DNA of 64,000 nt from Liolophura sinensis (taxonomy: Eukaryota; Mollusca; Polyplacophora; Chitonida; Chitonidae): assembly GCF_032854445.1 (NCBI RefSeq), contig NC_088302.1, positions 21,277,788 through 21,341,787 on the forward strand. Reading direction: 5' to 3'. The notes under the pieces are model-generated. The model searched no databases. It was not told where the DNA came from and was given only the letters and a program-made list of their open reading frames with translations. The position numbers and the translations under genes are program-made. The number at the start of each line of letters is the position of its first letter. Within the stretch, counting starts at the first letter, position 1. Below, one piece after another: positions 1-64,000 of this stretch.

Positions 1-592
1 TTTACCATGTGTTCAGAGCACAAGGTCGGATGGCAACTAAGAACCTTGTGCTTGTACTGCAAAGTTGGTTGGTAACCAAAAACCATGTGATTGTAACAAA
101 AGTTTGGTTGGTAACAAAAATACCATGCGTTCAGGCCACAATCTGGTACCATTTAGTAACCAAGAAGCATGTCAACTAGATGTGTATGCAAGACTGGTTA
201 CAAACAGCCATCTTTTCAGACTGCAAGACTGGTCTGAAACCAAGAACCTGTAATTCAGACACAGGACAGGTTGGTAAACTAGAACCAGTTTTTCAAACAC
301 AGCACTAACTGATAACCTAGAACCAGTCGTTCAGACACAGGACTGGTTGATACCCTGGAACCAGTCGTTCAGACACAGGACTGGTTGATACCCTAGAACC
401 AGTTGTCCAGACACAGGACTAGCTGATAACCTAGAACTAGTTGTCCAGACACAGGGCTTGCTGAAAACTAGAACCAGTTGTTCAGGCACAGGACTTGCCG
501 ATAAACTAGAACCAGTTGTTCAGACACAGGACTTGTTGATAAACTAGAACCAGTTGTTCACACAAAAGACTGGTAAGTGAGAGGTAGTAAAT
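1..592. repeat. 38-bp minisatellite with a decayed older flank
   Basis: The motif TCAGACACAGG (with variants) recurs at about 255, 293, 331, 369, 407, 445, 482, 520 and 558, giving a 38-bp period. Each unit also carries a CTAGAACCAGTTG-like block. Positions 1-250 hold looser relatives of the same unit (AACCAAGAACC, TTGGTTGGTAAC), so the array looks younger toward its right end. The left end is cut by the window. No coding function is seen; stops occur in all frames across units. Confidence 0.85.
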
Positions 593-851
593 CAGAAAAC
601 AGGAGAGACTAGTAACCTACAGTACAACCAGTGTACAGGACACAGGAGATGCCAGCTGCTATGACCCAGGCTGTGCAGACTACAATCAGCACAAGCTGGT
701 TACCTACAATCAGCAGTTAATATCACTGAACAGTCTAGGACTTTTATTTTCATGAACATGTCACTTATGTGATGGCAGTTAGGCTGATGTGAGAGGGGAA
801 TCATCAAAACTTTTCAGGTACAAGTACCATTCAAACATTTAAAGTCTTGGG

Positions 852-874
852 AGACCTGGGAGTAACCCAGGTCT
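852..874. other. Perfect 9-bp stem hairpin
   Basis: AGACCTGGG at 852-860 pairs with CCCAGGTCT at 866-874 across a 5-base loop. No T-run or gene context gives it a function; it may be part of a decayed repeat. Confidence 0.5.
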
Positions 875-1159
875 TCACTTTACCTGTATGGCTAGCACGT
901 TATCGACGGTCACAATTTTCCATCCATAGGGGTAAAAGCAACAGAAGCAACGTAATGCATGTGAGCACCCTAGATGAGGGTTGAAAAAGCAGAAACTAGC
1001 AGAATTACCTCTTATGAGATTCGACTCGCAATTCCTGTGTCCCTATATAGACACTGTACTGCGCTCGGAAATATCAACCTCTTCCCTGAAGTTCACAAAA
1101 GGCTCACACTGAAACCAAGGAATGCCCATTAGTATTGACACCATACTCACCAGTGTTGC

Positions 1160-1560
1160 TAAAATTTGAAAAAAAGGGCATTTTTCAGAGGACAAAAACC
1201 CTTAATGACCTCAAATTTCGCCCACAAAAATGCATTTTTAGAGGATGGTAAATGTCACAAAATATTATTTTCGGTGCTGAAACTTTTACAATTTTACAGT
1301 GGGATATCATCCCATGTTCCAAGCAAACCTTAAAAAACACCTTTCTCAAATCAGTAGAACTGTCAGAATCAGAAAAAATGGGCATGTTAGTTAGGACGAA
1401 ATTTATGGTCATTATAGGGTATATATCATAAAATACATGTTTGTGTACTGAAACTTACATTTTTTCATTAGGATATCTTTCTAACTTTCAAACAAACCTT
1501 GAAACACTTTTCTAACATCAACAGAGCTCATCAATATGGAAAAATGTGTTACTTGGTCAT
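1160..1560. repeat. AT-rich dispersed repeat, family R1 (unnamed)
   Basis: The block GCATTTTTAGAGG followed by AAATGTCACAAAATA, then a GGATATC/TTCCAAACAAACCTT segment, occurs here and again near 22580, 33660 and, inverted, 21700, as well as in the second copy of the locus. The copies are diverged and have no clear ends. This looks like an old non-coding mobile element; I cannot assign a class. Confidence 0.55.
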
Positions 1561-1589
1561 GAGCAAAATCTTGTGTCCATTATCACATA

Positions 1590-1612
1590 TATACAATATA
1601 TATATTTATATA

Positions 1613-1646
<34 letters not shown>
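1590..1646. repeat. TA microsatellite
   Basis: This is an imperfect then pure TA run with a few TTTA interruptions, followed directly by a perfect 8-bp hairpin (GCTGGGTT / AACCCAGC) at 1649-1666. Confidence 0.9.
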
Positions 1647-1649
<3 letters not shown>

Positions 1650-2495
1650 CTGGGTTGAAACCCAGCCAAAATTAGTTGGTCTTGCCCTTTAAACAATTGA
1701 AACACTAGCTTTCATATTTTGATCTGAACATCAAGCATATATTAAAATAGGCCAAACTCTGAGCCAGTCCTATACACGATGACAGAGCATTATATAAACA
1801 TACACACGTATCATGCAGTACTGTCTATTGTTTGACAGGTGGCGCTCAACAACACTGCAACAAGTGTTCACTGCAGCACAGCTGTGCCAGCAAGAGCTCT
1901 AACTGCTAAAAGACGATGCATATGCACTAGTCAACAAAGCAAATCCTGTAAAAGCCCATTCTAACATCTGTCACCGAGATTTCAGCCTGTTAGCACGGTA
2001 AAGTGTGGCAGTATAACCAATAAGACATACCATTGGATAAAACACTGCAGCTGGTTTAAGAGAGTGAGAATATCTTACAAAAGACTGTGATGAGTAAATG
2101 CAATTAGCAACCAAAACTAGAAGGTTTTGTAACCCCCCTCCCCCTGCTCCCATTAACCCGTAAAGCGTGTAACAGTCAGCCAAAATATCAAAACAGAAAA
2201 ACATGATCAAATGATCAATGGGACAGACTGACAGGTACCAAAATTTTACCAACTATTAAGGTTATAATAAGAAAGCCTGAAACCTAATTTGACTTAATTC
2301 TGTCAACAGACATCTTACTGACCATAAACAGAATGGACACACAGACAATAAAGCACCATAATCCTCTCAGTTAATATGGTCAACATAATGAAGTTTGAAC
2401 CATGCAAATTTGAGTAAATTCTGCCCAGTAGTTTTGCCCAACACTGGACCGCAAAATCACAGTTTGTCTGTCTCTCCCCACCCCTTACTAATATA

Positions 2496-2690
2496 TTTTA
2501 TTTTTTTTATTGGTGTTTTGTGCCGTACTCAAGAATATTTCCCTTATACAATGGTGGACAGCATTATGATGAAAGGAAACCGGAGGGGGGGGGGGGGGGG
2601 GGGGGGGGGTGAGGGGGGACCAGGGGGGGGGACACACGATCACCTGAAGTTTGCTGGCAGGGCTTCACAGGTATGGCCTTATTCAAATAA
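2496..2690 (-). mobile_element. Mollusc-type tRNA-derived SINE (family M1), G-tract expanded
   Basis: Read on the minus strand, the element ends in TTGAGTACGGC then an AT-rich tail at the low coordinate. It contains the family core (CATAATGCTGTCCACC, then GGTTTCCT). The position that is normally GGGAGGAAACCGG-like carries a G run of about 28 bases plus two further G runs. The tail is TTTTATT-like instead of the usual (AAAT)n. The 100-residue ORF across it, with a glycine run, is a by-product of the G tract. Confidence 0.7.
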
Positions 2691-3956
2691 GTAACCTGTT
2701 TGTTAAGTCAAACTATCTGCATACTATTGTTACTTTATGAGACTAATGGGACTTTATAGTCTGCACTGATATGATTACCTGGCTGGCTTATGGTAATACA
2801 CTTTTGAGCAATTGTGAACTCTTTGTATACACATTACAGACCTAGAATCACACCTAAACAGTAACTATAGTTGTTTTCACTTGCTTTTCAGGAAATCCAT
2901 CCAATACAAAAGACAATTCTCATTTAATGAACCACACCCACTGTGTAACCCCAAAAATTTCTGTCGGACAGATAACTATTTTTGTTTTAAAAGTTCAAAT
3001 TTTATTTTACTAAAATTTTTTGTTTGATCTGCAGTACTTGTATCTAATATATGACAAAAGAAAAGGTATGCATGAAATGTCTGATGATGAAAACACTACA
3101 AAGCTATCTGTTCTGAGGAACACGGTTACATGTGCTGCATGACGGAAACAGCAGCTGCAACATGTCACAAATATTAGATTTGTCTTGTATTCAGCCCCTT
3201 GGTTAAGTACATATAAGTGAATAGGTAAAAGACAGGATGTTAAAACTTTGACTGAAAGATTGTTTAAATAACACTGACGTAAAAAAAAGAAAAAAATGGA
3301 GACATAAATTTAAAACTGTTCTTTTTTAACGTTCACAACTGGTACATCCTGTGCAGATTGTTCTGGTGTCTAACATGCCATAGTTTTTGGTTTAATATTA
3401 ATACAGCGCAAAACATTTCTCAGAATATCACTGTTTATTTCCCTATATCTTTCATTGTTATCTTGCAACTCAGCGTAAGCTTCCTACTGCTCCATACAAG
3501 TGAATTGCTTGGATGTTTGCAGTCTTGAATAAATAAAATGAAAAATAATGGATGCTATGCTGATAGTGTGCTATGCCTGGTAATAACTGGAAATCACACC
3601 ATCGGAACAATCTGCACCTTTGAATGTCACTAAAGCATATAGTTTTGGACTTTTGTCGCTGTGCAGCAGTGTTGTGTTATCCGTCATGTTATCAAAAAAA
3701 AAAAATTATTCAGCTCTGAATATGCCCCTAAAACGTGTAGGCGCCCATGAAGCATATGTATGTAGATACAAATCCTATAGGCATGAGTTAAAGTCCACAA
3801 AAGCTTGGTACCAGTCACAAGGGCTAGAATCTAGTCTGCAAACAATATATATGCCATATACAAGCCTCCTACATATATGTATGAGAAATAAAGGTATGAA
3901 ACAACTTTCACCTGGCACCACACAATGTCTCTCTAAAATTTAACAAAAAGGCTTCA

Positions 3957-4045
3957 ATCTCCACCTTCGTCGTCATATGACTGAAAAATTGTTGAGCACG
4001 ACGTTAAACCCCAAGCACTCACTCACTCACTCAATCTCCACCTTT
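3957..4045 (+). mobile_element. 3' end of SINE family M2 (ACTC tail)
   Basis: The sequence contains CGTCGTCATATGACTG, ACGACGTTAAACCCCAAGCA and ends in (ACTC)n. It matches the 3' part of the fuller M2 copy at 56490-56798; the 5' part is absent. Confidence 0.8.
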
Positions 4046-4480
4046 TCCACTCAATCATTTGTATTTTGTCCCAGCGGCAGTTATACCTGTTATCTGAGCC
4101 CACGAGACATCAGCCGTCATACTCCTCACAGCGCACAAGTCGCTCTTTACCTTTCGCTTTACATCAATGCCACCCACAGATAAGCTTGACTTTTAGAGTC
4201 TGTGAGACAGACGTAGGCTTGATTAGGCTTAGCCTCATCACTTAGTCTCCTCCCGCAGAATTATTTAACCAGCATTCATCAATAAAATTGTTTCAGGTTT
4301 GGTTAGAATCATGGTAATTGTACATACTTTAAATAAAGAGAATGCACGTGTATAAAGTATTATTAGAGACAAAGGCTGAGATGGATCGTTTTTTTTTTTT
4401 TTGTCTGACAACACTTCCTGCCTCATCATCGTGACCCCAGTGACCTTGACTTTGTTCCACATTTCTGTACAAACTTTGCT

Positions 4481-4680
4481 NNNNNNNNNNNNNNNNNNNN
4501 NNNNNNNNNNNNNNNNNNNNNNNNNNNNNNNNNNNNNNNNNNNNNNNNNNNNNNNNNNNNNNNNNNNNNNNNNNNNNNNNNNNNNNNNNNNNNNNNNNNN
4601 NNNNNNNNNNNNNNNNNNNNNNNNNNNNNNNNNNNNNNNNNNNNNNNNNNNNNNNNNNNNNNNNNNNNNNNNNNNNNNNN
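4481..4680. other. Assembly gap, 200 N
   Basis: Exactly 200 N, the same length as the gap at 35039-35238, so this is a placeholder and not a measured distance. Its right edge opens directly inside the 53-bp minisatellite, so an unknown number of repeat units is probably missing. Confidence 0.98.
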
Positions 4681-6395
4681 TAGTCACCGTCTTTCTCGTG
4701 GATGTTGAAGTTTATACCTATAGAAAGGTAAACTAGTCACCGTCCTCCTCGTGGATGTTGTACTCTATACCTATAGGAAGGTAAACTGGTCACCGTCCTC
4801 CTCGTGGATGTTGAATTTTATACATGTAGGAAGGTAAATAAGCCACCGTCCTCCTCGTGGATGTTGTATTTTATACCTACATGAAGGTAAATTAGCCACC
4901 GTCCTCCTCGTGGATGTTGTACTTTATACCTGCAGGAAGTTAAATTAGCCACCGTCCTCCTTGTGGATGTTGTACTTTATGGCTAAAGGAAGGTAAATTA
5001 GCCACCGTCCTCCTCGTGGATGTTGTACTTTATACCTATAGGAAGGTAAATTAGCCACCGTCCTTCTCGTGGATGTTGTACCTCATGCTTACATGGAGGT
5101 AAGTTAGCCACCGTCCTCCTCGTGGATGTTTTACCTTATACCTACATGTAGGTAAATTAGTCATCGTCCTCCTTATGGATGTTGTACTTTATACCTATAT
5201 GAAGGTAAATTAGCCACCGTCCTCCTCGTAGATGTTGTACCTTATACCTATGGGAAAGCAAATTAGCCACCGTCCTCCGCGTGGATGTTGTACCTCATGC
5301 CTACATGGAGGTAAGTTAGCCACCGTCCTCCTCATGGATGTTGTACTTTATACCAGTAGGAAGGTAAATTAGGCACAGCCCTCCTCGTGGATGTTATACC
5401 TGACACCTCCAGAAAGGTAAACTAGCCAACGTTCCCTTCGTGGATGTTGTACTTTACACCTGAGGAAAGGTAAATTAGCCACCGTCCTCTTTGTGGATGT
5501 TGTACCTAATACCTGCAGGAAGGTAAACTGGCCACCGTCCTCCTCATGGATGTTGTACTTTATACCTATAGTAAGGTAAATTAGCCTCCGTCTTCTTTGT
5601 AGATGTTGTACCTGATACCTGCAGGAAGGTAAACTGGTCACCGTCCTGCTCATGGATGTTGTACCTTATACCTGCAGGAAGGTAAATTAGCCACCGTCCT
5701 CCTCGTGGATGTTGTACTTTATGGCTATAGGAAGGTAAATTAGCCACCGTCCTCCTCGTGGATGTTGTACTTTATACCTATATGAGGGTAAATTAGCCAC
5801 CGTCCTCCTCATGGATGTTGTACCTCATGCTTACATGGAGGTAAGTTAGCCACCGTCCTTCTCGTGGATGTTGTACCTGATACCTGCAGTAAGGTAAAGT
5901 AGCCACCGTCCTCCTCGTGGAGGTTCTACCTGATACCTATAGGAAGGTAAACTAGCAACCGTCCTCCTCGTGGATGTTGTACTTTATGGCTATAGGAAGG
6001 TAAATTAGCCACCGTCCTTCTCGTGGATGTTGTACCTGATACCTGCAGTAAGGTAAAGTAGCCACCGTCCTCCTCGTGGAGGTTCTACCTGATACCTATA
6101 GGAAGGTAAACTAGCAACCGTCCTCCTCGTGGATGTTGTACTTTATGGCTATAGGAAGGTAAATTAGCCACCGTCCCTCCTCGTGGATGTTGTACTTTAT
6201 ACCTATATGAGGGTAAATTAGCCACCGTCCTCCTCGTGGATGTTGTACCTTTTACCTGGAGGAAGGTAAATTAGCCACTGTCCTTCTCGTCGATGTTGTA
6301 TCTTATGCCAGTAGGAAGGTAAATTAGCCACCGTCCTCCTCGTGGATGTTATACTTTATACCTATGGGGAGGTGAACTAGGCAAGGTCCTCCTCG
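4681..6395. repeat. 53-bp minisatellite, about 32 units
   Basis: The unit has the order GTAAATTAGCCACCGTCC, TCCTCGTGGATGTTGTAC, TTTATACCTATAGGAAG, 53 bp in total. Variants differ mainly in the TATACCTATAGG segment (TATGGCTATAGG, GATACCTGCAGT, CATGCTTACATGG). The period is not a multiple of three, so ORFs crossing several units change frame from unit to unit. The array begins at the gap edge and fades out at about 6395; broken pieces (CTCCTCGTGGACGTTCTCC) reappear at 6640-6675. Confidence 0.95.
5851..6168. repeat. Higher-order repeat: 159-bp trimer duplicated
   Basis: Three consecutive 53-bp variant units at 5851-6009 recur in the same order and essentially unchanged at 6010-6168, including their private variants (GTGGAGGTTCTACCTG and CTAGCAACCGTCC). 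The offset is 159 bp, exactly three units. Confidence 0.85.
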
Positions 6396-9300
6396 TGGAT
6401 CTTTAATATTTTTTCTTCAAGTTAGTGATGGAGGACTATTAGGTTACTAATTAACAATGACACATTAGAGAAGGTCTTCAGGGTTACAGTAATGTCTGTG
6501 TTTTCGGATAATAAGGGGTTTAAAGTGTTGAGAATTTATCTGCTCGGCTATAGGCCTATATAAATATACAGGCCTATAGTCTCGTACCTTGCCCAATTAT
6601 TCGTAAACGAACAAGTTACTTGTTCCGTTCTGCTCATGGATGTCCGTTCTCCTCGTGGACGTTCTCCTCATGGATGGCGGCTGCCCAGTGCTACTCGTTT
6701 CCACTCCACTGTTCAAAGGAATTCTGATGACAGCCAAGCGCAGCTGTGGAAAGCCTTTTATATACAGGAGGCTCCCTACCGGGGGAGCGCGCTTATTTAT
6801 TTATTTATTTATTATTATTTATTTTACTCTCCTGGCATAAAACGTGTTTCCCTGCTTTTAAGTTTTTAACATCATTTTATTGTTTACACCACGGATGTGA
6901 GTTGGTTTAGGTCAGTGTTCTTATTTACCTCCATGGTCAGCACACACCATTCCCTTAAATCTTCGAGTTTAGTTGAGGTTTATTGCACCATCTTGCAACA
7001 CAACGCTGAAACATATGATCAGCAAATCTGTACATTCCATTATTTATTTGTAAGAGTAAAACCAGAGCAGCGACTGCAGTGTTAAATTGCCACATGTAAG
7101 CGCCTGTTTCAGTGTCGGGTTCTGGTGAATGCTTCTTGGACAGTTAATCCTCACTTTATCTGTATGCTTGTCCAATTTAAGTGATGCTTTAATGTAGAAA
7201 ACCTCATAGCTATACGGGATAAATCTGCGACCCTGTGCACCTATAGGCGATTATGTATAGACCAGTGTTGGATTCAGTTGCTTTAAGTTGGTGATTTGAT
7301 ATCACGCCAAATCTTCTAATGGCAAATCGTCTAATATATAGTAATTCATGGTAGTATTATAGTATACATGTACGTTTTGTATATTGATCTACCGTACTAG
7401 AAAGACTTCAAGCCATTCTATAGTCTAGCACAGTAATACACCAGAGAAAGATAAGACAACACGTCTTCATCGTTGAAGGCCCCAAGCCGCACTGCTTTAT
7501 TCAGAGAAGACCGCGTGGCATGTACATCAGTATGCAAAGTGATACGTCACTGATACGTCACAAGACGTGATATATTACAGTACGAAGAGCTGTTTAATAT
7601 GGACCGCTTTATTAAACTCTTGATTTGTATTATCGACTGTAGAATCGTCGACTTCAAGATGAGAAATGAAAAAACGATAAACACTAGCTGCTCCACATGA
7701 AATATAGAATTTGACAAATTGTACCGACCGAAAGCGGATGATGAAAAAAAGTTTTTGTTGGACAACTCGAATTCTGCGAGTCAATACAACAAAATCGAGC
7801 CTTGTGAGCACTTCTCTGTCAGTAAAATGTACACAGATGAAATATAGGGCCTAAAGCTAGGCATTGTAATTTCTCGTGTGAAATGAATAAATGAATGAAT
7901 GAATGCTTAGGGTTTAACGTCGTACTGAAAAATTATATGGAGACAGAAAGTCATATGGTATGTGTACATATACTGTGACTTCTTATGGCAGGGCGAGTCC
8001 ATGACGTTAAAGTGCTGTCGCCACTGCACGATTCAGTATCATGTGGAACACACCGATGTCAGACATGACACCCCACGCAGTCACATTATACGGACACTTG
8101 GCCAACCGATCTCGTTTCCTTGCTCTAACTTCTCAGTGCAGAGCTGCAAGCGAGGAACCAAGGAGTACTATTTTTGAAGTGTTTGGTTCGTATAAATTGA
8201 AATCAAAGCAGTGATTCCAGAACTGAAACGCCAACTATAACGGATATGCATGTATACTCACAATTAAGTGCTCCATAGTGGAAAGATAAGCAAATATATT
8301 AGATGATGAATGCTGAAAGCGGAGAATGTTAACCTAAGGGGATGGTGGGGGGAGGGGGGGTTGCATGAGCGGACAGCATATATACTACGAGTGATGCATG
8401 TATATTGCTCCTGTCATGAGAGACGAAGGTTTGCCAGGTATATAACTGCTATACTCAAGCAAATTTACTCCCGAGAGGTCTGTCAAGGCATGTCACAATG
8501 AGATGTAGTTGGAATCCAGTTGGTATCGTGGTGGTGGGACGATAGAAACGTTAAGCAAAGACGGATATCCCTTACTGGGTACCTAAAATGGAAGAGTCGT
8601 TCAGCTTTGCGATCTGATGTGTTGGTACCACCAAATGGATGTGGTGAGTGATAGTCACAATCCAAGCTTGATACTAAATATGACCTAACTGATTTATTCC
8701 ATTGCTGTTTTTCGCCGTATTCCTGTTGCTCAACCGTGGTAAACTGGCGAGACCAGATTGCACCGGTTAGAAACCTCCTTTGTAATATTCGTTAGATCCA
8801 TCGACAATTTCTTACTGCAAAAACTACAGTGTGATCAGCATATTCTATCAAACATCAACCATTAGGTCTTTATTAAATTGCAAAAGTATATTCTGTACTA
8901 AATAAATGTGGATGGAGTGTCCAAATCCGCTAAACCCTGGGATAGGAACCGTATACTCAACATCTTGAATAAAATCGCTACGTTGAGTATAGGCCCATGG
9001 GCAGTTGCAACCAAGTTACATATTTTAACATCTTATACACTGGTATTCCTTTATTGCGTCTTGCGGTGATCACTGTGAACGGATAACAGCTTCTCTTGGC
9101 ACGAAGCCTTCCTAGTTTCTCATTTTATAAGCTCTCTATAGTGCTTTGGTGGTTTGTGCTGTGCGCTGCATGTTTTAGAAATTGGTCTTGCGATCATTGA
9201 CCCGGAACATCCATGTTGGTTTCCAGTTGCACTCGCTCGTATATTTCTGCCACCGGTTTCAACTGTGTTAATTCGGGTAGTAACCGTAATCGTATATAAC

Positions 9301-11086
9301 CAAAGTCTGTTGCAGTCAATTACTAGCATTAAGTTTTTGCAGCATGACACTTCATGAAAATGACAGCGGCATGAGGTCATGATGCTGCAACTGGAACCCA
9401 ACTGGGTATCGGATTGCTGCCTAAAGGCAGCGTATAAGCTCGGCCTACAAGATTAGCCTAAAGTTCGGCAACTCAACCAGACTGTTGTGTGGATACCTAA
9501 GCGTTCGTGTAGGCTAAATAACGACGCGACTCCACTCACTTGAATGATTTGGGGAAATACGGTTTAACTTCATTTTGAAAACTGGTACTGGTATATTTGG
9601 GAGGTATGAAAAAGGATATGTTCACACACATCCCTTCATGTGAATAAACCGAAGATCTGTCCTGTATTCAGGGCAGTTGATTCTTTCCCAGACATCGTTG
9701 GCAACACCAGCCTGCGGTTTCGTCTATGTCCTGTACATTAATACCGGTCACAGCTACGTGGAAACTACCGCACTGTCAAGCCATAATGTGGGTTGCATGT
9801 AGCAGCTTTTAGATAAAATATACCACCGGTGATTCAAGTGAAATATACTGGCGCATTGTAGCAAGTGAAATATTGTATATGGTAACTTAATCTTAATTTA
9901 CAATGTTAAAATTAATGAAAAGTGTCAAAATCCAAAATAATGGGTCAAAAACTGATGAAACTGTGGAAAGCTTAAACCTGCCAGGTTCCTGACAGTTACA
10001 TACCTCCTGACTAAGCCGCAGCTAGCCCAGCTAGTGCAGGGTCTTAACACCAAGGTCATTGGTCAGGAGCTAATCAGTGATAATTTCAATGGATAAGTCG
10101 CACTGGGCCAGCTGTCACAAAACTTTGTAAATCCATTTTCTGTAACTTTCCTTTGGAATAACGTCGCCTTATGGTGCTTTCAAGTAGGCATTTTCAAAAA
10201 CTTTAGTGAAAAAAAAAAAGATTTGCCAACTTTTGTGAAACGGTGTCCAGGCCCACTTTCATGAAACTTTCATAGTTTTAAATGCAAAAATATATTTCTT
10301 AAGCAACGTCACTACCATAGTCAGCAATATCTAACTTTTTTTCTTTCGAGAAACACTTAGAACCTAACCATTTTAAAGGAGCAAAAAGATGCCGAAAATA
10401 GAAGAGTGAGTATGAAAACTTAGTTGCAAATATGGTTTTTAATATTTTTTGTTGGAGAAAAGGGTCTTTGGGACCACATCTTGATATATATCGTATATAT
10501 CCAGACCAGTAATGTTCAAAATAAGGATGTGATGCATGTCTAAATATGTATTTGAATGTAAATTTCTTGTTTATATCCAAACATAGGCATCTAATCTGAA
10601 TTATGATAATACTTATGAACATGATAAACATATAAATATCATCAAAATCCAGGTCGAATACATTTGTTAAGTGAAAATACCAAATTCTAGCAAAATATAT
10701 TTATTAAACATGCATGCGTTACATCCTCATTTAGAACACTACTAAGCAGAGACTATATATAGCAAGCAGGTGGTTCCAAATATCCACCATATAAAAATTC
10801 AGTGACTTTCTCTTTAAAGAAAAATCAAAAAAAGTATTGAAGACCACATTTACAACTAACTATTTCACACTCTTTCATCGGAACTTTATGTGATTTTTAA
10901 GTTTTCTCCAACTTTAATACGCAATTTACTAGACTTAGGGAGATTTATGGAACTGGGCCCAGGCAACACACGATGTTGCAGAACTGATACTTCTCCCAAG
11001 TGAAACCGGACTATGAAATAGTTAGAACAGAACACACAAAATGCTGGGGACATCATTTACTGCATTAATACACGCGTCAAGGGAGC
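6396..11086. other. Gene-free stretch left of RPL9
   Basis: No coding exon is recognisable. It contains an inverted repeat at 6548-6579 (CTATAGGCCT / AGGCCTATAG), a (TTTA)n run near 6792-6825, an M2 SINE end at 7881-7958 and AT-rich sequence. The right end (about 10900-11086) is the 3' flank of RPL9; I saw no canonical AATAAA on the minus strand immediately after the RPL9 stop codon. Confidence 0.5.
7881..7958 (-). mobile_element. 3' end of SINE family M2
   Basis: An (AATG)n tail is followed by GCTTAGGGTTTAACGTCGTAC and AGTCATATGG, the minus-strand order of the M2 3' end. The tail is AATG-type here, not ACTC-type, and the 5' part of the element is missing. Confidence 0.7.
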
Positions 11087-13881
11087 TCAATCCTCCTCCA
11101 CAGTCGTTCTCTCGGACACATAGATACCGTCCAAAAACTTTCGGATATCTTTCCTCTTCACCAGAGCGGACTGTTGAATGAGTGCAGCTGAAAATGAGAG
11201 AGGAGAGTTATTAAAACCCGATTTTATCACTCATTACTTGTAACTTTCTTCACTGGTGTTTTGGGCTAGTCGTTCACTATTCAGTGCTGAATCTAATCTG
11301 ACGTGTTGAGAAGAGAAAAATCATTTTGTATCAAATCATGTGGCATCAACTCAAGGTTATCCTAATTTTCAGTCCCAGCTCAAGTCGTCATTTTTTTTTA
11401 AACAACTTTTAATTCTGTTTTTAAAATGTAAGATTGATATATTGTTCTAAATGCTGCGGTCAGGAATTTTCACTGACATATGATATGGGCCAATTTTATG
11501 ATTGCAGCCTATCGGAATGCCGAAAGCAAACCACCAGATAAAGGTCGCACAAAGATGAAGCTTAATGTTTATTGTATACTGTAGGAAGTCGTATGATAAC
11601 CAAAAAATGTTTGAATCAAGATCGCCAAAACAGCCACACTAGAGTTTCTCACCTGACCGTGACACCAGCTCAATATCATTACCCTCCAGAACATACTCGT
11701 CCTTCTGCTGGCCGGACGCCTTGAACGTCACCCCCGGCAACATGTCCACGGTCCTCGTAAATCGCTCTCCCAAGAAGTTACGCACTTCCACAGTGCGGTT
11801 GTTGTTTAGGATGGCAATGTTGATGGGGAAATGGGCATACACAGACCTCATCTTGTAAAGGAAACCCTGCAGGTGGAACAGATTTTATTTATTTATTTTA
11901 ATTGAGGGTATAACATAACTAAAAGCTACTTCGAGAACAAAATGTACAAAGGCGCACGAGTTGCAACAAAGGGGCAATACTCTGCTATGCACTACTACAT
12001 TGTAAAAGAAAAATATGCATACATTTGTATCATTATCTGGCAATGGTCACAATCACCAAAAAAATATAATGAACTGGTGGTTTTCTTGCACAAATTTTGT
12101 TCAAAATCTATACTTTTTCTGTAGTCTCTGGTAGACATCCAAAAACATGTAACAAAACTTCATTTGAAGACCTGTTGTTACTTTATGAGCAGATGAAGTA
12201 GGGTGGGCTAAGTGAAAACAACTGTGCCTTGTCAACTACCTGGCAAATCTTACGAGGTAAAACTTTAGCCAGAGAAAACCAACTCAGTCCATCCGACTCC
12301 ACTTGCAGGACCAAGACAGGAGGCTTTAAGGAACATACCGCCGACATCAAAAAAAATTGCGCTGTTATTTTAGACCTCATCTACATAATGTTAAGACTTC
12401 CAGATGTCTACTGACATATAAATGACTTTGGACAATTGCATGTTTAGTTTTATCCGGGGTTTCCCTTCGACCATCAACTCGCCCAAATCACTGTATTTAG
12501 AAAGTCTAATCTAATCAGTTACCTCCCCTTGTTGTCTAGACAACAGGTGATATGTGATATACTTGAAATGTCAAACACAACACTGTGGTGTAATTATGTG
12601 GTCTACCGTGTAACTTCAGTTCTGCCATAGGCAATAACGAGTACTTTATAAAACATTATCAATAGAAAGGAAGATCGTATTTGATTTACCAGACTTCTGA
12701 TTTGCGTTCAACCTGTCGTATTGTTTACATGTGTGATAAATGTGGGATCTTTGCGCTGCACCTATTGCACGTTTTCTTGTCAGGCGGATAGTTTAGACCA
12801 GTCACAGATTTCCCCTCATGATTCTCTTAATTGACATTTTGTGGAAAATATAGGCCAAGGGAGTTTAGTTAGGGGTCAAATGCAACCCATTTTTGTTTTT
12901 AGCTATACAAACTCAAAAATTCTGAATTTCTTTCGGCAGAATGTCCCTTTAAGATGGCATAAAACCTTATCTTGACCATTTGGATAACATGTGATTTCAA
13001 ATGTGTGATCTTTTCCTCTGGAAGTTTCAACTGTCATATGTTGTCATTGCTCTGAACTGAGCATTTGAAAATGACAAACTTAAGTCGGTATCCCTTTGGG
13101 ACACATTTACACCCAAAAGCTGAAAAATGTCATCAACACCAATACCTTAATAATGCTAGAATTATGATGGCCCTTCCAAGTCACACTGAATTTGGCAAAT
13201 GTAAATTAATTAAATTTATTTAACTGATTGTTGCTTAACACCATAGTGTTCTATGTATGTATTTGACTGGAGTTTGCTCTGTGCTCAAGACTATTTCATT
13301 TATTCTGGCATGGTCAAGTTTAAGGGTAGAGGAACAAGAAGGCCAGGGGTAAACCATCGACATCTGGCAAATTACTGACAAACTGCCCCACATGTGCCAA
13401 CAAGATATGCTTAATACATTGGTGAAAGACGAGGTTTTCTACGAATGTAAACAGTTCCATGAACCTTGTCAACCACTTACTGATATTAAAGCCTCATGAA
13501 ATGTGAGTGAGGGAATCATGTACCTGGACTGAACCCGCACCATGTGCTATGGTAAATAAACACGAGGGCTGTTTCTATCGCCGACAAATATACCTTTTTG
13601 ACGCCCTTGATCATGTTCTCAATGTGGCTACAGACTGTGCGCACAGCGGCCAGCTCTTTCCTCTTGCCGAACCACTTCTCCACTTTGATAGAGCGCTTGC
13701 CCATCTTCTTAATGACCACTGCCAGGTGGCCAAAGTCACGGGTCAGCGAGCCCCGGGGGCCCTTGACGGTCACCTTACGGGCATTGACACGGATGTCAAC
13801 TGTCAACAAGAACATCACCCATAAGAATACGATAACACAGCAGTTCACATCAGGAATAGCATCATGCTTCAAACTTAAGTG

Positions 13882-13920
<39 letters not shown>

Positions 13921-14683
13921 TATAGAAGAAACATGACAAACTCAACTTGTTGATTTAGCTTACTAGTTTCACCATATCATGACAGTTCTTCAGAGCTTTA
14001 TATATACATATTTATATATAAAAATCAAGCCTTATGCGAAATGGTAGTCAGAAATGTAAATATAAATCTAGGTTGGCCCATTTGCTTGAGGCTTATTTTT
14101 CAACACTGATTCAGTCAATTCATCACAAAGGTCTCCATGTAGCATGACAGTGACTTCTCCTATGAACTTCATGTAAGATAACACCAAGGCCAAGAGAACA
14201 ACTGAATCCATAGAAATCTAGAAATTTCCCAGTCCGACAAACAGACCAGTCACCCAGTGAAAGAAAATAAGCACCTCAACCATGTGGCTAGAACAGTTTC
14301 TCAGAAAATCTTACATAGCTTGCAATTCATTTGTTTATTTATCTGATTGGTGATGTACATACGACGTACTCAAAAATATTTCACTTATATGATGGCCAAA
14401 ATTATGGTGAGAAGAAACCAGGTCGAGCCATGACCATCTACATGTTGCAGGCAGACTTTCCCACGTATGGCCAGAGAGGAAGCCAGCATAAGCTGGACTT
14501 GAACTCACAGCGACTGCATTAGTGAGAGGCTCCAGAGACATTGCACCACGTTGGCATGCTAACCATCCATGAAACGCAATAACTTATTACATAAAAATAA
14601 CATGATTGTATTTAGGTTTTCTGCCAAGCATACTTACTGCCCTCAGGGATCTTCACAATCTGATTGGCCTCAATGGTCTTCAT
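11087..14683 (-). CDS. RPL9: Ribosomal protein L9 (uL6), four coding exons
   Basis: RPL9 is a component of the large cytosolic ribosomal subunit. Coding exons on the minus strand are 14683-14638 (residues 1-15), 13799-13594 (16-84), 11866-11653 (85-155) and 11187-11087 with TGA at 11089-11087. All junctions are GT-AG and frames join cleanly to 188 aa, close to the 192 aa of human RPL9. Matches to the family include the start [68 protein letters not shown] and [15 protein letters not shown] strong pyrimidine tract and CAG lie 2 nt before the ATG, so the 5' UTR continues in an upstream non-coding exon, as in other animals. Exon 1 lies 62 bp inside the block duplicated across the gap and therefore recurs at 35346-35301. 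The gene is head to head with YIPF5. Confidence 0.97.
13200..13400 (-). mobile_element. Degenerate SINE M1 copy in an RPL9 intron
   Basis: Order and spacing follow the M1 family on the minus strand: TATTTAACTGATTG tail, GTGCTCAAGACTATTTCA, GGCATGGTCAAG, GGTAAACCATCGACATCTG. Many substitutions and a short insertion show that it is an old copy. It lies in the intron between RPL9 coding exons 2 and 3. Confidence 0.5.
13886..13920. repeat. TA microsatellite in RPL9 intron 1
   Basis: A TA run of about 17 dinucleotides in the intron between RPL9 coding exons 1 and 2. Confidence 0.9.
14325..14575 (-). mobile_element. Near full-length tRNA-derived SINE, family M1
   Basis: On the minus strand the order is a tRNA-like head with GGTTAGCATGC (A-box side) and GTGAGTTCAAGTCCAGC (B-box side), then a body with CATACGTGGGAAAGTCTG, TAAGTGAAATATTT and TTGAGTACGTCG, and a tail of AAATAAACAAATG type. 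This is the most complete M1 copy in the window. Its head end (14575) abuts the point where the second contig copy begins (14576 = 35239), so the contig break coincides with this repeat. Confidence 0.8.
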
Positions 14684-16134
14684 AACTGTGAATAAGACAG
14701 AAACAGAAAATAAAAATATAGTGTACACAACACAACAAAGGCTAACGAGACTCGAAAGGTGGTAACCATCATGTGTAGCACTGCTTTTGTTGTTATACTT
14801 TTGAAAATTCTGCTGCTGCATTTAAATTATATTGCAGAATACAAAAGCTCTGAATGATGTAGTTATTTTATTGTGGTTTAAAACCATAACGATACTCAAG
14901 AGTTGTAGTGCCAAATCTGCCTTAAATTCTGGTTGATCCACAAAGCGAATACACAGCATTGCATTTATTTTTTTTTCACTATACAAAATATAGGTTCACA
15001 GGTGAAGACTTGAAGTCCTTGTAAAAAACCATGTACCGCCTTTCGAACAGTATGAGGATTTCACGTGACCAGTTCAGACAAGGTAAATGTCAGCCATCTT
15101 TGTCATGAGAAATCATACTTCGTCAGGTTGCCATTAGTATTTATTGATTTCTTCAGTGTTAAAGGCCATCCTCCGGACAGCAGTCAGGCTTCTGGATGGA
15201 GGAAACTGGAGTAGTCAGAGTAAGCCACTTTTTTTTGCGAGTTATGGAACAAACTCAATCTCATGCCCTTTGACCTAATGATATCACGCTGGAGTATTAA
15301 AAAAGGATCTGGCGAGATCTGTACACTACGTAGCATGAAGGGCTGGAGATAGTTTGGACGACGTCAAGTGAGGCAGACAAAAATATTCAGCGATCAATCA
15401 ATCTTGACAAGGTGAAAGCTGTACCTCTGGTAAGTGAAGTAACTGTAGACGGTTGAAAAGCACTATTATCGAACTTTCATTATGTACCAATGACAGGCCT
15501 GAGGGGGCATAAATTTCAGTTCATTTTCAGGCGCTGGCAAAACTCTACGCTTTCTTGTTTACGCACTGGTACCTAGCTTGACTTGTACCTGCCATTGTGA
15601 GCGCATAGACTGTTTATGTCACACATTCATGATTAATGACAAGAACTGCTGTCAGAAAATTCCGACTATGGAGGTCATAAGTACGAATCGAAAAATACCC
15701 AGTGATCTGGGAAGGGGCCTCTGTCAGCCGTTGTATCGTTAACATAAAAGTTAGGCTAACCTGATCGGCGAAATTATCACGTTTACAGTTGTCAACTGCC
15801 ATACTGAACTAGAATAAATTCAGTCATCAAGTCCTCCAGTTCAACCAAAACGATAAGCTCTATCTCTATAAAACGTAAGTTACCATACATAAAAATAAAC
15901 AATATGACAGGTGATTTAATAGACGCCCAGTTTTCGCGAGTTGACACTCAGTGTTTTAAAACTATTAATATTCATCATCTCCACTGTGTGATTAGGAAAA
16001 CTGCAAACTAAATGTAAAAAAGAATGTTTTGGGGTTCACTGATGAGAGTATTTGGTCGAAGTTGGGATCATTTCACAGAGATATTTGTTTGATACAACAC
16101 GTAAGTTCGTGTGCCAACCAACCTATGAGTGAAT

Positions 16135-16213
16135 GGCCACCGGAAAAGAACTCTGCTGATTTAAAGTTGAAGAACGCATGCGCAAGCAGACGCCGGAAGA
16201 GGAGTGTGACAGG
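16135..16213. promoter_or_regulatory. Candidate bidirectional promoter (RPL9 / YIPF5)
   Basis: The palindromic NRF-1-type site CGCATGCGC lies at 16175-16183 and an ETS-type CCGGAAG at 16193-16199. Both are typical of TATA-less housekeeping promoters. On the plus strand GTGACAG|GTAAAA at 16206-16218 could end a YIPF5 5' UTR exon. On the minus strand the pyrimidine tract CTTTTCCGG (start at 16148) resembles the 5' terminal oligopyrimidine start of ribosomal protein mRNAs. The core is unchanged in the second copy (about 36835-36913). Transcription start sites are inferred, not shown. Confidence 0.5.
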
Positions 16214-16609
16214 TAAAAAGCAAAACATTTTCGTACACGAGACTTTCAAGGCTTTTCATGAGGTATAGGTGTTTAGGAGATCATTCATTTTTATATCTAT
16301 GTAGTTATGTATAGTGGTTACATTGAGTATCTGCGCTACGAAATTCCAGAGCAATTTCTGAAGAAAAATTGTCACTTTACTCTCTCAGTCAGTGCCAACG
16401 TGGACGCATCATTCACTGGCTACAACAACAACCAAACAACTATTTTCCATCATGGCCTAAGCTAGTTAGCAGACTGTACAGGGGTCTGTCAATCTGAGAT
16501 TGATGCCGGTTGTTTCTTCTCAGATCTGCTTCTCAGATGTTCATATGAAAAGTAGATACTCTATGTCACAGGATGTACATAGCAACCCCAAGCTGCAGTT
16601 TTAACTTGG

Positions 16610-16866
16610 AGTGAGTGAGTGCTTGGAATCCTTAGGGTGTTTGTAATGTGCCTTCTTGTTGCAGAACGGATTTCCACTCCTCTTTATCTAGTGCTGCTTC
16701 ACTGAGACGATTTAGCGAAGGCAAGTAAGCCTCATACTGACACGGGTCAACGAGTCGTTGCACTATCCCCTTCATGCTGAACGCCAAGTGAGGAAGTTAC
16801 AACTTCCTTTTTTAAAGTCTTCTGGGTGACTCGATCCAGGATTGATCCTGGATCTACCGCTTCTGA
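16610..16866 (-). mobile_element. SINE family M2, 5'-truncated
   Basis: Plus-strand order is (GTGA)n, GCTTGGAATCC, GTGCTGCTTCACTGAGACG, GGGTCAACGAGTCGTTGCAC, GAGGAAGTTACAACTTCC, GTGACTCGATCCAGGATTG, ACCGCTTCTGA. The last part is the reverse complement of the anticodon/T-arm side of a tRNA-like head. The A-box end is missing. Compared with the 56490 copy, the segment after GCTTGG that carries the TTTAACGTCGT motif is missing. Confidence 0.8.
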
Positions 16867-16974
16867 TTTTAATGTTGAACCTTGAGGTCTATTTTCACCG
16901 ATTTCTGATATTTACCCTCCTCAGCGTTTAATCATTCCACTAAGAGTATATATTAAAGACTAGGTTGCTGTATT

Positions 16975-17145
16975 TATGTGTAGCTTTCTATGTCACTGCT
17001 TACGTCAATTCGTTCATGCTTTCCTGAATGAGGCTGTCCAGATGTGGAGGAGGCCCTTTTCAGATGCAGTCCATGTGACAAAAGTATGTGACACACGCAC
17101 ATGCACATGCTCTTACTATGTTCATCTGTCTTAAGCACATCTAAG
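16975..17145 (+). repeat. Dispersed repeat family R2
   Basis: The blocks TCCTGAATGAGGCTGTCCAG, AGGCCCTTTTCAGAT and ATGTTCATCTGTCTTAA recur in reverse orientation at about 31555-31650 and in the second copy of the locus. No coding capacity or clear termini are visible. Confidence 0.55.
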
Positions 17146-17627
17146 TGGCCCAGTGGGATAAGCATCTAGCTCTGGACCTAACAAGTGAAATATGTACAAA
17201 CTGAGAACAGTTCAGCACAGAACACTTGTGGATGACAAAGGCATTTGATAAAGACTAAAGTGAAGAACGTCATACTTCATTTACCGCTATTTTCTTTTTT
17301 TGTATGTAAATTGAACATCTGCCCATTCATTTTAAGCTAATGAAAAATCAGTAAAAGCATATGACTGTGGGAAAAAAATGAGGACAACAGGCACATGGAA
17401 ATTGACCTGGTCCTCACAAATACCCTGAAAAATCTGGTCGGTCCATTCCGGAAGACATTTTGCTGGACAAAGTGGGCCTTTAAATCTACACTAAAACGAC
17501 GGCCAATGTGGCCTAGGAAATAACTAACATTGTGCTTGCGATAAATCAATGAAAATGTAAGGAACTTAAGTGTGCAAACTTCAAGCAGTGGAGACATAGT
17601 TTTGTTGAATGCCACATTCACTGCATC

Positions 17628-17724
17628 AGGTTTTTAAATGGAGCACTCTCTGACATTGGTCTGGGCCATCCTTGGCTGACCAAAATTTTGCCAAACCTAA
17701 TGTCTGAGCAATCTTGGACTAGTG
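17628..17724 (+). repeat. Solitary arm of a foldback repeat (haplotype A)
   Basis: The segment from AGGTTTTTAAATGG to CTTGGACTAGTG is the reverse complement of a segment at 38226-38324 in copy B. In copy A that partner arm is absent: a 197-bp stretch is missing at the junction near 17505. Confidence 0.8.
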
Positions 17725-18296
17725 TATAAATCAAATTTATGAAATTAAAAGATATATTTTCTCCTCTCTCATCAAAATCACTTTATGCAGTAATGGTGAG
17801 TCGCGTGCACTAAAATCTAGAAACATGGAAATCAGACAAACAAGACAGGACTGCATTGTCAGTGTTAAGTTTAGTGATAGTTTCAGCAGTGTTGTCTTTG
17901 AGATAGAATGGGAGACCAAGATGATTACCATGTTTTCCGAGTGACAGTGAACAGGAGGCACCTTGACTGTTGCTGTCATTACATCTTCATACTGCGCATT
18001 TCTCATAAGTGAAACAGTGGGTTCTAATTACAGTCTTGTCAAACCGAACAGCAAAATTTGCAGTGAGTACTTCTGCGTTTGTCAGATCCAAATCTGGTTT
18101 TAATAGGACTTTGTGGGCCGCTTTAACAACGTAGAAATATAAGTATTGCAATATGCCAAGGTATGGCATGGCAAGGCAAGGTATGGCAATACTCATGGTA
18201 TTACCAAACAAATACTAATACTAAAACTTTAAGCAATGTTAAAGCAAGCAATCAAAGAAATCTTGGATTTTATTCTTATCTTCCAGTGTAATATCC

Positions 18297-19593
18297 TGAA
18301 ACTTAGTTCCATTGATCAGCACCATGTCTGGGTTCGGCCAAAATGATGGATTCTACCAGGGAAATTTCTATGAGCAGCAGTCAGCTGGCTATGACATGGG
18401 TCCAGGGGGCCAACAGTTTGGAGGGGAGCAGTAAGTACGGCCAATCCAACAGTAGGCATGTCTTAATCAGTTGCTCCTTCAGTTCATAGTTGTTTTCTTG
18501 AGGCAAAGGCCTTAAAATTGCGGGTGTACAATATTCAACTTTGCCTAACCTTTTTCCCTAAAGACATAGATGATCACAGCTACATAATGTCTCACAGAGC
18601 ACTACAAGTGACCTTTTTACAATGATCGTAGCATTAACTCTCCCCCCGCCCCAGCCTCTCACTCATTGCTTGTGGGGGTGTTGTGCCACACTTCTCATGT
18701 GACTATCAGCACAGTCCAATATCTTCCACCAAAATGGTGTGTATATCTATATGTCTAATGTGAGAAAGTTTGTCAGTAACTTGCCAAAGGTTAGCTGTTC
18801 ACCCAGGGCACTGTTTTCCTCCAAAAAGTAAAACTGACCACAATCATAGAAGTGATAAATTTCAAGTATGGTGTTAACAACAGTCTAATGAAAAAACAAA
18901 TAAATAATAAGTACTATGACAACACATGTGAAATACATAATTTGATTGTGCATTGAAGATACTCATTGCCATGGTAATTACAATAAACATACTCTGAATT
19001 ACTGTAGGGAAAGAAAACCAACGACGTGTGTAAGAATGTATATGTTCTGCATTATTACAGACAGTTTGCCCAGTTTGACTATTCTCAAACAGCCCAGGGG
19101 TACGGGGACAGTGGAGCATATTACGCTGGTCAGCAGTCCTACATGGGCTCTATCCTCACCCCTGATGCCTCCCAGTTTGCTCAGGGCCCGGGCACAGAGA
19201 ACTTTGACGAGGAACCACCTCTGATGGAAGGTAGGAGGCTAAACTTTGGATGCAAATACATTTTTTAAAACAATAATATAGAAAATGGCTGTTATAAAAA
19301 GTTTGTTTCAACTTCATACATCATTCTTATGTTCTTGTAGTCCCCACCATAATTCTGCTGCTGTCTTTTAAATGAAATGTTCTTGAGTATGGCATAAAAC
19401 ACCAATGAAATAAATAAATAAATATTGTTGTAGCCCCATCATGCCTCAAAGATAATCATAGCCTTTCTGTAGGTGTACAGTTTTTAATTTTTTAAATTTT
19501 TCTTTAATTCAACCTTTATCAGTATAATGTTTGACGTGACTAATGAATTTGTTTTCAGAACTAGGAATAAATTTTGATCACATCATCCAAAAG
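18297..19593 (+). CDS. YIPF5: YIPF5 (Yip1A) N-terminal exons 1-3, copy A, partial
   Basis: YIPF5 is a multi-pass Golgi/ER membrane protein of the YIP1 family that acts in ER-Golgi transport. Coding exons are 18324-18430, 19061-19230 and 19559-19593 (312 nt, 104 codons), all with GT-AG borders and compatible phases. A 5' UTR acceptor (TCTTCCAG) is at 18289-18296. The start MSGFGQNDGFYQ, a Gln/Tyr/Gly-rich cytosolic region and the family signature [21 protein letters not shown] (split over exons 2 and 3) identify it. Only the cytosolic N-terminus is present; the exons for the membrane domain were not found in the remaining sequence up to 64000. Residue 21 is Ala here and Ser in copy B. Confidence 0.9.
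19340..19428 (+). mobile_element. SINE M1 3' fragment in YIPF5 intron 2
   Basis: CACCATAATTCTGCTG, TTCTTGAGTATGGCATAAAACACC and an (AAAT)n tail match the 3' half of family M1. The same fragment is at about 40245-40330 in copy B. Confidence 0.75.
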
Positions 19594-22420
19594 GTAGGAC
19601 CTTGCTTTGTTGTGTATAATAGTGGATCTGGTACTACATATGTTTTGCAATGCTACTCAAGAAATAGTGATTGCACTCTTTTTCAAGGGAGATAACCCAC
19701 TGTGTGTGTGTTTGAATGGTTGGCTATTTCCCCTTGACAGATGAAGCCACTAGAAAGGATTCTTTTGGCTTTTAATATCAATAACAGGGAATGGTTGTCA
19801 GCATAATTTAAGAACAAAAGTTAACCATTGTGTATTTTCACTGCGGTTAATTATATACATTCTTGAAATAATGTATAAATTCTTTCTCTACAGGAAAGTA
19901 TTTCAGTTGATCAGACAAAATTCATTGTAAATGGTTTCAGACATCTGTGTCATATGTTCTGATGAGCAGGGTATTAGTTTGAATCAGAAATTTATCATGT
20001 GAAGCTGTGTTTAGCCCTAAGAATGTTGATATGTGTGTCACAATATTAGATTGATAATTAAATCAGAATTCTTTTATTTTGTGAATGCTTCCTTATACTT
20101 TTTGCAGGTATAAACTTGGAGCTCTTTACTTGTGTGTTAAAAATGTGATAACAAACTTGCAGTGTTTTATCAAACAACCTTCACAATGGCTGTCGTTGCC
20201 CATTTGGCTGAATTACCAATTTTGAAGTTCAAATCCAACTCTTGCTGGTTTGTCTGCAGGTATAAGTCAGTGAGTTTGTCAGGTATCTGGGGAAGTATTG
20301 TGGTTTACAATGAACACTCCAGTTTCTGTCACTCATAAATCTGACAGCCATCATGAAAGTTAAAACTTCTTGAGTACAGATTAAATTCTAATTAAATCAT
20401 TCACAGCATATAGAGTGTACCAGAAGTATTTGATGTTCCATTGCTCGTCATGCTGTGCCTTAATTTGTCAAGTACCCTTTTCACTGCAAGTTATAGTATA
20501 CTCACTTTCACTTTCATATGCTCTCCCTAGCTCGGTATGTGAACCTAATGTTAGTAGTATCAGTAAAATAAGTTTAGTCTTTTGTAAATGAAGTAAAAGC
20601 TCATAATAATTCATAAATACATTAAATTAGGTCTTGTAACTGACACTATAGTTCAGGCTGATTTCCCCCAGTTCTTGTACCTGTGTTGAACATTGTGTTG
20701 AAATTCGCTGACCCAGGGATTGTTGTGCGGCAAGTCGCAGCTGTGTTCCACTTCAGCTAGACGTGTCCTAACCCAGAACCCCATGCAGATATCTTCTGTA
20801 TGGCTTCATATAACCATGGCAACGCCTGATTCACCTTAAAAATTTCAATTATATTGTGCAGGTATGAGACATATGTCCTAGGTCTATGATCATTTACCCA
20901 TTTTCCCTTCCCGATGTGGTACCATTCCTTCTGACTTCTAATTATTTCCTCTTCCTCAGACTCTACAGTTTCATATTTATCACTCTGAATTCGGACATGT
21001 CTTTCATCACAATTACATACTGGTACACATGCATGTAGTTGATATTTATCTGTATTTTAGATGTTAGATAATTATGCACTTCGCTGCACTACCTTTATAA
21101 CAGTATTTGTGTAGTTGCATTAAGTACACTTATTTGTCTTTTTTTCTTTTTACTTTTTTTGTTCTGCAGTGACTTGGTAAGTTTGATGTCTTTTAGGTGC
21201 ATATGGTAAATTACAGACTGTAACATTAGGCGTGAAATGGCATGTTTTTGTATGTACATATCAGTGATGACAGGACCACCCAGACATGATGTACATGTAG
21301 TTTTCAGTGGACCTGGAGGGGTAGGGGACTCACTTTATGTCCCCCCCCCCCACCCACCCGTCATCCTCATATGCTCCCCTAATCTACTCTCCAGACCAGT
21401 CCGCCTATCTGAGCTGGCTTCCCCCAAGACCCCCTGGGGCCCATTCCCGTGTTTACCTTGTCTAATGCCCATAACCTTTATGACTACTTATTGCAGACTC
21501 AGCCATATGTACCACCCATGTGGTCATAAGCTTGTCTGCATGAGTGAAGAAAAAGTAAAGATCATCATTTTAACATATACTGCGCCATATACTGTCCAGG
21601 GTTCAATTCTTCAAAGCAGCCGGAAGTGATGGGAATATCAGTTGTACAGTATTAAAAATGTAAAATACCCAAAAATTCATTCATTGCTAATCTGCTTATT
21701 TTGAGGTTTGTTTGGAAGGTAGGATGATATCCAACTTTTTAAATGTAAGTTTTAGCACCAAAAGTAATATTTTACAACATTTATTTGCCTCTTAAAAACG
21801 CCATATTTGGGCAGAAATTTTAAGTCATTTACAGACTATGCTGTTGCTTTAACCTGGATATAAAGTTGTTTTTAATTAAGACTGTATTACATTTACGTGT
21901 TAAAGTTTAGCCCCTTCTGAAGTTGTAAAAACGGGAGTTAAACTCAGTTTTATTTTTCAAGCTTGTTTAATATTGATCCACTGATTCCTCTGCAAAAATT
22001 GCGTTGAACACTGATGTACGCATGTAATGTCAGTGTACATCTATGAAATTTTATACAAACATCATTTGATTAATCTGCAGTTATCAGATTACTGTCACAG
22101 TTGGGACAAGTTGGCATTTGCAGGCTTTCCTAGTTTCACCCAGCATGTTTTATGTGTGGGACTGATGTTATCAGGGATGTTTTTTATGCATTTGATGCTG
22201 GCTGTTTTCATTTAGATCATCAGTTTACTGTGGACTTGACACATGTCAGGCATATCAGATTGTCAGTTGGATAGTTACATGTACATATATCCAGTATGTG
22301 AAGTACATTTACTCTCTGAGATGCACCTATTGCCTTCTCTCCGCAAAACAAACGATGACCACATAACTGAAAAGCTCTTGTTGAAAAGTAAATGAAATAA
22401 GATAGCCAGTAAATCAGAAT

Positions 22421-22530
22421 AGTGTGAGAAAACCCTACATGCAGAAATATGTGAGAAAAGCCTATGTGCAGAAATATGTGAGAAAAGGCTATGTGCAGAA
22501 ATATGTGAGAAAAGGCGATCTAAGATATTT
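22421..22530. repeat. 27-bp tandem repeat, 4 units (3 in copy B)
   Basis: The unit GCAGAAATATGTGAGAAAAG plus about seven bases (GCTATGT) is present in about four partial or complete copies here and about three at 43307-43385. It is a copy-number difference between the two haplotypes. Confidence 0.8.
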
Positions 22531-22760
22531 TGAGAAAGGCAAATCTTGGATTACATGATTATTGCAAATACCCTAATTCACCTTAAATTTCGCCCAAATT
22601 TGCATTTTTAGAGGTAAATAAATGTCACAAAATAGTATTTTTTTTATTATCTTACCATCCAAACAAACATTAAAGCATCTTACAGTCATCAACAGAACAC
22701 TTACAATCAGGAAAAATGAGCAAATTTATGGTCTTTTAGGGTATACAGATAAAATATATA

Positions 22761-22870
22761 GTGTACATGCATGCCATGAGATGGGATATCTGGAATTGTG
22801 CGGTTGAGAGAAGCAATGTTCAACAAGTCAACAGCTGACAATTCATGATATCCCATCCCACAGCGTGCAC
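22761..22870. repeat. Imperfect inverted repeat, about 33-39-bp arms
   Basis: The arm at 22761-22799 (containing GATGGGATATC and GGAATTGT) pairs with 22838-22870 (ACAATTC, GATATCCCATCCCA, GTGCAC). The loop is about 38 bases. Both arms are kept in copy B (about 43613-43723). A poly-A run follows at about 22890. It could be the hairpin end of a non-autonomous element. Confidence 0.65.
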
Positions 22871-23522
22871 AGATGCTTTATTACACGAAAAAAAAAAAAA
22901 AAAAAAAAGTGAAAAAGAAAGAAGCTGCCTTGTTGGAAATTTAAAATGCTGAACTGGTTGATTGCCAACTGAGAAAGCCATTGTCTGACTGTATACTTCT
23001 CACAAACAAGCGGATATTAGGAAGCAGACAAAGGGAGATAACTGACATACAGAATACAAGCACTAGATCTTTGGATATTGCCCTGTGGACATAGGGTATT
23101 GCTTTTTTAGCGAAATATTGTACATGTGCTCGAAGTTATGGGAATAACATGTACACAGGGACTGGTGAGAGTCCAGTGATGTCACTCATATGTACATACA
23201 TTACACTATCCCTGTCTGAGTTTGTTGTCGTGGAATTCTGGGTGTGCACATTACAGTATTCTTCTGACCTTGATTTAAAGTCTTTCATGTGACTGGTAGA
23301 TCGAAAGTTTTTTTTTTTTTTTTGTGTAACTGTACAGTATTCTGAGTCGTGTCACTGCAGTAGCAAGCCACACTTGGGCATGGAATGATCTTGAAATTAG
23401 TTGTAAAAAATATAACGATAGGTTTCCTGTGGTCTGTGTTGTACAGATAGAGAAACCTCAGATGCCTGCAGTGAATGTACTTTGGCACACTTGCACGAAG
23501 CCCTATTAACGTAAAGGGCACA

Positions 23523-23613
23523 TAACTACAGTGGCGACGTGATGCCTACAGTGGAGACGTAATGCCTACAGTGGCGACATAATGCCTACAATGGCGACAT
23601 AATGCCTACATTG
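23523..23613. repeat. 20-bp tandem repeat, about 4.5 units
   Basis: Unit CCTACAGTGGCGACATAATG with G/A and CGT/CAT variants. The same variants occur in the same order in copy B (44375-44466), so the array did not change between the two alleles. Confidence 0.85.
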
Positions 23614-26579
23614 CTGATGAGCGGTGGCTCGATTGTAGTAGGGTAGCTTTTCTGAAGTTTGATAACCAAATTATACAGTTTTTCTTCCCATTCCACGTTT
23701 TAAGGAGTCAAAATGAATTCAGGGGACATTGAACTATCTATATGCAGTTTGGAAAGCTCAGCATTGGGGTTCTGCTTTAAGTACTTTGTAAAACTCAAAG
23801 CATACCTGCATACATACCTAAAATTTGGCAGGAGCAAATGTACTTTCAGAAGCACGCAAAGGTCTTAAAATGTTACCTTTGATACCAACACTAAAAAGTT
23901 TGAAAGATAAATTGCATGAAAAACTTTTGTTTACTGAAAAAACTCAGTAAATAAAAAAAAAAGCAGGAGGCTGATAAAACTTGTTTTTGATCATTTAAGA
24001 TGGCAAGAGAAAAAGAAAACCTTTTGAAGGTGTTTCAGGTAGATCTGTAAACAGTTGGTTCTTGTCTGTAGTGCGGTACAGAGTTACTGGAGATGAATGG
24101 GGGGGGGGGGAATATGGAATATGGATTCGTGTAAATACCAGGTTAGACCATCTGGTTGTAAGATCGGGGCACTTGATAGACCTGTAGAGATTTGAGTAAC
24201 TGGATATTTCCTCAGTACTTGTCACTTTCTCTTAAGTTTTTGCTGATCCCCGTGATGAATGGTGCAACATTAGCCCGACTCTGATAGTTCATCCCAAGCT
24301 ATACAGATGTGAGCTGGGAGTTTTAGGATGGACCCTGCACTAACATGTCTGCAGGTAATATCTTTAGCCCAATCTGGAGTAGAGGGAGCAGAACCAACAG
24401 ATTAGCCATGTTACTGCCATCTGTTAGTGTACTGCATTAGTCCGACAGCCTCTTCCCCCTGCCTATGTGATTCTCCCCCCCACCCCCCTTCAGCACAGCT
24501 GGCACACACATATTTTTGATAAATGGCCTGGAAGTGAAACTGGATTAACAGAGTCTTGTCATCTGATGTCTGACACAGTGACCTCCCCTGTCCATCAACA
24601 AGCTCCGCTCTCCCCATCAGATGTGACTGGAATATGGTTGTGGTCATTCCTGTGATGTGCAATACCAACACCTCTGTGTGGGAGTGAGGCAAGCTTGTAC
24701 ACTGAACCAGTCTTCACATAAATGAGGATACAAAATTTTTTCTCATTTTTATTTTCTTCCAACCTTTTGAAAAGGTAACTTTTCAGGGCATAGGTGTTTA
24801 GAAAAAAGGGAAACTGCACCAATATATATATATATATATATATATATGGTCCAAAAAAGAAACGCTTAGGTGAATTTGTAGATGATTAAGCTCCTTTAAA
24901 TCCTTAACTCCTTTAAGTAGAACAATTAATTACTGTATTTCACCTAAAGTTTATCATTTTTCACTTTGCTTGATACTGATTGATTCATCCACCTTATTAG
25001 GCCGAGTTTTTTTTTTTCTGTGAAATTTGATTAATTTGTAATCAGAAAAAAATTAAGTGTTAATTAAGTGCTTCCAAAGTATCATTTTGAGGCTTTTGAA
25101 AGCACGTTTGTACATACCAAACTGTAGGTGAAATACATTAGGTACTCGTTTTCAGCCAAGTTATATAGTGAGGGAGAAAGTCAGAATAGCAGAAGTCATA
25201 GGATTAACTGCAGAAACTCATTCAGCAGTGATCCCAGGTCAAAATGGACGTTCACCTCAATATCTGGTTTGCCTTTCTGTTTTTTTTGGAGGGGGAGGGG
25301 GGAGGGGGCATGGGAGTACATAAAAATAAGGAATGGTTTACTTTTGATTATTTTGTTTTATTTATCATTTTTCCTTAATCAGGCATCATGAAGGGTTTGC
25401 ATTTTTTCACAGTAGCATATTCATAAACATGGCTTCAGGAGCTAGCTTCCTTTTAGTTTCATTTCATTTCTAGTTTCTGCATTAATGAGGTCATATAGCA
25501 ACGTTCAAATATTGCCTGTTCTTAATTAGATTAATTATGCACAAATTATGATACATCTTCCAAATCAACAATGCCTGGAACATATAAATTTACACAGAAG
25601 TTTTTATGCAAGCTGTGCGGCATAAACATACATGTACTCTGTATTTTTTTCTTAACTGGGACAATTAAGACAAGTATAGAAAAATAGAGATTATGATTTA
25701 AAAACAAGCTTTGTGCTCTGTCTTGTAATTTTCTTCGTAAATTGGCCATGGGCCCGTTTCACAAAAGGCAGGTAGCATTACGTGCACATATCTTCCATGG
25801 CAACCAGTATTGTAAGTATTGCGTCGCCACGATAGTCACGTGACCAAAGTGCTGCTTGTGCCTTGTGAAGCAAAACCCATGCCAGGAAATGTGATCATTG
25901 GTCCAGCTCCCAGGTACAACCTTCAGTTTAGCCAATTAAATGTGTGCTTTTAATATCCAATATTCCCTTATTATAAAATAAATATTTAATGGAAACACAT
26001 TCTGCACAGATGGAATATTGCACTTTTGTTTTCGTATAGTAGCAATTACATTATGCCATGTCAGATCAAAGGGAAAAAAAAATGGTGAAGAAATAAACAG
26101 TTTCGAGAATAGTAATTCTGAAACAGTGCCACACGAACTGTTTTGTTCTTAGCCCAATTTTAAGCTTTCTGTGACTTGATGAGAAAAACTAGTAACAACA
26201 TTACAAATGTACATGTAGACATGTACACAGCAAAAGACAACAATCAGTCATCCATTAAGCAATAACAAAACAGTTACAACAGAAAGAAAACATCGTTATC
26301 GTATGTGCATCATAGATAACTGAAACAAATGATTACGGCATGCATTTTATGAATAACTTAAATGTTTCCATGGTAATGGCTGCAAGAAATGTACATATTA
26401 CATACAACACTATACATTGTAAGTTAGGAAAACTTAGAATGATCTCAGTGAGTACTCGATGTAGTTTATGTTTCCAGGAGATCATTGAGGATACAGAATA
26501 ATTGCCATTGGTCACATTCTGTATGCTCACTGCCAAATTTTGCAGTAAATCTTATTAAGCATAAGCAGCATTGCATGCA

Positions 26580-27212
26580 ACTGTCATAACACACATAGTT
26601 ACTGATCACTGGTGATACTGCTGTGCGCAAACTAGCAACTGTTCGCAGTAAAACTAGCACCAGCCACACTGCTGCACTGTAGCTGTCATTGCATGGCAGT
26701 AAACAAGCAGTAACTGTTCCTGGTTAGACTGCTGTACTTTGGTTCTTATCCTCCTTATCCTACAGGGAAACTAGCACCAGCCACGCCGCTGTGTTGTATT
26801 GTAACTGCCATCCTTCTATAGTACAGCTAGCACTAGCCACACTGTTACACTGTAACAGTCTATATATGGCAGTATTAGAACAAGCAGTTCACTCTGCAGT
26901 AAAGCCTGCACCAGCCACACCACTGTATTGTACTGTAGCTGTACTGTAACTGCTATCCAGTTGCAAGAAAAGCTAGGGCAAGCCACATCATCATATTATA
27001 GAGTGGCTGTACTGTAGTACACTGTAACTGCTATCCTTCTGCAGTGAAGGTAGCACTGGCCACTCTGCTACATTGAAACAGTTATTACGTTTCAGTAAAC
27101 AGGCAGTAACTGGTCACTGATCATACACTGATGTACTGTAACTGGCCATAAACTGGCAGAAAGTCAGCACTCATACTGCTGTACTGTAGCTGTCATCGCC
27201 TCGTAGTAAACT
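26580..27212. repeat. Degenerate repeat array in the LRR-Ig gene 3' flank, overlapping its last codons
   Basis: About eight irregular units (roughly 56-116 bp) each begin with a variant of ACTAGCACCAGCCACACTG and continue with variants of CTGCACTGTAGCTGTCAT and CAGTAAACAAGCAGTAACTG. Units start near 26580, 26651, 26768, 26824, 26901, 26969, 27046 and 27160. The last unit contains the LRR-Ig stop codon (27171-27173) and its final 12 or so codons. The 36 bp at 26670-26705 match the coding end at about 27177-27212 with five mismatches by eye. Copy B has the same array at about 47400-48032. Confidence 0.75.
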
Positions 27213-29096
27213 AATCGTCCCCACCGCAGAGTTTCGGTTCCCAGGGCTATTAGCAACTGGGTCTCGCGACCCATAGGTGTAAAGCCTGGGTGGCTTTTTA
27301 GGTGGGGTTAGGCCAAGACTGCCCATTGAGCAACTTTTCTGTGGTTGGAGGTGTCTGTGCTGAGGTGGGGTGGAGCAATATGACGGGGTGCGGGACGGTG
27401 GCCTGTTGTGCTGGGGGTGCAGTGGAATGGTAGTAAAGTCGGCCGACTCATTCAGGGGGTCCACATGGTACACTTGCCTTGGGGGTACAATGTGGTATGG
27501 GGCAAGTAAAGGGGACATGGTCTCTTTATAGGACCCTGTCACTGAACCCGCCACAGAGCCATTGTAGCGTCTTTTGGGGATACTGGCATAAAGCATGGCC
27601 AAGTCCTCGGGGTCTGAGGGCTCAGATTTAAATGATATATACGTAGAAGTGTTCAGACTGTTACGATACTGCACATTTCGGTCCCGTATGGAATCGTATA
27701 GGGGATCTACTGTGTCCATTTTGTTACATTCCTTCATCATGTCTTCGTCGATGTCATCAGGCTTTTCCCCATCCTGTAGCTCTCTGTCATGAGGGCTCTC
27801 TGCCTTCATCTCCACCCCATAGTGAGGGGGCGGGGTGCGGCGACGGTAAATCATCACACACACAATGACAGTTAAAGCCAGCGTAAACACCAAGCTACCT
27901 ACCACAATGGCCGTGATAGTTACAATGTTCAACTTGGTCTCCACCACAGCCTGTTCTACAGGGCGGACGTCATCAGGATTCACGCCCTCAATAGCGATGT
28001 GAAAGGTAACGTTCCTCGCCCCAGCGGGGTTAACGGCGTTACATATGTAGGACCCCATGTCCCTTACCTGGAAGTTGTAGACGTATAAGGTGTTGCGCAG
28101 GTGGACCCCGCCTTCATTGATAACCTTGTACTTGGTGGAGCCCTCGATCTCCAGTTGTTTGCCGTTGAGGTACCAAAACACTGTGGCTGGCGGGTCAGCA
28201 CTCACCTCACAAGTCAGCTCTGCGTTGTCCGTCTCCTCCAGCTCAATTCTTTGACTACGCGACAGAATGTGAACAGGGCACACGAAGAAGGAGTCTGGAA
28301 CTTCAGAGAAGGCTTTCCCCTCCACAAGCCAGGGGCTGTGGCACATAGGACGTGCCAGGTCAAACTCCCAGTGGAGTGTGTTGTTTTCTGCCATTGTGAT
28401 TAGCCAGAGCTTAAGCCACCTTAATGAGCAGTCACAGTGCCAAGGGTTCTTGTGCAGTTTAATGGCAAGGAATTCTTTTCCAAATGATTGGACGATCTGA
28501 GGATCAAGTTTACGCAGGAGGTTATTCTGAAGCTCCAACCAGCGCAGCGACTTCAAACCTAGAAAGCCTTTCGGGGCAATGGCGTGCAGTTTATTGTTGG
28601 TCAGGTACAAATTTTGCAGTTGGCCCAAGTGCCGAAAAGCATCGTCCCCGATGTAACTTATTTCATTATAGTTGAGAATAAGGTGTTGCAGCTTAGGCGT
28701 GTGTTTAAAGGCGCTTGAAGGGAAATCCTTCAGCATGTTCTCACTTAGGTCGAGCCAAATCAGTGAAGAACATCCCTGGAAGGCCTTGTCGTTGATGCTG
28801 TTTATCGAATTATTCTGCATCCACAGCTCCTCCATGAAGGTGAACTTGAAGAACGGGGTACCTTTTAACTTCATAAGGTTGTTATCCTCCAAATGAAACA
28901 TGCGGATTGTGTGTGGCAGATCCCAGGGTACGAATTCCAACCCCTTGTTCTTACAGTCCGCTACGAATATCCCACTGGTAATAGGGCATGCATAGCCCCT
29001 CACTAGTGCCACAGTCGCACACAAACACAACATGCAACTCCACAGGATGTCCAAGACATTCCGAGAATTCAGATTTACACAGCTCACTGCCATCAT
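27171..29096 (-). CDS. LRR-Ig single-pass membrane protein (kekkon/LRRC24-like), copy A
   Basis: Intronless CDS of 641 aa. An N-terminal hydrophobic signal region (about 13-33) is followed by a cysteine LRR N-cap (C37, C48), six LRRs (about 65-215), an LRR C-cap with NPWHCDC (217-223) and C252/C273, one Ig domain (C296, W308, DMGSYIC ending at C352), a transmembrane helix (about 390-416) followed by YRRR, and a 220-residue cytoplasmic tail. The tail has YDSI and YASI (YxxPhi type), a PKKPPR SH3-type motif (599-604) and ends in STAV, a class I PDZ ligand. The order matches the kekkon/LRRC24/AMIGO-like cell-surface group; which one is not decidable by eye. The first in-frame ATG is 29096; 29099 is TTG. 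The second ATG (29093) has the better context (A at -3, G at +4). The gene is antisense within the presumed YIPF5 intron 3. Confidence 0.92.
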   Translation of the reverse strand: MMAVSCVNLNSRNVLDILWSCMLCLCATVALVRGYACPITSGIFVADCKNKGLEFVPWDLPHTIRMFHLEDNNLMKLKGTPFFKFTFMEELWMQNNSINSINDKAFQGCSSLIWLDLSENMLKDFPSSAFKHTPKLQHLILNYNEISYIGDDAFRHLGQLQNLYLTNNKLHAIAPKGFLGLKSLRWLELQNNLLRKLDPQIVQSFGKEFLAIKLHKNPWHCDCSLRWLKLWLITMAENNTLHWEFDLARPMCHSPWLVEGKAFSEVPDSFFVCPVHILSRSQRIELEETDNAELTCEVSADPPATVFWYLNGKQLEIEGSTKYKVINEGGVHLRNTLYVYNFQVRDMGSYICNAVNPAGARNVTFHIAIEGVNPDDVRPVEQAVVETKLNIVTITAIVVGSLVFTLALTVIVCVMIYRRRTPPPHYGVEMKAESPHDRELQDGEKPDDIDEDMMKECNKMDTVDPLYDSIRDRNVQYRNSLNTSTYISFKSEPSDPEDLAMLYASIPKRRYNGSVAGSVTGSYKETMSPLLAPYHIVPPRQVYHVDPLNESADFTTIPLHPQHNRPPSRTPSYCSTPPQHRHLQPQKSCSMGSLGLTPPKKPPRLYTYGSRDPVANSPGNRNSAVGTISLLRGDDSYSTAV

Positions 29097-29119
29097 CAAG
29101 ATGAAGCAGAGTCGACCAT
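29096..29119 (-). promoter_or_regulatory. Upstream ORF (7 codons) overlapping the LRR-Ig start as TGATG
   Basis: An ATG at 29119-29117 opens a seven-codon frame (MVDSASS) whose TGA at 29098-29096 shares its A with the main ATG. A plausible acceptor (TTTCTTTAG at about 29144-29136) would start the coding exon at 29135, placing this uORF in the 39-nt leader. A TGATG overlap is the classic arrangement for termination-coupled reinitiation. It is identical in copy B (49939-49916). Confidence 0.6.
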
Positions 29120-31160
29120 GAAGAATGCTGGGTCCCTAAAGAAACAGTTTCTGCACACACACACTCCGGATAGGGTAATGGAATCTTGCACTCCAGCCAC
29201 CGTAATTCACCTTGGCAATTGCCAGCTTTGTACACGGAAATGTTGAGGCCCTCAGTTTGGGAATGCTGCTGGGAGATTTTGATCAATAGCGTCCTAATTC
29301 TGTGGCCATGAGCTGGTACTGGTCACTGCCGTATCGATGGACGGTGACACATTGGGCTAGGGGTGCCACGCAAACTTCATCCCTCACCATTTCTCTACCA
29401 CTCCACTCGGTCACCATGGAAACACCCGCGACTTCAGCACATGACAGTTTTCTGTAATGAAAGAATTGTGAAATCAGTGACAGGCATGTTAATCTTTGTC
29501 ATTGTCTGGAATCTGAGTAATGATTCATCAGGGCCTTTCCCTCTGTACAATATTCTACATGTGTCAACAAAATTCCTTAATCTGAAATCTGAGTGTTTTT
29601 TTTCTCTCTCTTTACAGACTAATTATAATAGCAGAGAAATCAACTTTGCTGGAATACATTGAATTCTTCAACAGAACTGTATGAGATAATACTATGCATA
29701 AATTTTATTTTTGTAAAATTATTCATATCGGTATATTCCATACTTGTCATCTCACAATTTTGTGGGGTGTCTCGCGCATGTTTTTTTTTTTTTAATTAAA
29801 AATCAGGTTCTTAGTGTGTTAAATCTCCCTTTTATAGGGCAAAAATGTTTCAATGTTTTGGGATGTTTTCATCTCGTGTAACGGTAAATTATGAGTAAAC
29901 TCACTAGCAAAAACTTCCAAAATACAGTTAAAAAGACACAAAAGTTATTACAGTACGGCTCTGGTTCACTTGAGTGGTGATGAGGGTGTTCTGAGTATCA
30001 ATAGTTAACCTTAGTTGGGAGGTTAAGTGGGCAGGATGGGGTGGGGGGGGGGTAGAAATGCACTCAGATAAGCATTTATACAATTCAAGGTCCGACCATT
30101 CCTCAAATATACATGCTACAGATTGTTGCCACTGCTATTGATATCGTACGCACACAGCAGATCACCCAGACAATCTCACAAAAGCTTTGGCGAAATCATC
30201 AATTAGCTGGGAGGGATGTGAAGATTTCAGCAATAAGCCTGGCCCAGCTGTTTGGTCGAATGGAGCACCACTGGTGTTCGCCAATGCAGCCTTTGGGTCA
30301 GCTGGATTAACGCTATGGATCGAAGATCAAGAGATGATAGGAATTTTCAGGCAGTAATCATTTATTACAACTGAAACAAATACTTGTCCACACATGAAAT
30401 AATAATTCTTGTATATCCAGGTGAATAATTTTCATAATTCATACAGTGCTGAAATAGTAGACAGTATATGGCGTATAATACCAGTCAAATGTATAGAAAG
30501 TGAAAGTAAATTGAAGTGAAAGGAAGGGAAAGTTTCATGAAAGCAACACATTCAGCCTCATATGTTATGAACAAAAATATTTATTATTATTATTATGTGT
30601 ACTGTTCCAGATAATATTTGTGTAGTGAATATAAAGACAGTATTGTGAAATCTGTTATTTATTGAATAAAAAATGCTTTAAAATAACTTTTTTTTTTTTG
30701 TGGTTGCTTGATGAGAATGGTCTTGTGAATTAAAACACTTCCAAGACAGAATGGATCCACATAGCGTAATGCTAAATGTCAGTACATTTGTACATGTAAA
30801 GCAGCTATTTAATGTGCAAACAGGTAATTACACACATGTATTTAAGTGAAGTCCCTGCATAAAACAATCATGAATATCACTATCAGGTTTGTTTTGATCC
30901 AGACTTATTTTCAGAATACCGGTAGCAGTAGTAATAGCAACACAGAAAAATCATAGTTAAAAAGTTAGATTGTCAGGATTTATCATTGGTTGAATGCAGA
31001 AAAACCACCGAACTAGGGATTGTAAAGTTTACGTTGCTGAAATTATTTATTCACCTAAGCTTCATAGATGTTCATTATGAACAGCAGATTCCTCCACGAA
31101 CTCGCCCCATATCATCCACCATGTGACCGAAACAGCAACCTGAACCTTACAGCCCCTGCA

Positions 31161-31699
31161 GTGGGAGTTGTAAAGACTAGGGTAATTTTATGTGTGGATT
31201 TCCACTTGCATTCTGACGTCACTTTCCCCCCTCCCCCCCCCCCCCCCCCATTTGCTTTTACTGATTTTTCATTGGTTAAAATTCAATGGGGAGATGTTCA
31301 GTTTGCATACAAAGAAAAACAGCATAAATAAGACATCCATCATTTTAGTTTCTGTCACATGTCACTGTTATATATGAGATTTTGGCACTGTATTATTTGT
31401 GTGGTTCATACATTTTTGAAAGGGTTTCTGCAGTTTGTTGTGAAATGCTTTGGATTTGAGCTTCCATCAATCAGCAGGTTGGGTCGGAAGAAGGTTGCTT
31501 ATACGTCTACCCCTCTCAAGTTGATGTGCTAAAACATAGTTTTTAAACATTTTTAAGACAGATGAACATTGTAAGGGTTGATCTGAAAAGGGTCTCCTCC
31601 ATTTTTGGACAGCCTCATTCAGAGAAGCATAAATGAATTGACATAACAGTGACGTGGAAAGTTACACACAAATATTACCCTAGTTTTTACAACTGCCAC
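31161..31699. repeat. Inverted pair of R2-type repeats
   Basis: 31161-31223 (GTTGTAAAGACTAGGGTAAT, then TTTCCAC and GACGTCAC) is the imperfect reverse complement of 31646-31699 (ACGTGGAAAG, ATTACCCTAGTTTTTACAAC). The segment 31555-31645 continues as the reverse complement of the R2 copy at 16975-17145. Confidence 0.6.
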
Positions 31700-33159
31700 C
31701 ACATGGTTTCTGCTGACACCCATCACAGTTACATCTAGCTACATACAGAAAACTCTACCTGCTTGTTTGATTAGTAACATGTCCTCACTTTACCAGCACA
31801 TAAGGTCATCTTCAGTGTCCAGCTGACCACACTGTCTTGAGACTGCCTCATATGGTCAGTTTTGTCCAACCAGTGACATGTGTTTGTGTCGGCTTGGTCT
31901 ACTGAGTTACTAGAAACCTAATCCCATGAGAGGCTTCTGGATAAATCACAGCTTCACACCCCACATGCTTTGTTTTGGGTCCAGTCCGCTCATATTTTCC
32001 TTGCCATGTTATCCTGATGGACTGGCCTGATCAGGCTGAGTTTGTTATGTTAATAAGTTGTTAGGAAGGGATGGTGAGGGTATAGGGTAGGGGGGTGAGG
32101 TATCAGCAGGGTGTGTGCTTCAGTCAGACAGGTGGTGTGGTCAGCTCAGCAGAAAATGACATGATAATGAGTATTGACCAGTGGTCAAGACTAAGGTCGG
32201 CTTATACATACAATCCTCAGTGCTGGAGACAGAGAATATGGGATACTTTAGCCTCATACAGCAGCCCTGCCTTTGTACATGTAGGCTAGCTACAAAGGCA
32301 GTGATATTTACATCACAATGTACAGAGTAATCTTAGTAGCTGATACCAGCACAACTGCTCTTAGGACTGTGCTTTTGTTGTGGAATGCTCTTTTTCTGTT
32401 TCTCCATCAAAGTAAAATAACAATGGGCACAGGGAAACATTGTTCCTCCCTAGCCATTCTCCAATCTACTACATGCACCAGTGCCAGTGATGACAATGGT
32501 ATCTGTTGTAGACGGTAATTGTAGTCAGTTTAGCCTATATGAAGGCTAATCATTGCAGAGGCCTGTGAGGAGGCGGCCAGAATGGAGCCTGGTCAGATTT
32601 CATTAACAGGCTTATAAGTCCCCATGCTAATAAACAGACAAAGTGTGATCTGGTGGGGATGGCTAACTAAAGAGTGGGCAGCTGGGACTGGCTTCTGTTC
32701 TGATAACAGTTTGTGAGAAAATCAGTCTTTCTGTGACATTTGTCCATGTATCATATACCAATAATAATCCCTATGAGCTCACATGACAAACACCACTCAT
32801 TGGGCCATGCTCTGGGGGTGTTTTCATATACACATCAATAACAGATGCTTCTGGAGAAGCTTTCTCCAATGCAGTGCTCTGAATCCTTGTGTGTACTGTT
32901 GTCATTATTTATATAACTTGTTATTGTAGGCTTTATCATGGCTGTTTGATGCATGGGATACATCATGTTTCATGTATGTGTCTCATTTTCAAACGCAGTA
33001 TGGTACGCCTTGGTCGATTATGGATTCAGTCTAATATAAAGTGATGTTTTTTTGGGGGGGGGGGGGAGGGGGGGAATTTTGCAGTAAGAAGCTAAGAGCT
33101 TGTGCCCAAAGTCCACTAATCTGTACGTAAGGTTTTGAAAGTTTCAGGCCCTTGCTGAG

Positions 33160-33335
33160 GTGTAGTGGTTTCTTCTGAACTGTGTTGGTTTCCTCTGTAC
33201 TATGCCTGGATTCTGTTGGAGTGCGTGTGGTTTCCTCTGTACTATGCCTGGCTTCCTCTGTACTATAACTGGTTTCCGCTATACTATGCCTGGTTTCTCT
33301 GGACTATGAATGGTTTCCTAACTATCCCTAAACTG
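33160..33335. repeat. 21-bp tandem repeat, polymorphic between copies
   Basis: Unit TGGTTTCCTCTGTACTATGCC with variants. Since 21 is a multiple of three it gives an ORF with FPLYYAW repeats, but no start context, flanking domain or conservation supports coding. Copy B (53972-54130) has a different set of units. Confidence 0.8.
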
Positions 33336-33849
33336 AGCCACCATGATAGGGGTTAAATATTATTACTACAGTATTTACTAAGTACTATGGCTGTGAAAAC
33401 CAAACCAAATCAATAAAACATAAATACATGCAAATTATACACACAAGAAATTTTATTTTGAGCATACCTTTGTTTTAAACCTTTCACAAGTTCCTGAGGC
33501 TGTGGTATGTGAGAGATAATATTTGTTGAGATGTTAATTTCTCATGGAAGCCCACTTTGCCCAACGTATAAACCTGACTTCAATCTGGCTGGCATGCAAG
33601 TGAAATATTTTGGCAAACCAGATATCAAATACTGTAAATGTCTTTACATTTCTGCCAGAAAAGCACATATTTAGAGGCAAAGAAATGTCATAAAACTGGT
33701 GTTGCAAGTTTAATTTTTCTTTTGCTATGGAACCCTACCTTTCAGACAAACCTTAAATATTTTAAATTAATTACCAGTTAAATGCTCATTTTGAATATGG
33801 CAATTTTGAATACAGTCATACAGTGTATTTGCTCAAATTAGTTCATTAC

Positions 33850-33995
33850 CAGTTTTTACCATCCTGAGCATACAGATTGTCGTGGGTTTCCCCCAAGGTC
33901 TACCTGGTTTTCCTCCCACCATAGTACTGGCCGGCCTCATACAGGTGACATATTCTTGAGAATGGCATATAACACCCATCAGATAAATAAACAAC
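33850..33995 (+). mobile_element. SINE M1, 5'-truncated
   Basis: GTCGTGGGTTTCCCCC, CTGGTTTTCCTCCCACCATA, CTGGCCGGCC, TATTCTTGAGAATGGC and an ATAAATAAAC tail are present in family order. In copy B (about 54670-54808) the tail has one additional AAAT unit. Confidence 0.8.
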
Positions 33996-35038
33996 CATGC
34001 TGAACAATGTAAGGAGTAAGGATGTAAAACATAAAAAAGTGTGTTGTACAAGGAAAAGAGGTCAAGCAATATGGCTACATGGAGATGTACTACATAGACA
34101 GATGGGTGTGGGCTGACATATCTGTGGGTGAACTATAGCTCAGTTTCTGATAGAAAAAGGCCTTGAGGACATTTTTACCATTCACCCTGACCGGCTGTGT
34201 TATATTGTACATGGAATCTAATTTGTGAGTGCCTTCTAGGCTTGTGGGGGCCTAACACATGGCTGTCATGTGTGTGCTGGCTGTAGTATTCCTCCTTCCT
34301 TTCTCAATATGAGAGGTCTCTGGGGCTACTGGAGGGATTCGGAATCCTCAATAACATCTTTCCTTTTTCACAAGAATCCTTTTCACTCCCACAACTCTGT
34401 AGAGTCAATAAATGGATCGTCCCTGTTCTTCGGGATGTGCTAGTCAGAGGGGTGTCTCCAGAGAAGGGCACGTACCAATGCATGGAAGAATGAAGCAGAA
34501 ATATTTACTCTGCTGCAACTTGGATGTGCATGATGTCTTATCAAGATATTTCCATAATGATCAACATTGATGTTTAGCATTTTAAATTTGATTCTGCACT
34601 TCAAACTGCAAGCCTGTCTTAATTTGCTAAACATGTAAATTGTGATATTGGTAGACAAAGATGCTGTTCTGAAGTCTGACAGTGTGCAGTAGTAGTAGTA
34701 TGCATTTTGCAAGGGTAATTGCTGTGAGGGTGAGACCTCTAAGAGCTGCATTGAGTTGAGACTTGCATGTCCAATACAAGCTTTTGTTGCAAGAGCAAAT
34801 AACGCTCTCCATTGACCAGTGCCCTGACCCCTGGGGCTCTGCACCCAATGGGTGGCCTGTCTCTGTATGTGTTAGCCCCTGACTCATCCTCAAGACAACC
34901 CGATACCCACACACGATAACTCCTGACAAGCCGTCACAATAACATGGCAATCAACCCGTTTGATCATCGGTTCCAGTGTTATCTTTCCTGCGATGCATAA
35001 GCTGCAAAAAAAAAAAAAAAAAAAACTGCCCCAAAACT

Positions 35039-35238
35039 NNNNNNNNNNNNNNNNNNNNNNNNNNNNNNNNNNNNNNNNNNNNNNNNNNNNNNNNNNNNNN
35101 NNNNNNNNNNNNNNNNNNNNNNNNNNNNNNNNNNNNNNNNNNNNNNNNNNNNNNNNNNNNNNNNNNNNNNNNNNNNNNNNNNNNNNNNNNNNNNNNNNNN
35201 NNNNNNNNNNNNNNNNNNNNNNNNNNNNNNNNNNNNNN
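35039..35238. other. Assembly gap, 200 N, between allelic contigs
   Basis: Exactly 200 N. The sequence left of it (ending CCCCAAAACT) is continued without a break in copy B at 55848/55849, and the sequence right of it corresponds to 14576. Both flanks are therefore explained by an overlap of about 20.5 kb and not by missing sequence. Confidence 0.98.
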
Positions 35239-35300
35239 GCAATAACTTATTACATAAAAATAACATGATTGTATTTAGGTTTTCTGCCAAGCATACTTAC

Positions 35301-35346
35301 TGCCCTCAGGGATCTTCACAATCTGATTGGCCTCAATGGTCTTCAT
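35301..35346 (-). CDS. RPL9: RPL9 coding exon 1, second copy (allele)
   Basis: This is the same 46-nt coding exon as 14638-14683 (15 codons plus one base) with the same donor and upstream acceptor. No RPL9 exons 2-4 follow on the left because contig 3 starts at 35239. It is therefore not a retrocopy or a second gene but the 5' piece of the other allele. Confidence 0.9.
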
Positions 35347-36477
35347 AACTGTGAATAAGACAGAAACAGAAAATAAAAATATAGTGTACACAACACAACA
35401 AAGTCTAATGAGACTCAAAAAGTGGTAACCATCAAGTGTAGCACTGCTTTTGTTGTTATACTTTTGAAAATTCTGCTGCTGCATTTAAATTATATTGCAG
35501 AATAAAAAAAGCTCTGAATGATGTAGTTATTTCATTGTGGTTTAAAACCATAACGATACTCAAGAGTTGTAGTGCCAAATCTGCCTTAGATTCTGGTTGA
35601 CATCCACAAGCGAATACACAGCATTGCATTTAGTTTTTTTTCACCTATACAAAATCTAGGTTTACAGGTGAAGACTTGAAGTCCTTGTGAAAAACCATGT
35701 ACCGCCTTTCGAACAGTATGAGGATTTCACGTGACCAGTTCAGACAAGGTAAATGTCAGTCATCTTTGTCATGAGAAATAATACTTCGTCAGGTTGCCAT
35801 TAGTATTTATTGATTTCTTCAGTGTTTAAGGCCATCCTCCGGACAGCAGTCAGGCTTCTGGATGGAGGAAACTGGAGTAGTCAGAGTAAGCCACTTTTCT
35901 TTGCGAGTTATGGGACAAACTCAATCTCATGCCCTTTGACCTAATGATATCACGCTGGAGTATTAAAAAAAGGATCTGGCGAGATCTGTACACTACGTAG
36001 CATTAAGGGCTAGAGATAGTTTGGACGACGTCAAGTGAGGCAGACAAAAATATTCAGCGATCAATCAATCTTGACAAGATGAAAGCTGTACCTCTGCTAA
36101 GTGAAGTAACTGTAGACGGTTGAAAAGCACTATTATTGAACTTTCATTATGTACCAATGACAGGCCTGAGGGGGCATAAATTTTAGTTCATTTTCAGGCG
36201 CTGGCAAAACTCTACGCTTTCTTGTTTACGAGCTGGTACATAGCTTGACTTGTACCTGAAATTGCGTGCGCATAGACTGTTTATGTCACACATTCATGAT
36301 AAATGACAAGAACCGCTGTCAGAAAATTCCGACTATGGAGGTCATAAGTACGAATCGAAAAATACCCAGTGATCTGGGAAGGGGCCTCTGTCAGCCGCTG
36401 TATCGTTAACATAAAAGTTAGGCTAACCTGTTCGGCGAAATTATCACGTTTACAGTTGTCAACTGCCATACTGAACT

Positions 36478-36510
36478 TAGACGCGTGTGTGAACTACTTC
36501 GCGGGCGCCT
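36478..36510. other. 33-bp GC-rich insertion specific to copy B
   Basis: Between CTGAACT and AGAATAAATT copy B carries 33 extra bases including ACGCGTGTGTG and CGCGGGCGCC. Copy A joins the flanks directly at 15810/15811. It lies in the RPL9/YIPF5 divergent spacer, about 0.35 kb from the candidate promoter core. Confidence 0.8.
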
Positions 36511-36834
36511 AGAATAAATTAAGTCATCAAGTTTTCCAGCTCAACCAAAACGATAAGCTCTATCTCTATAAAACGTAAGTTACCATACATAAAAATAAAC
36601 AATACGACAGGTGATTTAACAGACGCCCAGTTTTCGCGAGTTGACACTCAGTGTTTTAAAACTATTAATATTCATCATCTCCTCTGTGTGATTAGGAAAA
36701 CTGCAAACTAAATGTAGAAAAGAACGTTTTGGGGTTCACTGATGAGAGTATTTGGTCGAAGTTGGGATCATTTCACAGAGATATTTGTTTGATACAACAC
36801 GTAAGTTCGTGTGCCAACCAACCTATGAGTGAAT

Positions 36835-36913
36835 GGCCACCGGAAAAGAACTCTGCTGATTGAAAGTTGAAGAACGCATGCGCAAGCAGACGCCGGAAGA
36901 GGAGTGTGACAGG
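36835..36913. promoter_or_regulatory. Candidate bidirectional promoter, copy B
   Basis: The NRF-1-type CGCATGCGC, ETS-type CCGGAAG, the CCGGAAAAG tract and the GACAG|GTAAAA donor are unchanged relative to 16135-16213, although a substitution lies between them (GATTGAAAG versus GATTTAAAG). Confidence 0.5.
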
Positions 36914-37307
36914 TAAAAAGCAAAACATTTTCGTACACGAGACTTTCAAGGCTTTTCATCAGGTAAAGGTGTTTAGGAGATCATTCATTTTTATATCTAT
37001 GTAGTTATGTATAGTGGTTACATTGAGTATCCGCGCTACGAAATTCCAGAGCAATTTCTGAAGAAAAATTGTCACTTTACTCTCTCAGTCAGTGCCAACG
37101 TGGACGCATCATTCACCGGCTACAACAACAACCAAACAACTATTTTCCACCGTGGCATAAGCTAGTTAGCAGACTGTACAGGGGTCTGTCAATCTGAAAT
37201 TGATGCCGGTTGTTTCTTGTTGACCGGCTTCTCAGATGTTAATATGAAAAGTAGATACTCTATGTCACAGGATGTACATAACAACCCCAAGCCGCAGTTT
37301 TAACTTG

Positions 37308-37566
37308 GAGTGAGTGAGTGAGTGAGTGCTTGGAATCCTGTTTGTAATGTGCCTCCTTGTTGCAGAACGGATTTCCACTCCTCTTTATCTAGTGCTGCTT
37401 CACTGAGATGACTTAGCGAAGGCAAGTAAGTTTCATACTGATACGGGTCAACGAGTCGTTGCACTATCCCCTTCATGCTGAACGCCAAGTGAGGAAGTTA
37501 CAACTTCCTTTTTCAAAGTCTTCTGCGTGACTCGACGCGGGGTTGATCCTGGATCTACCGCTTCCG
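37308..37566 (-). mobile_element. SINE M2, copy B of 16610-16866
   Basis: It is the same insertion at the same place. The (GTGA)n tail is longer here (four units) and a few bases after GCTTGGAATCC are missing. Confidence 0.8.
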
Positions 37567-38225
37567 ATTTCAATGTTGAACCTTGAGGTCTTTTTTCACC
37601 GATTTCTGATATTTACCCGCCTCAGCGTTTAATCATTCCACTAAGAGTATATATTAAAGACTAGGTTGCTGTGTTTATGTGTAGCTTTCTGTGTCACTGC
37701 TTACGTCAATTCATTCATGCTTTCCTGAATGAGGCTGTCCAGATGTGGAAGAGGCCCTTTTCAGATGCAGTCTATGTGACAAAAGTATGTGACACACGCA
37801 CATGCACATGCTCTTACCATGTTCATCTGTCTTAAGCACATCTAAGTGGCCCAGTGGGATAAGCATCCAGCTCTGGACCTAACAAGTGAAATATGTACGA
37901 ACTGAGAACAGTTCAGCACAGAACACTTGTGGATGACAAAGGCATTTGATAAAGACTAAAGTGAAGAACGTCATACTTCATTTACCGCTATTTTCTCTTT
38001 TTGTATGTAAATTGAACATCTGCCCATTCATTTTAAGCTAATGAAAAATCAGTAAAAGCATATGACTGTGGGAAAAAAATGAGGACAACAGGCACATGGA
38101 AGTTGTCCTGGTCCTCACAAATACCCTGAAAAATCTGGTCGGTCCATTCCGGAAGAGATTTTGCTGGACAAAGTGGGCCTTTAAATCTACACTAAAACGA
38201 CGGCCAACACCAATGTCTGGTGTGG

Positions 38226-38622
38226 TTTAGTCCGAGATTATTCTGGCGTAAGGTTTGCCAAAATATTGTTTGGCCAAGGATGGCCCCAAACCAACGTCAG
38301 AGCGTGTCTCATTTGAAAACCTTATAGAGTTACCTGCCCTTGTCAAATATGTACAGACTGTCAGTACGAGTGGCTTTGAGCATCAGCAAGGAATCTTTGG
38401 CCCATGTGGTTTAGGAAATAACTAACATTGTGCTTGTGATAAATCAATGAAAATATAAGGAACTTAAGTGTGCAAACTTCAAGCAGTGGAGACATAGTTG
38501 TGTTGAATGCCACATCCACTGCATCAGGTTTTTAAATGGAGCACTCTCTGACATTGGACTGGGCCATCCTTGGCTGACCAAAATTTTGCCAAACCTAATG
38601 TCTGAGCAATCTTGGACTAGTG
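38226..38622. repeat. Foldback (inverted-repeat) element, both arms present in copy B
   Basis: Arm 1 at about 38226-38324 (TTAGTCCGAGATT, GGTTTGCCAAAAT, GGCCAAGGATGGCC, AACGTCAGAG, TTTGAAAACCTT) is the imperfect reverse complement of arm 2 at about 38524-38622. About 200 bp separate them. There is no ORF and no recognised terminal motif, so it may be a foldback-type MITE. Confidence 0.7.
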
Positions 38623-39172
38623 TATAAATCAAATTTCTGAAATTAAAAGATATATTTTCTCCTCTCTCATCAAAATCACTTTATGCAGTAATGGTGAGTC
38701 GGGTGCACTAAAATCTAGAAACATGGAAATCAGACAAACAAGACAGGACTGCATTGTCAGTGTTAAGTTTAGTGATAGTTTCAGCAGTGTTGTCTTTGAG
38801 ATAGAATGGGAGACCAAGATGATTACCATGTTTTCCGAGTAACAGTGAACAGGAGGCACCTTGACTGTTGCTGTCATTACATCTTCATACTGCGCATTTC
38901 TCATAAGTGAAACAGTGGGTTCTAATTATAGTCTTGTCATGCCGAACAGCAAAATTTTGCAGTCAGCACTTCTGCGTTTGTCAGATTCAAATTTGGTTTT
39001 AATAGGACTTCGTGGGCTGCTTTAACAACGTGGAAATATAAGTATTGCAGTATGCCAAGGAAACACTCATGTGGTATTACCAAACAAATACTAATACTAA
39101 CACGTTAAGCAATGTTAAAGCAAGCAATCAAAGAAATCTTGGATTTTATTCTTATCTTCCAGTGTAATATCC

Positions 39173-40497
39173 TAAAACTTAGTTCCATTGATCAGCACCA
39201 TGTCTGGGTTCGGCCAAAATGATGGATTCTACCAGGGAAATTTCTATGAGCAGCAGTCATCTGGCTATGACATGGGTCCAGGGGGCCAACAGTTTGGAGG
39301 GGAGCAGTAAGTACGACCAATCCAACAGTAGGCATGTCTTAATCAGTTGCCCATTCAGTTCATAGTTGTTTTCTTGAGGCAAAGGCCTTAAAATTGCTGG
39401 TGCACAATATTCAACTTTGCCAAACCTTTTCCCCTAAAGACATAGATGATCACAGCTACATAATGTCTCACAGGGCACTACAAGTGACCTTTTTACAATG
39501 ATCGTAGCATTAACTCTCTCCCCCCCCCCCCCTTCCACCCAGCCTCTCACCCATTGCTTGTGGGGGTGTTGTGCCACACTTCTCATGTGACTGTCAGCAC
39601 AGTCCAATATCTTCCACCAAAATGGTGTGTATATCTATATGTCTAATGTGAGAAAGTTTCTCAGTAACTTGCCAAAGGTTAGCTGTTCACCCAGGGCACT
39701 GTTTTCGTCCAAAAAGTAAAACTGACCACAATCGTAGAAGTGATAAGTTTCAAGTATGGTGTTAACAACAATCTAATGAAAAAACAAATAAATAATAAGT
39801 ACTATGGCAACACATGTGAAATACATAATTTGATTGTGCATTGAAGAAACTCATTGCCATGGTAATTACAATAAACATACTCTGAATTACTGTAGGGAAA
39901 GAAAACCAATGACGTGTGTAAGAATGTATATGTTCTGCATTATTACAGACAGTTTGCCCAGTTTGACTATTCTCAAACAGCCCAGGGGTATGGGGACAGT
40001 GGAGCATATTACGCTGGTCAGCAGTCTTACATGGGCTCTATCCTCACCCCTGATGCCTCCCAGTTCGCTCAGGGCCCGGGCACAGAGAACTTTGACGAGG
40101 AACCACCTCTGATGGAAGGTAGGAGGCTAAACTTTGGATTTAAAATACATTTTTTTCAAATACATTTTTTTAAACAATAATATAGAAAATGGCTGTTATA
40201 AAAAGTTTGTTTCAACTTCATACATCATTCTTATGTTCTTGTAGTCCCCACCATAATTCTGCTGCTGTCTTATAAATGAAATGTTCTTGAGTATGGCATA
40301 ACACACCAATGAAATAAATAAATAAATATTGTTGTAGCCCCATCATGCCTAAAAGATAATCATAGCCTTTCTGTAGGTGTACAGTTTTTAATTTTTTTCA
40401 TTTTTCTTTAATTCAACCGTTATCAGTATAATGTTTGACGTGACTAATGAATTTGTTTTCAGAACTAGGAATAAATTTTGATCACATCATCCAAAAG
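39173..40497 (+). CDS. YIPF5: YIPF5 N-terminal exons 1-3, copy B (allele), partial
   Basis: Coding exons are 39200-39306, 39949-40118 and 40463-40497, with lengths (107, 170, 35 nt), phases and splice sites identical to copy A; the 5' UTR part begins at 39173. The only amino-acid difference I see is Ser21 in place of Ala21. After exon 3 no membrane-domain exon is found through 64000, so on this haplotype intron 3 is at least 23.5 kb, or the gene is incomplete in the scaffold. Confidence 0.9.
40245..40330 (+). mobile_element. SINE M1 3' fragment, copy B of 19340-19428
   Basis: The same fragment with the same (AAAT)n tail in YIPF5 intron 2 of the second allele. Confidence 0.75.
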
Positions 40498-43400
40498 GTA
40501 GGACCTTGCTTTGTTGTGTATAATAGTGGATCTGGTGCTACATATTTTGCAATGCTACTCAAGAAATAGTGAAGGCACTCTTTTTCAAGGGAGATAACCC
40601 ACTGTGTGTGTGTTTGAATGGTTGGCTATTTCCCCTTGACAGATCAAGCCACTAGAAAGGATTCTTTTGGCTTTTAATATCAATAACAGGGAATGGTTGT
40701 CAGCATAATTCAAGAACAAAAGTTAACCATTGTGTATTTTCACTGCGGTTAATTATATACATTCTTGAAATAATGTATAAATTCTTTCTCTACAGGAAAG
40801 TATTTCAGTTGATCAGACAAAATTCATTGTAAATGGTTTCAGACATCTGTGTCATCTGTTCTGATGAGCAGGGTATTAGTCTGAATCCGAAATTTATCAC
40901 GTGAAGCTGTGTTTAGCCCTAAGAATGTTGATAGGTGTGTCACAATATTAGATTGATAATTAAATCAGAATTCTTTTATTTTGTGAATGCTTCCTCATAC
41001 TTTTTGCAGGTATAAACTTGCAGCTCTTTACTTGTGTGTTAAAAATGTGATAACAAACTTGCGGTGTTTTATCAAACAACCCTCACAATGGCTTTCATTG
41101 CCCTTTTGGCTGAATTACCAATTTTGAAGTTCAAATCCAACTCTTGCTGGTTTGTCTGCAGGTATAAGTCAGTGAGTTTGTCAGGTATCTGGGGAAGTAT
41201 TGTGGTTTACAATGAACACTCCAGTTTCTGTCACTCATAAATCTGACAGCCATCATGAAAGTTAAAACTTCTTGAGTACAGGTTAAGTTCTAATTAAATC
41301 GTTCACAGCATATAGAGTGTACCAGAAGTATTTGATGTTCCATTGCTCGTGATGCTGTGCCTTAATTTGTCAAGTACCCTTTTCACTGCAAGTTATAGTG
41401 TACTCACCTTCACTTTCATATGCTCTCCCTAGCTCGGTATGTGAACCTGATGTTAGTAGTATCAGTAAAATAAGTTTAGTCTTTTGTAAATGAAGTAAAA
41501 GCTCATAATAAATACATTAAATTAGGTCTTGTAACTGACACTATAGTTCAGGCTGATTTCCCCCAGTTCTTGTACCTGTGTTGAACATTGTGTTGAAATT
41601 CACTGACCCAGGGATTGTTGTGCGGCAAGTCGCAGCTGTGTTCCACTTTGGCTAGACGTGTCCTAACCCAGAACCCCATGCAAATATCTTCTGTATGGCT
41701 TCATATAACCATGGCAATGCCTGATTCACCTTAAAAATTTCAATTATATTGTGCAGGTACGAGACATATGTCCTAGGTCTATGATCATTTACCCATTTTC
41801 CTTTCCCGATGTGGTACCATTCCTTCTGACTTCTAATTATTTCCTCTTCCTCAGACTGTACAATTTCATATTTATCACTCTGAATTCGGACATGTCTTTC
41901 ATCACAATCGCATACTGGTACACATGCATGTAGTTGATATTTATCTGTATTTTAGATGTTAGATAATTATGCACTTCGCTGCACTACCTTTATAACAGTA
42001 TTTGTGTAGTTGCATTAAGTACACTTATTTGTCTTTTTTTCTTTTTACTTTTTTTGTTCTGCAGTGACTTGGTAAGTTTGATGTCTTGTAGGTGCATATG
42101 GTAAATTACAGACTGTAACATTAGGCGTGAAATGGCATGTTTTTGTATGTACATAGCAGTGATGACAGGACCACCCAGATATGATGTACATATAGTGCTC
42201 AGTGGACCTGGAGGGGTAGGGGACTCACTTTATGTCCCCCCCCCCCCCATCATCCTCATATGCTCCCCTAATCTACTCTCCAGACCAGTCCGCCTATCTG
42301 AGCTGGCTTCCCCCAAGACCCCCTGGGGCCCATTCCCGTGTTTACCTTGTCTAATGCCCATAACCTTTATGATTACTTATTGCAGACTCAGCCATATGTA
42401 CCACCCATGTGGTCATAAGCTTGCCTGCATGAGTGAAGAAAAAGTAAAGATCATCATTTTAACATATACTGCGCCATATACTGTCCAGGGTTCAATTCTT
42501 CAAAGCAGCCGGAAGTGATGGGAATATCAGTTGTACAGTATTAAAAATGTAAAATACCCCAAAATTCATTCATTGCTAATCTGCTTATTTTGAGGTTTGT
42601 TTGGAAGGTAGGATGATATCCTACTGTTTAAATGTAAGTTTTAGCACCAGAAGTAATATTTTACAACATTTATTTGCCTCTTAAAAACGCCATATTTGGG
42701 CAGAAATTTTAAGTCATTTACAGACTATGCTGTTGCTTTAACCTGGATATAAGCTTGTTTTTAAATTAAGATTGTATTACATTCACTTGTTAAAGTTTAG
42801 CCACTTCTGAAGTTGTAAAAACGGGAGTTAAACTCAGTTTTATTTTTCAAGCTTGTTTAAAAGTGATCCACTGATTCGTCTGCAAATATTGCATTGAACA
42901 CTGATGTACCCATGTAATGTCAGTGTACATCTATGAAATTTTATACAAACATCATTTGATTAATCTGCAGTTATCAGGCTACTGTCACAGTTGGGACAAG
43001 TTGGCATTTGCAGGCTTTCCTAGTTTCACCCAGCATGTTTTATGTGTGGGACTGATGTTATCAGGGATGTTTTTTATGCATTTGATGCTGGCCGTTTTCA
43101 TTTAGATCATCAGTTTACTGTAGACTTGACACATGTCAGGCATATCAGATTGTCAGTTGGATAGTTACATGTACATATATCCAGTATGTGAAGTACATTT
43201 ACTCTCTGAGAAGCACCTATTGCCTTCTCTCCGCAAAACGATGACCACATAACTGAAAAGCTCTTGTTGAAAAGTAAATGAAATAAGATAGCCAGTAAAT
43301 CAGAATAGTGTGAGAAAACCCTACATGCAGAAATATGTGAGAAAAGGCTATGTGCAGAAATATGTGAGAAAAGGCAATCTAAGATATTTTGAGAAAGGCA

Positions 43401-45668
43401 AATCTTGGATTACATGATTATTGCAAATACCCTAATTCACCTTAAATTTCGCCCACAAAATTGCATTTTTAGAGGTAAATAAATATCACAAAATAGTATT
43501 TTTTACCATCCAAACAAACATTAAAGCATCTTACAGTAATCAACAGAACACTTACAATCAGGAAAAATGAGCAAATTTATGGTCTTTTAGGGTATAGAGA
43601 TAAAATATATAGTGTACATGCATGCCATGAGATGGGATATCAGGAATTGTGGGGTTGAGAGAAGTAATATTCAACAAGTCAACAGCTGACAATTCATGAT
43701 ATCCCATCCCACAGCGTGCACACATGCTTTATTACACGAAAAAAAAAAAAAAAAAAAAAAAAGTGAAAAAGAAAGAAGCTGCCTTGTTGGAAATTTAAAA
43801 TGCTGAACTGGTTTATTGCCAACTGAGAAAGCCATTGTCTGACTGTATACTTCACAAACAAGCGGATATTAGGAAGCAGACAAAGGGAGATAACTGACAT
43901 ACAGAATACACGCACTAGATCTTTGGATATTGCCCTGTGGACATAGGATATTGCTTTTTTAGCGAAATATTGTACATGTGCTTGAAGTTATGGGAATAAC
44001 ATGTACACAGGGACTGGTGACAGTCCAGTGATGTCACTCATATGTACATACATTACACTATCCCTGTCTGAGTTTGTTGTCGTGGAATTCTGGGTGTGCA
44101 CATTACAGTATTCTTCTGACCTTGATTTAAAGTCTTTCATGTGACTGGTAGATCGAAAGTTTTTTTTTTTTTTTTGTGTAACTGTACAGTATTCTGAGTC
44201 GTGTCACTGCAGTAGCAAGCCACACTTGGGCATGGAATGATCTTGAAATTAGTTGTAAAAAATATAACGATAGGTTTCCTGTGGTCTGTGTTGTACAGAT
44301 AGAGAAACCTCAGATGCCTGCAGTGAATGTACTTTGGCACACTTGCACGAAGCCCTATTAACGTAAAGGGCACATAACTACAGTGGCGACGTGATGCCTA
44401 CAGTGGAGACGTAATGCCTACAGTGGCGACATAATGCCTACAATGGCGACATAATGCCTACATTGCTGATGAGCGGTGGCTCGATTGTAGTAGGGTAGCT
44501 TTTCTGAAGTTTGATAACCAAATTATACAGTTTTTCTTCCCATTCCACGTTTTAAGGAGTCAAAATGAATTCAGGGGACATTGAACTATCTATATGCAGT
44601 TTGGAAAGCTCAGCATTGGGGTTCTGCTTTAAGTACTTTGTAAAACTCAAAGCATACCTGCATACATACCTAAAATTTGGCAGGAGCAAATGTACTTTCA
44701 GAAGCACGCAAAGGTCTTAAAATGTTACCTTTGATACCAACACTAAAAAGTTTGAAAGATAAATTGCATGAAAAACTTTTGTTTACTGAAAAAACTCAGT
44801 AAATAAAAAAAAAAAGCAGGAGGCTGATAAAACTTGTTTTTGATCATTTAAGATGGCAAGAGAAAAAGAAAACCTTTTGAAGGTGTTTCAGGTAGATCTG
44901 TAAACAGTTGGTTCTTGTCTGCAGTACGGTACAGAGTTACTGGAGATGAATGGGGGGGGGGAATATGGAATATGGATTCGTGTAAATACCAGGTTAGACC
45001 ATCTGGTTGTAAGATCGGGGCACTTGATAGACCTGTAGAGATTTGAGTAACTGGATATTTCCTCAGTACTTGTCACTTTCTCTTAAGTTTTTGCTTATCC
45101 CGGTGATGAATGGTGCAACATTAGACCGACTCCGATAGTTCATCCCAAGCTATACAGATGTGAGCTGGGGGTTTTAGGATGGACCCTGCACTAACATGTC
45201 TGCAGGTAATATCTTTAGCCCAATCTGGAGTAGAGGGAGCAGAACCAACAGATTAGCCATGTTACTGCCATCTGTTAGTGTACTGCATTAGTCCGACAGC
45301 CTCTTCCCCCTGCCTATGTGATTCTCCCCCCACCCCCCTTCAGCACAGCTGGCACACACATATTTTTGATAAATGGCCTGGAAGTGAAACTGGATTAACA
45401 GAGTCTTGTCATCTGGTGTCTGACACAGTGACCTCCCCTGTCCATCAACAAGCTCCGCTCTCCCCATCAGATGTGACTAGAATGTGGTTGTGGTCATTCC
45501 TGTGCTGTGCAATACCAACACCTCTGTGTGGGAGTGAGGCAAGCTTGTACACTGAACCAGTCTTCACATAAATGAGGATACAAAATTTTTTCTCATTTTT
45601 ATTTTCTTCCAACCTTTTGAAAAGGTAACTTTTCAGGGCATAGGTGTTTAGAAAAAAGGGAAACTGCA

Positions 45669-45705
<37 letters not shown>

Positions 45706-47399
45706 TCCAAAAAAGAAACACTTAGGTGAATTTGTAGATGATTAAGCTCCTTTAAATCCTTAACTCCTTTAAGTAGAATAATTAATTACTGTATTTCACC
45801 TAAAGTTTATCATTTTTCACTTTGCTTGATACTGATTGATTCATCCACCTTATTAGGCCGAGTTTTTTTTTTCTATGAAATTTGATTAATTTGTAATCAG
45901 AAAAAAATTAAGTGCATCCAAAGTGTCATTTTGAGGCCTTTGAAAGCACGTTTGTACATACCAAACTGTAGGTGAAATACATTAGGTACTCGTTTTCAGC
46001 CAAGTTATATAGTGAGGGAGAAAGTCAGAATAGCAGAAGTCACAGGATTAACTGCAGAAACTCATTCAGAAGTGATCCCAGGTCAAAAGTGGACGTTCAC
46101 CTCAATTTTTGGGGGGGGGGGGGGGGGGGAGGGGAGTACATAAAAATAAGGAATGGTTTACTTTTGATTATTTTGTTTTATTTATCATTTTTCCTTAATC
46201 AGGCATCATGAAGGGTTTGCATTTTTTCACAGTAGCATATTCATAAACATGGCTTCAGGAGCTAGCTTCCTTTTAGTTTCATTTCATTTCTAGTTTCTGC
46301 ATTAATGAGGTCATATAGCAACGTTCAAATATTGCCTGTTCTTAATTAGATTAATTATGCACAAATTATGATACATCTTCCAAATCAACAATGCCTGGAA
46401 CATATAAATTTACACAGAAGTTTTTATGCAAGCTGTGCGGCATAAACATACATGTACTCTGTATTTTTTTCTTAACTGGGACAATTAAGACAAGTATAGA
46501 AAAATAGAGATTATGATTTAAAAACAAGCTTTGTGCTCTGTCTTGTAATTTTCTTCGTAAATTGGCCATGGGCCCGTTTCACAAAAGGCAGGTAGCATTA
46601 CGTGCACATATCTTCCATGGCAACCAGTATTGTAAGTATTGCGTCGCCACGATAGTCACGTGACCAAAGTGCTGCTTGTGCCTTGTGAAGCAAAACCCAT
46701 GCCAGGAAATGTGATCATTGGTCCAGCTCCCAGGTACAACCTTCAGTTTAGCCAATTAAATGTGTGCTTTTAATATCCAATATTCCCTTATTATAAAATA
46801 AATATTTAATGGAAACACATTCTGCACAGATGGAATATTGCACTTTTGTTTTCGTATAGTAGCAATTACATTATGCCATGTCAGATCAAAAGGAAAAAAA
46901 ATGGTGAAGAAATAAACAGTTTCGAGAATAGTAATTCTGAAACAGTGCCACACGAACTGTTTTGTTCTTAGCCCAATTTTAAGCTTTCTGTGACTTGATG
47001 AGAAAAACTAGTAACAACATTACAAATGTACATGTAGACATGTACACAGCAAAAGACAACAATCAGTCATTCATTAAGCAATAACAAAACAGTTACAACA
47101 GAAAGAAAACATCGTTATCGTATGTGCATCATAGATAACTGAAACAAATGATTACGGCATGCATTTTATGAATAACTTAAATGTTTCCATGGTAATGGCT
47201 GCAAGAAATGTACATATTACGTACAACACTATACATTGTAAGTTAGGAAAACTTAGAATGATCTCAGTGAGTACTCGATGTAGTTTATGTTTCCAGGAGA
47301 TCATTGAGGATACAGAATAATTGCCATTGGTCACATTCTGTATGCTCACTGCCAAAATTTTGCAGTAAATCTTATTAAGCATAAGCAGCATTGCATGCA
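40498..47399. other. YIPF5 intron 3, copy B
   Basis: Counterpart of 19594-26579 with the same set of repeats: R1-type copies (about 42585-42715 and 43430-43610), 27-bp array (43307-43385), inverted repeat (about 43613-43723), 20-bp array (44375-44466) and a longer TA run (about 45673-45705). No exon recognised. Confidence 0.5.
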
Positions 47400-48032
47400 A
47401 CTGTCATAACACACATAGTTACTGATCACTGGTAATACTGCTGTGCGCAAACTAGCAACTGTTCGCAGTAAAACTAGCACCAGCCACACTGCTGCACTGT
47501 AGCTGTCATTGCATGGCAGTAAACAAGCAGTAACTGTTCCTGGTTAGACTGCTGTACTTTGGTTCTTATCCTTCTTATCCTACAGGGAAACTAGCACCAG
47601 CCACGCCGCTCTGTTGTATTGTAACTGCCATCCTTCTATAGTACAGCTAGCACTAGCCACACTGTTACACTGTAACAGTCTATATATGGCAGTATTAGAA
47701 CAAGCAGTTCACTCTGCAGTAAAGCCTGCACCAGCCACACCACTGTATTGTACTGTAGCTGTACTGTAACTGCTATCCAGTTGCAAGAAAAGCTAGGGCA
47801 AGCCACATCATCATATTATAGAGTGGCTGTACTGTAGTACACTGTAACTGCTATCCTTCTGCAGTGAAGGTAGCACTGGCCACTCTGCTACATTGAAACA
47901 GTTATTACGTTTCAGTAAACAGGCAGTAACTGGTCACTGATCATACACTGATGTACTGTAACTGGCCATAAACTGGCAGAAAGTCAGCACTCATACTGCT
48001 GTACTGTAGCTGTCATCGCCTCGTAGTAAACT
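47400..48032. repeat. Degenerate 3'-flank repeat array, copy B
   Basis: Counterpart of 26580-27212 with few differences. It again runs into the final codons of the LRR-Ig CDS. Confidence 0.75.
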
Positions 48033-49916
48033 AATCGTCCCCACCGCAGAGTTTCGGTTCCCAGGGCTATTAGCAACTGGGTCTCGCGACCCATAGGTGT
48101 AAAGCCTGGGTGGCTTTTTAGGTGGGGTTAGGCCAAGACTGCCCATTGAGCAACTTTTCTGTGGTTGGAGGTGTCTGTGCTGAGGTGGGGTGGAGCAATA
48201 TGACGGGGTGCGGGACGGTGGCCTGTTGTGCTGGGGGTGCAGTGGAATGGTAGTAAAGTCGGCCGACTCATTCAGGGGGTCCACATGGTACACTTGCCTT
48301 GGGGGTACAATGTGGTATGGGGCAAGTAAAGGGGACATGGTCTCTTTATAGGACCCTGTCACTGAACCCGCCACAGAGCCATTGTAGCGTCTTTTGGGGA
48401 TACTGGCATAAAGCATGGCCAAGTCCTCGGGCTCTGAGGGCTCAGATTTAAATGATATATACGTAGAAGTGTTCAGACTGTTACGATACTGCACATTTCG
48501 GTCCCGTATGGAATCGTATAGGGGATCTACTGTGTCCATTTTGTTACATTCTTTCATCATGTCTTCGTCGATGTCATCAGGCTTTTCCCCATCCTGTAGC
48601 TCTCTGTCATGAGGGCTCTCTGCCTTCATCTCCACCCCATAGTGAGGGGGCGGGGTGCGGCGACGGTAAATCATCACACACACAATGACAGTTAAAGCCA
48701 GCGTAAACACCAAGCTACCTACCACAATGGCCGTGATAGTTACAATGTTCAACTTGGTCTCCACCACAGCCTGTTCTACAGGGCGGACGTCATCGGGATT
48801 CACGCCCTCAATAGCGATGTGAAAGGTAACGTTCCTCGCCCCAGCGGGGTTAACAGCGTTACATATGTAGGACCCCATGTCCCTTACCTGGAAGTTGTAG
48901 ACGTATAAGGTGTTGCGCAGGTGGACCCCGCCTTCATTGATAACCTTGTACTTGGTGGAGCCCTCGATCTCCAGTTGTTTGCCGTTGAGGTACCAAAACA
49001 CTGTGGCTGGCGGGTCAGCACTCACCTCACAAGTCAGCTCTGCGTTGTCCGTCTCCTCCAGCTCAATTCTTTGACTACGCGACAGAATGTGAACAGGGCA
49101 CACGAAGAAGGAGTCTGGAACTTCAGAGAAGGCTTTCCCCTCCACAAGCCAGGGGCTGTGGCACATAGGACGTGCCAGGTCAAACTCCCAGTGGAGTGTG
49201 TTGTTTTCTGCCATTGTGATTAGCCAGAGCTTAAGCCACCTTAATGAGCAGTCACAGTGCCAATGGTTCTTGTGCAGTTTAATGGCAAGGAATTCTTTTC
49301 CAAATGATTGGACGATCTGAGGATCAAGTTTACGCAGGAGGTTATTCTGAAGCTCCAACCAGCGCAGCGACTTCAAACCTAGAAAGCCTTTCGGGGCAAT
49401 GGCGTGCAGTTTATTGTTGGTCAGGTACAAATTTTGCAGTTGGCCCAAGTGCCGAAAAGCATCGTCCCCGATGTAACTTATTTCATTATAGTTGAGAATA
49501 AGGTGTTGCAGCTTAGGCGTGTGTTTAAAGGCGCTTGAAGGGAAATCCTTCAGCATGTTCTCACTTAGGTCGAGCCAAATCAGTGAAGAACATCCCTGGA
49601 AGGCCTTGTCGTTGATGCTGTTTATCGAATTATTCTGCATCCACAGCTCCTCCATGAAGGTGAACTTGAAGAACGGGGTACCTTTTAACTTCATAAGGTT
49701 GTTATCCTCCAAATGAAACATGCGGATTGTGTGTGGCAGATCCCAGGGTACGAATTCCAACCCCTTGTTCTTACAGTCCGCTACGAATATCCCACTGGTA
49801 ATAGGGCATGCATAGCCCCTCACTAGTGCCACAGTCGCACACAAACACAACATGCAACTCCACAGGATGTCCAAGACATTCCGAGAATTCAGATTTACAC
49901 AGCTCACTGCCATCAT
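47991..49916 (-). CDS. LRR-Ig single-pass membrane protein, copy B (allele)
   Basis: It has the same 641-aa architecture as copy A: signal region, six LRRs with N- and C-caps, one Ig domain, one transmembrane helix and a tail ending STAV. Five nucleotide differences from copy A were found in the CDS by eye (48432, 48552, 48795, 48855, 49264). Two change the protein: D495E in the tail and P218H in the NPW motif of the LRR C-cap. The NPWxCDC proline is a hallmark of this cap, so His218 is unusual and may weaken folding, or may be a base error. The reading frame is intact, so both copies would be annotated as genes although they are most likely alleles. Confidence 0.92.
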   Translation of the reverse strand: MMAVSCVNLNSRNVLDILWSCMLCLCATVALVRGYACPITSGIFVADCKNKGLEFVPWDLPHTIRMFHLEDNNLMKLKGTPFFKFTFMEELWMQNNSINSINDKAFQGCSSLIWLDLSENMLKDFPSSAFKHTPKLQHLILNYNEISYIGDDAFRHLGQLQNLYLTNNKLHAIAPKGFLGLKSLRWLELQNNLLRKLDPQIVQSFGKEFLAIKLHKNHWHCDCSLRWLKLWLITMAENNTLHWEFDLARPMCHSPWLVEGKAFSEVPDSFFVCPVHILSRSQRIELEETDNAELTCEVSADPPATVFWYLNGKQLEIEGSTKYKVINEGGVHLRNTLYVYNFQVRDMGSYICNAVNPAGARNVTFHIAIEGVNPDDVRPVEQAVVETKLNIVTITAIVVGSLVFTLALTVIVCVMIYRRRTPPPHYGVEMKAESPHDRELQDGEKPDDIDEDMMKECNKMDTVDPLYDSIRDRNVQYRNSLNTSTYISFKSEPSEPEDLAMLYASIPKRRYNGSVAGSVTGSYKETMSPLLAPYHIVPPRQVYHVDPLNESADFTTIPLHPQHNRPPSRTPSYCSTPPQHRHLQPQKSCSMGSLGLTPPKKPPRLYTYGSRDPVANSPGNRNSAVGTISLLRGDDSYSTAV

Positions 49917-49939
49917 CAAGATGAAGCAGAGTCGACCAT
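49916..49939 (-). promoter_or_regulatory. Upstream ORF overlapping LRR-Ig start, copy B
   Basis: Identical to 29096-29119: seven codons ending in TGATG with the main start. Confidence 0.6.
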
Positions 49940-52900
49940 GAAGAATGCTGGGTCCCTAAAGAAACAGTTTCTGCACACACACACTCCGGATAGGGTAATG
50001 GAATCTTGCACTCCAGCCACCGTAATTCACCTTGGCAATTGCCAGCTTTGTACACGGAAATGTTGAGGCCCTCAGTTTGGGAATGCTGCTGGGAGATTTT
50101 GATCAATAGCGTCCTAATTCTGTGGCCATGAGCTGGTACTGGTCACTGCCGTATCGATGGACGGTGACACATTGGGCTAGGGGTGCCACGCAAACTTCAT
50201 CCCTCACCATTTCTCTACCACTCCACTCGGTCACCATGGAAACACCCGCGACTTCAGCACATGACAGTTTTCTGTAATGAAAGAATTGTGAAATCAGTGA
50301 CAGGCATGTTAATCTTTGTCATTGTCTGGAATCTGAGTAATGATTCATCAGGGCCTTTCCCTCTGTACAATATTCTACATGTGTCAACAAAATTCCTTAA
50401 TCTGAAATCTGAGTGTTTTTTTTCTCTCTCTTTACAGACTAATTATAATAGCAGAGAAATCAACTTTGCTGGAATACATTGAATTCTTCAACAGAACTGT
50501 ATGAGATAATACTATGCATAAATTTTATTTTTGTAAAATTATTCATATCGGTATATTCCATACTTGTCATCTCACAATTTTGTGGGGTGTCTCGCGCATG
50601 TTTTTTTTTTTTTTAATTAAAAATCAGGTTCTTAGTGTGTTAAATCTCCCTTTTATAGGGCAAAAATGTTTCAATGTTTTGGGATGTTTTCATCTCGTGT
50701 AACGGTAAATTATGAGTAAACTCACTAGCAAAAACTTCCAAAATACAGTTAAAAAGACACAAAAGTTATTACAGTACGGCTCTGGTTCACTTGAGTGGTG
50801 ATGAGGGTGTTCTGAGTATCAATAGTTAACCTTAGTTGGGAGGTTAAGTGGGCAGGATGGGGTGGGGGGGGGGTAGAAATGCACTCAGATAAGCATTTAT
50901 ACAATTCAAGGTCCGACCATTCCTCAAATATACATGCTACAGATTGTTGCCACTGCTATTGATATCGTACGCACACAGCAGATCACCCAGACAATCTCAC
51001 AAAAGCTTTGGCGAAATCATCAATTAGCTGGGAGGGATGTGAAGATTTCAGCAATAAGCCTGGCCCAGCTGTTTGGTCGAATGGAGCACCACTGGTGTTC
51101 GCCAATGCAGCCTTTGGGTCAGCTGGATTAACGCTATGGATCGAAGATCAAGAGATGATAGGAATTTTCAGGCAGTAATCATTTATTACAACTGAAACAA
51201 ATACTTGTCCACACATGAAATAATAATTCTTGTATATCCAGGTGAATAATTTTCATAATTCATACAGTGCTGAAATAGTAGACAGTATATGGCGTATAAT
51301 ACCAGTCAAATGTATAGAAAGTGAAAGTAAATTGAAGTGAAAGGAAGGGAAAGTTTCATGAAAGCAACACATTCAGCCTCATATGTTATGAACAAAAATA
51401 TTTATTATTATTATTATGTGTACTGTTCCAGATAATATTTGTGTAGTGAATATAAAGACAGTATTGTGAAATCTGTTATTTATTGAATAAAAAATGCTTT
51501 AAAATAACTTTTTTTTTTTTGTGGTTGCTTGATGAGAATGGTCTTGTGAATTAAAACACTTCCAAGACAGAATGGATCCACATAGCGTAATGCTAAATGT
51601 CAGTACATTTGTACATGTAAAGCAGCTATTTAATGTGCAAACAGGTAATTACACACATGTATTTAAGTGAAGTCCCTGCATAAAACAATCATGAATATCA
51701 CTATCAGGTTTGTTTTGATCCAGCCTTATTTTCAGAATACCGGTAGCAGTAGTAATAGCAGCACAGAAAAATCATAGTTAAAAAGTTAGATTGTCAGGAT
51801 TTATCATTGGTTGAATGCAGAAAAAACACCGAACTAGGGATCGTAAAGTTTACGTTGCTGAAATTATTTATTGACCTAAGCTTCATAGATGTATATTGTG
51901 AACAGCAGATTCCTCTATGAACTCACCCCAGATCATCCATCATGTGACCAAAACAGCAACTTGAACCTTACAGCCCCTGCAGTGGGAGTTGTAAAGACTA
52001 GGGTAATTTTATGTGTTGATTTCCACTTGCATTCTGACGTCACTTTTTTCCCCCCCATGGCCATTTGCTTTTACTGATTTTTCATTGGTTAAAATTTAAT
52101 GGGGAGATGTTCAGTTTGCATACAAAGAAGAACAGCATAAATAAGACATCCATCATTTTAGTTTCTGTCACATGTCACTGTTATATATGAGATTTTGGCA
52201 CTGTATTATTTGTGTGGTTCATACATTTTTGAAAGGGTTTCTGCAGTTTGTTGTGAAATGCTTTGGATTTGAGCTTCCATCAATCAGCAGGTTGGGTCGG
52301 AAGAAGGTTGCTTATACTTCTACCCATCTCAAGTTGATGTGCTAAAACATGTTGTTTAAACATTTTTAAGACAGATGAACATTGTAAGGGTTGATCTGAA
52401 AAGGGTCTCCTCCATTTTTGGACAGCCTCATTCAGAGAAGCATAAATGAATTGACATAAGCAGTGACGTAGAAAGTTACACACAAATATTACCCTAGTTT
52501 TTACAACTGCCGCCACATGGTTTCTGCTGACACCCATTACAGTTACATCTAGCTACATACAGAAAACTCTACCTGCTTGTTTGATTAGTAACATGTCCTC
52601 ACTTTACCAGCACATAAGGTCATCTTCAGTGTCCAGCTGACCACACTGTCTTGAGACTGCCTCATATGGTCAGTTTTGTCCACCCAGTGACATGTGTTTG
52701 TGTCGGCTTGGTCTGCTGAGTTACTAGAAACCTAATCCCATGAGAGGCTTCTGGATAAATCACAGCTTCACACCCCACATGCTTTGTTTTGGGTCCAGTC
52801 CCCTCATATTTTCCTTGCCATGTTATCCTGATGGACTGGCCTGATCGGGCTGAGTTTGTTATGTTAATAAGTTGTTAGGAAGGGATGGTGAGGGTATAGG

Positions 52901-53971
52901 GTAGGGGGGTGAGGTATCAGCAGGGTGTGTGCTTCAGTCAGACAGGTGGTGTGGTCAGCTCAGCAGAAAATGACATGATAATGAGTATTGACCAGTGGTC
53001 AAGACTAAGGTCGGCTTATACATGCAATCCTCAGTGCTGGAGACAGAGAATATGGGATACTTTAGCCTCATACAGCAGCCCTGCCTTTGTACATGTAGGC
53101 TAGCTACAAAGGCAGAGATATTTACATCACAATGTACAGAGTAATCTTAGTAGCTGATACCAGCACAACTGCTCTTAGGACTGTGCTTTTGTTGTGGAAT
53201 GCTCTTTTTCTGTTTCTCCATCAAAGTAAAATAATAATGGGCACAGGGAAACATTGTTCCTCCCTAGCCATTCTCTAATCTACTACATGCACCAGTGCCA
53301 GTGATGACAATGGTATCTGTTGTAGACGGTAATTGTAGTCAGTTTAGCCTATATGAAGGCTAATCATTGCAGAGGCCTGTGAGGAGGCGGCCAGAATGGA
53401 GCCTGGTCAGATTTCATTAACAGGCTTATAAGTCCCCATGCTAATAAACAGACAAAGTGTGATCTGGTGGGGATGGCTAACTAAAGAGTGGGCAGCTGGG
53501 ACTGGCTTCTGTTTTGATAACAGTTTGTGAGAAAATCAGTCTTTCTGTGACATTTGTCCATGTATCATATACCAATAATAATCCCTATGAGCTCACATGA
53601 CAAACACCCACTCATTGGGCCATGCTCTGGGGGTGTTTTCATATACACATCAATAACAGATACTTCTGGAGAAGCTTTCTCCAATGGCAAAGCTCTGAAT
53701 CCTTGTGTGTACTTTTGTCATTATTTATATAACTTGTTATTGTAGGCTTTATCATGGCTGTTTGATGCATGGGATACATCATGTTTCATGTATGTGTCTC
53801 ATTTTCTAACGCAGTATGGTATACCTTGGTCGATTATGGATTCAGTCTAATATAAAGTGATGTTTTTTTTTTTGGGGGGGGGGGGGAATTTTGCAGTAAG
53901 AAGCTAAGAGCTTGTGCCCAAAGTCCACTAATCTGTAAGTAAGGTTTTGAAAGTTTCAGATCCTTGCTGAG

Positions 53972-54130
53972 GTGTAGTGGTTTCTTCTGAACTGTGTTTG
54001 GTTTCCTCTGTACTATGCCTGGATTCTGTTGGAGTGCATGTGGTTTCCTCTGTACTATGCTTGGATTCCTCTGGACTATGACTGGCTTCCTCTGTACTCT
54101 GGTTTTCTCTGGACTATGAATGGTTTCCTA
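53972..54130. repeat. 21-bp tandem repeat, copy B variant array
   Basis: Same unit as 33160-33335 but with a different number and order of variants and broken periodicity, so the ORF seen over copy A is not preserved. Confidence 0.75.
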
Positions 54131-54669
54131 ACTATCCCTAAACTGAGCCACCATGATAGGGGTTAACTATTATTACTACAGTATTTACTAAGTACTATGG
54201 CTGTGAACACCAAACCAAATCAATAAAACATAAATACATGCAAATTATACACAGAAGAAATTTTATTTTGAGCATACCTTTGTTTTAAACCTTTCACAAG
54301 TTCCTGAGGCTGTGGTATGTGAGAGATAATATTTGTTGAGATGTTAATTTCTCATGGAAGCCCACTTTGCCCAACGTATAAACCTGACTTCAATCTGGCT
54401 GGCATGCAAGTGAAATATTTTGGCAAACCAGATATCAAATACTGTAAATGTCTTTACATTTCTGCCAGAAAAGCACATATTTAGAGGCAAAGAAATGTCA
54501 TAAAACTGGTGTTGCAAGTTTAATTTTTCTTTTGCTATGGAACCCTACCTTTCAGACAAACCTTAAATATTTTAAATTAATTACCAGTTAAATGCTCATT
54601 TTGAATATGGCAATTTTGAATACAGTCATACAGTGTATTTGCTCAAATTAGTTCATTACCAGTTTTTAC

Positions 54670-54808
54670 CATCCTGAGCATACAGATTGTCGTGGGTTTC
54701 CCCCAAGGTCTACCTGGTTTTCCTCCCACCATAGTACTGGCCGGCCTCATACAGGTGACATATTCTTGAGAATGGCATATAACACCCATCAGATAAATAA
54801 ATAAACAA
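54670..54808 (+). mobile_element. SINE M1, copy B of 33850-33995
   Basis: The same 5'-truncated insertion; the tail carries an extra AAAT unit. Confidence 0.8.
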
Positions 54809-56474
54809 CCATGCTGAACAATGTAAGGAGTAAGGATGTAAAACATAAAAAAGTGTGTTGTACAAGGAAAAGAGGTCAAGCAATATGGCTACATGGAGGT
54901 ATTCTACATAGACAGATGGGTGTGGGCTGACATATCTGTGGGTGAACTATAGCTCAGTTTCTGATAGAAAAAGGCCTTGAGGACATTTTTACCATTCACC
55001 CTGACCGGCTGTGTTATATTGTACATGGAATCTAATTTGTGAGTGCCTTCTAGGCTTGTGGGGGCCTAACACATGGCTGTCATGTGTGTGCTGGCTGTAG
55101 TATTCCTCCTTCCTTTCTCAATATGAGAGGTCTCTGGGGCTACTGGAGGGATTCAGAATCCTCAATAACATCTTTCCTTTTTCACAAGAATCCTTTTCAC
55201 TCCCACAACTCTGTAGAGTCAATAAATGGATCGTCCCTGTTCTTCGGGATGTGCTAGTCAGAGGGGTGTCTCCAGAGAAGGGCACGTACCAATGCATGGA
55301 AGAATGAAGCAGAAATATTTACTCTGCTGCAACTTGGCTGTGCATGATGTCGTATCAAGATATTTCCATAATGATCAACATTGATGTTTAGCATTTTAAA
55401 ATTTGATTCTGCAGTTCAAACTGCAAGCCTGTCTTAATTTGCTAAACATGTAAATTGTGATATTGGTAGACAAAGATGCTGTCCTGAAGTCTGACAGTGT
55501 GCAGTAGTAGTATGCATTTTGCAAGGGTAATTGCTGTGAGGGTGAGACCTCTAAGAGCTGCATTGAGTTGAGACTTGCATGTCCAATACAAGCTTTTGTT
55601 GCAAGAGCAAATAACACTCTCCATTGACCAGTGCCCTGACCCCTGGGGCTCTGCACCCAATGGGTGGCCTGTCTCTGTATGTGTTAGCCCCTGACTCATC
55701 CTCCTTAAGACAACCCGATACCCACACGCGATAACTCCTGACAAGCCGTCACAATAACATGGCAATCAACCCGTTTGATCATCCGGTTCCAGTGTTATCT
55801 TTCCTGCGATGCACAAGCTGCAAAAAAAAAAAAAACTGCCCCAAAACTGCTTCCATTCACATTTCTACTGAACGAAATGTTGACACTGCCGTGCAATTTT
55901 GCAGGAAAACTACCTCAGATATGAATGTGAAACTCATGTACCATTGTATGTTCCCAGACAAGTTCTGTGAATTCCATATTGTAAAACCATTCAAACATTG
56001 GAATTTATCTTCGAACATTGCATCTCCAATTGTCAGCTTCCCGTATTGCACAAAACCAGGTTGGTTAGATTTTATATTCAGGTTATATTGTTGGCTTGAG
56101 GCAAATTAGTGTAGTTGTTATTACATTCACAGATATTAATTTGATCAGTGGCTAGTGGAAAGCCAAAGGAATGAAATTCAAACACTGGATTAGGGAAATG
56201 CACCAGTTGATTAGGTCACAATTACTATGTTTCACCTGAATTTTTGTTATGTTAGATACTTTCAGAAGCGCTTAAAGGCATTAAAGTGATGCTTTGTTAA
56301 CAAGTCTTTTTTGATAAGAAAATAATCAAGCTTTACATAAAACACTGAAATGATCCTATAAGGTGGAAGGTGAATCAGACACAATCAAGCAAACTCTGTC
56401 ACTTAAAAGATGCTAAATTTTAGGTGAAATACAGTATATGTTTTGCATTATTGATGAATCATTATGATTAAATT

Positions 56475-56813
56475 CTCTTGTCCATATATCCTCTTCGGGA
56501 GCGGGAGATCCAGGGTCAGTCCTGGGTCGAGTCACCCCTAAGACTTTAAAAGAGGAAGTTGTAACTTCCTCGATTGGCGTTCATCATGAAGGAGATAGTG
56601 CAACGACTGGTTGACCTGTGTCAGTATTATGGCTCGGGTGGGGCACCTTACTTGCCTTACTTGCAGCACTAGATAAAAGTGCAGTGGAAATCCGTCCTGC
56701 ATCAAGGAGGCACATTACATGCACTTGAAGGATTCCTTCATCGTCATATGACTTAAAACAAATACAACGTTAAATCCAAGCACACACTCACTCACTCACT
56801 CTTGTCCATATAT
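56475..56813 (+). mobile_element. SINE M2 with 15-bp target-site duplication
   Basis: The element (56490-56798) starts inside the tRNA-like head (TTCGGGAGCGGGAGATCC, GGGTCGAGTCACC). It continues with GAGGAAGTTGTAACTTCC and CAACGACTGGTTGACC and ends in (ACTC)n. CTCTTGTCCATATAT flanks it on both sides (56475-56489 and 56799-56813) without mismatch, which fixes the insertion limits and direction. The A-box end is missing, consistent with 5' truncation at integration. Confidence 0.9.
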
Positions 56814-58292
56814 GCAAAGCAATTATATGAAAGAATGAAAATATATGAAGGTGTCATAAACCTGGCTGGAAATATTGGAAATGTGGTAACAGAGTTCATG
56901 TTTGAACTGGGTGGGAACACTAAAAGAATGGTGAAGAGGAAAAAAAAAAACCAAAAAAAAAAAAAGAAAAGGTAGATCAAAGTGATGGGTGCTGTTAACA
57001 AATCTGTGGAACAACAGCCGAAAGTCTTTTAAAGAAGGTTTGTGTGTGATGTATGTTTGTGTAATGGCATCAGTCCCATGTGTAGAGGTCAGAGGTCGGG
57101 TGTGTGGTATGTAACTAGGTAAATAGCCAGACTGACAGAATAAACAAGGACCATGTTATTACAGGTCCATCAGTTCCTGGGTGCATTGGTTTCCTCTTTG
57201 GGTCACTTGTTTAGGGCACTCCCTGGGTGGTGGAACTGTACATGTAGATATGCAATATACGAGTCCTTTTGCAGGTTTTACTGTGCTAATACAGTATGAC
57301 AAAAGGAATTATTTTTCACATATCTGTTTAAACTATTCAGTTCGGGTGGAAAAGTGATTTGTCCGTTCCACTTCCCCCAAAGACATGAATGGAAATTCCA
57401 TAAAAATTGTCCTGCCAAAGTGGAGCTCTTCCTTCACCCCCCCCCCCCCCCCCCCCATTTCTTGGTAAACTCAACAGAAATTTAAGATCCAAGAGAAATC
57501 CAGACTTTAGCATACACTGCACATGCCCATTTACCCTAATCCCTCAACCTTTTCGCATCTGAGAGAGTAACTTTCAGTTCAATTTATGCACATTTTGAAT
57601 TTGATTCGGGAGACAATTTTATCAGCCAACACAGAATAATGCCTTCAGAATATGCTTGAATAAAACACCTTACAAACATGCTAAAAGTTTGAAGAATTAC
57701 AGTACATATGTATAACATTGTTGTCCAAAGAGCTTCCATGGACGTAAATTTATGCCAGATTACATAGTATAAGAAATAATGACCGTTGACATTCAAGTTT
57801 TTTTATGTTATTTGTGCCGTGGGGCTCGTTTTACATTTATACCTTTTACTCAATATGTGGTCTCCGTTTGCGTGACCTTTCCAGCAGATTTTCATGGTGT
57901 TCATTTTTTTAGTTAATGTGAGAAAATAATCTTTATTATAAACACAAAATATTTTATGCATCTTTAAACAGTTAACAGGTGGTCAAGAAAGCTTTTTTAT
58001 GTCTTAGCATTTAGTTTGAATGTAAAACTACCCTTCCTTGTGCAGATTTTTAAGCTATGTAATGTGGTTTTGCTGTTTTATTTTAATAAAAATTTGTCCC
58101 AAAATGAGCATTTTTATAGCTGCATACTTGTGGTGCTACAGCTTACACTCCCAATGAAATCTTGAAATACTTCTCTAAGGTAAGCATAAATCTAAGGATA
58201 AGGCAAAATGAGCAACTTACTCATAGGTGAAATTTTTTGTTGAAATATTGTATTACTAGTGGTACAGGGTAATAATGTACACGTACATACTG

Positions 58293-58437
58293 TAGGAAGG
58301 TCTGTCAGCAACCTGCAGATGGTCGTTGGTTTCCGCAGGGCTCTGCCCGGTTTCCTCCCGCCATAATGCCGGTCACCGTCGTGTAAGTGAAATATTCTTG
58401 ACTACGGCGTAAAACATCAAGCAAATGAATAAATAAA
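58293..58437 (+). mobile_element. SINE M1, 5'-truncated
   Basis: AAGGTCTGTCAGCAACCTGC, CTCTGCCCGGTTTCCTCCCG, TAAGTGAAATATTCTTGA and a GAATAAATAAA tail. Confidence 0.85.
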
Positions 58438-59894
58438 CATGCATGCTGTAATACAGTGGTTACAGTATACGTAATAAATCCATACTGTGAGTAATAGGCT
58501 GATGTTGTATATGGTGCTATGCCTATATTTATTAACCTACATACCCATTTGTTCTGTATATACACGCATAGAGTTAATGAACCTACTGTATATCGAGTCA
58601 TGGGCGTGTTAGTATCAATCAGATATTGACAGGTGAGAAAATTGGCTTGTGCGTTCACAGCTGAGCGATGAGTTACACCAGGTAGAATTGACATTGTTCA
58701 AACATAAACTGCCATTATGCTGTCAATGATCAAGTTTATTATTAATATGTATGAAATAATGCAACACGTTTGAAGAGGCTTTCAAATCTAACAAGGAAGC
58801 ACCAGTACATGCAGCTATGTTATGATGCAGTGCCTTGTAATTTGAAATCATCCGAAATATTTAGCATGGATCTAATTCAGCTCCAGCAGGTTGAAAGCTT
58901 TAATCATTGTATACATACCTTTAGCTACAATGTTGAAAAAGTTACTGACCAAATGCCAACAACTAAAATTAAACTCCTAAACAAACAGATTGCATGCTAG
59001 AAAACAAACCCAAGCTGAATGGCTTGTGATCAGTGATCATATTTTCTTCTTGTTATACTTACAAGTACAAAACCCAAATTAGTTGAAATGTTACATGTAT
59101 CTATGCCTTAATTCATAGGGAATATATTGGCTCCTGCATGTATACAGCACAGAAAATAAATATGATTAACATCCTCCATATAATACTTATCAAAGGTAAG
59201 AAGCTGTTTTACATGTATGTACTTACCTGTAGCAAAGGTGCAGCCCTGATGCAGCTTGTTAGCATGTGATTGTATGATGCGTGAAACAGGAAGCAGCTGT
59301 GTGCTGGTAATGTCACATCCCAGCACAGCATGCACTGTTACCACGGTGATGTGACATCATAGCCTTATGGTTGTCAGGGTTACTGCTGGGGTTTATCATG
59401 GTCTTATTACACTTTATTACAAGTGGTTGGTAATTGGTCTGTGTGAAAAGACACAGTCCATTGTTTTTGCCTCATCTTATAATCGTCTGGCTTTATTCCT
59501 GAAAATCCTGATATGAGTTGATAGCAAGATTTGCAGAAGTACATGTTATAGTCATGCACATGTGCATGTAACACCAAGATGATTTTTGCACAGGTCGAGT
59601 TGTAGTGCATTTCCTGTTTGTCTCTTGGGGCCCTCTTTGACATGACTGGCTTACACTATGTCAGTGATGAAAGAGCACATGAAACCTTGGTTCAGTGCCA
59701 TTATCAGACATGGAATTACCAAGATTCTCATGCGTGCTTCCATTGTTCTCAGGGCCTGGGTGGCAGCTAGTTATTGATGGTGCTCTTTCATGTGTAGTGT
59801 TACATGAAGTTTACATGACTTGTCCACCAACATGACACAGTTTGTATTTCACATGTGGAATGTTTTCTAGCACTTACTTACCAAAGGCAATTCC

Positions 59895-60010
59895 ATTCCT
59901 CCAGGTAGCTTAGTTTCCTCCACCCATAATATGCTGGCTGCCAATGTGTTTAAGTGAAAAATACTTAAGTATGGCTTTAAGTAAGTCAAAAAATGAAATA
60001 AATAAAATAA
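59895..60010 (+). mobile_element. SINE M1, diverged fragment
   Basis: TTTCCTCCACCCATAAT, CTGGCTGCCA, TTAAGTGAAAAATACTTAAG and an AAATAAATAAAATA tail follow the family order with several changes. Confidence 0.65.
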
Positions 60011-61159
60011 TAATCAGACAGCTAAGAAGATTGCCTGAACCACTGCATCATGCAGCTGTGCGTGTACATGTATTTGCAGCTGCAGCTGTAATGATTACTG
60101 TACATCAGCTAAAGTTTGGTATGTATAAAAAAGGCATTTATTGAAGCATGTAGTGGCCTGAACATATTACTTTGGATGCCAACACTTAACTTTTTCTATT
60201 AAGAAATAAGTCCAACTTCACGAAAAACTCTTAAGATGTCCAGTAAGGTTGATGAATAAATTAGAATCATTTGCAACGCGAAAAATATTCGTTACCAGCA
60301 CCTTTAAAACCTGACAAAAAGGGAAGTGTTCCTGTCCTTAACCGTTAACAGTATCAGTGACCGCCCCTCAGCAATGTTATCTTTAGACAAATAAGTCCAA
60401 ATTTCAACTTAAGTCAGAAGTGGTTTTGTGAAAGCTGAAGTACCTTGAAAAAGACTGACATAAGGAAAGTCTCCTTGAGTGCAGTATATATTTGGTTGGC
60501 TACCAGTCAGAGAAGTAAATCAATTCCTGTCCTTAACTGTTGACAGTAGCAATGCTGCCCACCTCCCCCTCCCCCTTCCCCCTCATCCACTGTCTGCTGC
60601 AGAGAACTACATGTTCATGTATACATAACAGTCAGCTGTCCTTAATAGGGTAATTGCTGTGAAATGAAGAAATAGAGTGAGGATAGGCCTGGGTAGAGCT
60701 GACCACTCAACTGTAACAGAGAACACAACACTAGAGGAGGTAACAGGTGCTCCTTTACCTCTTCATATTCAACACTGGAGTGGGGGTTGGGGTGGGGGGG
60801 TGGGTTGGTGCTGTATTGTAAGATGTCTTTGGGAGGGGATTGATGACGAGGGCCAGTGTCTGCAGCAGTCTTTTAAATTGCAGTCTTTTAAAGTGATTTA
60901 AAGTTTATTATTTAGGAAGAATAGCTTTATACATGTAGTACTTCATGAGTAAGGACAATTACATGTAGTTTTGAATGCAGAAAGAAGAACCATCAGAATC
61001 TAACTTGGTGAAATTGTTCTGGCTGTAGCTGGGCTGCAGCTTTTCAACTAGTCTGTACTTCACAGGGCAATACTAAGGCACATAAAAATATGCCTATACA
61101 TGCAAAAAGTCAAACGAATTACACTTGTGTGCTGAATATACTTAAGCAGTGGAATTGAC

Positions 61160-61245
61160 ATGGTGTTAAAGAATGAAGAAATGAATGGATGAGTATGGCT
61201 CATCATCAGCAATATTTCAGCCATATCGAGGCATAAACATGTTTA
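61160..61245 (+). mobile_element. Fragment of a third SINE-like family (M3)
   Basis: GATGAGTATGGCTCATCATC, AGCAATATTTCAGCCATATC and GAGGC resemble a molluscan repeat whose core contains AGCAATATTCCAGCAATATC. Only this core piece is present; family assignment is from memory and unverified. Confidence 0.4.
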
Positions 61246-61700
61246 TAACACAAGACATTGAAAGTTATGTGGACGGAATCTAAGGTGTATACACATTTGC
61301 TGTTGGGCAAGTTTTTCATATCTTGACAGCTGCATGTACATCTAGATTGGCGCAATTCTACATTTAATTAGTGGTTTACACAGTATTGTACTGTAAGTAA
61401 TATGAGTTATCAAAAATGATCTTGTCATTTGTTACCAGGCTGGGAGCACATACACACATGTGTTAAGGCAATTTTCAGTAGCGTAAATGTGTACTTGTAA
61501 TAAAAGATTCTGGTGAAAAATTATCTTCTCTCAATATCCATAATAAATATGTGTCTTCAGCAATTTTGTGTTCAGCAAGTTTGTACTTAAGTCAATCATT
61601 TTTTCGGGCATAAGATAATATAGTTCCTACTTATTACCTACCAATACCCATAGCTCTTATGAAGCCATAAGTCTTATGTTATACTCTGTATATTCTACTG

Positions 61701-61875
61701 TAATTCTTCGGCTGTACGTGAGAAGGTCTGTCAGCAACCTGCGGATGGTCGTTGGTTTCCCCCAGGCTCTGCCCGGTTTCCACCCACCATAATGCTGGCC
61801 GCCATCGTATAAGTGAAATATTCTTGAGTACGGCGTAAAACACCAGTCGAATAAATAAATAAATAATTCTTCAGC
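61701..61875 (+). mobile_element. SINE M1 with imperfect target-site duplication
   Basis: The element (about 61713-61863) contains AAGGTCTGTCAGCAACCTGC, GCCGCCATCG, TTCTTGAGTACGGCG and an (AAAT)n tail. TAATTCTTCGGC on the left and TAATTCTTCAGC on the right flank it, a 12-bp duplication with one mismatch. Confidence 0.8.
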
Positions 61876-63837
61876 CTTTTCACATGACTGCAGTATGTTT
61901 ATTCAAGCTTAGGGCATTATTGTGTGTAGACAGACAAAATTGTGTATTTTGTGAAGATCTGAAATTTGCTAACCCAACCATTGTAGGTTTGTCTCCAAAA
62001 CTCAAATTGTGCATTAATCACACTGAAAGGCGCTCTCACTTGAAAATTTCAGGAATTGGGGTAGCACTTTTAAGTACAGGAAGTCATAAGCTTTGTACAT
62101 CGGGACAAAGAACTGAAGTTTCAAACTGTACTTCTTTGGTGGCATGTCTTGTGATAAACAGCTCGAAGACCTACAGGTTACCATTGACCGGTAATGGGTA
62201 GTTGTTTATAGGGGTCTCTTGGAGAGCAATCCCAGACACCAGTAAATCCACGTAGATAAGTGTATACTGATGGCAGGGATTTGGGGATAATTACAGAAGT
62301 GAATGGTATACTTACTGTCAGTCTGACTGGACGACATAAAGGATTCCAAGGTACTCCAGGGTTCTTAACCTCAAGTATTAACTCTACAAAGACACCACTA
62401 GTCTCAACTAACCAGAGCATCTTCACCGTGGGTGCCCATGAGGTTGTACATTTATGTGTGGGGAGTTGGGTGAAGAACTGTAGGTCTCTCCACAGACTAG
62501 CACACCAGACCTCATGAAACCCTGGCGCTGCAGCCTTAAGACTTGAGCAGGAGGAATTCAGCCTCAAGAAACATGCCCCAACATCTGGCTACCCCCTGAT
62601 TACTTCCAGATGATAGATGGCACGCGATGTCTGATTGAATTAGGGGAATTTTGACACTTAAGCTGTTTGGTAATGCCTACTGTACACAGAAGCTGTTACC
62701 TCCTTCCAGGTATAAGCCTTGGCTTTTCCATGATGCCACGGTCCATATCTCTCCCCTCTTCAGACGCTAGGCCTCGTGATATTCGCCCCACTTTGCCCCA
62801 TTGATTCCTCATAACCTACACTTACCGGATCAATTCCTCCTATGAAATATTTACTCAACTTGGCAAAGGCGCGGTCTGTTTATTCTGGTCAATATCTAAC
62901 ACTGACCAATTGTACCTGTCCTACGCATTCTGAGTCAGGAATGCAAGTGCCCTGATATATTGCATTTCCTTGCTTGCGAAGAACCCAGAAAAAATGGTCC
63001 AATAGGTGTCATCTAGAAAGTAGAATTTCCAGGAATACATGTGCGATCATTACGATCAGTGACAGACAACTGGAATGCTGAAACCGTATACCAAAATGCA
63101 TGCATGCTGCCAACGAGAACTATCAGTTGAGTTTGCATATGGCTGGCAGACACAAATAAAGGGTTAATCCGGTGGTTTCTGGTTACAATAAAATGTCTAA
63201 AATGCATTTTGCATATTACTGTTGTCTACATGTACATGTACTTCATTTTGTTTGCAGTACGTACCTTCCTGATATATGGCCAGCAATGTTGGCATGTATG
63301 ATGCAAACATTGCTAGATCCAGATGTTAGGCTTCGAATACTTGTGTGCTTTTCTAAGTGAGTTTTGTCTGCATGAAGAATTTTGCCTACAACAGAACTGG
63401 TGTATGTAAAAAGTGTAAAACCAGTATATTGTATCCTTCATGCTGGACTGGACAATGGGATTGTTTGCCTTAAACAACCACAGTGTGTTGATAGCATATT
63501 GTCTTAAACTTAATTCTGCTTGCAACATGTGCTTGGTGACTCTAGTCAATGCATGCGCCGTGTTCTTGTCAGGGTATGACTAGAACAGCAGTCCAAATGA
63601 ATTTGCTTACAAAAACTGCCCAGTAGGCTGTCCATGAATTTTTGTTTTTTTTGCATGTGGATTCTGCATACATTTTCTGCCCATGGAATTTCGCATAACA
63701 AGTATTGTCCAGAATTTAAGCCACAGTGCCACTAGCATCCTAATTTGCTTTGGCTGCATTTGTTCACCAGTGAGTTGAACCTGTTCAGATACAGAACCCA
63801 AAACTGCGCGATTTGCGCATCAGTTTCCCATATACTG

Positions 63838-64000
63838 TTTAATGTTTATTTGTTTGATTGGTGTTTTACGCCATACTCAAGAATACTTTCACTTATACGA
63901 GGGCGGCCAGCATTATGGTGGGAAGAAACCAGACACAGCCCGGGGAATCCCATGACCATCCGCAGGTTGCTGCAGACCTTCGTACTTACGGTCAGAGAGG
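63838..64000 (-). mobile_element. SINE M1, running off the window end
   Basis: The plus strand reads TTTATTTGTTTGATTGGTG, TTTTACGCCATACTCAAG, GGCGGCCAGCATTATGGTGG, CATCCGCAGGTTGCTGCAG, GGTCAGAGAGG, the minus-strand order of M1. The tRNA-like head lies beyond 64000. Confidence 0.85.

Follow-up and report, generated by a model that had tools for sequence, protein, structure and literature searches.

The 64,000-nucleotide stretch analysed here (the window), part of scaffold_4 of the published Liolophura assembly, carries an apparent tandem duplication of about 20.5 kb that, on the best reading, is very probably not a real feature of the genome. Judged from the assembled sequence, it would in all likelihood be a heterotype false duplication, that is, an unpurged heterozygous overlap between contigs in which one chromosomal stretch was assembled twice. 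A preliminary description had proposed two alleles joined at a gap. This proposal is supported by the geometry of the contigs, by a complementary truncation of the genes RPL9 and YIPF5, and by flanks without a second full-length copy; it also fits the patchy divergence of the copies and what has been published on the heterozygosity, the coverage and the gaps.

The window contains two N runs (4481-4680 and 35039-35238), both of exactly 200 bases as had been described. Copy A (20,463 bp) and copy B (20,610 bp) align over their full length, position 14576 pairing with 35239 and 35038 with 55848, and the alignment leaves no base over at either contig end (Table 1). The repeat reported at 14576-55848, with A reaching up to the N run and B starting where it ends, is thereby confirmed to the base. 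Hence, the match joins the end of one contig to the start of the other, as in a heterozygous overlap in the purge_dups sense, and exactly 200 N separate the pair on a single scaffold, as in a heterotype false duplication. The similarity of the copies is far above chance level. They differ at 345 of 20,308 aligned bases (1.70%) and by 48 internal indels totalling 457 gap bases (49 and 469 in the raw alignment listing, from which a 12-base overhang past 55848 was left out), in line with the SNPs and length changes noticed before. The biggest indel is a 197-bp segment additional in B. To the right, contig Y continues for at least 60 kb beyond the window with no further N run; at the left end of contig X, a 53-bp satellite occupies 4.7-6.4 kb.

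Table 1. Features of the duplicated stretch and of the genes at its edges (window numbering).
Feature	Position	Strand	Remarks	Basis
Contig X	4681..35038	.	30,358 bp, bounded by both 200-N gaps; final 67% is copy A	N runs, end-to-end alignment
Copy A (putative haplotype 1)	14576..35038	+	Suffix of contig X	N runs, alignment
200-N scaffolding gap	35039..35238	.	Real size would be negative (about -20.5 kb) if the copies are alleles	N runs; published N count (199.9 N per gap)
Copy B (putative haplotype 2)	35239..55848	+	Prefix of contig Y	N runs, alignment
197-bp segment in copy B, missing from copy A	38207..38403	+	Placement as aligned
RPL9 (uL6) coding exons 2-4	13799-13594, 11866-11653, 11187-11087 (11087..13799)	-	Copy A side only	tblastn coordinates and exon lengths
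RPL9 first coding exon, copy A	14638..14683	-	Spliced to exons lying outside the duplicated stretch
RPL9 first coding exon, copy B	35301..35346	-	Orphaned at the gap; same sequence as in copy A, near flanks included
YIPF5 exons 1-3, copy A	18324-18430, 19061-19230, 19559-19593 (18324..19593)	+	Orphaned; gap precedes any exon 4
YIPF5 exons 1-3, copy B	39200-39306, 39949-40118, 40463-40497 (39200..40497)	+
YIPF5 exons 4-6	82750-94752 (right of the window)	+	Continue copy B exons 1-3
LRR-Ig ORF, copy A	27171..29135	-	Antisense to YIPF5, inside the interval from its exon 3 to its exon 4
LRR-Ig ORF, copy B	47991..49955	-	5 SNPs and 2 amino-acid changes relative to copy A

The new element is that the edges of the duplication cut RPL9 and YIPF5 in complementary fashion. 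RPL9 is complete only across the left edge of copy A, the copy B side having its start exon alone. YIPF5 in full (six of six exons) is found solely across B's right edge, copy A having three of the six. Its exons 4-6 occur once each, on the plus strand and in order, and join in frame; the joined protein contains a Yip1 domain. RPL9, which the preliminary description had left unnamed, is thus truncated in the opposite sense to YIPF5. The RPL9 start exon and the YIPF5 5' exons were named through tblastn with protein baits, in-frame splicing and the joined proteins. In Pfam searches of single ORFs (E up to 0.1), no family was found for either of the two YIPF5 5' exon ORFs or for the ORFs at 20141-20335, 34443-34871, 62181-62588 and 62260-62514, and the RPL9 start-exon ORF gave nothing beyond a chance match below the cut-off. 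A minus-strand Yip1 match 53 kb beyond the right end of the window (E 0.21, under the family cut-off) raised the idea of a misoriented contig, which was rejected because exons 4-6 of YIPF5 are all plus-strand, ordered and in frame.

Among the three genes, LRR-Ig alone is duplicated whole, with open frames in both copies. A local expansion of LRR-Ig genes was considered and rejected, the next-best match in the genome being only 31% identical. The earlier warning that one would count two LRR-Ig genes and two YIPF5 loci here stands for the former; the YIPF5 loci are unequal, copy A holding half of the exons and the copy B side the whole gene.

The assembly, the species of which was later corrected to L. 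sinensis, was built with hifiasm, purge_dups and YaHS from 14X HiFi data with a mean read length of 8,347 bp, and the genome has a heterozygosity of 1.22-1.26% (about 1.24%). From the published N count, there are 1,110 gaps averaging 199.9 N, or approximately one gap per 550 kb. A depth of about 7X per haplotype would, by a simple estimate, give about 900 to 7,700 breaks per haplotype. Two facts speak against an allelic origin: purge_dups was run on this assembly, and BUSCO duplication is just 0.9% for the genome (7.4% for the proteome).

The difference between the copies is haplotype-like and above error level, with 1.70% SNPs against the published heterozygosity and a patchy distribution. 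Indeed, SNP density is uneven, with an index of dispersion of 4.96 in 500-bp bins (10,000 uniform simulations gave no more than 2.01), and the longest SNP-free run reaches 2,459 bp vs. at most 832 in such simulations. Such strong patchiness resembles that between recombining haplotypes. Two points count on the other side: the divergence exceeds the genome mean, and gene conversion among true paralogues could also yield patchiness.

If the copies are alleles, contig X would represent one haplotype, covering RPL9 and the first half of YIPF5, and contig Y the other, starting within RPL9's first coding intron. The two versions of their 20.5-kb homologous overlap would have differed too much to be merged by the assembler, and purge_dups would have left the overlap untrimmed. 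YaHS would then have set the two contigs in the right order and orientation and added the 200-N spacer. The animal would carry a single RPL9, YIPF5 and LRR-Ig gene at this place, with two alleles apiece, and the scaffold would be overlong by about 20.7-20.8 kb.

The preliminary description had further reasoned that a real tandem duplication would have no cause to have both of its outer limits at contig ends. The limits do lie at contig ends, but they are the inner ones, and the argument is too strong because a real tandem duplication whose junction was lost in the gap gives an identical sequence picture. Taken overall, a real duplication of this kind is nevertheless improbable, and a genuine recent, perhaps copy-number-variable event that created a second LRR-Ig receptor gene nested in YIPF5, its junction lost in the gap, is a shade more so. 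Two versions have to be weighed, both very unlikely. In the first, the unit is exactly 20.5 kb and the assembly broke at the A/B junction (L-A-[break]-B-R); the RPL9 start exon of B and YIPF5 exons 1-3 of A would then count as dead stubs, and both LRR-Ig genes would work. The two open LRR-Ig frames agree with this, and so do the further duplicates on one scaffold in this assembly at 91-99% identity, because of which identity alone decides nothing. However, the break must coincide exactly with the junction, and a randomly placed gap would come within 10 bp of it with a probability of about 4e-5 (breaks being perhaps non-random). A homozygous junction should have been spanned by approximately 7-12 HiFi reads, and one direct duplication in the assembly (C2, below) shows no N where its junction stretch was read. 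Weak evidence against dead stubs comes from their exons, which retain every splice site that was inspected, and from YIPF5 exons 1-3, which differ by one nonsynonymous and three synonymous changes in 312 coding bases; so few nonsynonymous changes have a probability of about 0.02 if both copies are unconstrained and about 0.23 if one is, the sites being too few for selection on the orphaned exons to decide the question.

In the second version, the duplicated unit is larger and possibly heterozygous, and its middle part, where unit 1 ends and unit 2 begins, is absent from the assembly. Here the dovetail arises without coincidence and the geometry is compatible. On the other hand, sequence must have been lost, which allelic copies do not require, and a second copy is predicted of the sequence before 14576, of that after 55848, or of both. 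Among the best 40 candidates scored in the 609 Mb assembly, neither the left flank (11500-14700) nor the right flank (55700-59500) was found a second time at full length, each having one full-length place, and YIPF5 exons 4-6 were each seen once. As a positive case, a 2-kb query within the stretch recovered the other copy at 97%. For each flank query, the 125-149 bp lying inside the duplicated stretch were unlisted, so that short second copies would escape these searches, to which unassembled sequence is also invisible. Separately, a repeat family was dismissed: among the best candidates scored, query 33000-35000 has two near-identical places, both in the window, and 41 of its 43 matches are short fragments of one query part at 70-85% identity. 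Finally, a homotype false duplication, one haplotype assembled twice through read errors, is most improbable, since the 2,459-bp SNP-free run would suit it but the SNPs, the indels and the 197-bp presence/absence difference are far beyond HiFi consensus error.

If the allelic explanation holds, scaffold_4 shortens by the excess length given above, the two local LRR-Ig genes become one, and any fragmentary genes built on the orphaned exons of YIPF5 and RPL9 vanish. This would correct a published reference locally and is biologically ordinary, and with little wider bearing on biology. A dovetail of contig ends with complementary gene cuts may serve as a cheap, read-free audit sign for the other approximately 1,100 gaps.

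Other duplications in the same assembly help to situate this case. The C2 segmental duplication (about 15.01-15.20 Mb) likewise has same-strand copies on one scaffold at 91-99% identity, but its junction stretch, as far as read (15.096-15.112 Mb), lacks an N run, and it contains internal inverted copies. It is patchy, three of eight probe pairs matching at an offset near 92 kb, and its gap-free status is limited to the junction stretch, two other pieces read in the area ending in N runs of more than 200. On C8, a trio forms a diverged array whose longest pairwise pieces are 91.5-94.3% identical, and the three pieces read are free of N. Pairs selected visually among the LRR matches yielded no second dovetail on C2 or C8.

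Heterotype false duplications, as described in the literature, place alleles side by side on a scaffold with a gap between them and with partial gene copies, for instance of ZBTB11 and ADAMTS13 (PMC9516828). The present case shares the side-by-side copies, the intervening gap and the partial gene copies. According to its description, purge_dups is designed to remove heterozygous overlaps between primary contigs (PMC7203741). The Liolophura overlap has this form, an end-to-start match covering 67% of the shorter contig and not a contained haplotig; unlike what would be expected from that description, it survived a pipeline containing purge_dups.

The duplicated stretch is very probably a recognized type of assembly error, in which two alleles of one locus would have been placed on either side of a scaffolding gap. 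This reading is supported by the geometry of the contigs, by complementary gene cuts and by searches that gave one full-length place for each flank tested. The window contains two N runs of 200 bases each (4481-4680 and 35039-35238), and the second separates copy A (14576-35038), the end of contig X, from copy B (35239-55848), the beginning of contig Y. The copies align end to end, position 14576 being the partner of the first base after the gap and position 55848 pairing with the last base before it; together with the N-run positions, this alignment confirms the coordinates of the preliminary description. It contains 345 mismatches over 20,308 aligned bases (1.70%) and 48 indels with 457 gap bases, the biggest internal indel being 197 bp of sequence present in copy B. 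The genome paper gives 1,110 gaps and an N content of 0.0364% (PMC11068029), from which we compute a mean gap of 199.9 N. Hence, runs of 200 N are the usual spacers in this assembly.

Several repeats were also observed. A 53-bp satellite array (4681-6400) forms the left end of contig X, adjoining the other 200-N gap, and is probably the reason this contig breaks there. Another array, with a 77-bp unit, is situated outside the window, some 7 kb to the left of its first base. The segment 12324-12955 is a dispersed repeat, roughly 600 bp long, for which at least 39 other genome places were scored, some of them partial, at 72-82% identity.

Two genes are cut by the copy edges and a third is doubled (see table). 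RPL9 gives a complete 188-aa reading from four coding exons, and its product matches uL6/RPL9 chains over residues 1-187 and carries a Pfam Ribosomal_L6 match. YIPF5 gives a complete 255-aa reading from six exons, with a Yip1 domain; Pfam searches of exons 1-3 taken singly returned no match. In copy A, RPL9 is whole and YIPF5 is a stub. In copy B, RPL9 is a stub and YIPF5 is whole, running on from the copy. Such complementary cuts are the necessary look of two overlapping contigs from one locus. Thus, of the genes said at first to be counted twice here, LRR-Ig is indeed present twice, whereas exon mapping does not give two YIPF5 loci. LRR-Ig is a single-ORF protein in which a transmembrane segment and a long tail can be made out by eye; its top PDB sequence matches include the acid labile subunit, LRIG1, LGR4 and a LINGO-type nogo-receptor-interacting protein.

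Contigs, genes and other duplicated or LRR-bearing loci (window numbering unless a contig of the assembly is named)
Feature	Position	Strand	Remarks
Contig X	4681-35038		30.4 kb only; between both N runs
Contig Y	starts 35239		no further N run in the 60 kb past the window
RPL9 coding exon 1	14638-14683	-	within duplicated stretch
RPL9, remaining three coding exons	11087-13799	-	left of duplicated stretch
YIPF5 exons 1-3	within duplicated stretch	+	located with a human bait
YIPF5 exons 4-6	82750-82860, 83594-83775, 94590-94752	+	right of window
LRR-Ig ORF, copy A	27171-29135	-	LRR and I-set domains; between YIPF5 exons 3 and 4, opposite strand
LRR-Ig ORF, copy B	47991-49955		gene doubled whole
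Duplication on contig C2	about 15.01-15.20 Mb		loci L011, L012, L016-L023, L032-L035; patchy direct repeat, LRR matches
LRR array on contig C8 (scaffold_4)	about 0.93-0.98 Mb	same strand	loci L013-L015; related genes about 17-23 kb apart

The assembly searched has 609,464,459 bp in 632 pieces, 31,234 bp below the published total (609,495,693 bp over 632 scaffolds, with scaffold_4, which carries the window, at 58,388,612 bp; PMC11068029); the sequenced species, first named L. japonica, was later corrected to L. sinensis (PMC12441733). When 33000-35000 was searched against the whole genome, both copies were returned (100% and 97%), so such copies are detectable by this search. For the left flank (query 11500-14700) and its right counterpart (55700-59500), the best 40 candidates scored include one full-length place each and no second; the remaining listed matches are repeats no longer than about 665 bp. 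Since 125-149 bp of each query inside the duplicated stretch were missed, these searches are evidence against long second copies, not against short ones. YIPF5 exons 4-6 were found at one place each with a human YIPF5 fragment. The LRR-Ig protein has two near-identical genome places, each of them inside the window, and the match ranking after these is 31% identical.

Divergence between the copies is patchy. SNP density per kb is about 3% at the left, zero across 28576-30575 and 3% again in the following kb. The index of dispersion in 500-bp bins is 4.96, a value that 10,000 uniform placements never approached (maximum 2.01), and the longest run without SNPs is 2,459 bp (28444-30903) vs. a maximum of 832 in those placements. 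This run reaches well past the LRR-Ig ORF, and coding constraint is therefore not its sole explanation; recombining haplotypes give such a pattern, and gene conversion between paralogues could also do so. The copies differ by three synonymous and one nonsynonymous change (A/S) in YIPF5 exons 1-3, by three synonymous and two nonsynonymous changes (P/H, D/E) in LRR-Ig, and not at all in the RPL9 start exon and its near flanks; splice sites at the three YIPF5 exons and the RPL9 start exon are the same. Such similarity agrees with two working alleles, although it is statistically weak evidence.

A real tandem duplication, all such readings taken jointly, appears very improbable. The preliminary description saw no cause for such a duplication to have its limits at contig ends, which is too strong, because a larger tandem unit with a lost middle would give an identical dovetail. 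Moreover, duplicated sequence of 91-99% identity occurs on contig C2, where the direct copies are offset by some 92-93 kb and inverted copies are found internally (3 of 8 probe pairs at sampled points matched near 92 kb), which shows that identity alone is no marker of alleles. However, this candidate for a real segmental duplication, a single contrast case, has a junction stretch (15.096-15.112 Mb) that reads across without any N; two pieces sampled elsewhere in the duplication end in N runs that exceed 200 bases. In the LRR array of scaffold_4, the longest pairwise pieces are 91.5-94.3% identical and the three pieces read contain no N.

Two alleles could have come to lie end to end as follows. 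The genome paper describes a pipeline of hifiasm, purge_dups and YaHS, 14X of HiFi data in reads averaging 8,347 bp, and a GenomeScope heterozygosity of 1.22-1.26% (PMC11068029). About 7X per haplotype in 8.3-kb reads would leave some 900 to 7,700 breaks per haplotype in a simple Lander-Waterman estimate, the range being set by the required overlap. With diverged haplotypes separated by the assembler, one contig would stop on haplotype 1 and the next begin on the other haplotype some kilobases earlier, creating an overlap. purge_dups is described as designed to strip such overlaps (PMC7203741); that low coverage blurred the haploid/diploid cut-off, letting this one survive, is a guess. Against the allele reading, BUSCO duplication is reported as 0.9% for the genome (7.4% for the proteome; PMC11068029), which indicates that errors of this type are not rampant.

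On contig C99 (108,685 bp), COX1 is matched seven times, always on one strand and at spacings of about 15.4-15.6 kb, with one match covering only 396 of 436 model positions; three 4.3-kb pieces compared are identical. The contig holds head-to-tail mitochondrial genomes left among nuclear contigs, and may be either a real multimer or a concatemer made in assembly. An eighth match lies on C632, which looks like a separate mitochondrial record.

Partial duplication of the Liolophura japonica genome, on separate pseudochromosomes, is reported in an eLife paper of 2025 (PMC12005716), probably using data from the assembly studied here; the 20-kb artefact is too small and local to account for it. In a limited check, the term “false duplication” was found neither in the genome paper nor in this synteny paper. 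As described elsewhere, heterotype false duplications, in which both parental versions of one locus are assembled as separate copies, are recognized by a same-scaffold gap between the pair, half depth, discordant linked reads and single-copy k-mers (PMC9516828). The first of these signs, a gap on the same scaffold between the duplicated pair, is also present here.
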